Part shown: piece after piece, positions 1-64,000 of the stretch
Layout of the letters: the number at the start of each line of letters is the position of its first letter
How positions within the stretch are numbered: the stretch's first letter is position 1
Assembly: GCA_964036275.1 (NCBI GenBank)
Contig: OZ038436.1
Span: forward strand, 17,821,904-17,885,903
Origin: Litoditis marina
Taxonomy: Eukaryota > Nematoda > Chromadorea > Rhabditida > Rhabditidae
Length of the DNA: 64,000 nt
Reading direction: 5' to 3'
Position numbers and translations under genes: made by a program
Notes under the pieces: model-generated
Told to the model about the DNA's origin: nothing
What the model saw: only the letters and a program-made list of their open reading frames with translations
Databases searched by the model: none

Positions 1-3000
1 GCATACGACAAAAACTGACATCGCATACGACAAAAACTGACATACCATACGACAAAAACTGACATCGCATACGAAAAAAGTGACATAGTTATACGACAAA
101 AATTGACATAGCCATACGACAAAAACTGACATAGCCATAAGACAAAAACTGACATCACATACGGCAAAAACTGACATCGCATACGACAAAACCTGACATC
201 GCATACGACAAAACCTGACATCGCATACGACAAAACCTTACATCGCTTACGACAGAAACTGACATGGCATACGACAAAAACTGACATCGCATACGATAAA
301 AAACGGACATCGCAAACGATAAAAACTGACATCGCATACGACAAAAACTGACATAGCCATACGACAAAAACTGACATCGCATACGACAAAAACTGACATC
401 GCAAACGACAAAAACTGACATCGCATACGACAAAACCTGACATCGCATACGACAAAACCTGACATCGCATACGACAAAACCTTACATCGCTTACGACAGA
501 AACTGACATGGCATACGACAAAAACTGACATCGCATACGATAAAAAACGGACATCGCAAACGATAAAAACTGACATCGCATACGACAAAAACTGACATCG
601 CATACGACAAAAACTGACATCGCATACGACACAAACTGACATAGCCATACGACAAAAACTGACATAGCCAAACGACGAAAACTGACATCGCATACGACAA
701 AAACTGACATAACATACGACAAAAACTGACATCGCATACGACAAAACCTGACATCGCTTACGACAGAAACTGACATGGCATACGACAAAAACTGACATCG
801 CATACGATAAAAAACGGACATCGCAAACGACAAAAACTGACATAGCCAAACGACGAAAACTGACATCGCATACGACAAAACCTGACATCGCATACGACAA
901 AACCTGACATCGCATACGACAAAACCTGACATCGCTTACGACAGAAACTGACATGGCATACGACAAAAACTGACATCGCATACGATAAAAAACGGACAAA
1001 GCAAACGATAAAAACTGACATCGCATACGACAAAAACTGACATCGCACACGACAAAAACTGACATCGCATACGACAAAACCTGACATCGCATACGACAAA
1101 ACCTGACATCGCTTACGACAAAACCTGACATCGCTTACGACAAAAACTGACATCGCATACGACAAAAACTGACATAGCCAAACGACAAAAACTGACATAG
1201 CCAAACGACGAAAACTGACATCGCATACGACAAAAACTGACATAACATACGACAAAAACTGACATCGCATACGACACAAACTAACATAGTCATACGACAA
1301 AAACTGACATAGCCATACGACAAAAACTGACATCGCATACGACAAAAACTGACATCGCACACGACAAAAACTGACATCGCATACGACAAAACCTGACATC
1401 GCATACGACAAAACCTGACATCGCATACGACAAAACCTGACATCGCATACGACAAAACCTGACATCGCATACGACAAAACCTGACATCGCTTACGACAGA
1501 AACTGACATGGCATACGACAAAAACTGACATCGCATACGAAAAAAAGTGACATAGTTATACGACAAAAACTGACATAGCCATAAGACAAAAACTGACATC
1601 GCATACGACAAAAACTGACATAGCCATACGACAAAAACTGACAAAGCCATACGACAAAAACTGACATCGCATAAGACAAAAACTGACATCGCACACGACA
1701 AAAACTGACATCGCATACGACAAAAACTGACATCGCATACGACAAAAACTGACATCGCATACGACAAAAACTGACATCGCATACGACAAAAACTGACATA
1801 GCCATACGACAAAAACTGACAAAGCCATACGACAAAAACTGACATCGCATACGACAAAAACTGACATCGCATGCGACAAAAACTGACATCGCATACGACA
1901 AAAACTAACATAGCCATACGACAAAAACTAACACAGCCATGCGACAAAAACTGACATCGCATACGACAAAATTGACATAGCCATACGACGAAAACTGACA
2001 TCGCATACGACAAAAACTGACATACCATACGACAAAAACTGACATCGCATACGAAAAAAAGTGACATTGTTATACGACAAAAACTGACATAGCCATAAGA
2101 CAAAAACTGACATCGCATACGACAAAAACTGACATAGCCATACGACAAAAACTGACAAAGCCATACGACAAAAACTGACATCGCATACGACAAAAACTGA
2201 CATACCATACGACAAAAACTGACATCGCATACGAAAAAAAGTGACATTGTTATACGACAAAAACTGACATAGCCATAAGACAAAAACTGACATCGCATAC
2301 GACAAAAACTGACATAGCCATACGACAAAAACTGACATAGCCATACGACAAAAACTGACATAGCCATACGACAAAACTGACATCGCATACGACAAAACCT
2401 TACATCGCTTACGACAGAAACTGACATGGCATACGACAAAAACTGACATCGCATACGATAAAAAACGGACATCGCAAACGATAAAAACTGACATCGCATA
2501 CGACAAAAACTGACATCGCATACGACAAAAACTGACATCGCATACGACACAAACTGACATAGCCATACGACAAAAACTGACATAGCCAAACGACGAAAAC
2601 TGACATCGCATACGACAAAAACTGACATAACATACGACAAAAACTGACATCGCATACGACAAAACCTGACATCGCTTACGACAGAAACTGACATGGCATA
2701 CGACAAAAACTGACATCGCATACGATAAAAAACGGACATCGCAAACGACAAAAACTGACATAGCCAAACGACGAAAACTGACATCGCATACGACAAAACC
2801 TGACATCGCATACGACAAAACCTGACATCGCATACGACAAAACCTGACATCGCTTACGACAGAAACTGACATGGCATACGACAAAAACTGACATCGCATA
2901 CGATAAAAAACGGACATCGCAAACGATAAAAACTGACATCGCATACGACAAAAACTGACATCGCACACGACAAAAACTGACATCGCATACGACAAAACCT

Positions 3001-6000
3001 GACATCGCATACGACAAAACCTGACATCGCTTACGACAAAACCTGACATCGCTTACGACAAAAACTGACATCGCATACGACAAAAACTGACATAGCCAAA
3101 CGACAAAAACTGACATAGCCAAACGACGAAAACTGACATCGCATACGACAAAAACTGACATAACATACGACAAAAACTGACATCGCATACGACACAAACT
3201 AACATAGCCATACGACAAAAACTGACATAGCCATACGACAAAAACTGACATCGCATACGACAAAAACTGACATCGCACACGACAAAAACTGACATCGCAT
3301 ACGACAAAACCTGACATCGCATACGACAAAACCTGACATCGCATACGACAAAACCTGACATCGCATACGACAAAACCTGACATCGCATACGACAAAACCT
3401 GACATCGCTTACGACAGAAACTGACATGGCATACGACAAAAACTGACATCGCATACGATAAAAACGGACATCGCAAACGATAAAAACTGACATCGCATAC
3501 GACAAAAACTGACATCGCATACGACAAAAACTGACATCGCATACGACACAAACTGACATAGCCATACGACAAAAACTGACATAGCCATACGACAAAACTG
3601 ACATCGCATACGACAAAAACTGACATCGCATACGACAAAAACTGACATACCATACGACAAAAACTGACATCGCATACGAAAAAAGTGACATAGTTATACG
3701 ACAAAAATTGACATAGCCATACGACAAAAACTGACATAGCCATAAGACAAAAACTGACATCACATACGGCAAAAACTGACATCGCATACGACAAAAACTG
3801 ACATAGCCATACGACAAAAACTGACATAGCCATACGACAAAAACTGACATCGCATACGACAAAAACTGACATCGCATACGACAAAAACTGACATCGCATA
3901 CGACAAAAACTGACATCGCATACGACAAAAACTGACATAGCCATACGACAAAAACTGACAAAGCCATACGACAAAAACTGACATCGCATACGACAAAAAC
4001 TGACATCGCATGCGACAAAAACTGACATCGCATACGACAAAAACTAACATAGCCATACGACAAAAACTAACACAGCCATGCGACAAAAACTGACATCGCA
4101 CACGACAAAAACTGACATCGCATACGACGAAAACTGACATCGCATACGACAAAAACTGACATACCATACGACAAAAACTGACATCGCATACGAAAAAAAG
4201 TGACATAGTTATACGACAAAAACTGACATAGCCATAAGACAAAAACTGACATCGCATACGACAAAAACTGACATAGCCATACGACAAAAACTGACAAAGC
4301 CATACGACAAAAACTGACATCGCATACGACAAAAACTGACATCGCACACGACAAAAACTGACATCGCATACGACAAAAACTGACATCGCATACGACCAAA
4401 ACTGACATCGCATACGACAAAAACTGACATCGCATACGACAAAAACTGACATAGCCATACGACAAAAACTGACAAAGCCATACGACAAAAACTGACATCG
4501 CATACGACAAAAACTGACATCGCATGCGACAAAAACTGACATCGCATACGACAAAAACTAACATAGCCATACGACAAAAACTAACACAGCCATGCGACAA
4601 AAACTGACATCGCATACGACAAAATTGACATAGCCATACGACGAAAACTGACATCGCATACGACAAAAACTGACATACCATACGACAAAAACTGACATCG
4701 CATACGAAAAAAAGTGACATTGTTATACGACAAAAACTGACATAGCCATAAGACAAAAACTGACATCGCATACGACAAAAACTGACATAGCCATACGACA
4801 AAAACTGACAAAGCCATACGACAAAAACTGACATCGCATACGACAAAAACTGACATCGCACACGACAAAAACTGACATCGCATACGACAAAACCTGACAT
4901 CGCATACGACAAAACCTGACATCGCTTACGACAAAACCTGACATCGCTTACGACAAAATCTGACATCGCATACGACAAAAACTGACATAGCTAAACGACA
5001 AAAACTGACATAGCCAAACGACGAAAACTGACATCGCATACGACAAAAACTGACATAACATACGACAAAAACTGACATCGCATACGACACAAACTGACAT
5101 AGCCATACGACAAAAACTGACATAGCCATACGACAAAAACTGACATCGCATACGACAAAAACTGACATCGCACACGACAAAAACTGACATCGCATACGAC
5201 AGAACCTGACATCGCATACGACAAAACCTGACATCGCATACGACAAAACCTGACATCGCTTACGACAGAAACTGACATGGCATACGACAAAAACTGACAT
5301 CGCATACGATGAAAAACGGACATCACATACGACAAAAACTGGCCTAGCCATACGACAAAAACTGACATCGCATACGACAAAAACTGACATCGCATACGAC
5401 AAAAACTGACATCGCATACGACACAAACTGACATAGCCATACGACAAAAACTGACATAGCCATACGACAAAAACTGACATCGCATACGAAAAAAAGTGAC
5501 ATTGTTATACGACAAAAACTGACATAGCCATAAGACAAAAACTGACATCGCATACGACAAAAACTGACATAGCCATACGACAAAAACTGACAAAGCCATA
5601 CGACAAAAACTGACATCGCATACGACAAAAACTGACATCGCACACGACAAAAACTGACATCGCATACGACAAAACCTGACATCGCATACGACAAAACCTG
5701 ACATCGCTTACGACAAAACCTGACATCGCTTACGACAAAATCTGACATCGCATACGACAAAAACTGACATAGCTAAACGACAAAAACTGACATAGCCAAA
5801 CGACGAAAACTGACATCGCATACGACAAAAACTGACATAACATACGACAAAAACTGACATCGCATACGACACAAACTGACATAGCCATACGACAAAAACT
5901 GACATAGCCATACGACAAAAACTGACATCGCATACGACAAAAACTGACATCGCACACGACAAAAACTGACATCGCATACGACAGAACCTGACATCGCATA

Positions 6001-8251
6001 CGACAAAACCTGACATCGCATACGACAAAACCTGACATCGCTTACGACAGAAACTGACATGGCATACGACAAAAACTGACATCGCATACGATGAAAAACG
6101 GACATCACATACGACAAAAACTGGCCTAGCCATACGACAAAAACTGACATCGCATACGACAAAAACTGACATCGCATACGACAAAAACTGACATCGCATA
6201 CGACACAAACTGACATAGCCATACGACAAAGACTGACATAGCCATACGACAAAACTGACATCGCATACGACACAAACTGACATAGCCATACGACAAAAAC
6301 TGACATAGCCATACGACAAAACTGACATCGCATACGACACAAACTGACATAGCCATACGACAAAAACTGACATCACATACGACAAAAACTGACATAGCCA
6401 TACGACAAAAACTGACATCGCATACGACAAAAACTGACATCGCATACGACAAAAACTGACATACCATACGACAAAAACTGACATCGAACTGACATACCAT
6501 ACGACAAAAACTGACATCGCATACGAAAAAAAGTGACATAGTTATACGACAAAAACTGACATAGCCATAAGACAAAAACTGACATCGCATACGACAAAAA
6601 CTGACATCGCATACGACAAAAACTGACATCGCATACGACAAAAACTGACATCGCATACGACAAAAACTGACATAGCCATACGACAAAAACTGACATGGCC
6701 ATACGACAAAAACTGACAAAGCCATACGACAAAAACTGACATCGCATACGACAAAAACTGACATCGCATACGACAAAAACTGACATCGCATACGACAAAA
6801 ACTAACATAGCCATACGACAAAAACTAACACAGCCATGCGACAAAAACTGACATCGCATACGACACAAACTGACATAGCCATACGACAAAAACTGACATC
6901 GCATACGACAAAAACTGACATCGCACACGACAAAAACTGACATCGCATACGACAGAACCTGACATCGCATACGACAAAACCTGACATCGCATACGACAAA
7001 ACCTGACATCGCTTACGACAGAAACTGACATGGCATACGACAAAAACTGACATCGCATACGATGAAAAACGGACATCACATACGACAAAAACTGGCCTAG
7101 CCATACGACAAAAACTGACATCGCATACGACAAAAACTGACATCGCATACGACAAAAACTGACATCGCATACGACACAAACTGACATAGCCATACGACAA
7201 AAACTGACATAGCCATACGACAAAACTGACATCGCATACGACACAAACTGACATAGCCATACGACAAAAACTGACATAGCCATACGACAAAACTGACATC
7301 GCATACGACACAAACTGACATAGCCATACGACAAAAACTGACATCACATACGACAAAAACTGACATAGCCATACGACAAAAACTGACATCGCATACGACA
7401 AAAACTGACATCGCATACGACAAAAACTGACATACCATACGACAAAAACTGACATCGAACTGACATACCATACGACAAAAACTGACATCGCATACGAAAA
7501 AAAGTGACATAGTTATACGACAAAAACTGACATAGCCATAAGACAAAAACTGACATCGCATACGACAAAAACTGACATCGCATACGACAAAAACTGACAT
7601 CGCATACGACAAAAACTGACATCGCATACGACAAAAACTGACATAGCCATACGACAAAAACTGACATGGCCATACGACAAAAACTGACAAAGCCATACGA
7701 CAAAAACTGACATCGCATACGACAAAAACTGACATCGCATACGACAAAAACTGACATCGCATACGACAAAAACTAACATAGCCATACGACAAAAACTAAC
7801 ACAGCCATGCGACAAAAACTGACATCGCATACGACAAAAATTGACATAGCCATACGACGAAAACTGACATCGCATACGACAAAAACTGACATACCATACG
7901 ACAAAAACTGACATCGCATACGAAAAAAGTGACATGGTTATACGACAAAAACTGACATAGCCATAAGACAAAAACAGACATCGCATACGACAAAAACTGA
8001 CATAGCCATACGACAAAAACTGACAAAGCCATACGACAAAAACTGACATCGCATACGACAAAAACTGACATCGCATACGACAAAAAATGACATACCATAC
8101 GACAAAAACTGACATAGCCATACGACAAAAACTGACAAAGCCATACGACAAAAACTGACATCGCATACGACAAAAACTGACATCGCATGCGACAAAAACT
8201 GACATCGCATACGACAAAAACTAACATAGCCATACGACAAAAACTAACACA
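1..8251. repeat. 22/23-bp minisatellite array
   Basis: The whole stretch is a head-to-tail array of a short unit whose core is ATACGACAAAAACTGACAT, preceded by CGC (22-bp form) or AGCC (23-bp form). Variant units carry GATAAAAAACGGACAT, GACAAAACCTGACAT or GAAAAAAAGTGACAT. Higher-order structure is visible: blocks recur at exact offsets of 1918 bp (491 to 2409), 782 bp (4723 to 5505) and 971 bp (6126 to 7097), so segments of dozens of units were duplicated together. The reverse complement of the unit contains ATG and no stop in any frame, which gives antisense open frames of up to about 570 codons. They change frame with every 22/23 switch and overlap in several frames, so I read them as by-products. 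The array ends abruptly at about 8251, and its true outer end lies outside the window. Confidence 0.97.
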
Positions 8252-9521
8252 TTATTGATAAGGTCACTTTGCCTTGTAGATGAGATCAATTATTCGTACA
8301 TGTTCCAACCTATTTAAACAAAACCTAGTTTTTCTGACTAACTGAAACACGAGGAATTCAAATAAGTTGGTTTTGCTACCATTACTTCACGTTGGGCAAA
8401 GTTGGTTTTATTGAGAAGGTCACTTTGCCTTGTAGATGAGATCAATTCTTCGAACATGTTCCAACCTATTCAAACAAAACCTGGTTTTTCTGACTAACTG
8501 AAACACGAGGAATTCAAATATGTTGGTTTTGCTACCATTACTTCACGTTGGGCAAAGTTGGTTTTATTGAGAAGGTCACTTTGCCTTGTAGATGAGATCA
8601 ATTATTCGAGCATGTTCCAACCTATTCGAACAAAACCTAGTTTTTCTGACTGACTGAAACCCGAGAAACTCAAATATGTTGGTTTCGCTACCATTACTTC
8701 ACGTTGGGCAGAGTTGGTATTATTGAGAAGGTCACTTTGCCTTGTAGATGAGATCAGTTATTCGTACATGTTCCAACCTATTCAGACAAAACCTAGTTTT
8801 TCTGACTAACTGAAACACGAGGAATTCAAATATGTTGGTTTCGTCACCATTACTTCACGTTGGGCAAAGTTGGTTTTATTGAGAAGGTCACTTTGCCTTG
8901 TAGATGAGATCAATTATTCGTACATGTTCCAACCTATTCAGACAAAACCTAGTTTTTCTATTTAACTGAAACCCGAGGAATTCAAATATGTTGGTTTTGC
9001 TACCATTACTTCACGTTGGGCAAAGTTGGTTTTATTGAGAATGTCACTCTGCCTCGTAGATGAGATCAATTATTCGAACATGTTCCAACCTATTCAAACG
9101 AAACCTAGTTTTTCTATTTAACTGAAACCCGAGGAATTCAAATATGTTGGTTTCGCTACCATTACTTCACGTTGGGCAGAGTTGGTATTATTGAGAAGGT
9201 CACTTTGCCTTGTAGATGAGATCAGTTATTCGTACATGTTCCAACCTATTCAGACAAAACCTAGTTTTTCTGACTAACTGAAACACGAGGAATTCAAATA
9301 TGTTGGTTTCGTCACCATTACTTCACGTTGGGCAAAGTTGGTTTTATTGAGAAGGTCACTTTGCCTTGTAGATGAGATCAATTATTCGAACATGTTCCAA
9401 CCTATTCAAACAAAACCTAGTTTTTATGACTAACTGAAATACGAGGAAATCAAATATGTTGGTTTCACTACCATTACTTTACGTTGGGCAAAGTTGGTTT
9501 TATTGAGAAGGTCACTTTGCC
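8252..9521 (+). repeat. 156-bp satellite, left block (about 8 copies)
   Basis: Tandem monomers repeat every 156 bp; GATGAGATC recurs at 8279 and 8435 and onward. Each monomer contains AAGGTCACTTTGCC, the region around GAACATGTTCC and TTCACGTTGGGC. It is the reverse complement of the monomer that fills 43906-64000. The block abuts the 22-bp minisatellite on the left and is interrupted on the right by a reverse-transcriptase fragment at 9522. The same satellite/RT junction appears at 43905, so that junction is older than the arm duplication. Confidence 0.96.
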
Positions 9522-10414
9522 GATCGTGTTTCTCATGCAAAGCTGTTACATCGGTTAGAAAATCTAGGTTTTCACTGTTCCATTGTCAAGTGGATCGCAT
9601 CTTTCATAAATGAGAGAACGTTCAAGTGACAATCGGAAAAGCAAAGTCTAAGGTTCACCGAATAAGTAGTGGAGTTCCTCGAGGCGGTGTACTTTTCCCG
9701 TTCCTATTTAGCATTTATACCCGTGAAGTACCCGATTTGCTCTCGGTTGGTGCAGTCAGTTGTAAAGTGTTCGCGGACGATACCAAAATCTATCAGAGCT
9801 TTTCACCCGATCGAACTACATATCACCTTCAGACTGCCATTCATGAAATGTATCAGTGGTCACACGACTGGCAATTACCGTTATCAGTGGAGAAAACAAA
9901 AGTGCTGCACTTAGATGAACATAATCCGAGAAGAAACTATAAAGTGTTTGGAACCGATATAGAAAAGACCAGCACTATGCGAGATCTAGGATATATTGTG
10001 AATGAATCACTCAATTTCACTGACCATTGTAAAAAGATATGTAGAGTTGCTAAGAGAAGAACCTTCAATATTTTCGAAACACTGAAGGTCAAGAAACAAG
10101 AGGTTATTGTCAAGCTGTACAAGACTTATGTACGCCTGTTGTAGAGAGCGGTTGTGCCGTATTTAACTCGGATAGAGGTTCTGTCAAGTCACTTGAATCT
10201 TCGAAAAGATTTCACTAGGAAGTTGTTTATGAGAAAAGGTGGATATACTTATTGTAGGGTACCCTCATCTGAAATACGTAATAGAGTCCTAGGACTGAAA
10301 TCTCTCCTCAGTCGCAGAGATGATTTCGATCTACTCATGGTACATAAAATCGTTATCGGTCAAATAAGGCTGAAATCCTCCGACTTTTTTAGTTTTTTCC
10401 CGATCAAAAACTAG
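9522..10414 (+). pseudogene. CR1/jockey-like reverse transcriptase fragment
   Basis: This is part of a non-LTR retrotransposon ORF2. The reading starts at 9522 with DRVSHAKLLHRL, a conserved segment before the palm. A one-base loss near 9626 shifts frame, and the reading resumes with SSGVPRGGVLFP, corresponding to the GVPQGSVLxP motif. FADDTK follows at 9770-9787, the form of the YxDD catalytic motif with both aspartates present. A TAG at 10142-10144 interrupts the frame, after which the same frame continues to 10414 with FTRKLFMRKGG, typical of the C-terminal part of CR1-type ORF2. The endonuclease domain and N-terminal palm are missing; the left end is cut off against satellite. The right-arm copy has the same frameshift and stop, so the element was already dead when the arms duplicated. 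No activity is expected. Confidence 0.88.
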
Positions 10415-11084
10415 AGGAACAACTTTGAAATTGAGTTTTCCCATACCGAAATCAGTATTGCGTCAACAACTTTTCTCTGTGCGAGCAGGATCGAAATATT
10501 TGAAACTATCCAAAAAGGAGAGTTTGCCATTTTCCGTTGCCAGTTTCAAACGTTTTATATCATAACAATTTGACGTTTGCGTTATACTACTGTGTTACTT
10601 CTACTATATTTAACTGTTGTTCCATCCTGTGATTTTTGTCCCCAATTCTTAACGTACGTGTACAATATTATCTCCACAGTTTGATTTCTCATCTTTCTCA
10701 TCATGTTGAACTTGAGAGCTCAATTTGAACAGTGGAAATTAGGAAGTCTCGCGAGCCAAAACGTCGGTGTTTAAACTTTTCAGAGTTCGCATCTTGTAGT
10801 TTTTACTTGTACTGAACTCCCAAGTCATGAATTTCAAACTTAAGATGCAAAAGTATTGAAAGCCACGAACCAGGTTTTCAGTGCGGTTTTTCCAGGTGCC
10901 GTGAAGCAGTACCCGTTCAACAAGTTTTTTTCCTGAAATATCTTTTTTGGCTTACGTGTATCGTGATGAGGCTCATTCAGTTTTGAAGTTCTCGGTGGAA
11001 GCGGCTGAAGGTTAGTCTTGATGTATTTCTTATCGTACTGGCTGCAGCTAATCACAAAGTTTGACTTTCTTCGCTCAATTTTCA
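10415..11084. other. Non-coding arm sequence after the RT fragment
   Basis: I see no supported gene here. A minus-strand open frame at 10840-11085 is broken in the right arm by an extra stretch of about 20 bp near 42450, which argues against coding. The start may be the 3' untranslated part of the RT element; no clear terminal repeat was found. Confidence 0.6.
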
Positions 11085-11535
11085 ACTTAATTATTACTCA
11101 TGGATTCATGAGATTTGTGAAGCTAAGATTTGATGTTTCCTCTCTGTATAGAATTTCGGGAAAAGTAAAGTATCGCCCCCCCCCCCATCCACTATAGTTG
11201 CCCCCTCCCCCCTAGCACTTCAACCGCCCACCCAAACCTAAATCTAGAAATCTAGGAGAGAGGGGGGGGGGTCAAAATTCAACTTCGACATTTACTATTT
11301 ACTCCCCGCCCCCCTTGGTCGGCGGCGGTTAGAACTTTAATGGTAGGGGGGGGGGGGGGGGGGGTCAAACTTGAACGAGAGTTTACTCAATTACTCAAAC
11401 GCAATACAAGTTCAGAAAGGGGGAGGGGGAGGGTAGAAAGTCAATGTTCAATTTTTAACTAATCTATTACTTATGGATTCATGAGATTCGTGAAGCTAAG
11501 ATTAGTTTTTTCCTCTCTGTATAGAATTTCCCCTC
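11085..11535. repeat. C/G-tract unit flanked by 75-bp direct repeats (one unit)
   Basis: Two direct repeats of about 75 bp, containing GGATTCATGAGATT and CCTCTCTGTATAGAATTTC, lie at about 11085-11157 and 11453-11530. Between them are long C and G runs, including 19 consecutive G at 11346-11364. The right arm has the same unit twice in tandem, with three flanking repeats. The G runs could form quadruplexes and are likely slippage-prone in sequencing. Confidence 0.9.
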
Positions 11536-11588
11536 CGGAAATCAGAACACGCGTTCATGAGACCAACGATCTATCATTATTGCAGACG

Positions 11589-11886
11589 ATGGATATGGAT
11601 CCCACTGAAATATTGGCCTGTATCAGAGCTGCTCGCCGTTTCTGCGATACAGTTCGTTCCGTTTCCGAAATTTGAAAATATTTCTGTTTTTAGGACGAAA
11701 ATCTGTTTTGTTTACTCAGTATTTGAACACATCTTACCGAAAACTAAAAAAAAAACTAGAAATTCGTAATGGAAGTTACACACCAGAAAATTTTATGTTT
11801 TCAGATCGAACAAATGGTCAGGAGATCACAAAATGGACTGCCGGTAACTTCCAGCCCGTCTAGCGAAGTGTCACCAGTCTCTCAAG
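11589..11886 (+). other. Exons 1 and 2 of the predicted gene
   Basis: Exon 1 (11589-11660) starts at the first ATG after TTGCAG and encodes 24 residues. Exon 2 (11805-11886) follows ATGTTTTCAG, opens with IEQMVRRSQNG, is rich in Ser/Pro, and ends phase 1 at a GTATTT donor. In the right arm exon 2 differs by TCT to AAT (Ser to Asn) and stays open. Confidence 0.5.
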
Positions 11887-14800
11887 GTATTTAGTCTTTT
11901 CCATTCCTACTGAGACTCCTACAGTGAGATTTTCCAACTTCTAAGCCGTTTGTCTCCCTTACTTTTGATCGGGAAAGTTGAGGATTTTCGTACCTCATGC
12001 TCATTTTCAGGTGGAGTGAATGTACAAGAGAATTTTCTATGAACTACATTTTTAGGTTCACTACAGCCTTCGGAATATTTGTAAGGATACTGTAGGAGTA
12101 TCTGTAGGAATGATGTGAACCATACGTACCCATAATTATTTTGTATCGAAGAATCGTCTTATATTTTTCGGAAGTCAAGTTTTATGTTTCAGAGGAAGTT
12201 CACTTAGAAAACGACTCATTCGGGGGCTCTACTGATAGTGACAGTATGGAAAACGAGGTATTTTTGGTTCACGGAAAAATGCATGGAACCGATTTTCTTA
12301 CTGGCATTCCGTCTTGCTCTGTATATCTTGAATGTTTGAGACCCAAAGCACCTTTGATAGCACAGAAACAATATCAAGTGTTAACTCAGTTGAGCGGGCG
12401 TTCAGGCGACACCCCGAGTTAACATCAAGCTGTGGTTCACAGGCTTTGTTTGCTTAGAACTAGCATATAACTTCCGCAGTAAATTGGAACTTGTGGTTTT
12501 GTGGTACGCGTACCCAGCTGGAAAAGTGCACGCATTACATAGATTTCCATCTAGAAGTCCCTCAATCTTTGTACTAATGAGATTTTGCCTATTCCAAACA
12601 GATGACGTGAATGAAAAAAAGTATTATTTGTTGTGAACTTGAAGTGCACAACCACCTCTTATTATCTTCCTTTGTTCTCGTATTCTTTGTCTTTCAAATT
12701 TGGTAGAGACTGCTATTCCCGCGCAAATTTCTCCGTTCTAAGTGCGAAGAGCACGAGTTCATCCAGAATTTCGTATTGTTATAACTCAAATTCACTTCAA
12801 ACGATCACTTGTTTTTCACAGATTGGAAACACATCGGAGGAGAACGCATCGATATTGAGTCAGCGCGACTCGTCTTCAACTTCGTATGAAACCACGTCTA
12901 TCGAAGAACAGCAAGGTGTGAACTTTATTTTTAGTTGGAGAGGGGGGCATTCAGAATTTGACGAGTATCGGTTAAAGTACGGATGAATAGAATTGTACTC
13001 ACCCCGAAGTTGGTTATTTAAAACCGAATTTGGTCAATTTATATGTTAGCAGACTTTGCAACTACGTGAAACTCTTTGGCAGGTCATTGGCAGCGTTATA
13101 ATAATAATAATTCATTATCCATGTAGAATGACATCAACAACACTTAAATCAAAATTACGTACGTGATGAATGGATTTTAACAAAAAAAAATACATGAAAA
13201 ACCTATTCTTAAAATGGAACGATTGATTATGAGCACCTAGGTCGTATTATTGTAGTGGGAAATGTGGCGTTAAACATGGTAACGGAAACCGTAAACATCA
13301 AAGTACGACTGAGATATGGCTTCAGCAATGGTTGGGTCAGTTGAACACACAGAGCGGAAATATTCATACCTATCTCTAATAGAAACACCATTCTCATACA
13401 TCTCATTTAAAGCAACCACAGTATCCGGAATTTCCCGATTAAACACAAAGTCAGCTGGGACAATGAAACCGGCAGGTAGTTTGTAGCCACCAGGGAAAAC
13501 AATTTCAGACTGAGAGGGTACAGATGAATCAATTGTAGAGGAAGAAGGCACGGGCAAATCAGCAGGAGCAACCAAGTTAGGAGTTTCAACCGGAACGAAT
13601 TCAACAGGTTTTACGGTTGGAGATAACAAAGCAAATGACTCGGACAATTCAGGAAGTGGAGACACATCAATAATTGGAGAAACGGGAACAATATCTCTAG
13701 GTTGTTCAAATACCTCCATTTCGGTTTGTAGGTTGGCAGCAGCGGGAATGGGAATTGTAGTTTGGTCGGTGACCTCAGCTCGGGCGGCGTCTCGTTTCGA
13801 TTGTCTGGCGAGGAATCCGGCCTTTCGCTGTTCCGGGGTTCCGAACTTCCGCACATGAAAAGTTGACATAGAATCTTCGGATTTCATAGCAGTAGAAAGA
13901 TCAATTAGACGAGGAAACGGAATACCATCTTTGACCGAAACTTTGAGTGGGCGAGGTAAACCATCTTGACGAGGTTTACCCAAACGGTGTAGAATAGAGA
14001 TATTAGATGGAGAAACGGACACCAAATTGAAAATTGCATTCACCTTTTTCTTTGTTGAAGAATCCTCTGGTAGGCCATAAATAGTGAGACATCGACGATC
14101 ATGGAAACGGTGGAGTTCAGATTGAATAATGGTGGGCAGAGATTGGGTCAGACTGTCGAGTTTTTAGTTGAGTGTTTTTATTTCACTCAAAATGGTGGAA
14201 AAATGGGTTCGAGATGGTACCATTTTTGGACGAGGTGATGGCATATTAATCAATCGAGAGAGGTCACCTCACACGACCGAGACAAGGGGTGGAATGACCG
14301 AGACAAGGGGTGAAGTTAGAGACAAGGGGTGAAGTTAGATATCAGAAGCGGAACGCGTTGGAAGGCATTAAAACTACGTGAAACTCTTTGGCATGACATT
14401 GACACGCGTTGATACCAACGAAACACGTTAGCATGCCTTGCAACTGCGTGAAAATCTTTGGCGGGTCTTTGGCATGTGTTATCATCAGCAAAGCAAAGCG
14501 TTGGCAGGAATTACAACTACGTGAAACTTTTTGGCAGGTCATTGGCACGCGTTATTTTTAACAATCCACGTTGGCATGCCTACAACAAACATGATTTTTT
14601 TTTGTAAGCTATTGCGTCAATTTCTACAAAATACCTTGGCAGGCCTTACAACTACGTGAAACTTTTCGATTTGCCATTGGCACGCATCAAAATTTACCAT
14701 ACTAAACGCAGTATACGCGTGTTTGGTATCATTTTGTTTGAAATTTTTATAGTAGTCTATAAAATTTACAACTGCTAGACACCGTACAATTTGAAGCACC

Positions 14801-17800
14801 CCAATGCAGACTCCTACAGTGAGATTTTCCAACTTCTAAGCCGTTTGTCTCCCTTACTTTTGATCGGGAAAGTTGAGGATTTTCGTACCTCATGCTCATT
14901 TTCAGGTGGAGTGAATGTACAAGAGAATTTTCTATGAACTACATTTTCAGGTTCACTACAGCCTTCGGAATATTTGTAAGGATACTGTAGGAGTATCTGT
15001 AGGAATGATGTGAACCCTACGTACCCATAATTATTTTGTATCGAAAAATCGTCTTATATTTTTCGGAAGTCAAGTTTTATGTTTCAGAGGAAGTTCACTT
15101 AGAAAACGACTCATTCGGGGGCTCTACTGATAGTGACAGTATGGAAAACGAGGTATTTTTGGTTCACGGAAAAAATGCATGGAACCGATTTTCTTACTGG
15201 TATTCCGTCTTGCTCTGTATATCTGGAATGTTTGAAACCCAAAGCACCTTTGATAGCACAGAAACAATATGAAGTGTTAACTCAGTTGAGCGGGCGTTCA
15301 GGCGACACCCCGAGTTAACATCAAGCTGTGGTTCACAGGCTTTGTTTGCTTAGAACTAGCATATAACTTCCGCAGTAAATTGGAACTTGTGGTTTTGTGG
15401 TACGCGTACCCAGCTGGAAAAGTGCACGCATTACATAGATTTCCATCTAGAAATCCCTCAATCTTTGTACTAATGAGATTTTGCCTATTCCAAACAAATG
15501 ACGTGAATGAAAAAAAAGTATTATTTGTTGTGAACTTGTAGTGCACAACTACCTCTTATTATCTTCCTTTGTTCTCGTATTCTTTGTCTTTCAAATTTGG
15601 TAGAGACTGCTATTCCCGCGCAAATTTCTCCGTTCTAAGTGAAGAGCACGAGTTCATCCAGAATTTTGTATTGTTATAACTCAAATTCACTTCAAACGAT
15701 CACTTGTTTTTCACAGATTGGAAACACATCGGAGGAGAACGCATCGATATTGAGTCAGCGCGACTCGTCTTCAACTTCGTATGAAACCACGTCTATCGAA
15801 GAACAGCAAGGTGTGAACTTTATTTTTAGTTGGAGAGGGGGGCATTCAGAATTTGACGAGTATCGGTTAAAGTACGGATGAATAGAATTGTACTCACCCC
15901 GAAGTTGGTTATTTAAAACCGAATTTGGTCAATTTATATGTTAGCAGACTTTGCAACTACGTGAAACTCTTTGGCAGGTCATTGGCAGCGTTATCAGAAG
16001 CGGAACGCGTTGGAAGGCCTTAAAACTACGTGAAACTCTTTGGCATGACATTGACACGCGTTGATACCAACGAAACACGTTAGCATGCCTTGCAACTGTT
16101 TATATTGCCGTCCTATTCCAACATGTTCCATTTTCACTACAATAGTTTAGATGCGAGTCAACTGAAATGCTAAAAAGCTCCCCATGACCTGAAGATGGAA
16201 GAGTTATGCTTCCATCCCTTTGGGGTTTTCAGTTTATTCCTATTTCACGGAAGATTATTATTATGTGCTATTACTTAGTGGAATAAATATTATTATTTCA
16301 ACTGCGTGAAAATCTTTGGCGGGTCTTTGGCATGTGTTATCATCAGCAAAGCGAAGCGTTGGCAGGCCTTACAACTACGTGAAACTTTTTGGCAGGTCAT
16401 TGGCACGCGTTATTTTTAACAATCCACGTTGGCATGCCTACAACAAACATGATTTTTTTTTGTAAGCTATTGCGTCAATTTCTACAAAATACCTTGGCAG
16501 GCCTTACAACTACGTGAAACTTTTCGATTTGCCATTGGCACGCATCAAAATTTACCATACTAAACGCAGTATACGCGTGTTTGGTATCATTTTGTTTGAA
16601 ATTTTTATAGTAGTCTATAAAGTTTACAACTGCTAGACGCCGTACAATTTGAAGCACCCCAATGCATTTCTCATACTTGAGTTACCCCATATGTGGAGCA
16701 TATTCAATTCTCAACACTATATAACCGAGATACACCCGTTTTAACGGAACGTGAAACTCATAGTACGTTGAAAGGCCTCACAAAAAACGTCAAACTTTTT
16801 AGCAGTAAGTTAGCACGTGTTAAACTCAACGAAATACGTGGGCAAGCCTTACAAAAACGTGAAACTGTTCATCAGTAAGTTAACACGTGTTAAATTCAAC
16901 AAAATACGTGGGCAGGCCTCACGAGAAAGTGAAAAGCTTTGACAGTAAGTTGGCACGCGTTAATTTCAACATGACACGTTCCAGATCTTACAACTACGTA
17001 AAATTCGTTGGCAAGCCACTCGCACGCGTTAAAACAAATTATGTTGGCAGGCTTTGCACTCACGTGAAGCTCTTCGGCATGCTGTTGGCACACATCAAAT
17101 GTTTACTATAAGGAACGCAATATAGTATTTGCTATCATTTGTCATGAAATTTTCATATAATCTATAAGATTTGCATCTGCTAGACGCCGCAGGCGTCTAG
17201 CCCTCTTTCTAAAACAATACGGACTTTTTGGGAGGTTGGGGGACAGAACGTCACTAGAGTACAAAACACTCGTTGCAACTGGTTTGGAGAATTAGCAATC
17301 AAAACCGTTTTTCTCAGTTGAACAATAGCTTTTTTGAGAGTTTATCAAGGTAACGTTTTTTCGGACACTGCTATTTTTAATTCACAGACTCTCTTTTTCT
17401 TTTTCGGAAGTAAATTTTTTATGTTTCAGTGAAACTACACTCAGAAAACGACTCATTCGAGGACTCTACTGATAGTAACAGTATGGAAAACGAGGTATTT
17501 TTAGTTTACGGAAGAACGCGTGAAACCAATTTTTTTCCTGGTATTCCGTCTGCTTTTTATTGAATGTTTGAGACCCTAAGCCCCTTTGATAGTCCAAAAC
17601 AACACTATTCAATACTGAAAGATGAAACTAATAAAAAACTGCATGGAACCATTTGTTGTTTGTTCTCATTTCTCACTCGTAAATGTTAAGAATAGTCATA
17701 TTTCTCACTCGTAAATGTTAAGAATAGTCATTTTCTCTATCGTTCTGAAAAACATAGTTTGCTTATAAGCCAGCATGTCAGTTCTCAACTTTCGTGAAAG

Positions 17801-18880
17801 AAATGTTTTTCTATCCAATATAGAGTATCAGAATTTTCTAACCAATACAGAGTGTGTTTTTTTCTCAAGGAATTTGATGGTATCCTAGCGGAGTTCCACA
17901 CTCCACCCGTACTTGACGATAAGTTGCGGTCACTTCTAGAAAAATCCAGTCACGGCACACTGAAGGTAACACAACAACCATGTTCTTAAGCTTCTAAAAA
18001 ACGAGCGTCTTCAAGGAAATGAGTCATCCCTTCATTTTTTAATTGCTCTACTCAAGCTTTCCATTCACCAGATTACTGTCTGTAAAGTATTAATCACAAG
18101 TATCATTGCGGCTTCTCTTATCGGGTGTCTCCCAGAAAAATCAGTGTTCAAAACGCCAATTTCATTCAGAATCAAACGAGGGCCGGACACTGTCGTTATT
18201 TATTACGGTCTATTGGTCCAGCGTACAAACGGAATGCGAGGGCCACTGAAAACGTTTTAGATGATTTAATTTCCAAAAGAGTGGATCTTCCGACTGCACA
18301 AAAGGTAAAAGTAAAATTCAGACATCCATTGAGTTTTGAGCCGTTACTGGTCTTCTGTCTTGTGTGAGCTCAAATCAACTCTCCCAAAGACTTGATTAGT
18401 TATTCACAACGGCTGAAACTCGTTCGGAAGGTGCTTTCGTTGAAACTACCGCAGTACCGTCAAATCGCGTTTGGTCCGGCGGTTTACCGCAAATGAGTAT
18501 TGTTGTACTTTCTTTTTGTAACATTGTTCTGGGTTATGACAGGTTTTCTTTCAATTCAGACTTGTTTCCAATTCGAAAAGAAGTGTGGTCGAGTTAGGTG
18601 TGTATTCCTATGATCAGAGGTTCGAACTGTGTACTGCAATTCTTTTTTATTTTGCCTAATTCTGTTGCAACCGAAAACGTTCGAGTTTTCAGCGTATTAA
18701 TGAAGTGACCGTGCCTCCCAGTTCACTTCTTCGACAGTATAATTTTCGAAAAACGGATGTGGATAATATAATGGGAGAAATTGGCGATGTCCCCAACGTA
18801 GAAAAAATTATGAGGTAGTTGATTTTGGGAACCAAATCGTTCTATTGTCTCCGACCGTATTTAGGGATGGAGTTGAATGA
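11589..18880 (+). CDS. Predicted multi-exon gene of unknown function (left-arm copy)
   Basis: I do not recognise the protein. By hand the exons are 11589-11660, 11805-11886, 12193-12257, 12822-12915, 15088-15152, 15717-15810, 17430-17494, 17870-17965, 18101-18304, 18693-18814 and 18865-18880. Their phases agree at every junction and total 975 nt, giving 324 residues plus TGA at 18878. Donors are mostly GAG or AAG before GTATTT, GTAACA or GTAAAA; acceptors are mostly TTTTCAG or TTTCAG. The last intron is 50 nt. Weak points are the exon 1 donor (TCC before GTTTCC) and the acceptors before 17870 and 18101 (CAAG). The product has a short N-terminal part (MDMDPTEILACIRAARRF), a Ser/Glu/Asp-rich middle and a basic C-terminal part. 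Open frame and splice sites survive in both arms, which favours a real gene; expression is unproven. Confidence 0.6.
12193..12915 (+). other. Exon pair b-c, first copy (53-codon acidic module)
   Basis: Exon b (12193-12257, 65 nt) opens with EVHLEND and ends MENE at GAG before GTATTT. Exon c (12822-12915, 94 nt) opens with IGNTSEEN and ends IEEQQ. Together they are 159 nt, enter in phase 1 and leave in phase 1, so the pair can be repeated without breaking the frame. The module is rich in Ser, Thr, Glu and Asp. Confidence 0.6.
13100..14342 (-). mobile_element. ORF1-only non-LTR retroelement (half-LINE)
   Basis: This 1243-bp insertion is absent from copy 2 of the tandem duplication and from the right arm, which defines both ends. 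On the minus strand it starts with three copies of a motif containing CACCCCTTGTCTC, then a start codon at 14244, an ORF1-type protein, a 3' region of about 170 bp, and a 3' tail of ATT repeats at 13100-13112. The flanks share only TAT, so any target-site duplication is short. No reverse transcriptase is present, so it would have been mobilised in trans. It lies antisense within a predicted intron. Confidence 0.85.
13270..14244 (-). pseudogene. Retrotransposon ORF1-like protein with one internal stop
   Basis: Reading from the ATG at 14244, about 325 codons are open except for a TAA at 14164-14166; the uninterrupted part runs from 14163 to 13270. The sequence HDRRCLTIYGLPEDS followed by LHRLGKPRQDGLPRPLKV matches the general pattern of LINE ORF1 RNA-binding proteins (a hydrophobic strand, then RLGK..RPLKV). 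A Pro/Ser-rich linker follows. The last 60 or so residues include CSTDPTIAEAISQ and YGFRYHV, matching the end of the protein at 21130-21564 (CDPHLAPIISD, YGFRFHI). Likely role: RNA binding in a retrotransposition particle, inferred from family resemblance. The early stop may postdate insertion. Confidence 0.75.
14343..14700. repeat. Degenerate ~70-bp tandem repeat, copy 1
   Basis: The motif ACTACGTGAAACT or ACTGCGTGAAAAT recurs at about 14375, 14445, 14517 and 14653, spaced about 70 bp apart, alternating with CACGCGTT and TTGGCAGGCC. The array begins near 13060 and is interrupted by the half-LINE at 13100-14342. Short open frames here are by-products of the repeat. Confidence 0.8.
15088..15810 (+). 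other. Exon pair b-c, second copy
   Basis: Exon b' is 15088-15152 and exon c' is 15717-15810, with the same splice sites and phases as the first pair. Its incoming phase 1 matches the outgoing phase 1 of the first exon c, so both modules can be spliced in series. Confidence 0.6.
15945..16560. repeat. Degenerate ~70-bp tandem repeat, copy 2
   Basis: Same family as 14343-14700, with ACGTGAAACT and CACGCGTT motifs, here split by the 206-bp insertion. The right-arm counterpart at about 39600-40010 is continuous. Confidence 0.8.
16099..16304 (+). mobile_element. 206-bp SINE-like or truncated-LINE insertion with hairpin
   Basis: The insertion is flanked by a CAACTG duplication (16093-16098 and 16299-16304) and is missing from copy 1 and from the right arm. 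It ends with AATAAATATTATTATTT, an ATT-type tail like those of the two ORF1 elements. A nested hairpin is predicted: GATGGAAG (16194-16201) pairs with CTTCCATC (16209-16216), and outside it CCCCA (16180-16184) pairs with TGGGG (16221-16225). A structured 3' end is what a LINE reverse transcriptase would recognise. No pol III A or B box was seen, so a 5'-truncated LINE tail is as likely as a SINE. Confidence 0.75.
16745..17110. repeat. Degenerate ~70-bp tandem repeat, third block
   Basis: Related units carry AGTAAGTTAGCACGTGTTAAA and ACAAAAACGTGAAACT. An inverted extra copy of the 16800-17060 part lies in the central spacer at about 25545-25810. Confidence 0.75.
17180..17200. repeat. Perfect 9-bp inverted repeat with 3-nt loop
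   Basis: CTAGACGCC and GGCGTCTAG flank GCA. The same palindrome occurs at 27752-27772 and 38959-38979, and half of it occurs near 14773 and 16630 as GCTAGACGCCG or a variant. It probably marks the end of a dispersed repeat family. Confidence 0.85.
17430..18304 (+). other. Exons b'', d and e of the predicted gene
   Basis: Exon b'' (17430-17494) is a diverged copy of exon b in the same phase, with Gly-Gly replaced by acidic residues and one Asp to Asn change. Exon d (17870-17965) encodes 32 residues starting EFDGILAEFHTPP. Exon e (18101-18304) encodes 68 residues including SPRKISVQNANFIQNQ and is Arg/Lys-rich. An alternative acceptor (CCCAG, exon from 18136) would break the frame after exon d. 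A further open stretch at 18371-18496 (starts QINSPKDL, stops after VYRK) could not be joined in phase and is left out of the model. Confidence 0.5.
18693..18880 (+). other. Last two exons and stop of the predicted gene
   Basis: Exon g (18693-18814) follows GAGTTTTCAG and encodes RINEVTVPPSSLLRQYNF and onward to EKIM. It ends in phase 2 at GAG before GTAGTT. A 50-nt intron ends in TTTAG, and exon h (18865-18880) finishes with DGVE and TGA. The short intron and clean sites make this the best-supported splice in the gene. Confidence 0.65.
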
Positions 18881-18952
18881 GCATAGTTGGGTAAACAAAG
18901 TAAAGATAAATGGAAAAAAGTCAACACACAAATGATTGAATGAAGTGAAAGT

Positions 18953-18958
18953 AATAAA
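18953..18958 (+). terminator. Candidate poly(A) signal AATAAA
   Basis: A canonical AATAAA lies 73 bp after the predicted stop at 18880. Its mirror is at 37187-37192 in the right arm. Confidence 0.55.
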
Positions 18959-18998
18959 CACTATCTATGAAGTCGATTACTGACTGAGTTTCAATGTG

Positions 18999-19028
18999 CA
19001 TCGTTTCGGCCTCTGCACCTTTACGATG
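18999..19028. other. Small hairpin downstream of the gene
   Basis: CATCGT (18999-19004) and ACGATG (19023-19028) form a 6-bp stem around an 18-nt loop. It is conserved in the right arm near 37117-37146. It could be a retroelement 3' end; nothing more can be said. Confidence 0.4.
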
Positions 19029-19195
19029 TCTCAGGGTCAGGGGTCAAGAACTCATAAGAAGATGAGCGAAAAAGCCATTGACCCAGGACAAGGAACCAAT
19101 TGGTAAAACAAATCTCAAATACTATCGCTGAATAACTTCGGAATTTTCAGACTTAGATTACAAATATTTCAATACTTCACAAAGCAAACTTGCTA

Positions 19196-19573
19196 TCATA
19201 GTTTAGATCGTTTCAACCATCGATAGTAATCAGCCATGCTGATATGAGCTCTCCCTATTACAGACGATTGATCTGGCAATTCGCCAGTATATACACTGCA
19301 AATCAAGATGTTTGCAAATTTATTGTTTTTAAAAGGTCCCCACATAATCGGGGAGTAATTTATAGAACATTTTGTGCGATAAAATGAACGTTGAAAAACG
19401 GCGAGAAGACATGGTTTGATATCACTGTTTTTAGTTTCGGTCATCTTGTTTATAATGGCCCGCTGCTTGTGGGCGCCGCGCAACCTATCGCAGCTGAGTT
19501 CGATAGCCAGCTTATGCAAAAATTTCGAAAAGGCTCCTGTTGGAAACTTTCCACCACAATCGACTCCGCCCAT
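19196..19573 (-). CDS. Hypothetical 125-residue ORF, divergent with the next
   Basis: This minus-strand frame starts at ATG 19573 and translates identically to the right-arm copy at 36572-36949. The protein begins MGGVDCGGKF, contains MWGPFKNNKF, and ends YYRWLKRSKL. I see no signal peptide, membrane segment or family motif. Its start lies 28 bp from the start of the divergent ORF at 19602. A motif containing CTATCGATGGTT occurs at both ends of the ORF in inverted orientation (near 19210 and 19595). Identity between arms may reflect recent duplication rather than selection. Confidence 0.35.
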   Translation of the reverse strand: MGGVDCGGKFPTGAFSKFLHKLAIELSCDRLRGAHKQRAIINKMTETKNSDIKPCLLAVFQRSFYRTKCSINYSPIMWGPFKNNKFANILICSVYTGELPDQSSVIGRAHISMADYYRWLKRSKL

Positions 19574-19601
19574 TTAAATCTACTGTAACTGGCTGCTATC
19601 G

Positions 19602-19907
19602 ATGGTTAAAAGAAACATAATCACCTTGGCTCAAACGGAGAGATTGTCTTTCATAGGGATTGATAATAGGATGAAAGTGCAACTCGGTAATATAAAGAGC
19701 ATCTCATTACATTTTGCTGGAATTCGCAGGGTACCTCAAATCATTAGAAAAACGATTGCAAGATGTTTTTACACTGTATTCTCACCAACAAAATTCAGAG
19801 CGATGGGCCTGAGAAAAGATCGATTGTATTCAGTTGAAAAGTGGTTATCTCATTTCTATAAGGCGGCCGAAAAATTTGTTTCGGAAGAAGAGGAAGATTC
19901 TGTGTGA
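19602..19907 (+). CDS. Hypothetical 101-residue basic ORF with acidic tail
   Basis: The ORF begins MVKRNIITLAQTERL and ends FVSEEEEDSV. The middle (VPQIIRKTIARCFYTVF, then LYSVEKWLSHFYKAAEKF) is predicted helical and basic. There is a faint resemblance in spacing to BEN-type DNA-binding domains, which I would not rely on. It is identical in the right arm at 36238-36543. A possible internal acceptor (GGAATTCGCAG) and a following GTGAGTAG donor-like site near 19919 leave open that this is part of a spliced gene. Confidence 0.4.
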   Translation: MVKRNIITLAQTERLSFIGIDNRMKVQLGNIKSISLHFAGIRRVPQIIRKTIARCFYTVFSPTKFRAMGLRKDRLYSVEKWLSHFYKAAEKFVSEEEEDSV

Positions 19908-19919
19908 ATCGTATCCGGT

Positions 19920-20465
19920 GAGTAGTTAGTAGTTATGAAATCCTTGGAAAGGAGAGTTGAAATTCTATTCTCAGAACAATCGATGAGTATCACAAAATAG
20001 CTCAACATTGAAATATGCTCTTTTCAACACTGCATGAGGATCTTGCAATAATGAAGTTGTGGCCGTGATCATCATCATTAAAAACCCACCACGGGGGGCT
20101 TACTTACCGTCGCGCATCTCAACAATACATTTGTGCTGGAAGGAAAACTCTCCCGCAGCGTGACGTGATGCGTTTTTCGATGTTGATGACTACGATTGAA
20201 GTGTTGGTTCTAAAAGATGAAACTAAGGAAAATCACCAGAAACTGTACTTCTTAGGCGTTTCATTATGCTCTGCTTTGATTAAGCACAACATAATATGTT
20301 TGTTACTTCACTGAGCACATAGGTGTTCTCTTCAATTGTATTGTTTGAAAGTGGTTTTGTGTTCCAGAATCAAAATGGACCGCTTTCGACGAAATTTTGA
20401 TACTTGTGTTTATTTGATTCTGTTAAATGAATAAACAGTAAAAACCACATCTCTCGAGCGGAAAA
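19920..20465. other. No gene seen
   Basis: Unique-looking arm sequence without a supported ORF, RNA gene or repeat. Confidence 0.6.
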
Positions 20466-20667
20466 CAGAAAGAGAGAGTTACCGAGAGAATTAGAGAGAG
20501 GGAGAGAGAGAGAATGAGAGAGAGAATGAGAGAGAGAGAGCAAGAGAAGAGAGAGAGAGAGAGAAAGAGAGAAAGGAAGATAGAGAGAGAAAGAGAGAGA
20601 TAGAGAAAGAGAGAGAGAGAATAAGTGAGAGAAAGAAATAGAAATAGAGAGAGGCAGAGAGAAATGT
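20466..20667. repeat. GA-rich microsatellite
   Basis: About 200 bp of imperfect GAGAGA with scattered A and T changes, mirrored as TCTCTC at 35480-35680. The Ser/Leu-rich open frames across it are low-complexity by-products. Confidence 0.95.
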
Positions 20668-20860
20668 AGTAGTGGTGGATTTGATCACTTCCTTCACCTC
20701 GCATTACGGCAATTCATTGGCATAAAGGGACCGTTCCTCTATAATTTGGACGGATTGAAACAATGAAAACTCAGAATCGATTTGAATAGATTTTCTGAAT
20801 AGATAATCATCAATTTGTCTTTCATCATCCTTCATCAATTAATCGTTCATTTCGTGTAAT

Positions 20861-20931
20861 TTGAACGCGGGATTGAACCTGCGGGCGTCAGAGCAAGAGG
20901 CAGACACTCTGCCACTGCGCTACAGGGTCCA
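20861..20931 (-). pseudogene. tRNA-like relic with A and B box
   Basis: On the minus strand TAGCGCAGTGGCAGAGTG matches a pol III A box and GGTTCAATCCC a B box, at normal tRNA spacing. The D stem (GCGC/GTGT) pairs. The T stem pairs only if one extra A is bulged, and neither the anticodon nor the acceptor stem closes. It is therefore a decayed tRNA or a tRNA-derived SINE head. It sits about 25 bp from the ATT tail of the neighbouring ORF1 remnant, which could be coincidence. Mirror copy at 35215-35285. Confidence 0.55.
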
Positions 20932-20949
20932 CAAGATTCATATCGGAGG

Positions 20950-21590
20950 CCGTAGATAATAATAATGAGTTTATCAATACATTGTATAACAATCAAGTGA
21001 GAGACAAATTGATAACTTATTAATTGATGTTTAAGACTAATAAAACAGAGAGCAATACATAGAATTGCATAAACTTAAAGAGAAAACTGGATTAGAACTG
21101 AAAACATAGGAACTCGAAATCTATTTAGTCTATTTACGAGATGGAAGTGGTTCCCATAATGGGTTGATGTGAAAACGAAAACCATAGCGAGCAAAGTACA
21201 CATCAGATATGATTGGGGCCAGATGAGGATCACACTTATAGTAACGATAGAAAGCACTATAACGGAAACGAGTTTCATCTCTACACATAAAATGCAACTG
21301 AGAAACGGCCTTTTGAACTTTCTGAAGAGAGAGCCAATCAAGAGAGGCTATTGTGAGAACATGAGGAATAGTAATACCCGTGGTAATAGAATATGGTGGC
21401 GAAAACACACGTTTAGGACCTGGTTCCGGAGTTTTGATTTCAATGGCTTCAGGTTCACAGAGAGTTGGAGTAGGAGAAAGATGTAACCTGCGCCGGCCTA
21501 TTTGTACTGGTCGCTCAAATAGCGAGACAAATTTGAATAATGGAAATGAGATCGGTGAATTCAATAAGTAACCGGAGTTTTTGGTACCCT
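20950..21590 (-). mobile_element. 5'-truncated retroelement remnant with ORF1 end
   Basis: The minus-strand order is an ORF1 C-terminal part (21564-21130), a 3' region of about 165 bp, and a tail of ATT repeats at 20957-20967. This is the same architecture as the half-LINE at 13100-14342 but from a different subfamily. The 5' boundary is not sharp. Confidence 0.6.
21130..21564 (-). pseudogene. ORF1 C-terminal domain of a non-LTR retroelement
   Basis: The 144-residue frame has no ATG near its start; it opens at a TTG and continues upstream to a TAG, so it is the 3' part of a longer ORF. The N-terminal half is Pro-rich. The C-terminal half has LSLQKVQKAVSQLHF, then FYRYYKCDPHLAPIISD and YGFRFHI, aligning with the end of the ORF at 13270-14244. 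It differs from the right-arm copy by Ile to Val in SPPYS(I/V)TTG. The function of this shared C-terminal region is unknown to me. Confidence 0.6.
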
Positions 21591-21599
21591 AACCAGTTT

Positions 21600-21850
21600 T
21601 AGTAATCGCGCGCAGCGCGAGGCGCTGTTTGAGATTTGTCTTTAGTCCGGCTAATGCGCGCCTCCGTTTTTTAGTTTTCACATGAAAAGTCTGAAATTTG
21701 CAAAAAAAACGACTTTTCAAACTCTTTCTAAGTGGTTCCCCAAATTTCAACGAAATCGGTTATGTTTGAGCGAAGTTATGACGTTTTCGCTCCATCAAGA
21801 GCGCCAACTTCCGTCGTGTGTTCCATCAAGAGCGCCAACTTCCGTCGTGT
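21600..21850. repeat. Dispersed repeat with CGCGCGCAGCGCG motif, partly deleted
   Basis: It begins ATCGCGCGCAGCGCG and contains TTTGTCTTTAGTCCGGCTAA and CGCCAACTTCCGTCGTGT. Related copies lie at 27993-28390 and 34181-34560. The left-arm copy lacks about 116 bp present in both others and has CCATCAAGAGCGCCAACTTC twice in direct repeat, so it looks rearranged. Confidence 0.8.
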
Positions 21851-24298
21851 TCTGATGCTCCCTTACTATTACGCAAGAAAAGAAAATAGAAACCAAGGTT
21901 TTTATGAGCCAAACTATCTCAAAGGTTACTGTATCCCAAAACTTTTGGTCAAGAGATAAATTCGGTCTTAATACACACACCTCTATCTTAATACAACCAA
22001 AAAAAAAGGCATAGATAACTAAAACAATTTTGAATAATATATTTTTGTTACGTGATTGATTTTATGATATGTTTCACGGACGTTTTGCGGACAATTTGTG
22101 CGCGTTTCCATGAAAATAGGTACGTGCTGTGGCTTCCGCGTTGTGGCCGTACTCAAATTTGCTCAAAAACGACCCATGCTCCGAATGTGTTTCAAATCGT
22201 GGCATTTTTTCACTGTGTTCGTGCAAATTAGGAGTTATAATTGGTGTGAAACCAATTAATCCTGTGAAAAAGTGATGTTGATTTTCACAGAAACTTCATA
22301 GTTTTCAAGTATTTCCCATACTACTTTCAAACTGTTGTATAGCATGTAGTACGGACACAAATGTGATAAGAGTGTAAAAACAACGTATAATATGTCTAGT
22401 TTCATGTTTTTTGACGTTGAAGATGTAATTTTCACAGAACTTAATTAAAACTTTTGTTGAATAACAGTTTCTATGTATCACCCACGGATCTGTATCATTG
22501 AAGCATATTATCAATAATATCGCATAAAAGTGGGACAAGTCCTTGAAAATTCGAGTTATTCAAAGACGTTTTACAAAGTAAGTGTTAGTTCTTGTAAGTA
22601 TGGCATGTATTGCTCATCCATATAACTGTTTCGGGTGGTTTTATTATATAAATGCCCTTTATTATATTTGTTATTATGTGAAACCCGTTGGAAACCAGTC
22701 AATATCCAACAATTATGAGGATTATTCTGGGTTTTTCTTTTCCCCCGCAAAATCGGTTGGTGTTCGGTCAGCTCGCCGTTTGATTTGATGCTGACCGAAA
22801 ACTGACTATCCGAAAATTCGGTTACCGTTTCAACTAACGGTGTAACACGGTAAAAAAGAGGTAACCTATTTTCAATTTTAGGTTATCAAGCGGTAAACTA
22901 CTGAGGTAACCTGAAAATTGGATTTCCAAAAAGGGTTAGGTTACCTAAAAACTCGGTTAGACAAAGCATTCACCTTTGAAAACAACAATACCCAGGTCAG
23001 CCGCCATTTTCACATCCCCATTCTCACCTTCAAATTCTTTTAAAGGTATTAATTTGTAAAGCTTAGTGATAATAATACTACACCATTAAAATATGGTTTA
23101 TTTAGTGTATGAGTTTTGCAAATTATTTTATGATAAAAATTGGTTTGGTGATCTGTTTGGCTGAGCGACACCAAAACGTATTACTTCTCTACAAAATGAG
23201 AATGTTTTGATTTTACTTTGATTTTTTCCATTTTTGAGTCAAAAAACTCCATATCAGCTGACTGAATCTTCAAACTTGGAGTTCTCGCATGATTTTTCAA
23301 CGCTTCCAGCAAGGTTGGTTGTGAATATTTCAGTCTAGAACCATTCCAAACGTATGTTCAGAACACAAAAAAACATGACTTTGTGCAGACGCTCCTGCTT
23401 TGATTTCTGTAATTATTTTTAAAGTAGGTGTTCATTTCGCTTATCTTATATTTCGAATTCCGTTTCTATCCTACCATTTTTCGATAAGAGTCGAATGATA
23501 TGACTGGAAACACTTCAAAATTACATTTAGCTTGAATTAAACTACTCTCCATATAATTTTTTATATCGATTGAAGTTATAGTTCTCGTCCTTACGTTGTG
23601 TCGAGAAGTCGATCTCTTCTTATGATTGTTTAATTGAAAAAAAAGGTTTTTGACATACGAATATACATACGAAGATAAGACTTGAAAGTATTTGAACATA
23701 ATTTATATACAGTTTCAAGCCTTTGACTCAATAAATAGGAATTTTCATAGTTACGTGGACAATTATCCTTCGTGGGCGACTAATTGTTTCTCGTAAAGTA
23801 ATGTGTTTCCTAAGGTTGTTTTCTATTCTGTTTCGAATTTTTTCCATGGAAACCTCACACGAGAATGATCAATTTTCCAAACGCTCTTGCAGTCTTGCAC
23901 ACTAAAAATTTGATTCTATATTTTGTACGTACACCTTATTGTAACGTTCCACAATCTTGTGAGAACCAACGGGTAGATCAAGAAAGCTCCGAAATTCTGC
24001 TGATTGAAGTTTGGTCTGCCTGATTTTTAGTGGCAGATAAAAAACTGTACTGTGAGCATAGATCAAACTACAACCTAGAGATGGTTAGCTCGATAACATT
24101 TTATGTGTACTGCGAGATAGCCAAGTGAAAGCAGAAAAATAGCATGAGTTTGAGAAAGATGCAGGCGGGCTAACCACCCGGTTGGTTCATCGGTTCGAGC
24201 GTAAATCGGTACGACAAAATGTGTGCTCCCGTATAAAAACAGTGAATGAATATGTTCCAGAAAGAATGGTGGAGCGGGATACAGAATTGCCTTGCTCT
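21851..24298. other. Arm sequence without a supported gene
   Basis: Short open frames here (for example 22305-22538 and 22582-22788) are conserved between arms only because the arms are near-identical. At 23466-23699 the arms differ enough to alter both ends of the frame. A cluster of GGTAACC or AGGTTACC palindromic motifs lies at about 22860-22960. No RNA gene was seen. Confidence 0.55.
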
Positions 24299-25064
24299 CT
24301 TCAATGGGTTTGTTCATACTCGTGATGTATTAAAGCAACAAAAAACACTAGTTCGGTTGGTAGATCGTTTTTTTTTCAAATCACCGTGGAGTCCCACGGA
24401 ACACTGAAATGGGTGAACAACTAGCAGTAAAGTAGGATATAGAATAACTTTGCTCTCTTCAATGGGTTTGTTCATGCTTTCAATTTATTGAAGCAACAAA
24501 CAACAATAGTAAGGTTGGTAGATCAATTTTTTCAAATCACCGTGAAGTCCCACGGAAAACCGAAATGGATAAAAATCAGCAGTAAAATCGGATGTAGAAT
24601 AACTTTTTCTCTTTAATGGATTAGTCCATGCTTGTGATGTATTGAAGCAACAAAAACTAATAGTAAGGTTGGTAGATAATTTTTTCAAATCACCGTGGAG
24701 TCCCACGGAAAACCGAAACGGGTGCACAATTGGCAGTAAAATAGGATATAGAATAACTTTGCTCTCTTCATTGGGTTCGTTCATGCTTTCAATTTATTGA
24801 AGCAACAAACAATCAAAGTAAGATTGGTAGATCAATTTTTTTTCAAATCACCGTGGAGTCCCACGGAAAACCTAAATGGGTTGAAAATCAGCAGTGAAAT
24901 AGGATGTAGAATAACTTCGTTCTCTTTAATGGATTTGTCCATGCTTGTGATGTATTGAAGCAACAAAGACTAATAGTAAGGTTGGTATATCATTTTTTCA
25001 AATCACCGTGGAGTCCCACGGAAAATCGAAACGTGCGAACAATTAGCAGTAAAAAAGGATATAG
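24299..25064. repeat. Second tandem repeat, ~156-bp period (5 copies)
   Basis: TCACCGTGGAGTCCCACGG and variants recur at about 24381, 24539, 24692, 24849 and 25005. Each contains a 6-bp hairpin (CCGTGG/CCACGG) and the phrase ATTGAAGCAACAAA. The sequence is unrelated to the 43906-64000 satellite although the period is nearly the same. The right arm has only three copies. Confidence 0.92.
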
Positions 25065-25395
25065 AATTAGTATAAAAAAAGAGTGTAAAGAAAGTGGAGG
25101 TTAGTTTTGGATAAACATGTACAAGAAATATAAAAGAAGTTCCATAAAAATATTTTGAGGAAAAGTCTAATCTCGCTCGGTTTAAAAATTCAAATTAAGG
25201 ATACCGAGTTTTTCGCTACCGGAAGAAAACTTCTGACTGCGACTCACAATAATCTAGCTTATACTCCGTTGTTTTCAAGAGAAGCGAGATTAGCATTTTC
25301 CTCAAAATATTTTTATTGGACTTCTTTTATATTTCTTGTACATGTTTATCCAAAACTAATCTTCACTTTCTTTACACTCGTTTTTTATACTAATT
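25065..25395. mobile_element. 331-bp foldback element, left arm
   Basis: Terminal inverted repeats of about 115 bp start AATTAGTATAAAAAA and end TTTTTTATACTAATT, around an internal segment of about 100 bp. No transposase is present, so it is a non-autonomous foldback or MITE-type element. The 80-codon plus-strand frame at 25155 is unlikely to be a gene. Mirror copy at 30956-31286. Confidence 0.88.
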
Positions 25396-25476
25396 GAACT
25401 CTTTTTCTATGGTTACGAAGTAACGGTCATTTTTGACAAAAATGATATTTTTGAACAACAATCTAAACAAGGAATT

Positions 25477-25925
25477 TTGTGTTTTTCTATTGGAGTTTTG
25501 AACCGCGCCGTAGATCGTTTGTGTAGTTGTGACTTCGTTCCTGCCAACAAAGCCTGCCAACATAATTCGTTTTAACGCGTGCGAGTGGCTTGCCAACGAA
25601 TTTCACGTAGTTGTAAGATCTGGAACGTGTCATGTTGAAATTAACGCGTGCCAACTTACTGTCAAAGCTTTTCACTTTTTCGTGAGGCCTGCCCACGTAT
25701 TTTGTTGAATTTTACACGTGTTAACTTACTGATGAACAGTTTCACGTTTTTGTAAGGCTTGCCCACGTATTTCGTTGAGTTTAACACGTGCTAACTTACT
25801 AAAAAGTTTGACGTGCCTCGCTTACTGCTAATCTCGCTTACTGCTAAAAAGTCCGCTCAACTGAGTTAACACTTCATATTGTTTCTGTGCTATCAAAGAT
25901 GCTTTGGGTCTCAAACATCCCCTTG
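25477..25925. repeat. Spacer: scrambled inverted fragments of arm sequence
   Basis: 25477-25545 is an inverted repeat of 27925-27993 (from TTGTGTTTTTCTATTGG). About 25545-25810 is an inverted copy of arm repeats near 16800-17060. About 25853-25925 matches, in reverse, the segment after exon b (near 12345-12400). The pieces are in a non-ancestral order. Confidence 0.75.
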
Positions 25926-27240
25926 GGGTCATATACAATCGTAATTGTAAAATCAGTCTTGCGTCTTGAATCTTGAATCGTGAATCCAAAATAGAAAACC
26001 TATAACAAACTTGCTTAAAAATTGATATTTTAAAAATAATTTTTCTGATTCGTATCTAAATCGAAAGAACTCACGAACAATTACATTTTACATTTTGTAA
26101 TATCGCGCACGCGCGCACGCGACGCGACAAAAATTTTAAAAGTAGGTTTTATCGGACAAAAATCGGAGAACGGATGTAATCATATTTGCTGAAGCCGAAT
26201 ACTATTTTAAATTTTCGAACACGCGTGCACGCGACGCGACAGAATTCTTAAAATGGTACAAAAACGTACGAAACTCGACGAATGGGTGTAGTTAACACAA
26301 CTTTCCAAATGTACATGTTGGGCGTTGAATTTTTATTGCGTTGTGGCTGTTGTACAAATGCACCCAACATTACACCCAGAAACTTTTTTGAGTGCTCCAT
26401 TTTGCATCCTCGCATACCGAATTTCAAAATTTTTCGGAACGTGTGATGTTCATAACTTCAAAGCTTGATAAAAGGGTCGTGCAAAATCAAACGGGCCAAA
26501 AAATCATGTACTAGTAATCTACAACGAGCTATTCCGTCCAAATCACTCACTTACACCTACCATTATTTAACACTAATATTGATTATCGATTATTTACCTA
26601 GGGCGTTTTCAACGAAAATTTCACTTTCAAAACGTGTTTTTCTCGAAAAACGCCCCTCTAACTCCTATTTTGAACACAACTTTTCCATAGCAGAATTTTG
26701 TGATCTACATTTTAACGTGCGCGAAATTTGCATAAATAGTCTCTTTCGCCCGTAAAATGGACAATACGGACCAAAAATCCGTTATTTTTTATTTGGGAGC
26801 TTCGTTTTTGTTGGAATCGTCTAATTTTTGACATACCACATGAGAGCCCTATTCGAAATCTACCATGCATTTTTGAACGGAAACAGTGCACGAAATTGTG
26901 CATTATTCGTGCACTCGTTCCGTACCTTGATGCACGATCAAAATCGTACAATTTAACACACACCAATGTGTTTCTCATACTCGATTTACCCCATAACAGG
27001 GACATATTCAAGTTTCAACACCATACAACCGAGATATAGCCGTTTTAAAAATTTAAAAAGTTAGAATTTGCGGTCCCCGCCCCCCATACAATGCTAATGT
27101 CGTTTTTTGTCATGACGGCTTTGTGTCATGACGGCAAACGCACATCGTACACCTTTGTACACCTTTTCAAACACCTTTGTACACCTTTTCAACTTTCCGC
27201 ATTCAAACTTAATGTTTTTGAATATTTTTTTTTCAAAACG
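25926..27240. other. Spacer without a supported gene
   Basis: Short repeated phrases containing CACGCGACGCGACA occur at about 26115 and 26225. The stretch 26960-27055 resembles arm sequence 16660-16745 (TTACCCCATA, ACAACCGAGATA). 27150-27200 has a duplicated CACCTTTGTACACCTTTTCAA. No coding or RNA gene is supported. Confidence 0.6.
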
Positions 27241-27560
27241 GTCGAAATGTGATAAGCATTCCAGATATAAAAAAATTCACAATGAAATATGCTGCACGCG
27301 ACGCGACAGTTTTTTCAGAGTGGATGAAATCGTACCAAATTTGGCGTACGAGTGTAGTAGTATCTGATAACGTCAAATACAATCCATATTTTCAGAAAAA
27401 GGCGCGCGCTGCACGCGACGCGACAGTTTTTTCAGAGTAAATGAAATCGTACCAAATTTGGCGTACGAGTGTAGTGGTATCTGATAACGTAAAATACAAT
27501 TAACAATGTCGGAAAACGCGCACGCGTGCACGCGACGCGACAAAATGTTCAAATTAAGTT
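27241..27560. repeat. ~119-bp direct repeat with GCACGCGACGCGACAG
   Basis: The phrase GCACGCGACGCGACAG followed by TTTTTTCAGAGT recurs at about 27292 and 27411, with a third start at 27530. It is part of the same dispersed family as 26100-26260. Confidence 0.7.
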
Positions 27561-27751
27561 CTATAGGTTTTACAGTACGAAATCTGGAGAACGAAGGTGT
27601 AAGTGCATGCCAAATGACATATATCGCCAGGCCGCACGACAGCCATGGAAAAAGTCGATCTTCCGCAAACCCATGGCACAGGCTTGGTATAACGGAGATA
27701 TATCATGTTTGGTATCGTTTTGTACAGAATTTTATACAAGTTTTACAACTG

Positions 27752-27772
27752 CTAGACGCCGCAGGCGTCTAG
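27752..27772. repeat. CTAGACGCC inverted repeat, spacer copy
   Basis: Same 9-bp inverted repeat as at 17180-17200. It joins the end of one dispersed repeat (TTTACAACTG) to an exon-b fragment. Confidence 0.8.
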
Positions 27773-27774
27773 TT

Positions 27775-27910
27775 CAAGATATACAGAGCAAGACGGAATA
27801 CCAGTAAGAAAATCGGTTCCATGCATTTTTCCGTGAACCAAAAATACCTCGTTTTCCATACTGTCACTATTCACGCACGGCAAACGGAGGTTCGATTCCT
27901 GCCTGGAGCA
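27775..27910 (-). pseudogene. Exon-b fragment joined to a tRNA 3' half
   Basis: 27775-27868 is the reverse complement of the region spanning the end of exon b and its donor-side intron (CTCGTTTTCCATACTGTCACT). At about 27870 it changes abruptly to sequence ending GGAGGTTCGATTCCTGCC plus TGGAGCA. That resembles the T arm (four of five pairs) and 3' acceptor strand of a tRNA on the plus strand. No 5' tRNA half is present. Confidence 0.55.
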
Positions 27911-27992
27911 CAAAATTTGCTATCACTTGAACGAAGTCACAACTACACAAACGTTCTACGACGCGGTTCAAAACTCCAATAGAAAAACACAA

Positions 27993-28390
27993 AATCGCGC
28001 GCAGCGCGAAGCGCTGTGCGAGATTTGTCTTTGGTCCGGCTAATGCGCGCTTCCGTTTTTTTAGTTTCTCCTCAAAAAGGCTAAAATTCGCAAAACAAAG
28101 TTTTCATTGATGTACTTGTTTTCTATAGCTAATTCCCTAACCGTGTTTCAAATTTGAGCGAAATCGGTTAAGTTTGAGCCAAGTTATGACCTCATGCGCT
28201 TCATCAAGAGCGCCAACTTCCGTCGTGTGTGGGTGTGTGTGTGGGTTGTGACAAGAAAAGTAAACCCAGTTCAAGAGTTTCTACTCAACCGATTTCGTTG
28301 AAAATTGTGGAAGACATGTGATACCTACTCAAACACTCGCGGAGCAAAAAAAATTCAAGAAAAAATTGTTTTACTCAAAGTTATAGACAT
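27993..28390. repeat. Dispersed repeat, fuller copy
   Basis: This is the fuller copy of the CGCGCGCAGCGCG family, including the GTGTGTGGGTGTGTG segment and ACATGTGATACCTACTCAAAC. These are also in the right arm (34181-34560) but absent from the left-arm copy at 21600-21850. Confidence 0.8.
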
Positions 28391-28539
28391 TTTTCGGAAC
28401 GTGTCTGCGTCTCTCCATTTAGCACGCTCTCTCACTCTCTCTGTCCGGTCGACAACTCAAACTGTATTGTAACTTAGAGTAACATTTACCGATTTGCTCG
28501 AAAATTGAAATATGATGCCATCGTGACTTTTATTTGAGT

Positions 28540-30110
28540 ATGAAGTATTCTATTCCTGACGTCCTTCAGGATTCTGGAGACCGGATGACGTCATTTTTGA
28601 AAAGTGCAAAGTTGACGTCACATATATTTTCAAATGATGATAATATCTTAGAAAGGGTCAATCAACGGAGCAACTCAATCTAAAAGTGACGTATTCTGAG
28701 ATTCTGGAGACCAGATGACGTCATTTTTGAAAAGTGCAAAGTTGGCGTCACATATATTTTTAAACGATGGTAATATCTTAGAAAGGGTCAATTAACGGTG
28801 AAACTCAATCTGAGAGTGATTTATTCTGGGATTCTGGAGACCAGATGACGTCGATTTTGAAAAGTGCAAAGTTGACGTCACATATATTTTCAAACGATAG
28901 TAATATCTTAGAAAGGGTCAATTAACGGTGAAACTCAATCTGAGAGTGAAGTATTCTGGGATTCTGGAGACCAGATGACGTCATTTTTGAAAAGTGCAAA
29001 GTTGATGTCACATATATTTTCAAATGATGATAATATCTTAGAAAGGGTCAATTTACGGAGAAACTCAATCTAAAAGTGACGTATTCTGAGATTCTGGAGA
29101 CCAGATGACGTCGATTTTGAAAAGTGCAAAGTTGACGTCACATATATTTTCAAACGATGGTAATATCTTAGAAAGGGTCAATTAACGGTGAAACTCAATC
29201 TGAGAGTGATTTATTCTGGGATTCTGGAGACCAGATGACGTCGATTTTGAAAAGTGCAAAGTTGACGTCACATATATTTTCAAACGATAGTAATATCTTA
29301 GAAAGGGTCAATTAACGGTGAAACTCAATCTGAGAGTGATGTATTCTGGGATTCTGGAGACCAGATGACGTCATTTTTGAAAAGTGCAAAGTTGACGTCA
29401 CATATATTTTCAAATGATGATAATATTTTAGAAAGGGTCAATTAACGGTGAAACTCAATCTGAGAGTGATGTATTCTGGGATTCTGGAGACCAGATGACG
29501 TCATTTTTGAAAAGTGCAAAGTTGACGTCACATATATTTTCAAATGATGATAATATTTTAGAAAGGGTCAATTAACGGAGAAACTCAATCTAAAAGTGAC
29601 GTATTCTGGGATTCTGGAGACCAGATGACGTCATTTTTGAAAAGTGCAAAGTTGACGTCACATATATTTTCAAATGATGATAATATTTTAGAAAGGGTCA
29701 ATTAACGGAGAAACTCAATCTAAAAGTGACGTATTCTGAGATTCTGGAGACCAGATGACGTCATTTTTGAAAAGTGCAAAGTTGACGTCACATATATTTT
29801 TAAACGATGGTAATTTCTTAGAAAGGGTCAATTGACGGTGAAACACAAAACTTTATCTAAATATGACTTATTCTGGAAATCAGAAGGCCAGATGACGTCA
29901 ACTTTCAAAAAAATTGACGTGAAATATGTTTTCGAATGCTGGAAGTTTCTTAAAAATGGTCAATTCACGATGAAACTTCATTCAAACATGACGTACTCTG
30001 GGATTCTGAAGGGCAGATGAACTAAGTTTCTAGAACTGCAATGTTGACGTCATATTTTTTTTCCGAATGATGGTAATACTTGACAAGTGGTTCATCAAGA
30101 AAACAATTTT
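28540..30110. repeat. 130-bp tandem repeat with paired TGACGTCA octamers
   Basis: GATTCTGGAGACC recurs exactly every 130 bp at 28570, 28700, 28830, 28960, 29090, 29220, 29350, 29480, 29610 and 29740, followed by two decayed units. Each unit has two potential TGACGTCA sites whose starts are 27 bp apart. By my count 17 octamers are perfect across 12 units; others are TGACGTCG, TGGCGTCA, TGATGTCA or TGACGTGA. The array is present only in the spacer. TGACGTCA is the classic CRE/ATF site; binding here is not shown. Confidence 0.95.
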
Positions 30111-30165
30111 ATCTGCACCGTACAGATCAAACCACATACCTACGGCATGTATACAAAAAGAGAAA

Positions 30166-30878
30166 AATTCATGAAAAAGTGGGGGCCCAACGACTGTGAG
30201 ATTTGTCTTCTGCTGTGCGCCCCTTAGACAACTACTCTCAAATGGAGCAGCTACTGCTACAGAAACCGAAAAATACTCATGTATAACTGTTAACTACAAA
30301 CATACAAAAGGCGTAAAATATTTTTTCAAACCTGTAAACTAGAATCTGTAAATAACCGAAAAATACTAATATACTCAAGTATAACTGTTCATTACAAACA
30401 TACAAAAGTCGTAAAATATTTTCTCAAACCTGTAAACTAGAATATACAAATCACAGATGTTAATTCAACGTAGTCAATTATAGAGTTCCTGGTTTTGTGC
30501 ACAATGGTTGGTGTTTTTGATCATTACTTTAATTCTAGGTGCTATAACGTTTGGCATATTATTCAACAGTTGTTCTCTCTTTCGCAGCTGTGACTTGTAG
30601 ATTCTGGTTTACAGGTTTGAGAAAATATTTTACGACTTTTGTATGTTTGTAATGAACAGTTATACTTGAGTATATTAGTATTTTTCGGTTATTTACAGAT
30701 TCTAGTTTACAGGTTTGAAAAAATATTTTACGCCTTTTGTATGTTTGTAGTTAACAGTTATAAATGAGTATTTTTCGGTTTCTGTAGCAGTAGCTGCTCC
30801 ATTTGAGAGTAGTTGTCTAAGGGGCGCACAGCAGAAGACAAATCTCACAGTCGTTGGGCCCCCACTTTTTCATGAATT
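30166..30878. mobile_element. 713-bp foldback element at the inner breakpoint
   Basis: Two near-identical 290-bp arms (30166-30455 and 30589-30878) are inverted around a 133-bp centre. The ends read AATTCATGAAAAAGTGGGGG and its complement. No transposase ORF is present. Its right end overlaps, by a few bases, the first bases of the right arm of the giant palindrome (30875). Confidence 0.88.
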
Positions 30879-30955
30879 CCTTGTTTAGATTGTTGTTCAA
30901 AAATATCATTTTTGTCAAAAATGACCGTTACTTCGTAACCATAGAAAAAGAGTTC

Positions 30956-31286
30956 AATTAGTATAAAAAACGAGTGTAAAGAAAGTGAAGATTAGTTTTG
31001 GATAAACATGTACAAGAAATATAAAAGAAGTCCAATAAAAATATTTTGAGGAAAATGCTAATCTCGCTTCTCTTGAAAACAACGGAGTATAAGCTAGATT
31101 ATTGTGAGTCGCAGTCAGAAGTTTTCTTCCGGTAGCGAAAAACTCGGTATCCTTAATTTGAATTTTTAAACCGAGCGAGATTAGACTTTTCCTCAAAATA
31201 TTTTTATGGAACTTCTTTTATATTTCTTGTACATGTTTATCCAAAACTAACCTCCACTTTCTTTACACTCTTTTTTTATACTAATT
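30956..31286. mobile_element. 331-bp foldback element, right arm
   Basis: Mirror of 25065-25395, with the same ends and internal segment. Confidence 0.88.
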
Positions 31287-31745
31287 CTATATCCTTTTTT
31301 ACTGCTAATTGTTCGCACGTTTCGATTTTCCGTGGGACTCCACGGTGATTTGAAAAAATGATATACCAACCTTACTATTAGTCTTTGTTGCTTCAATACA
31401 TCACAAGCATGGACAAATCCATTAAAGAGAACGAAGTTATTCTACATCCTATTTCACTGCTGATTTTCAACCCATTTAGGTTTTCCGTGGGACTCCACGG
31501 TGATTTGAAAAAAAATTGATCTACCAATCTTACTTTGATTGTTTGTTGCTTCAATAAATTGAAAGCATGAACGAACCCAATGAAGAGAGCAAAGTTATTC
31601 TATATCCTATTTTACTGCCAATTGTGCACCCGTTTCGGTTTTCCGTGGGACTCCACGGTGATTTGAAAAAATTATCTACCAACCTTACTATTAGTTTTTG
31701 TTGCTTCAATACATCACAAGCATGGACTAATCCATTAAAGAGAGC
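31287..31745. repeat. Second tandem repeat, right arm (3 copies)
   Basis: The CCGTGGGACTCCACGG hairpin core recurs near 31332, 31487 and 31643. Compared with the left arm two units are missing, and the junction to AGGTAATTCTGTATCCC is direct. Confidence 0.9.
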
Positions 31746-34180
31746 AAGGTAATTCTGTATCCCGCTCCACCATTCTTTCTGGGACATATTCATTCACTGT
31801 TTTTATACGGGAGCACACATTTTGTCGTACCGATTTACGCTCGAACCGATGAACCAACCGGGTGGTTAGCCCGCCTGCATCTTTCTCAAACTCATGCTAT
31901 TTTTCTGCTTTCACTTGGCTATCTCGCAGTACACATAAAATGTTATCGAGCTAACCATCTCTAGGTTGTAGTTTGATCTATGCTCACAGTACAGTTTTTT
32001 ATCTGCCACTAAAAATCAGGCAGACCAAACTTCAATCAGCAGAATTTCGGAGCTTTCTTGATCTACCCGTTGGTTCTCACAAGATTGTGGAACGTTACAA
32101 TAAGGTGTACGTACAAAATATAGAATCAAATTTTTAGTGTGCAAGACTGCAAGAGCGTTTGGAAAATTGATCATTCTCGTGTGAGGTTTCCATGGAAAAA
32201 ATTCGAAACGGAATAGAAAACAACCTTAGGAAACACATTACTTTACGAGAAACAATTAGTCGCCCACGAAGGATAATTGTCCACGTAACTATGAAAATTC
32301 CTATTTATTGAGTCAAAGGCTTGAAACTGTATATAAATTATGTTCAAATACTTTTAAGTCTTACCATTCGTATGTCAAAAACCTTTTTTTTTCAATCAAA
32401 CAATCATAAGAAGAGATCGACTTCTCGACACAACGTAAGGACGAGAACTATAACTTCAATCGATATAAAAAATTATATGGAGAGTAGTTTAATCCTAGCT
32501 AAATGTAATTTTGAAGTGTTTCCAGTCACTTTTTTTCACTCTTATCGAAAAATGGTAGGATAGAAACGGGATTCGAAATATAAGATAAGCGAAATGAACA
32601 CCTACTTTAAAAATAATTACAGAAATCAAAGCAGGAGCGTCTGCAAAAAGTCATGTTTTTTTGTGTTCTGAACATACGTTTGGAATGGTTCTAGACTGAA
32701 ATATTCACAACCAACCTTGCTGGAAGCGTTGAAAAATCATGCGAGAACTCCAAGTTTGAAGATTCAGTTAGCTGATATGGAGTTTTTTGACTCAAAAATG
32801 GAAAAAATCAAAGTAAAATCAAAACATTCTTATTTTGTAGAGAAGTAATACGTTTTGGTGTCGCTCAGCCAAACAGATCACCAAACCAATTTTTATCATA
32901 AAATAATTTGCAAAACTCATACACTAAATAAACCATATTTTAATGGTGTAGTATTATTATCACTAAGCTTTACAAATTAATACCTTTAAAAGAATTTGAA
33001 GGTGAGAATGGGGATGTGAAAATGGCGGCTGACCTGGGTATTGTTGTTTTCAAAGGTGAATGCTTTGTCTAACCGAGTTTTTAGGTAACCTAACCCTTTT
33101 TGGAAATCCAATTTTCAGGTTACCTCAGTAGTTTACCGCTTGATAACCTAAAATTGAAAATAGGTTACCTCTTTTTTACCGTGTTACACCGTTAGTTGAA
33201 ACGGTAACCGAATTTTCGGATAGTCAGTTTTCGGTCAGCATCAAATCAAACGGCGAGCTGACCGAACACCAACCGATTTTGCGGGGGAAAAGAAAAACCC
33301 AGAATAATCCTCATAATTGTTGGATATTGACTGGTTTCCAACGGGTTTCACATAATAACAAATATAATAAAGGGCATTTATATAATAAAACCACCCGAAA
33401 CAGTTATATGGATGAGCAATACATGCCATACTTACAAGAACTAACACTTACTTTGTAAAACGTCTTTGAATAACTCGAATTTTCAAGGACTTGTCCCACT
33501 TTTATGCGATATTATTGATAATATGCTTCAATGATACAGATCCGTGGGTGATACATAGAAACTGTTATTCAACAAAAGTTTTAATTAAGTTCTGTGAAAA
33601 TTACATCTTCAACGTCAAAAAACATGAAACTAGACATATTATACGTTGTTTTTACACTCTTATCACATTTGTGTCCGTACTACATGCTATACAACAGTTT
33701 GAAAGTAGTATGGGAAATACTTGAAAACTATGAAGTTTCTGTGAAAATCAACATCACTTTTTCACAGGATTAATTGGTTTCACACCAATTATAACTCCTA
33801 ATTTGCACGAACACAGTGAAAAAATGCCACGATTTGAAACACATTCGGAGCATGGGTCGTTTTTGAGCAAATTTGAGTACGGCCACAACGCGGAAGCCAC
33901 AGCACGTACCTATTTTCATGGAAACGCGCACAAATTGTCCGCAAAACGTCCGTGAAACATATCATAAAATCAATCACGTAACAAAAATATATTATTCAAA
34001 ATTGTTTTAGTTATCTATGCCTTTTTTTGGTTGTATTAAGATAGAGGTGTGTGTATTAAGACCGAATTTATCTCTTGACCAAAAGTTTTGGGATACAGTA
34101 ACCTTTGAGATAGTTTGGCTCATAAAAACCTTGGTTCTCGACTGATTTCTATTTTCTTTTCTTGCGTAGTAGTAAGGGAG
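31746..34180. other. Right-arm sequence without a supported gene
   Basis: Mirror of 21851-24298. Sequence changes relative to the left arm cluster around 32330-32540, where an open frame has different ends in the two arms. No RNA gene was seen. Confidence 0.55.
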
Positions 34181-34560
34181 CATCAGAACACTATTTTTCT
34201 CAATTTGTTTTTGCTCCGCCAGGGTTTGAGTAGGTATCACATGTTTTCCACAACTTGCAACGAAATCAGTTGAGTAGAAACCCTTAGACTGGGAATTTTC
34301 CCTTGTTATCACAACCCACCCCCACACACGACGGAAGTTGGCGCTCTTGATGGAGCGAAAACGTCATAACTTCGCTCAAACATAACCGATTTCGTTGAAA
34401 TTTGGGGAACCACTTAGAAAGAGTTTGAAAAGTCGTTTTTTTTGCAAATTTCAGACTTTTCATGGGAAAACTAAAAAACGGAGGCGCGCATTAGCCGGAC
34501 TAAAGACAAATCTCAAACAGCGCCTCGCGCTGCGCGCGATTACTAAAACTGGTTAGGGTA
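34181..34560. repeat. Dispersed repeat, right arm, fuller copy
   Basis: It contains the roughly 116 bp lost from the left arm (TTTGAGTAGGTATCACATG and CCACCCCCACACACGACGG), shared with the spacer copy at 27993-28390. The ancestral arm therefore had the long form. Confidence 0.8.
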
Positions 34561-34580
34561 CCAAAAACTCCGGTTACTTA

Positions 34581-35015
34581 TTGAATTCACCGATCTCATT
34601 TCCATTATTCAAATTTGTCTCGCTATTTGAGCGACCAGTACAAATAGGCCGGCGCAGGTTACATCTTTCTCCTACTCCAACTCTCTGTGAACCTGAAGCC
34701 ATTGAAATCAAAACTCCGGAACCAGGTCCTAAACGTGTGTTTTCGCCACCATATTCTGTTACCACGGGTATTACTATTCCTCATGTTCTCACAATAGCCT
34801 CTCTTGATTGGCTCTCTCTTCAGAAAGTTCAAAAGGCCGTTTCTCAGTTGCATTTTATGTGTAGAGATGAAACTCGTTTCCGTTATAGTGCTTTCTATCG
34901 TTACTATAAGTGTGATCCTCATCTGGCCCCAATCATATCTGATGTGTACTTTGCTCGCTATGGTTTTCGTTTTCACATCAACCCATTATGGGAACCACTT
35001 CCATCTCGTAAATAG
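34581..35015 (+). pseudogene. ORF1 C-terminal domain, right-arm copy
   Basis: 144 residues, one substitution from the left copy (Val for Ile in the SPPYS segment). As on the left it opens at a TTG downstream of an in-frame TAG and lacks the ORF1 N-terminal part. The ATT tail lies at about 35178-35188. Confidence 0.6.
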
Positions 35016-35214
35016 ACTAAATAGATTTCGAGTTCCTATGTTTTCAGTTCTAATCCAGTTTTCTCTTTAAGTTTATGCAATTCTATGTATTGCTCTCTGT
35101 TTTATTAGTCTTAAACATCAATTAATAAGTTATCAATTTGTCTCTCACTTGATTGTTATACAATGTATTGATAAACTCATTATTATTATCTACGGCCTCC
35201 GATATGAATCTTGT

Positions 35215-35285
35215 GGACCCTGTAGCGCAGTGGCAGAGTGTCTGCCTCTTGCTCTGACGCCCGCAGGTTCAATCCCGCGTTCAAA
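35215..35285 (+). pseudogene. tRNA-like relic, right arm
   Basis: Mirror of 20861-20931. TAGCGCAGTGG (A box) and GGTTCAATCCC (B box) are intact; the anticodon and acceptor stems do not close. Confidence 0.55.
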
Positions 35286-35479
35286 TTACACGAAATGAAC
35301 GATTAATTGATGAAGGATGATGAAAGACAAATTGATGATTATCTATTCAGAAAATCTATTCAAATCGATTCTGAGTTTTCATTGTTTCAATCCGTCCAAA
35401 TTATAGAGGAACGGTCCCTTTATGCCAATGAATTGCCGTAATGCGAGGTGAAGGAAGTGATCAAATCCACCACTACTAC

Positions 35480-35680
35480 ATTTCTCTCTGCCTCTCTCTA
35501 TTTCTATTTCTTTCTCTCACTTATTCTCTCTCTCTCTTTCTCTATCTCTCTCTTTCTCTCTCTATCTTCCTTTCTCTCTTTCTCTCTCTCTCTCTCTTCT
35601 CTTGCTCTCTCTCTCTCATTCTCTCTCTCATTCTCTCTCTCTCCCTCTCTCTAATTCTCTCGGTAACTCTCTCTTTCTGT
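35480..35680. repeat. TC-rich microsatellite
   Basis: Mirror of the GA tract at 20466-20667. Confidence 0.95.
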
Positions 35681-35689
35681 TTTCCGCTC

Positions 35690-36237
35690 GAGAGATGTGG
35701 TTTTTACTGTTTATTCATTTAACAGAATCAAATAAACACAAGTATCAAAATTTCGTCGAAAGCGGTCCATTTTGATTCTGGAACACAAAACCACTTTCAA
35801 ACAATACAATTGAAGAGAACACCTATGTGCTCAGTGAAGTAACAAACATATTATGTTGTGCTTAATCAAAGCAGAGCATAATGAAACGCCTAAGAAGTAC
35901 AGTTTCTAGTGATTTTCCTTAGTTTCATCTTTTAGAACCAACACTTCAATCGTAGTCATCAACATCGAAAAACGCATCACGTCACGCTGCGGGAGAGTTT
36001 TCCTTCCAGCACAAATGTATTGTTGAGATGCGCGACGGTAAGTAAGCCCCCCGTGGTGGGTTTTTAATGATGATGATCACGGCCACAACTTCATTATTGC
36101 AAGATCCTCATGTAGTGTTGAAAAGAGCATATTTCAATGTTGAGCTATTTTGTGATACTCATCGATTGTTCTGAGAATAGAATTTCAACTCTCCTTTCCA
36201 AGGATTTCATAACTACTAACTACTCACCGGATACGAT
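35690..36237. other. No gene seen
   Basis: Mirror of 19920-20465. No supported ORF or RNA gene. Confidence 0.6.
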
Positions 36238-36543
36238 TCACACAGAATCTTCCTCTTCTTCCGAAACAAATTTTTCGGCCGCCTTATAGAAATGAGATAA
36301 CCACTTTTCAACTGAATACAATCGATCTTTTCTCAGGCCCATCGCTCTGAATTTTGTTGGTGAGAATACAGTGTAAAAACATCTTGCAATCGTTTTTCTA
36401 ATGATTTGAGGTACCCTGCGAATTCCAGCAAAATGTAATGAGATGCTCTTTATATTACCGAGTTGCACTTTCATCCTATTATCAATCCCTATGAAAGACA
36501 ATCTCTCCGTTTGAGCCAAGGTGATTATGTTTCTTTTAACCAT
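36238..36543 (-). CDS. Hypothetical 101-residue basic ORF, right arm
   Basis: Translation is identical to 19602-19907. It diverges from the ORF at 36572 with a 28-bp gap. Function unknown; see the left-arm entry. Confidence 0.4.
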   Translation of the reverse strand: MVKRNIITLAQTERLSFIGIDNRMKVQLGNIKSISLHFAGIRRVPQIIRKTIARCFYTVFSPTKFRAMGLRKDRLYSVEKWLSHFYKAAEKFVSEEEEDSV

Positions 36544-36571
36544 CGATAGCAGCCAGTTACAGTAGATTTAA

Positions 36572-36949
36572 ATGGGCGGAGTCGATTGTGGTGGAAAGTT
36601 TCCAACAGGAGCCTTTTCGAAATTTTTGCATAAGCTGGCTATCGAACTCAGCTGCGATAGGTTGCGCGGCGCCCACAAGCAGCGGGCCATTATAAACAAG
36701 ATGACCGAAACTAAAAACAGTGATATCAAACCATGTCTTCTCGCCGTTTTTCAACGTTCATTTTATCGCACAAAATGTTCTATAAATTACTCCCCGATTA
36801 TGTGGGGACCTTTTAAAAACAATAAATTTGCAAACATCTTGATTTGCAGTGTATATACTGGCGAATTGCCAGATCAATCGTCTGTAATAGGGAGAGCTCA
36901 TATCAGCATGGCTGATTACTATCGATGGTTGAAACGATCTAAACTATGA
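36572..36949 (+). CDS. Hypothetical 125-residue ORF, right arm
   Basis: Translation is identical to 19196-19573. No recognisable domain. Confidence 0.35.
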   Translation: MGGVDCGGKFPTGAFSKFLHKLAIELSCDRLRGAHKQRAIINKMTETKNSDIKPCLLAVFQRSFYRTKCSINYSPIMWGPFKNNKFANILICSVYTGELPDQSSVIGRAHISMADYYRWLKRSKL

Positions 36950-37186
36950 TAGCAAGTTTGCTTTGTGAAGTATTGAAATATTTGTAATCTAAGTCTGAAA
37001 ATTCCGAAGTTATTCAGCGATAGTATTTGAGATTTGTTTTACCAATTGGTTCCTTGTCCTGGGTCAATGGCTTTTTCGCTCATCTTCTTATGAGTTCTTG
37101 ACCCCTGACCCTGAGACATCGTAAAGGTGCAGAGGCCGAAACGATGCACATTGAAACTCAGTCAGTAATCGACTTCATAGATAGTG

Positions 37187-37192
37187 TTTATT
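37187..37192 (-). terminator. Candidate poly(A) signal, right-arm gene
   Basis: AATAAA on the minus strand, 73 bp after the predicted stop at 37265. Confidence 0.55.
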
Positions 37193-37264
37193 ACTTTCAC
37201 TTCATTCAATCATTTGTGTATTGACTTTTTTCCATTTATCTTTACTTTGTTTACCCAACTATGC

Positions 37265-40200
37265 TCATTCAACTCCATCCCTAAATACGGTCGGAGACAA
37301 TAGAACGATTTGGTTCCCAAAATCAACTACCTCATAATTTTTTCTACGTTGGGGACATCGCCAATTTCTCCCATTATATTATCCACATCCGTTTTTCGAA
37401 AATTATACTGTCGAAGAAGTGAACTGGGAGGCACGGTCACTTCATTAATACGCTGAAAACTCGAACGTTTTCGGTTGCAACAGAATTAGGCAAAATAAAA
37501 AAGAATTGCAGTACACAGTTCGAACCTCTGATCATAGGAATACACACCTAACTCGACCACACTTCTTTTCGAATTGGAAACAAGTCTGAATTGAAAGAAA
37601 ACCTGTCATAACCCAGAACAATGTTACAAAAAGAAAGTACAACAATACTCATTTGCGGTAAACCGCCGGACCAAACGCGATTTGACGGTACTGCGGTAGT
37701 TTCAACGAAAGCACCTTCCGAACGAGTTTCAGCCGTTGTGAATAACTAATCAAGTCTTTGGGAGAGTTGATTTGAGCTCACACAAGACAGAAGACCAGTA
37801 ACGGCTCAAAACTCAATGGATGTCTGAATTTTACTTTTACCTTTTGTGCAGTCGGAAGATCCACTCTTTTGGAAATTAAATCATCTAAAACGTTTTCAGT
37901 GGCCCTCGCATTCCGTTTGTACGCTGGACCAATAGACCGTAATAAATAACGACAGTGTCCGGCCCTCGTTTGATTCTGAATGAAATTGGCGTTTTGAACA
38001 CTGATTTTTCTGGGAGACACCCGATAAGAGAAGCCGCAATGATACTTGTGATTAATACTTTACAGACAGTAATCTGGTGAATGGAAAGCTTGAGTAGAGC
38101 AATTAAAAAATGAAGGGATGACTCATTTCCTTGAAGACGCTCGTTTTTTAGAAGCTTAAGAACATGGTTGTTGTGTTACCTTCAGTGTGCCGTGACTGGA
38201 TTTTTCTAGAAGTGACCGCAACTTATCGTCAAGTACGGGTGGAGTGTGGAACTCCGCTAGGATACCATCAAATTCCTTGAGAAAAAAACACACTCTGTAT
38301 TGGTTAGAAAATTCTGATACTCTATATTGGATAGAAAAACATTTCTTTCACGAAAGTTGAGAACTGACATGCTGGCTTATAAGCAAACTATGTTTTTCAG
38401 AACGATAGAGAAAATGACTATTCTTAACATTTACGAGTGAGAAATATGACTATTCTTAACATTTACGAGTGAGAAATGAGAACAAACAACAAATGGTTCC
38501 ATGCAGTTTTTTATTAGTTTCATCTTTCAGTATTGAATAGTGTTGTTTTGGACTATCAAAGGGGCTTAGGGTCTCAAACATTCAATAAAAAGCAGACGGA
38601 ATACCAGGAAAAAAATTGGTTTCACGCGTTCTTCCGTAAACTAAAAATACCTCGTTTTCCATACTGTTACTATCAGTAGAGTCCTCGAATGAGTCGTTTT
38701 CTGAGTGTAGTTTCACTGAAACATAAAAAATTTACTTCCGAAAAAGATAAGACGATGCTTCGATACAAAGTCTGTGAATTAAAAATAGCAGTGTCCGAAA
38801 AAACGTTACCTTGATAAACTCTCAAAAAAGCTATTGTTCAACTGAGAAAAACGGTTTTGATTGCTAATTCTCCAAACCAGTTGCAACGAGTGTTTTGTAC
38901 TCTAGTGACGTTCTGTCCCCCAACCTCCCAAAAAGTCCGTATTGTTTTAGAAAGAGGGCTAGACGCCTGCGGCGTCTAGCAGATGCAAATCTTATAGATT
39001 ATATGAAAATTTCATGACAAATGATAGCAAATACTATATTGCGTTCCTTATAGTAAACATTTGATGTGTGCCAACAGCATGCCGAAGAGCTTCACGTGAG
39101 TGCAAAGCCTGCCAACATAATTTGTTTTAACGCGTGCGAGTGGCTTGCCAACGAATTTTACGTAGTTGTAAGATCTGGAACGTGTCATGTTGAAATTAAC
39201 GCGTGCCAACTTACTGTCAAAGCTTTTCACTTTCTCGTGAGGCCTGCCCACGTATTTTGTTGAATTTAACACGTGTTAACTTACTGATGAACAGTTTCAC
39301 GTTTTTGTAAGGCTTGCCCACGTATTTCGTTGAGTTTAACACGTGCTAACTTACTGCTAAAAAGTTTGACGTTTTTTGTGAGGCCTTTCAACGTACTATG
39401 AGTTTCACGTTCCGTTAAAACGGGTGTATCTCGGTTATATAGTGTTGAGAATTGAATATGCTCCACATATGGGGTAACTCAAGTATGAGAAATGCATTGG
39501 GGTGCTTCAAATTGTACGGCGTCTAGCAGTTGTAAACTTTATAGACTACTATAAAAATTTCAAACAAAATGATACCAAACACGCGTATACTGCGTTTAGT
39601 ATGGTAAATTTTGATGCGTGCCAATGGCAAATCGAAAAGTTTCACGTAGTTGTAAGGCCTGCCAAGGTATTTTGTAGAAATTGACGCAATAGCTTACAAA
39701 AAAAAATCATGTTTGTTGTAGGCATGCCAACGTGGATTGTTAAAAATAACGCGTGCCAATGACCTGCCAAAAAGTTTCACGTAGTTGTAAGGCCTGCCAA
39801 CGCTTCGCTTTGCTGATGATAACACATGCCAAAGACCCGCCAAAGATTTTCACGCAGTTGCAAGGCATGCTAACGTGTTTCGTTGGTATCAACGCGTGTC
39901 AATGTCATGCCAAAGAGTTTCACGTAGTTTTAAGGCCTTCCAACGCGTTCCGCTTCTGATAACGCTGCCAATGACCTGCCAAAGAGTTTCACGTAGTTGC
40001 AAAGTCTGCTAACATATAAATTGACCAAATTCGGTTTTAAATAACCAACTTCGGGGTGAGTACAATTCTATTCATCCGTACTTTAACCGATACTCGTCAA
40101 ATTCTGAATGCCCCCCTCTCCAACTAAAAATAAAGTTCACACCTTGCAGTTCTTCGATAGACGTGGTTTCATACGAAGTTGAAGACGAGTCGCGCTGACT

Positions 40201-41468
40201 CAATATCGATGCGTTCTCCTCCGATGTGTTTCCAATCTGTGAAAAACAAGTGATCGTTTGAAGTGAATTTGAGTTATAACAATACAAAATTCTGGATGAA
40301 CTCGTGCTCTTCACTTAGAACGGAGAAATTTGCGCGGGAATAGCAGTCTCTACCAAATTTGAAAGACAAAGAATACGAGAACAAAGGAAGATAATAAGAG
40401 GTAGTTGTGCACTACAAGTTCACAACAAATAATACTTTTTTTTCATTCACGTCATCTGTTTGGAATAGGCAAAATCTCATTAGTACAAAGATTGAGGGAT
40501 TTCTAGATGGAAATCTATGTAATGCGTACACTTTTCCAGCTGGGTACGCGTACCACAAAACCACAAGTTCCAATTTACTGCGGAAGTTATATGCTAGTTC
40601 TAAGCAAACAAAGCCTGTGAACCACAGCTTGATGTTAACTCGGGGTGTCGCCTGAACGCCCGCTCAACTGAGTTAACACTTGATATTGTTTCTGTGCTAT
40701 CAAAGGTGCTTTGGGTCTCAAACATTCAAGATATACAGAGCAAGACGGAATGCCAGTAAGAAAATCGGTTCCATGCATTTTTCCGTGAACCAAAAATACC
40801 TCGTTTTCCATACTGTCACTATCAGTAGAGCCCCCGAATGAGTCGTTTTCTAAGTGAACTTCCTCTGAAACATAAAACTTGACTTCCGAAAAATATAAGA
40901 CGATTCTTCGATACAAAATAATTATGGGTACGTATGGTTCACATCATTCCTACAGATACTCCTACAGTATCCTTACAAATATTCCGAAGGCTGTAGTGAA
41001 CCTAAAAATGTAGTTCATAGAAAATTCTCTTGTACATTCACTCCACCTGAAAATGAGCATGAGGTACGAAAATCCTCAACTTTCCCGATCAAAAGTAAGG
41101 GAGACAAACGGCTTAGAAGTTGGAAAATCTCACTGTAGGAGTCTCAGTAGGAATGGAAAAGACTAAATACCTTGAGAGACTGGTGACACTTCGCTATTCG
41201 GGCTGGAAGTTACCGGCAGTCCATTTTGTGATCTCCTGACCATTTGTTCGATCTGAAAACATAAAATTTTCTGGTGTGTAACTTCCATTACGAATTTCTA
41301 GTTTTTTTTTTAGTTTTCGGTAAGATGTGTTCAAATACTGAGTAAACAAAACAGATTTTCGTCCTAAAAACAGAAATATTTTCAAATTTCGGAAACGGAA
41401 CGAACTGTATCGCAGAAACGGCGAGCAGCTCTGATACAGGCCAATATTTCAGTGGGATCCATATCCAT
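37265..41468 (-). CDS. Predicted multi-exon gene of unknown function (right-arm copy)
   Basis: Exons in transcript order are 41468-41397, 41252-41171, 40864-40800, 40236-40143, 38715-38651, 38275-38180, 38044-37841, 37452-37331 and 37280-37265. They total 816 nt, giving 271 residues plus stop, with phases agreeing at each junction. It is the left-arm gene minus one 53-codon module, so it probably keeps the ancestral arrangement of one b-c pair plus b''. Seen substitutions are Asn for Ser in exon 2 and Leu for Gln near the end of exon c. None makes a stop. The weak splice sites are the same as on the left. Function unknown. Confidence 0.58.
38959..38979. repeat. CTAGACGCC inverted repeat, right arm
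   Basis: Mirror of 17180-17200, perfect 9-bp arms. Confidence 0.85.
39060..40015. repeat. Degenerate ~70-bp tandem repeats, right arm
   Basis: GTTTCACGTAGTTGTAAGG and AACGCGTGCCAA motifs recur about every 70 bp, without the two insertions seen in the left arm. Overlapping open frames are by-products. Confidence 0.8.
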
Positions 41469-41514
41469 CGTCTGCAATAATGATAGATCGTTGGTCTCAT
41501 GAACGCGTGTTCTG

Positions 41515-42325
41515 ATTTCCGGAGGGGAAATTCTATACAGAGAGGAAAAAACTAATCTTAGCTTCACGAATCTCATGAATCCATAAGTAATAGATTAGTT
41601 AAAAATTGAACATTGACTTTCTACCCTCCCCCTCCCCCTTTCTGAACTTGTATTGCGTTTGAGTAATTGAGTAAACTCTCGTTCAAGTTTGACCCCCCCC
41701 CCCCCTACCATTAAAGTTCTAACCGCCGCCGACCAAGGGGGGCGGGGAGTAAATAGTAAATGTCGAAGTTGAATTTTGACCCCCCCCCTCTCTCCTAGAT
41801 TTCTAGATTTAGGTTTGGGTGGGCGGTTGAAGTGCTAGGGGGGAGGGGGCAACTATAGTGGAGGGGGGGGGCGATACTTTACTTTTCCCGAAATTCTATA
41901 CAGAGAGGAAAAAACTAATCTTAGCTTCACGAATCTCATGAATCCATAAGTAATAGATTAGTTAAAAATTGAACATTGACTTTCTACCCTCCCCCTCCCC
42001 CTTTCTGAACTTGTATTGCGTTTGAGTAATTGAGTAAACTCTCGTTCAAGTTTGACCCCCCCCCCCTACCATTAAAGTTCTAACCGCCGCCGACCAAGGG
42101 GGGCGGGGAGTAAATAGTAAATGTCGAAGTTGAATTTTGACCCCCCCCCTCTCTCCTAGATTTCTAGATTTAGGTTTGGGTGGGCGGTTGAAGTGCTAGG
42201 GGGGAGGGGGCAACTATAGTGGAGGGGGGGGGGGGGGGCGATACTTTACTTTTCCCGAAATTCTATACAGAGAGGAAACATCAAATCTTAGCTTCACAAA
42301 TCTCATGAATCCATGAGTAATAATT
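41515..42325. repeat. C/G-tract unit, two tandem copies
   Basis: The 370-bp unit bounded by GAAATTCTATACAGAGAGG is present twice (boundaries near 41530, 41892 and 42260), against once in the left arm. The C/G run lengths differ between the two copies. Confidence 0.9.
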
Positions 42326-43003
42326 AAGTTGAAAATTGAGCGAAGAAAGTCAAACTTTGTGATTAGCTGCAGCCAGTACGATAAGAAATACATCAAGACT
42401 AACCTTCAGCCGCTTCCACCGAGAACTTCAAAACTGAATGAGCCTCATCATCTAAATTTCTCTTTTTCACGATACACGTAAGCCAAAAAAGATATTTCAG
42501 GAAAAAAACTTGTTGAACGGGTACTGCTTCACGGCACCTGGAAAAACCGCACTGAAAACCTGGTTCATGGCTTTCAATACTTTTGCATCTTAAGTTTGAA
42601 ATTCATGACTTGGGAGTTCAGTACAAGTAAAAACTACAAGATGCGAACTCTGAAAAGTTTAAACACCGACGTTTTGGCTCGCGAGACTTCCTAATTTCCA
42701 CTGTTCAAATTGAGCTCTCAAGTTCAACATGATGAGAAAGATGAGAAATCAAACTGTGGAGATAATATTGTACACGTACGTTAAGAATTGGGGACAAAAA
42801 TCACAGGATGGAACAACAGTTAAATATAGTAAAGTAACACAGTAGTATAACGCAAACGTCAAATTGTTATGATATAAAACGTTTGAAACTAGCAACTGAA
42901 AATGGCAAACTCTCCTTTTTGGATAGTTTCAAATATTTCGATCCTGCTCGCACAGAGAAAAATTGTTGACGCAATACTGATTTCGGTATGGGAAAACTCA
43001 ATT
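42326..43003. other. Non-coding arm sequence
   Basis: Mirror of 10415-11084, with an extra stretch of about 20 bp near 42450 (ATCTAAATTTCTCTTTTTC). No gene is supported. Confidence 0.6.
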
Positions 43004-43905
43004 TCAAAGTTGTTCCTCTAGTTTTTGATCGGGAAAAAAACTAAAAAAGTCGGAGGATTTCAGCCTTATTTGACCGATAACGATTTTATGTACCATGAGT
43101 AGATCGAAATTATCTCTGCGACTGAGGAGAGATTTCAGTCCTAGGACTCTATTACGTACTTCAGATGAGGGTACACTACAATAAGTATATCCACCTTTTC
43201 TCATAAACAACTTCCTAGTGAAATCTTTTCGAATATTCAAGTGACTTGACAGAACCTCTATCCGAGTTAAATACGGTACAACCGCTCTCTACAACAGGCG
43301 TACATAAGTCTTGTACAGCTTGACAATAACCTCTTGTTTCTTGACCTTCAGTGTTTCGAAAATATTGAAGGTTCTTCTCTTAGCAACTCTACATATCTTT
43401 TTACAATGGTCAGTGAAATTGAGTGATTCATTCACAATATATCCTAGATCTCGCATAGTGCTGGTCTTTTCTATATCGGTTCCAAAAACTTTTCTTCTCG
43501 GATTATGTTCATCTAAGTGCAGCACTTTTGTTTTCTCCACTGATAACGGTAATTGCCAGTCGTGTGACCACTGATACATTTCATGAATGGCAGTCTGAAG
43601 GTGATATGTAGTTCGATCGGGTGAAAAGCTCTGATAGATTTTGGTATCGTCCGCGAACACTTTACAACTGACTGCACCAACCGAGAGCAAATCGGGTACT
43701 TCACGGGTATAAATGCTAAATAGGACCGGGAAAAGTACACCGCCTCGAGGAACTCCACTACTTATTCGGTGAACCTTAGACTTTGCTTTTCCGACTGTCA
43801 CTTGAACGTTCTCTCAATTATGAAAGATGCGATCCACTTGACAATGGAACAGCGAAAACCTAGATTTTCTAACCGATGTAACAGCTTTGCATGAGAAACA
43901 CGATC
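43004..43905 (-). pseudogene. CR1/jockey-like reverse transcriptase fragment, right arm
   Basis: Mirror of 9522-10414. FADD and GVPRGG motifs are present, and the same one-base frameshift near 43801 and the same stop near 43285 are shared with the left arm. Private differences are loss of two residues after HNPRR, Cys-Ser for Cys-Arg in the tail, and one extra T that changes the last residues to FFPDQKLEEQL. Confidence 0.87.
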
Positions 43906-46900
43906 GGCAAAGTGACCTTCTCAATAAAACCAACTTTGCCCAACGTAAAGTAATGGTAGCGAAACCAACATATTTGATTTCCTCGTATTTCAGTTAGTCA
44001 TAAAAACTAGGTTTTGTTTGAATAGGTTGGAACATGTTCGAATAATTGATCTCATCTACAAGGCAAAGTGACCTTCTCAATAAAACCAACTTTGCCCAAC
44101 GTGAAGGAATGGTGACGAAACCAACATATTTGAATTCCTCGTGTTTCAGTTAGTCAGAAAAACTAGGTTTTGTCTGAATAGGTTGGAACATGTACGAATA
44201 ATTGATCTCATCTACAAGGCAAAGTGACCTTCTCAATAAAACCAACTCTGCCCAACGTGAAGTAATGGTAGCGAAACCAACATATTTGAATTCCTCCTGT
44301 TTCAGTTAGTCAGAAAAACTAGGTTTTGTCTGAATAGGTTGGAACATGTACGAATAACTGATCTCATCTACAAGGCAAAGTGACCTTCTCAATAAAACCA
44401 ACTCTGCCCAACGTGAAGTAATGGTAGCGAAACCAACATATTTGAATTCCTCGTGTTTCAGTTAATCAGAAAAACTAGGTTTCGTTTGAATAGGTTGGAA
44501 CATGTTCGAATAATTGATCTCATCTACAAGGCAAAGTGACCTTCTCAATAAAACCAACTCTGCCCAACGTGAAGTAATGGTAGCGAAACCAACATATTTG
44601 AATTCCTCGTGTTTCAGTTAATCAGAAAAACTAGGTTTTGTCTGAATAGGTTGGAACATGTACGAATAACTGATCTCATCTACAAGGCAAAGTGACCTTA
44701 TCAATAATATCAACTCTGCCCAACGTGAAGTAATGGTAGCGAAACCAACATATTTGAATTCCTCCTGTTTCAGTTAGTCAGAAAAACTAGGTTTTGTCTG
44801 AATAGGTTGGAACATGTACGAATAACTGATCTCATCTACAAGGCAAAGTGACCTTCTCAATAATACCAACTTTGCCCAACGTGAAGTAATGGTAGCGAAA
44901 CCAACATATTTGAATTCCTCGGGTTTCAGTTAGTCATAAAAACTAGGTTTTGTTTGAATAGGTTGTAACATGTTCGAATAATTGATCTCATCTACAAGGC
45001 AAAGTGACCTTCTCAATAAAACCAACTCTGCCCAACGTGAAGTAATGGTAGCGAAACCAACATATTTGAATTCCTCGTTTTTCAGTTAATCAGAAAAACT
45101 AGGTTTTGTCTGAATAGGTTGGAACATGTACGAATAACTGATCTCATCTACAAGGCAAAGTGACCTTCTCAATAATACCAACTTTGCCCAACGTGAAGTA
45201 ATGGTAGCGAAACCAACATATTTGAATTCCTCGGGTTTCAGTTAGTCATAAAAACTAGGTTTTGTTTGAATAGGTTGTAACATGTTCGAATAATTGATCT
45301 CATCTACAAGGCAAAGTGACCTTCTCAATAAAACCAACTCTGCCCAACGTGAAGTAATGGTAGCGAAACCAACATATTTGAATTCCTCGTTTTTCAGTTA
45401 ATCAGAAAAACTAGGTTTCGTTTGAATAGGTTGGAACATGTTCGAATAATTGATCTCATCTACAAGGCAAAGTGACCTTCTCAATAAAACCAACTCTGCC
45501 CAACGTGAAGTAATGGTAGCGAAACCAACATATTTGAGTTCCTCGGGTTTCAGTCAGTCAGAAAAACTAGGTTTTGTTCGAATAGGTTGGAACATGCTCG
45601 AATAATTTATCTCATCTACAAGGCAAAGTGACCTTCTCAATAAAACCAACTTTGCCCAACGTGAAGTAATGGTAGCGAAACCAACATATTTGAATTCCTC
45701 GTATTTCAGTTAGTCAGAAAAACTAGGTTTTGTCTGAATAGGTTGGAACATGTACGAATAACTGATCTCATCTACAAGGCAAAGTGACCTTCTCAATAAA
45801 ACCAACTCTGCCCAACGTGAAGTAATGGTAGCGAAACCAACATATTTGAATTCCTCGTGTTTCAGTTAATCAGAAAAACTAGGTTTTGTCTGAATAGGTT
45901 GGAACATGTTCGAATAATTGATCTCATCTACAAGGCAAAGTGACCTTCTCAATAAAACCAACTCTGCCCAACGTGAAGTTATGGCAGCAAAACCAACATA
46001 TTTGAATTCCTCGTGTTTCAGTTAATCAGAAAAACTAGGTTTCGTTTGAATAGGTTGGAACATGTTCGAATAATTGATCTCATCTACAAGGCAAAGTGAC
46101 ATTCTCAATAAAACCAACTCTGCCCAACGTGAAGTAATGGTAGCGAAACCAACATATTTGAATTCCCGGGTTTCAGTTAGTCAGAAAAACTAGGTTTTGT
46201 TTTAATAGGTTGTAACATGTTCGAATAATTGATCTCATCTACAAGGCAAAGTGACCTTATCAATAATACCAACTCTGCCCAACGTGAAGTAATGGTAGCG
46301 AAACCAACATATTTGAATTCCCGGGTTTCAGTTAGTCAGAAAAACTAGGTTTTGTTTTAATAGGTTGTAACATGTTCGAATAATTGATCTCATCTACAAG
46401 GCAAAGTGACCTTATCAATAATACCAACTCTGCCCAACGTGAAGTAATGGTAGCGAAACCAACATATTTGAATTCCCGGGTTTCAGTTAGTCAGAAAAAC
46501 TAGGTTTTGTTTTAATAGGTTGTAACATGTTCGAATAATTGATCTCATCTACAAGGCAAAGTGACCTTCTCAATAATACCAACTTTGCCCAACGTGAAGT
46601 TATGGCAGCAAAACCAACATATTTGATTTCCTCGTATTTCAGTTAGTCAGAAAAACTAGGTTTTGTTTAAATAGGTTGGAACATGTACGAATAATTGATC
46701 TCATCTACAAGGCAAAGTGACCTTCTCAATAATACCAACTTTGCCCAACGTGAAGTTATGGCAGCAAAACCAACATATTTGATTTCCTCGTATTTCAGTT
46801 AGTCAGAAAAACTAGGTTTTGTTTAAATAGGTTGGAACATGTACGAATAATTGATCTCATCTACAAGGCAAAGTGACCTTCTCAATAATACCAACTTTGC

Positions 46901-49900
46901 CCAACGTGAAGTTATGGCAGCAAAACCAACATATTTGATTTCCTCGTATTTCAGTTAGTCAGAAAAACTAGGTTTTGTTTAAATAGGTTGGAACATGTAC
47001 GAATAATTGATCTCATCTACAAGGCAAAGTGACCTTATCAATAAGTACCAACTCTGCCCAACGTGAAGTTATGGCAGCAAAACCAACATATTTGAATTCC
47101 TCGGGTTTCAGTTAGTCAGAAAAACTAGGTTTTGTTTTAATAGGTTGTAACATGTTCGAATAATTGATCTCATCTACAAGGCAAAGTGACCTTCTCAATA
47201 ATACCAACTTTGCCCAACGTGAAGTTATGGTAGCGAAACCAACATATTTGAATTCCTCCTGTTTCAATTAGTCCGAAAAACTAGGTTTTGTTTGAATAGG
47301 TTGTAACATGTTCGAAGAATTGATCTCATCTACAAGGCAAAGTGACCTTCTCAATAATACCAACTCTGCCCAACGTGAAGTAATGGTAGCGAAACCAACA
47401 TATTTGAATTCCTCGTGTTTCAGTCAGTCAGAAAAACTAGGTTTTGTTTGAATAGGTTGTAACATGTTCGAAGAATTGATCTCATCTACAAGGCAAAGTG
47501 ACCTTCTCAATAATACCAACTTTGCCCAACGTGAAGTTATGGCAGCAAAACCAACATATTTGAATTTCTCGTGTTTCAGTTAGTCAGAAAAACCAGGTTT
47601 TGTTTTAATAGGTTGTAACATGTTCGAATAATTGATCTCATCTACAAGGCAAAGTGACCTTATCAATAATACCAACTCTGCCCAACGTGAAGTAATGGTA
47701 GCGAAACCAACATATTTGAATTCCCGGGTTTCAGTTAGTCAGAAAAACTAGGTTTTGTTTTAATAGGTTGTAACATGTTCGAATAATTGATCTCATCTAC
47801 AAGGCAAAGTGACCTTCTCAATAATACCAACTTTGCCCAACGTGAAGTTATGGCAGCAAAACCAACATATTTGATTTCCTCGTATTTCAGTTAGTCAGAA
47901 AAACTAGGTTTTGTTTAAATAGGTTGGAACATGTACGAATAATTGATCTCATCTACAAGGCAAAGTGACCTTATCAATAATACCAACTTTGCCCAACGTG
48001 AAGTAATGGTAGCGAAACCAACATATTTGAATTCCTCCTGTTTCAATTAGTCCGAAAAACTAGGTTTTGTTTAAATAGGTTGGAACATGTTCGAATAATT
48101 GATCTCATCTACAAGGCAAAGTGACCTTATCAATAATACCAACTCTGCCCAACGTGAAGTAATGGTAGCGAAACCAACATATTTGAACTCCTCGTAATTC
48201 AGTTAGTCAGAAAAACTAGGTTTTGTTTAAATAGGTTGGAACATGTTCGAATAATTGATCTCATCTACAAGGCAAAGTGACCTTATCAATAATACCAACT
48301 TTGCCCAACGTGAAGTAATGGTAGCGAAACCAACATATTTGAATTCCTCCTGTTTCAATTAGTCCGAAAAACTAGGTTTTGTTTAAATAGGTTGGAACAT
48401 GTTCGAATAATTGATCTCATCTACAAGGCAAAGTGACCTTATCAATAATACCAACTTTGCCCAACGTGAAGTAATGGTAGCGAAACCAACATATTTGAAT
48501 TCCTCGTGTTTCAGTTAGTCAGAAAAACTAGGTTTTGTTCGAATAGGTTGGAACATGCTCGAATAATTGATCTCATCTACAAGGCAAAGTGACCTTCTCA
48601 ATAATACCAACTTTGCCCAACGTGAAGTTATGGCAGCAAAACCAACATATTTGAATTCCTCCTGTTTCAATTAGTCCGAAAAACTAGGTTTTGTTTAAAT
48701 AGGTTGGAACATGTTCGAATAATTGATCTCATCTACAAGGCAGAGTGACCTTCTCAATAATACCAACTTTGCCCAACGTGAAGTAATGGTAGCGAAACCA
48801 ACATATTTGAATTCCTCCTGTTTCAATTAGTCCGAAAAACTAGGTTTTGTTTAAATAGGTTGGAACATGTTCGAATAATTGATCTCATCTACAAGGCAAA
48901 GTGACCTTCTCAATAAAACCAACTCTGCCCAACGTGAAGTAATGGTAGCGAAACCAACATATTTGAACTCCTCGTAATTCAGTTAGTCAGAAAAACTAGG
49001 TTTTGTTTTAATAGGTTGTAACATGTTCGAATAATTGATCTCATCTACAAGGCAAAGTGACCTTCTCAATAATACCAACTTTGCCCAACGTGAAGTTATG
49101 GTAGCGAAACCAACATATTTGAATTCCTCCTGTTTCAATTAGTCCGAAAAACTAGGTTTTGTTTGAATAGGTTGTAACATGTTCGAAGAATTGATCTCAT
49201 CTACAAGGCAAAGTGACCTTCTCAATAATACCAACTTTGCCCAACGTGAAGTTATGGTAGCGAAACCAACATATTTGAATTCCTCCTGTTTCAATTAGTC
49301 CGAAAAACTAGGTTTTGTTTGAATAGGTTGGAACATGTACGAATAATTGATCTCATCTACAAGGCAAAGTGACCTTCTCAATAATACCAACTTTGCCCAA
49401 CGTGAAGTTATGGTAGCGAAACCAACATATTTGAATTTCTCCTGTTTCAATTAGTCCGAAAAACTAGGTTTTGTTTGAATAGGTTGGAAAATGTTCGAAG
49501 AATTGATCTCATCTACAAGGCAAAGTGACCTTCTCAATAATACCAACTTTGCCCAACGTGAAGTTATGGTAGCGAAACCAACATATTTGAATTCCTCCTG
49601 TTTCAATTAGTCCGAAAAACTAGGTTTTGTTTGAATAGGTTGTAACATGTTCGAAGAATTGATCTCATCTACAAGGCAAAGTGACCTTCTCAATAATACC
49701 AACTTTGCCCAACGTGAAGTTATGGTAGCGAAACCAACATATTTGAATTCCTCCTGTTTCAATTAGTCCGAAAAACTAGGTTTTGTTTGAATAGGTTGGA
49801 ACATGTACGAATAATTGATCTCATCTACAAGGCAAAGTGACCTTCTCAATAATACCAACTTTGCCCAACGTGAAGTTATGGTAGCGAAACCAACATATTT

Positions 49901-52900
49901 GAATTTCTCCTGTTTCAATTAGTCCGAAAAACTAGGTTTTGTTTGAATAGGTTGGAAAATGTTCGAAGAATTGATCTCATCTACAAGGCAAAGTGACCTT
50001 CTCAATAATACCAACTTTGCCCAACGTGAAGTTATGGTAGCGAAACCAACATATTTGAATTCCTCCTGTTTCAATTAGTCCGAAAAACTAGGTTTTGTTT
50101 GAATAGGTTGGAAAATGTTCGAAGAATTGATCTCATCTACAAGGCAAAGTGACCTTCTCAATAATACCAACTTTGCCCAACGTGAAGTTATGGTAGCGAA
50201 ACCAACATATTTGAATTTCTCCTGTTTCAATTAGTCCGAAAAACTAGGTTTTGTTTGAATAGGTTGGAAAATGTTCGAAGAATTGATCTCATCTACAAGG
50301 CAAAGTGACCTTCTCAATAATACCAACTCTGCCCAACGTGAAGTAATGGTAGCGAAACCAACATATTTGAATTCCTCCTGTTTCAATTAGTCCGAAAAAC
50401 TAGGTTTTGTTTGAATAGGTTGGAAAATGTTCGAAGAATTGATCTCATCTACAAGGCAAAGTGACCTTCTCAATAATACCAACTTTGCCCAACGTGAAGT
50501 TATGGTAGCGAAACCAACATATTTGAATTTCTCCTGTTTCAATTAGTCCGAAAAACTAGGTTTTGTTTGAATAGGTTGGAAAATGTTCGAAGAATTGATC
50601 TCATCTACAAGGCAAAGTGACCTTCTCAATAATACCAACTTTGCCCAACGTGAAGTTATGGCAGCAAAACCAACATATTTGAATTTCTCGTGTTTCAGTT
50701 AGTCAGAAAAACCAGGTTTTGTTTGAATAGGTTGGAAAATGTTCGACGAATTGATCTCATCTACAAGGCAAAGTGACCTTCTCAATAATACCAACTCTGC
50801 CCAACGTGAAGTAATGATAGCGAAACCAACATATTTGAATTCCTCGTGTTTCAGTTAGTCAGAAAAACTAGGTTTTGCTTGGACAAGTTGAAACATGTTC
50901 GAATAATTGATCTCATCTACAAGGCAGAGTGACCTTCTCAATAATACCAACTCTGCCCAACGTGAAGTAATGGTAGCGAAACCAACATATTTGAATTCCT
51001 CGTATTTCAGTTAGTCAGAAAAACCAGGTTTTGTTTGAATAGGTTGGAACATGTTCGAAGAATTGATCTCATCTACAAGGCAAAGTGACCTTCCCAATAA
51101 AACCAACTCTGCCCAACGTGAAGTAATGATAGCGAAACCAACATATTTGAATTCCTCGTGTTTCAGTTAGTCAGAAAAACTAGGTTTTGCTTGGACAAGT
51201 TGAAACATGTTCGAATAATTGATCTCATCTACAAGGCAAAGTGACCTTTTAATAATACCAACTCTGCCCAACGTGAAGTAATGATAGCGAAACCAACATA
51301 TTTGAATTCCTCGTGTTTCAGTTAGTCAGAAAAACTAGGTTTTGCTTGGACAAGTTGAAACATGTTCGAATAATTGATCTCATCTACAAGGCAAAGTGAC
51401 CTTCTCAATAATACCAACTCTGCCCAACGTGAAGTTATGGCAGCAAAACTAACATATTTGAATTTCTCGTGTTTCAGTTAGTCAGAAAAACTAGGTTTTG
51501 CTTGGACAAGTTGAAACATGTTCGAATAATTGATCTCATCTACAAGGCAAAGTGACCTTCTCAATAATACCAACTCTGCCCAACGTGAAGTTATGGCAGC
51601 AAAACTAACATATTTGAATTCCTCCTGTTTCAGTTACTCAGAAAAACTAGGTTTTGCTTGGACAAGTTGAAACATGTTCAAATAATTGATCTCATCTACA
51701 AGGCAAAGTGACCTTCTCAATAATACCAACTTTGCCCAACGTGAAGTAATGGTAGCGAAACCAACATATTTGAATTCCTCGTGTTTCAGTTAGTCAGAAA
51801 AACTAGGTTTTGCTTGGACAAGTTGAAACATGTTCGAATAATTGATCTCATCTACAAGGCAAAGTGACCTTTTAATAATACCAACTCTGCCCAACGTGAA
51901 GTAATGATAGCGAAACCAACATATTTGAATTCCTCGTGTTTCAGTTAGTCAGAAAAACTAGGTTTTGCTTGGACAAGTTGAAACATGTTCGAATAATTGA
52001 TCTCATCTACAAGGCAAAGTGACCTTCTCAATAATACCAACTCTGCCCAACGTGAAGTTATGGCAGCAAAACTAACATATTTGAATTTCTCGTGTTTCAG
52101 TTAGTCAGAAAAACTAGGTTTTGCTTGGACAAGTTGAAACATGTTCGAATAATTGATCTCATCTACAAGGCAAAGTGACCTTCTCAATAATACCAACTCT
52201 GCCCAACGTGAAGTTATGGCAGCAAAACTAACATATTTGAATTCCTCGTGTTTCAGTTAGTCAGAAAAACCAGGTTTTGTTTGAATAGGTTGGAACATGT
52301 TCGAAGAATTGATCTCATCTACAAGGCAGAGTGACCTTCTCAATAATACCAACTTTGCCCAACGTGAAGTTATGGCAGCAAAACCAACATATTTGAATTC
52401 CTCGTATTTCAGTTAGTCAGAAAAACTAGGTGTTGTTTGAATAGGTTGGAACATGTACGAATAATTGATCTCATCTACAAGGCAAAGTGACCTTCTCAAT
52501 AAAACCAACTCTGCCCAACGTGAAGTAATGGTAGCGAAACCAACATATTTGAATTCCTCCTGTTTCAGTTAGTCAGAAAAACTAGGTTTTGCTCGGACAA
52601 GTTGAAACATGTTCGAATAATTGATCTCATGTACAAGGCAAAGTGACCTTCTCAATAATACCAACTTTGCCCAACGTGAAGTTATGGCAGCAAAACTAAC
52701 ATATTTGAATTCCTCGTGTTTCAGTTAGTCAGAAAAACCAGGTTTTGTTTGAATAGGTTGGAACATGTTCGAAGAATTGATCTCATCTACAAGGCAGAGT
52801 GACCTTCTCAATAATACCAACTTTGCCCAACGTGAAGTTATGGCAGCAAAACCAACATATTTGAATTCCTCGTATTTCAGTTAGTCAGAAAAACTAGGTG

Positions 52901-55900
52901 TTGTTTGAATAGGTTGGAACATGTACGAATAATTGATCTCATCTACAAGGCAAAGTGACCTTCTCAATAAAACCAACTCTGCCCAACGTGAAGTAATGGT
53001 AGCGAAACCAACATATTTGAATTCCTCCTGTTTCAGTTAGTCAGAAAAACTAGGTTTTGCTCGGACAAGTTGAAACATGTTCGAATAATTGATCTCATGT
53101 ACAAGGCAAAGTGACCTTCTCAATAATACCAACTTTGCCCAACGTGAAGTTATGGCAGCAAAACCAACATATTTGAATTCCTCGTGTTTCAGTTAGTCAG
53201 AAAAACTAGGTTTTGCTTGGACAAGTTGAAACATGTTCGAATAATTGATCTCATCTACAAGGCAAAGTGACCTTCTCAATAATACCAACTCTGCCCAACG
53301 TGAAGTAATGATAGCGAAACCAACATATTTGAATTCCTCGTGTTTCAGTTAGTCAGAAAAACTAGGTTTTGCTTGGACAAGTTGAAACATGTTCGAATAA
53401 TTGATCTCATCTACAAGGCAAAGTGACCTTCTCAATAATACCAACTTTGCCCAACGTGAAGTAATGGTAGCGAAACCAACATATTTGAATTCCTCGGGTT
53501 TCAGTTAGTCATAAAAACTAGGTTTTGTTTGAATAGGTTGTAACATGTTCGAATAATTGATCTCATCTACAAGGCAGAGTGACCTTCTCAATAATACCAA
53601 CTCTGCCCAACGTGAAGTTATGGCAGCAAAACCAACATATTTGAATTCCTCCTGTTTCAGTTACTCAGAAAAACTAGGTTTTGCTTGGACAAGTTGAAAC
53701 ATGTTCAAATAATTGATCTCATCTACAAGGCAAAGTGACCTTCTCAATAATACCAACTTTGCCCAACGTGAAGTTATGGCAGCAAAACCAACATATTTGA
53801 ATTTCTCGTGTTTCAGTTAGTCAGAAAACCAGGTTTTGTTTGAATAGGTTGGAAAATGTTCGACGAATTGATCTCATCTACAAGGCAAAGTGACCTTCTC
53901 AATAATACCAACTCTGCCCAACGTGAAGTAATGATAGCGAAACCAACATATTTGAATTCCTCGTGTTTCAGTTAGTCAGAAAAACTAGGTTTTGTTTGGA
54001 CAAGTTGAAACATGTTCGAATAATTGATCTCATCTACAAGGCAGAGTGACCTTCTCAATAATACCAACTCTGCCCAACGTGAAGTAATGGTAGCGAAACC
54101 AACATATTTGAATTCCTCGTATTTCAGTTAGTCAGAAAAACCAGGTTTTGTTTGAATAGGTTGGAACATGTTCGAAGAATTGATCTCATCTACAAGGCAA
54201 AGTGACCTTCCCAATAAAACCAACTCTGCCCAACGTGAAGTAATGATAGCGAAACCAACATATTTGAATTTCTCGTGTTTCAGTTAGTCAGAAAAACTAG
54301 GTTTTGCTTGGACAAGTTGAAACATGTTCGAATAATTGATCTCATCTACAAGGCAAAGTGACCTTCTCAATAATACCAACTCTGCCCAACGTGAAGTAAT
54401 GATAGCGAAACCAACATATTTGAATTCCTCGTGTTTCAGTTAGTCAGAAAAACTAGGTTTTGCTTGGACAAGTTGAAACATGTTCGAATAATTGATCTCA
54501 TCTACAAGGCAAAGTGACCTTCTCAATAATACCAACTCTGCCCAACGTGAAGTTATGGCAGCAAAACTAACATATTTGAATTTCTCGTGTTTCAGTTAGT
54601 CAGAAAAACTAGGTTTTGCTTGGACAAGTTGAAACATGTTCGAATAATTGATCTCATCTACAAGGCAAAGTGACCTTCTCAATAATACCAACTCTGCCCA
54701 ACGTGAAGTTATGGCAGCAAAACTAACATATTTGAATTCCTCGTGTTTCAGTTAGTCAGAAAAACCAGGTTTTGTTTGAATAGGTTGGAACATGTTCGAA
54801 GAATTGATCTCATCTACAAGGCAGAGTGACCTTCTCAATAATACCAACTTTGCCCAACGTGAAGTTATGGCAGCAAAACCAACATATTTGAATTCCTCGT
54901 ATTTCAGTTAGTCAGAAAAACTAGGTGTTGTTTGAATAGGTTGGAACATGTACGAATAATTGATCTCATCTACAAGGCAAAGTGACCTTCTCAATAAAAC
55001 CAACTCTGCCCAACGTGAAGTAATGGTAGCGAAACCAACATATTTGAATTCCTCCTGTTTCAGTTAGTCAGAAAAACTAGGTTTTGCTCGGACAAGTTGA
55101 AACATGTTCGAATAATTGATCTCATGTACAAGGCAAAGTGACCTTCTCAATAATACCAACTTTGCCCAACGTGAAGTTATGGCAGCAAAACCAACATATT
55201 TGAATTCCTCGTGTTTCAGTTAGTCAGAAAAACTAGGTTTTGCTTGGACAAGTTGAAACATGTTCGAATAATTGATCTCATCTACAAGGCAAAGTGACCT
55301 TCTCAATAATACCAACTCTGCCCAACGTGAAGTAATGATAGCGAAACCAACATATTTGAATTCCTCGTGTTTCAGTTAGTCAGAAAAACTAGGTTTTGCT
55401 TGGACAAGTTGAAACATGTTCGAATAATTGATCTCATCTACAAGGCAAAGTGACCTTCTCAATAATACCAACTTTGCCCAACGTGAAGTAATGGTAGCGA
55501 AACCAACATATTTGAATTCCTCGGGTTTCAGTTAGTCAGAAAAACTAGGTTTTGTTTGAATAGGTTGTAACATGTTCGAATAATTGATCTCATCTACAAG
55601 GCAGAGTGACCTTCTCAATAATACCAACTCTGCCCAACGTGAAGTTATGGCAGCAAAACCAACATATTTGAATTCCTCCTGTTTCAGTTACTCAGAAAAA
55701 CTAGGTTTTGCTTGGACAAGTTGAAACATGTTCAAATAATTGATCTCATCTACAAGGCAAAGTGACCTTCTCAATAATACCAACTTTGCCCAACGTGAAG
55801 TAATGGTAGCGAAACCAACATATTTGAATTTCTCGTGTTTCAGTTAGTCAGAAAAACTAGGTTTTGCTTGGACAAGTTGAAACATGTTCGCATAATTGAT

Positions 55901-58900
55901 CTCATCTACAAGGCAAAGTGACCTTCTCAATAATACCAACTTTGCCCAACGTGAAGTAATGGTAGCGAAACCAACATATTTGAATTCCTCGTGTTTCAGT
56001 TAGTCAAAAAAACTAGGTTTTGCTTGGACAAGTTGAAACATGTTCGAATAATTGATCTCATCTACAAGGCAAAGTGACCTTCTCAATAATACCAACTCTG
56101 CCCAACGTGAAGTAATGGTAGCGAAACCAACATATTTGAATTCCTCGGGTTTCAGTTAGTCAGAAAAACTAGGTTTTGTTTGAATAGGTTGTAACATTTT
56201 CGAATAATTGATCTCATCTACAAGGCAAAGTGACCTTCTCAATAATACCAACTTTGCCCAACGTTATGGCAGCAAAACTAACATATTTGAATTCCTCGTG
56301 TTTCAGTTAGTCAGAAAAACCAGGTTTTGTTTGAATAGGTTGGAACATGTTCGAAGAATTGATCTCATCTACAAGGCAGAGTGACCTTCTCAATAATACC
56401 AACTTTGCCCAACGTGAAGTTATGGCAGCAAAACCAACATATTTGAATTCCTCGTATTTCAGTTAGTCAGAAAAACTAGGTGTTGTTTGAATAGGTTGAA
56501 ACATGTACGAATAATTGATCTCATCTACAAGGCAAAGTGACCTTATCAATAATACCAACTCTGCCCAGAGTGAAGTAATGGTAGCGAAACCAACATATTT
56601 GAATTCCTCCTGTTTCAGTTAGTCAGAAAAACTAGGTTTTTCTCGGACAAGTTGAAACATGTTCGAATAATTGATCTCATCTACAAGGCAAAGTGACCTT
56701 CTCAATAATACCAACTTTGCCCAACGTGAAGTTATGGCAGCAAAACCAACATATTTGAATTCCTCGTGTTTCAGTTAATCAGAAATTCGTTTGAATAGGT
56801 TGGAACATGTTCGAATAATTGATCTCATCTACAAGGCAGAGTGACCTTCTCAATAATACCAACTCTGCCCAACGTGAAGTAATGGTAGCGAAACCAACAT
56901 ATTTGAATTCCTCGTATTTCAGTTAGTCAGAAAAACCAGGTTTTGTTTGAATAGGTTGGAACATGTTCGAAGAATTGATCTCATCTACAAGGCAGAGTGA
57001 CCTTCTCAATAATACCAACTCTGCCCAACGTGAAGTAATGGTAGCGAAACCAACATATTTGAATTCCTCGTGTTTCAGTTAGTCAGAAAAACCAGGTTTT
57101 GTTTGAATAGGTTGGAACATGTTCGAAGAATTGATCTCATCTACAAGGCAGAGTGACCTTCTCAATAATACCAACTTTGCCCAACGTGAAGTTATGGCAG
57201 CAAAACCAACATATTTGAATTCCTCGTATTTCAGTTAGTCAGAAAAACTAGGTGTTGTTTGAATAGGTTGGAACATGTACGAATAATTGATCTCATCTAC
57301 AAGGCAAAGTGACCTTATCAATAATACCAACTCTGCCCAACGTGAAGTAATGGTAGCGAAACCAACATATTTGAATTCCTCCTGTTTCAGTTAGTCAGAA
57401 AAACTAGGTTTTGCTCGGACAAGTTGAAACATGTTCGAATAATTGATCTCATCTACAAGGCAAAGTGACCTTCTCAATAATACCAACTTTGCCCAACGTG
57501 AAGTTATGGCAGCAAAACCAACATATTTGAATTCCTCGTGGTTCAGTTAATCAGAAAAACTAGGTTTTGTCTGAATAGGTTGGAACATGTACGAATAATT
57601 AATCTCATCTACAAGGCAGAGTGACCTTCTCAATAATACCAACTCTGCCCAACGTGAAGTTATGGCAGCAAAACCAACATATTTGAATTCCTCGTGTTTC
57701 AGTTAATCAGAAATTCGTTTGAATAGGTTGGAACATGTTCGAATAATTGATCTCATCTACAAGGCAGAGTGACCTTCTCAATAATACCAACTCTGCCCAA
57801 CGTGAAGTAATGGTAGCGAAACCAACATATTTGAATTCCTCGGGTTTCAGTTAGTCAGAAAAACTAGGTTTTGTTTGAATAGGTTGTAACATGTTCGAAT
57901 AATTGATCTCATCTACAAGGCAGAGTGACCTTCTCAATAATACCAACTCTGCCCAACGTGAAGTTATGGCAGCAAAACCAACATATTTGAATTCCTCCTG
58001 TTTCAGTTACTCAGAAAAACTAGGTTTTGCTTGGACAAGTTGAAACATGTTCAAATAATTGATCTCATCTACAAGGCAAAGTGACCTTCTCAATAATACC
58101 AACTTTGCCCAACGTGAAGTAATGGTAGCGAAACCAACATATTTGAATTTCTCGTGTTTCAGTTAGTCAGAAAAACTAGGTTTTGCTTGGACAAGTTGAA
58201 ACATGTTCGAATAATTGATCTCATCTACAAGGCAAAGTGACCTTCTCAATAATACCAACTTTGCCCAACGTGAAGTAATGGTAGCGAAACCAACATATTT
58301 GAATTCCTCGTGTTTCAGTTAGTCAAAAAAACTAGGTTTTGCTTGGACAAGTTGAAACATGTTCGAATAATTGATCTCATCTACAAGGCAAAGTGACCTT
58401 CTCAATAATACCAACTCTGCCCAACGTGAAGTTATGGCAGCAAAACCAACATATTTGAATTCCTCCTGTTTCAGTTACTCAGAAAAACTAGGTTTTGCTC
58501 GGACAAGTTGAAACATGTTCGAATAATTGATCTCATCTACAAGGCAAAGTGACCTTCTCAATAATACCAACTTTGCCCAACGTGAAGTAATGGTAGCGAA
58601 ACCAACATATTTGAATTCCTCGTGTTTCAGTTAGTCAAAAAAACTAGGTTTTGCTTGGACAAGTTGAAACATGTTCGAATAATTGATCTCATCTACAAGG
58701 CAAAGTGACCTTCTCAATAATACCAACTCTGCCCAACGTGAAGTAATGGTAGCGAAACCAACATATTTGAATTCCTCGGGTTTCAGTTAGTCAGAAAAAC
58801 TAGGTTTTGTTTGAATAGGTCGTAACATTTTCGAATAATTGATCTCATCTACAAGGCAAAGTGACCTTCTCAATAATACCAACTTTGCCCAACGTTATGG

Positions 58901-61900
58901 CAGCAAAACTAACATATTTGAATTCCTCGTGTTTCAGTTAGTCAGAAAAACCAGGTTTTGTTTGAATAGGTTGGAACATGTTCGAAGAATTGATCTCATC
59001 TACAAGGCAGAGTGACCTTCTCAATAATACCAACTTTGCCCAACGTGAAGTTATGGCAGCAAAACCAACATATTTGAATTCCTCGTATTTCAGTTAGTCA
59101 GAAAAACTAGGTGTTGTTTGAATAGGTTGAAACATGTACGAATAATTGATCTCATCTACAAGGCAAAGTGACCTTATCAATAATACCAACTCTGCCCAGA
59201 GTGAAGTAATGGTAGCGAAACCAACATATTTGAATTCCTCCTGTTTCAGTTAGTCAGAAAAACTAGGTTTTTCTCGGACAAGTTGAAACATGTTCGAATA
59301 ATTGATCTCATCTACAAGGCAAAGTGACCTTCTCAATAATACCAACTTTGCCCAACGTGAAGTTATGGCAGCAAAACCAACATATTTGAATTCCTCGTGT
59401 TTCAGTTAATCAGAAATTCGTTTGAATAGGTTGGAACATGTTCGAATAATTGATCTCATCTACAAGGCAGAGTGACCTTCTCAATAATACCAACTCTGCC
59501 CAACGTGAAGTAATGGTAGCGAAACCAACATATTTGAATTCCTCGTATTTCAGTTAGTCAGAAAAACCAGGTTTTGTTTGAATAGGTTGGAACATGTTCG
59601 AAGAATTGATCTCATCTACAAGGCAGAGTGACCTTCTCAATAATACCAACTCTGCCCAACGTGAAGTTATGGCAGCAAAACCAACATATTTGAATTCCTC
59701 GTGTTTCAGTTAATCAGAAATTCGTTTGAATAGGTTGGAACATGTTCGAATAATTGATCTCATCTACAAGGCAGAGTGACCTTCTCAATAATACCAACTC
59801 TGCCCAACGTGAAGTAATGGTAGCGAAACCAACATATTTGAATTCCTCGGGTTTCAGTTAGTCAGAAAAACTAGGTTTTGTTTGAATAGGTTGTAACATG
59901 TTCGAATAATTGATCTCATCTACAAGGCAGAGTGACCTTCTCAATAATACCAACTCTGCCCAACGTGAAGTTATGGCAGCAAAACCAACATATTTGAATT
60001 CCTCCTGTTTCAGTTACTCAGAAAAACTAGGTTTTGCTTGGACAAGTTGAAACATGTTCAAATAATTGATCTCATCTACAAGGCAAAGTGACCTTCTCAA
60101 TAATACCAACTTTGCCCAACGTGAAGTAATGGTAGCGAAACCAACATATTTGAATTTCTCGTGTTTCAGTTAGTCAGAAAAACTAGGTTTTGCTTGGACA
60201 AGTTGAAACATGTTCGAATAATTGATCTCATCTACAAGGCAAAGTGACCTTCTCAATAATACCAACTTTGCCCAACGTGAAGTAATGGTAGCGAAACCAA
60301 CATATTTGAATTCCTCGTGTTTCAGTTAGTCAAAAAAACTAGGTTTTGCTTGGACAAGTTGAAACATGTTCGAATAATTGATCTCATCTACAAGGCAAAG
60401 TGACCTTCTCAATAATACCAACTCTGCCCAACGTGAAGTTATGGCAGCAAAACCAACATATTTGAATTCCTCCTGTTTCAGTTACTCAGAAAAACTAGGT
60501 TTTGCTTGGACAAGTTGAAACATGTTCAAATAATTGATCTCATCTACAAGGCAAAGTGACCTTCTCAATAATACCAACTTTGCCCAACGTGAAGTAATGG
60601 TAGCGAAACCAACATATTTGAATTTCTCGTGTTTCAGTTAGTCAGAAAAACTAGGTTTTGCTTGGACAAGTTGAAACATGTTCGAATAATTGATCTCATC
60701 TACAAGGCAAAGTGACCTTCTCAATAATACCAACTTTGCCCAACGTGAAGTAATGGTAGCGAAACCAACATATTTGAATTCCTCGTGTTTCAGTTAGTCA
60801 AAAAAACTAGGTTTTGCTTGGACAAGTTGAAACATGTTCGAATAATTGATCTCATCTACAAGGCAAAGTGACCTTCTCAATAATACCAACTCTGCCCAAC
60901 GTGAAGTAATGGTAGCGAAACCAACATATTTGAATTCCTCGGGTTTCAGTTAGTCAGAAAAACTAGGTTTTGTTTGAATAGGTTGTAACATTTTCGAATA
61001 ATTGATCTCATCTACAAGGCAAAGTGACCTTCTCAATAATACCAACTTTGCCCAACGTTATGGCAGCAAAACTAACATATTTGAATTCCTCGTGTTTCAG
61101 TTAGTCAGAAAAACCAGGTTTTGTTTGAATAGGTTGGAACATGTTCGAAGAATTGATCTCATCTACAAGGCAGAGTGACCTTCTCAATAATACCAACTTT
61201 GCCCAACGTGAAGTTATGGCAGCAAAACCAACATATTTGAATTCCTCGTATTTCAGTTAGTCAGAAAAACTAGGTGTTGTTTGAATAGGTTGGAACATGT
61301 ACGAATAATTGATCTCATCTACAAGGCAAAGTGACCTTATCAATAATACCAACTCTGCCCAGAGTGAAGTAATGGTAGCGAAACCAACATATTTGAATTC
61401 CTCCTGTTTCAGTTAGTCAGAAAAACTAGGTTTTGCTCGGACAAGTTGAAACATGTTCGAATAATTGATCTCATCTACAAGGCAAAGTGACCTTCTCAAT
61501 AATACCAACTTTGCCCAACGTGAAGTTATGGCAGCAAAACCAACATATTTGAATTCCTCGTGTTTCAGTTAATCAGAAATTCGTTTGAATAGGTTGGAAC
61601 ATGTTCGAAGAATTGATCTCATCTACAAGGCAGAGTGACCTTCTCAATAATACCAACTCTGCCCAACGTGAAGTAATGGTAGCGAAACCAACATATTTGA
61701 ATTCCTCGTGTTTCAGTCAGTCAGAAAAACCAGGTTTTGTTTGAATAGGTTGGAACATGTTCGAAGAATTGATCTCATCTACAAGGCAGAGTGACCTTCT
61801 CAATAATACCAACTTTGCCCAACGTGAAGTTATGGCAGCAAAACCAACATATTTGAATTCCTCGTATTTCAGTTAGTCAGAAAAACTAGGTGTTGTTTGA

Positions 61901-64000
61901 ATAGGTTGGAACATGTACGAATAATTGATCTCATCTACAAGGCAAAGTGACCTTATCAATAATACCAACTCTGCCCAACGTGAAGTAATGGTAGCGAAAC
62001 CAACATATTTGAATTCCTCCTGTTTCAGTTAGTCAGAAAAACTAGGTTTTGCTCGGACAAGTTGAAACATGTTCGAATAATTGATCTCATCTACAAGGCA
62101 AAGTGACCTTCTCAATAATACCAACTTTGCCCAACGTGAAGTTATGGCAGCAAAACCAACATATTTGAATTCCTCGTGGTTCAGTTAATCAGAAAAACTA
62201 GGTTTTGTCTGAATAGGTTGGAACATGTACGAATAATTAATCTCATCTACAAGGCAGAGTGACCTTCTCAATAATACCAACTCTGCCCAACGTGAAGTTA
62301 TGGCAGCAAAACCAACATATTTGAATTCCTCGTGTTTCAGTTAATCAGAAATTCGTTTGAATAGGTTGGAACATGTTCGAATAATTGATCTCATCTACAA
62401 GGCAGAGTGACCTTCTCAATAATACCAACTCTGCCCAACGTGAAGTAATGGTAGCGAAACCAACATATTTGAATTCCTCGTATTTCAGTTAGTCAGAAAA
62501 ACCAGGTTTTGTTTGAATAGGTTGGAACATGTTCGAAGAATTGATCTCATCTACAAGGCAGAGTGACCTTCTCAATAATACCAACTCTGCCCAACGTGAA
62601 GTAATGGTAGCGAAACCAACATATTTGAATTCCTCGTGTTTCAGTTAGTCAGAAAAACCAGGTTTTGTTTGAATAGGTTGGAACATGTTCGAAGAATTGA
62701 TCTCATCTACAAGGCAGAGTGACCTTCTCAATAATACCAACTTTGCCCAACGTGAAGTTATGGCAGCAAAACCAACATATTTGAATTCCTCGTATTTCAG
62801 TTAGTCAGAAAAACTAGGTGTTGTTTGAATAGGTTGGAACATGTACGAATAATTGATCTCATCTACAAGGCAAAGTGACCTTATCAATAATACCAACTCT
62901 GCCCAACGTGAAGTAATGGTAGCGAAACCAACATATTTGAATTCCTCCTGTTTCAGTTAGTCAGAAAAACTAGGTTTTGCTCGGACAAGTTGAAACATGT
63001 TCGAATAATTGATCTCATCTACAAGGCAAAGTGACCTTCTCAATAATACCAACTTTGCCCAACGTGAAGTTATGGCAGCAAAACCAACATATTTGAATTC
63101 CTCGTGTTTCAGTTAATCAGAAAAACTAGGTTTTGTCTGAATAGGTTGGAACATGTACGAATAATTAATCTCATCTACAAGGCAGAGTGACCTTCTCAAT
63201 AATACCAACTCTGCCAAACGTGAAGTTATGGAAGCAAAACCAACATATTTGAATTCCTCGTGTTTCAGTTAATCAGAAAAACTAGGTTTCGTTTGAATAG
63301 GTTGGAACATGTTCGAATAATTGATCTCATCTACAAGGCAGAGTGACCTTCTCAATAATACCAACTCTGCCCAACGTGAAGTAATGGTAGCGAAACCAAC
63401 ATATTTGAATTCCTCGTATTTCAGTTAGTCAGAAAAACCAGGTTTTGTTTGAATAGGTTGAAACATGTTCGAAGAATTGATCTCATCTACAAGGCAGAGT
63501 GACCTTCTCAATAATACCAACTCTGCCCAACGTGAAGTAATGGTAGCGAAACCAACATATTTGAATTCCTCGGGTTTCAGTTAGTCAGAAAAACCAGGTT
63601 TCGTTTGAATAGGTTGGAACATGTTCGAAGAATTGATCTCATCTACGAGGCAGAGTGACCTTCTGAATAATACCAACTCTGCCCAACGTGAAGTAATGGT
63701 AGCGAAACCAACATATTTGAATTCCTCGGGTTTCAGTTAGTCAGAAAAACCAGGTTTCGTTTGAATAGGTTGGAACATGCTCGAATAATTGATCTCATCT
63801 ACAAGGCAAAGTGACCTTCTCAATAATACCAACTCTGCCCAACGTGAAGTAATGGTAGCGAAACCAACATATTTGAATTCCTCGGGTTTCAGTTAGTCAG
63901 AAAAACCAGGTTTCGTTTGAATAGGTTGGAACATGCTCGAATAATTGATCTCATCTACAAGGCAAAGTGACCTTCTCAATAATACCAACTCTGCCCAACG
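43906..64000 (-). repeat. 156-bp satellite, right block (about 129 copies)
   Basis: GATCTCATC recurs every 156 bp (44048, 44204, 44360 and on). Variant families are visible: GTAGCGAAACC or GCAGCAAAACC; TTTGAATAGGTTGG or CTTGGACAAGTTGAAAC; a form with 12 bp deleted at AACGTTATGGCAG; and a form shortened at CAGAAATTCG. Their spacing shows higher-order duplication. The first 5 kb or so nearest the RT fragment resembles the left block most; the outer part is dominated by other families. The block runs off the window. Confidence 0.97.

Follow-up and report, generated by a model that had tools for sequence, protein, structure and literature searches.

The 64,000-bp stretch of the Litoditis marina genome analysed here (the window) contains a large palindrome whose unique arms (9522-25476 on the forward strand and 30875-43905 on the reverse strand, the reverse complement of the former) are mirror images, and this inverted segmental duplication probably arose through serial template switching during break repair. 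A preliminary description had reported arms of about 16.0 and 13.0 kb, and the unique parts measure 15,955 and 13,031 bp. The longest exact inverted match within 9522-43906 spans 1,527 bp, compared with 15-22 bp in ten first-order Markov controls, and the arms differ by 50 mismatches in 12,493 aligned columns (0.40%, counted over six anchored segments, with duplicated and gapped stretches excluded). Two large features set the left arm apart from the right, a tandem duplication at 11913-14808 / 14808-16666 and an insertion of 1.2 kb at 13100-14339; smaller indels also occur. Searches with three arm stretches against the 262-Mb assembly returned no full-length match away from the locus, with 40 of 1,347 candidates scored in one of the three. 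The arms are long, near-identical, inverted and, in the stretches searched, locus-specific, as expected of a large inverted segmental duplication. No tRNAs were found, and the window gave no Rfam match at the gathering score.

The duplicated unit includes a satellite edge, as had been supposed: the boundary between arm and satellite falls at the identical base in both arms, and the junction itself is mirrored. On the outer side of the left arm lie 8.1 copies of a 156-bp satellite (8251-9521, forward strand); past the right arm, a reverse-strand array of the same satellite occupies 43906-64000 and runs on to window coordinate 77392, comprising 215 monomers. Symmetry had been described as extending into the satellite, which holds for the junction and the first two monomers, but copy-by-copy mirroring is lost beyond them. 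Left monomers 1 and 2 find their best matches among the 215 in right monomers 1 and 2 (99.4% and 98.7%), but for the remaining six of the eight the mirror copy is not the best match (ranks 53, 7, 3, 71, 28 and 17); the mirror register nevertheless gives the highest mean (0.956) among all offsets tried. A 22-bp satellite array (1-8249, called by TRF, unstranded) follows to the left, continues for about 21 kb to window coordinate -20873 and lies outside the mirror. Orientation switches along these 22-bp arrays. Between window coordinates -58152 and 8249, the longest direct exact match is 3,041 bp, compared with 234 bp for inverted ones, so the arrays are not a recent mirror duplication. The chromosomes of this nematode are presumably holocentric. 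Within the 204 kb examined, no two tandem TTAGGC telomere units occur. The genome also contains the SL1 leader adjoining 5S-like genes, a nematode trait.

The asymmetric 5.4-kb spacer that had been described between the arms has the proposed size (5,398 bp between 25476 and 30875) but is not a single piece, and the mirror runs 64-67 bp further in, 25474-25540 being the reverse complement of 27929-27995 (97%). Approximately 4.7 kb of it consists of two later dispersed-repeat insertions. The first (25919-27772, forward strand) is Helitron-like and possibly composite. Helitrons are marked by a 5' TC, a 3' hairpin with CTRR, and integration between an A and a T that leaves the target unduplicated. 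The element agrees with these hallmarks in its ends and insertion site, with 5' TC, a 3' hairpin followed by CTAG, and a position between A and T. Three of seven other loci begin at 25917-25918, and 29 of 39 other scored matches stop at 27773; the one ORF scanned had no Pfam match. The element splits a segment that we call piece C, and the arm is uninterrupted across the corresponding site. The second insertion, the 2.9-kb dispersed repeat X (27994-30877, forward strand), interrupts another repeat, E, in its right-arm copy, and E continues across the insertion site. Inside repeat X are 130-bp tandem repeats, and its right end carries a 290-bp inverted repeat. Of 39 other scored matches, 36 begin at 27990-27994, and the right end of X would lie near 30877, judging from the mirrored inverted-repeat end in other copies. 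Since a split copy of E sits within the spacer, the spacer is not the original fold-back loop.

The native centre amounts to only 472 bp and consists mostly of two inverted arm copies of about 267 and 160 bp. After leaving E, it passes through piece A, a slippage-like insert and piece C and then returns to E, some 62 bp away from where it left and on the other strand. The left-arm copy of E (25065-25540, forward strand) is cut at 25540, near position 482 of a repeat whose full length is about 1.12 kb, and is followed by a 7-bp insert, CTGCCAA (25541-25547, forward strand), which by eye resembles an abortive copy of the first bases of piece A. Piece A itself (25548-25814, forward strand) is an inverted copy of left-arm 16787-17056 (97.4%), on the strand of right-arm 39103-39372, and is separated from piece C by 38 bp (25815-25852, forward strand) made up of two near-copies of a 16-bp unit. 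The first part of piece C (25853-25918, forward strand) is an inverted copy of left-arm 12332-12397 (also 15225-15293), on the strand of right-arm 40660-40725, and the second (27773-27870, forward strand) of left-arm 12235-12332, on the strand of right-arm 40725-40822, with its final 4 bp, CTAT, common with E. On the right-arm side, the inner end of E (27867-27995, reverse strand) is cut near position 544, about 62 bp deeper than the left copy, and five other same-strand copies of E from fetched loci are uninterrupted at both cut points. We discarded a start from two old inverted copies of an E ending at 25540, given that other copies extend to about 1.12 kb.

Both inserts were drawn from the arms. 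The arm stretch around the source of piece C (12100-12450) has seven genome matches; all fall at C2:17.834-17.863 Mb, and two are the halves of piece C itself. The stretch around the source of piece A (16700-17140) finds a 97% match in the spacer, and beyond the locus its best match reaches 83%, with 40 of 505 candidates scored. Relative to the left arm, pieces A and C lie on the same strand as the whole right arm. Inserts at a junction from nearby templates are the pattern of MMBIR/FoSTeS-type events; the MMBIR model, as outlined in PMC2621351, involves repeated switches and inverted products, and human inverted duplications are described in PMC3907307 with junction microhomology and inserts mostly from within 1 kb. 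Events of this type are expected to show 2-5 bp of microhomology where the template switches. Read by eye at the three switch points, microhomology is clear only at C/E (CTAT, 4 bp), with little or none at the others, which counts against template switching. Single-copy sequence adjoining the arm, as in a fold-back inverted duplication with a disomic spacer, is absent, because the native centre is mostly inverted arm copies and the rest is later insertions. Foldback priming and the fusion of sister or homologous ends had both been suggested as origins: a foldback-type origin is possible, but a simple end fusion is disfavoured, since two arm-derived inserts on one strand, with 4-bp microhomology, stand between copies of E cut at different points.

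We propose a course of events in which (i) a break or collapsed fork would have occurred within E, leaving an end at about E position 482 in the left arm or a sister of the same sequence; (ii) the broken end would have copied opposite-strand arm pieces, namely A, the slippage-like insert and C; (iii) it would have returned to E some 62 bp past the exit point, now on the other strand; (iv) copying would then have proceeded outward along the whole arm into the 156-bp satellite, crossing from the second to the first tandem-duplication unit of the left arm and thereby leaving the right arm with a single unit; (v) the nascent end would probably have joined the existing far-side 156-bp array through satellite homology, as a second-end capture; and (vi) later insertions, of the Helitron-like element into piece C and of repeat X into the right-hand E, enlarged the spacer to its present 5.4 kb. 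The right arm is a mosaic of the left-arm units L1 and L2: all eight informative sites as far as 12375 agree with L1, and 11 of the 13 after it agree with L2 (Fisher p 2e-4, with the split point picked after the sites had been seen). Two variants are common to piece C and L2 but absent from L1 and the right arm. This mosaic is the one observation that bears on which arm is original, and it points to the right arm as the probable copy. That left monomers 3-8 are not best matched by their mirror monomers counts against the satellite capture. The proposed course of events draws on a single assembly.

Maintenance by arm-to-arm gene conversion, known from mammalian sex-chromosome palindromes and proposed for certain Caenorhabditis inverted repeats, was raised in the preliminary description. 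Here it is plausible and compatible with template switching, but it is suggested only, as a two-step origin accounts for the same divergence; on whether the arms have since been homogenised in this way we are nearly evenly divided, leaning slightly against. Arm differences are unevenly spread (37 events in six segments; Monte Carlo p 1.5e-4), although those grouped at 23.2-23.8 kb may stem from locally clustered mutation. The spacer copies are more diverged than the arms (9/498 versus 50/12,493; odds ratio 4.6, Fisher p 4e-4), which counts against a single event without conversion, but a diverged template haplotype would fit as well as two steps. Both arms share a derived base at piece A columns 57 and 132, polarised by a single outgroup (83%), but A column 166 and C1 column 23 are unpolarised, and the changes at A column 21, at C1 column 47 and at a 3-bp gap in A lie on the spacer side. 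Published work on Caenorhabditis describes inverted repeats that are kept alike (PMC1803023). A fuller scenario, which we offer only tentatively, is that of a germline inverted duplication in which template switching started the copy, the nascent end recombined into another array of the same satellite, and the arms were later homogenised while the spacer kept ancestral bases.

In the two-step origin, which we consider unlikely, A and C were first pasted beside a broken E, and a simple fold-back, at CTAT where C meets E, followed later. It would explain why A, C and the inner E are 1.8% from the left arm compared with 0.40% between the arms, and why the arms share derived bases at two sites in A where the spacer has the outgroup base; gene conversion would therefore not be required. 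However, it demands two independent rearrangements within the same few hundred bases, with the same arm and strand as source in both. An assembly artefact, either a foldback chimera or two haplotypes falsely joined in inverted orientation, is very improbable. Heterozygosity in many animals spans a range that includes the 0.40% difference between the arms, but a foldback read would yield a near-perfect palindrome without a spacer, whereas here a tandem duplication, indels and repeat X distinguish the arms, and their centre contains a Helitron-like element and locally templated inserts. Moreover, neither the window nor the surrounding 204 kb contains any N, and arm stretch 18000-18900 has exactly two exact matches in the assembly, both at this locus. 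A single giant transposable element with the arms as its long terminal inverted repeats is scarcely credible: symmetry about the centre and dispersed repeats E and X at the inner ends would suit it, but none of the three arm stretches searched has a full-length match elsewhere, dispersed copies with the same ends did not emerge from those searches, and the sole Pfam match among the ten scanned of 24 ORFs of at least 100 aa is an outer-end fragment of a reverse transcriptase.

The template-switching reading finds partial counterparts in known systems. Human inv-dup-del fold-back duplications, as portrayed in PMC3907307, likewise combine an inverted copy with a non-mirrored centre, switch microhomology, nearby inserts and, at some edges, dispersed repeats; here, by contrast, satellite lies on both outer sides, no terminal deletion with a telomere was seen, and the native centre is mostly arm copies rather than a single-copy loop. 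MMBIR-type switching, as generally described, shares the consecutive short local pieces followed by a long tract, the inverted product and a microhomology, here one of 4 bp, but the present case is an old event known from one assembly, with microhomology not at every junction. Templated insertions in Rtel1-deficient cells, according to PMC5783719, are copied segments, typically inverted, near stalled replication; those are rearrangements of mutant cells with distant templates, and no particular helicase is tied to the event here. The long inverted repeats of Caenorhabditis reported in PMC1803023 are also nematode sequences with unusually similar arms and suspected conversion, but the examples considered comprise paralogous gene pairs shared between species, whereas the ORFs scanned here held no recognised gene. 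Mammalian X and Y palindromes similarly have large arms more than 99% alike around a spacer; in contrast to them, no gene was recognised in the ORFs scanned here, and conversion is only suggested. Satellite- and helitron-rich regions have been described in eliminated, germline-limited nematode DNA (PMC13370393).

In summary, this inverted copy of approximately 14-17 kb is a well-preserved case of a known rearrangement type and does not represent a novel class of element; no function is indicated for it. Its centre keeps readable traces of repair in the form of an exit point, two copied inserts and a re-entry point. A large asymmetric spacer can consist mostly of later insertions, and spacer length is therefore a poor guide to mechanism. 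The inserts in the spacer provide a built-in third copy for testing arm homogenisation, and a vague question of foldback or fusion becomes answerable by sequence from more individuals of the species. If switching followed by completion in satellite is correct, satellite islands would serve as both a boundary and a way out for local palindromes.

Self-comparison of the window yielded a chain of inverted matches (8251–25476 to 45176–30875) that recovers the mirror-image arms of the preliminary description, and the lengths of about 16.0 and 13.0 kb given there are borne out by unique parts of 15,955 bp on the left (9522–25476) and 13,031 bp on the right (30875–43905). Exact inverted matching reaches 1,527 bp at most, compared with 15–22 bp in ten Markov controls. 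Over six anchored segments, which exclude duplicated and gapped stretches, mismatches between the arms number 50 in 12,493 columns (0.40%). Specificity of the arms to this locus rests on three arm stretches searched through the whole assembly (261.8 Mb, 522 contigs; window at G000:C2:17821904-17885903). The stretch 18000–18900 has two genome matches, both at the palindrome; 22000–23900 has two full-length matches, both at the palindrome, the other 40 of the 42 matches listed being short stretches (40 of 1,347 candidates scored); and 12100–12450, which holds the source of the spacer piece C, has seven, all at this locus. A 361-bp tandem duplication at 41527–42339 occurs in the right arm only.

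The spacer between the arms is layered. At its left edge, 25065–25540 is part of a dispersed repeat, E, which is about 1.12 kb long in the locus L042 and four other fetched copies, the full-length comparison covering same-strand copies. Among the relatives of E listed (40 of 1,034 first-look candidates scored), one copy to the left of the window (−58689 to −58210) is 99% identical and the others about 94–95%; this closest relative adjoins a 22-bp array, hinting at local exchange. The right-arm copy of E is in two parts (30875–31286 and 27867–27995) with a second dispersed repeat, X, between them. The left end of X is placed by 36 of 39 other scored matches that begin at 27990–27994, three beginning slightly earlier (2,164 candidates), and its right end, near 30877, by the mirrored end of an inverted repeat in other copies. 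Since X separates the two parts of E, it entered a right arm that already existed. A further stretch, continuous in the right arm at 40660–40822, is interrupted in the spacer (25853–25918 and 27773–27870) by a 1,854-bp element with 5′ TC and a 3′ hairpin followed by CTAG, inserted between A and T, features that we take to be those of Helitrons and for which we call it Helitron-like. Matches at three of seven other loci compared begin at 25917–25918 and at two further in, with no match on the strand tested at the remaining two; one of the seven (L004) shows both ends, and 29 of 39 other scored matches end at 27773. In some copies the shared part is limited to the first 1.15 kb and repeats head to tail at intervals of about 1.16 kb (contigs C1, C4 and C18; loci L002, L003 and L008), so the element may be composite.

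Setting aside X and the Helitron-like insertion, 472 bp lie between the two E copies, a figure obtained by arithmetic on coordinates, with no sequence excised or joined. Read on the plus strand, the left arm runs inward to about E position 482 and is followed by 7 bp, piece A (right-arm 39103–39372, 97.4%), a 38-bp stretch of slippage-like repeats and piece C (right-arm 40660–40822). E then takes up at about position 544, and the sequence continues outward along the entire right arm. Relative to the left arm, all centre pieces are on the opposite strand. Source searches used as queries the arm stretches holding the sources of A and C; for A, the spacer match is 97% and the next place outside the locus 83% (40 of 505 candidates scored). 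C and E have CTAT in common at their switch, and by eye there is little or no microhomology at the other two switch points. We propose that the centre arose by serial template switching of the kind described in the MMBIR model (PMC2621351), with a long copy of the arm as its last step. Also published are human inverted duplications whose junctions carry inserts of mostly nearby origin (PMC3907307) and, in Rtel1-deficient cells, templated insertions in inverted orientation (PMC5783719).

A tandem duplication (11913–14808, then 14808–16666), whose first unit carries a 1.2-kb insertion, accounts for the greater length of the left arm. The duplication is confined to this arm; the insertion contains an ORF (13273–14163, minus strand) that resembles a LINE first ORF by eye and has no Pfam match, and a 91% relative of part of this region lies at window coordinate 88199–88738. 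The two tandem units are here called L1 and L2; the right arm has a single unit, which agrees with L1 at 8/8 informative sites as far as 12375 and with L2 at 11/13 beyond (Fisher p = 2 × 10⁻⁴, the split point having been picked after viewing the sites and sites where the right arm alone differs being uncounted). On this pattern the right arm appears to have been copied from the left with a switch from L2 to L1, or copied and later reduced by one unit. Two variants are common to piece C and L2.

Against the left arm, the copies resident in the spacer (A, C compared with L2, and inner E) have 9 differences in 498 sites, indels uncounted; between the arms the figure is 50 in 12,493 (p = 4 × 10⁻⁴). 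In piece A, at columns 57 and 132, the base found in both arms is neither that of the spacer nor that of the one outgroup for this piece (L051, 83%); at column 28 of C2, one of the two parts into which the Helitron-like element splits C, L1 and the right arm have in common a base absent from the spacer, L2 and a diverged paralogue. Changes on the spacer side comprise A column 21, a 3-bp gap in A and column 47 of C1, the other part of C; three further changes are L2's own, two sites are without polarity, and inner E has one change per side, judged by other E copies. Arm differences are also unevenly distributed along the arms (p = 1.5 × 10⁻⁴). Arm-to-arm conversion fits the divergence, the shared bases and the unevenness, and so do two alternatives: a two-step origin, with insertion of A and C preceding formation of the palindrome, and a diverged template. 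The presence of changes on both sides counts against attributing the whole pattern to a burst of copying errors in the spacer.

The earlier claim that the duplicated unit took in a satellite edge holds: the boundary between arm and satellite falls at the identical base in both arms, and left monomers 1 and 2 of the 156-bp satellite each find their own mirror monomer as best match among 215 right monomers (99.4% and 98.7%). The symmetry described as extending into the satellite stands for these two and fails monomer by monomer beyond them, the mirror monomer of the remaining six of eight ranking 53, 7, 3, 71, 28 and 17, with the mirror register still giving the highest mean (0.956) among the offsets tried. 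This limit would reflect later turnover of the satellite or its replacement beyond monomer 2. The left satellite ends after 8.1 copies, abutting a 22-bp satellite, and the right one continues to window coordinate 77392. The 22-bp satellite occupies about 75 kb within −69999 to 8249, with four orientation changes; its opposed arrays (−58152 to 8249) have inverted matches of at most 234 bp and direct matches of up to 3 kb.

Several of the 24 ORFs of at least 100 aa are mirror copies; a Pfam scan of ten gave one match, a reverse transcriptase fragment at the outer end, and none in the other nine. In the genome, Rfam SL1 matches, all 50 of those scored falling below the curated cut-off, lie mostly in arrays with a unit of about 1.37 kb, with linked 5S-like genes on contigs C1 and C4 (L011 and L012). 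One unit carries GGTTTAATTACCCAAGTTTGAG, the nematode SL1 leader, near a gene that is 5S-like by eye, which marks the genome as a nematode's. In literature on general models and Caenorhabditis inverted repeats we met no account of this locus, a weak negative given a search without the species name. We see no sign that the palindrome serves the cell; our preferred view is of a scar that a repair event left in a satellite-rich region.
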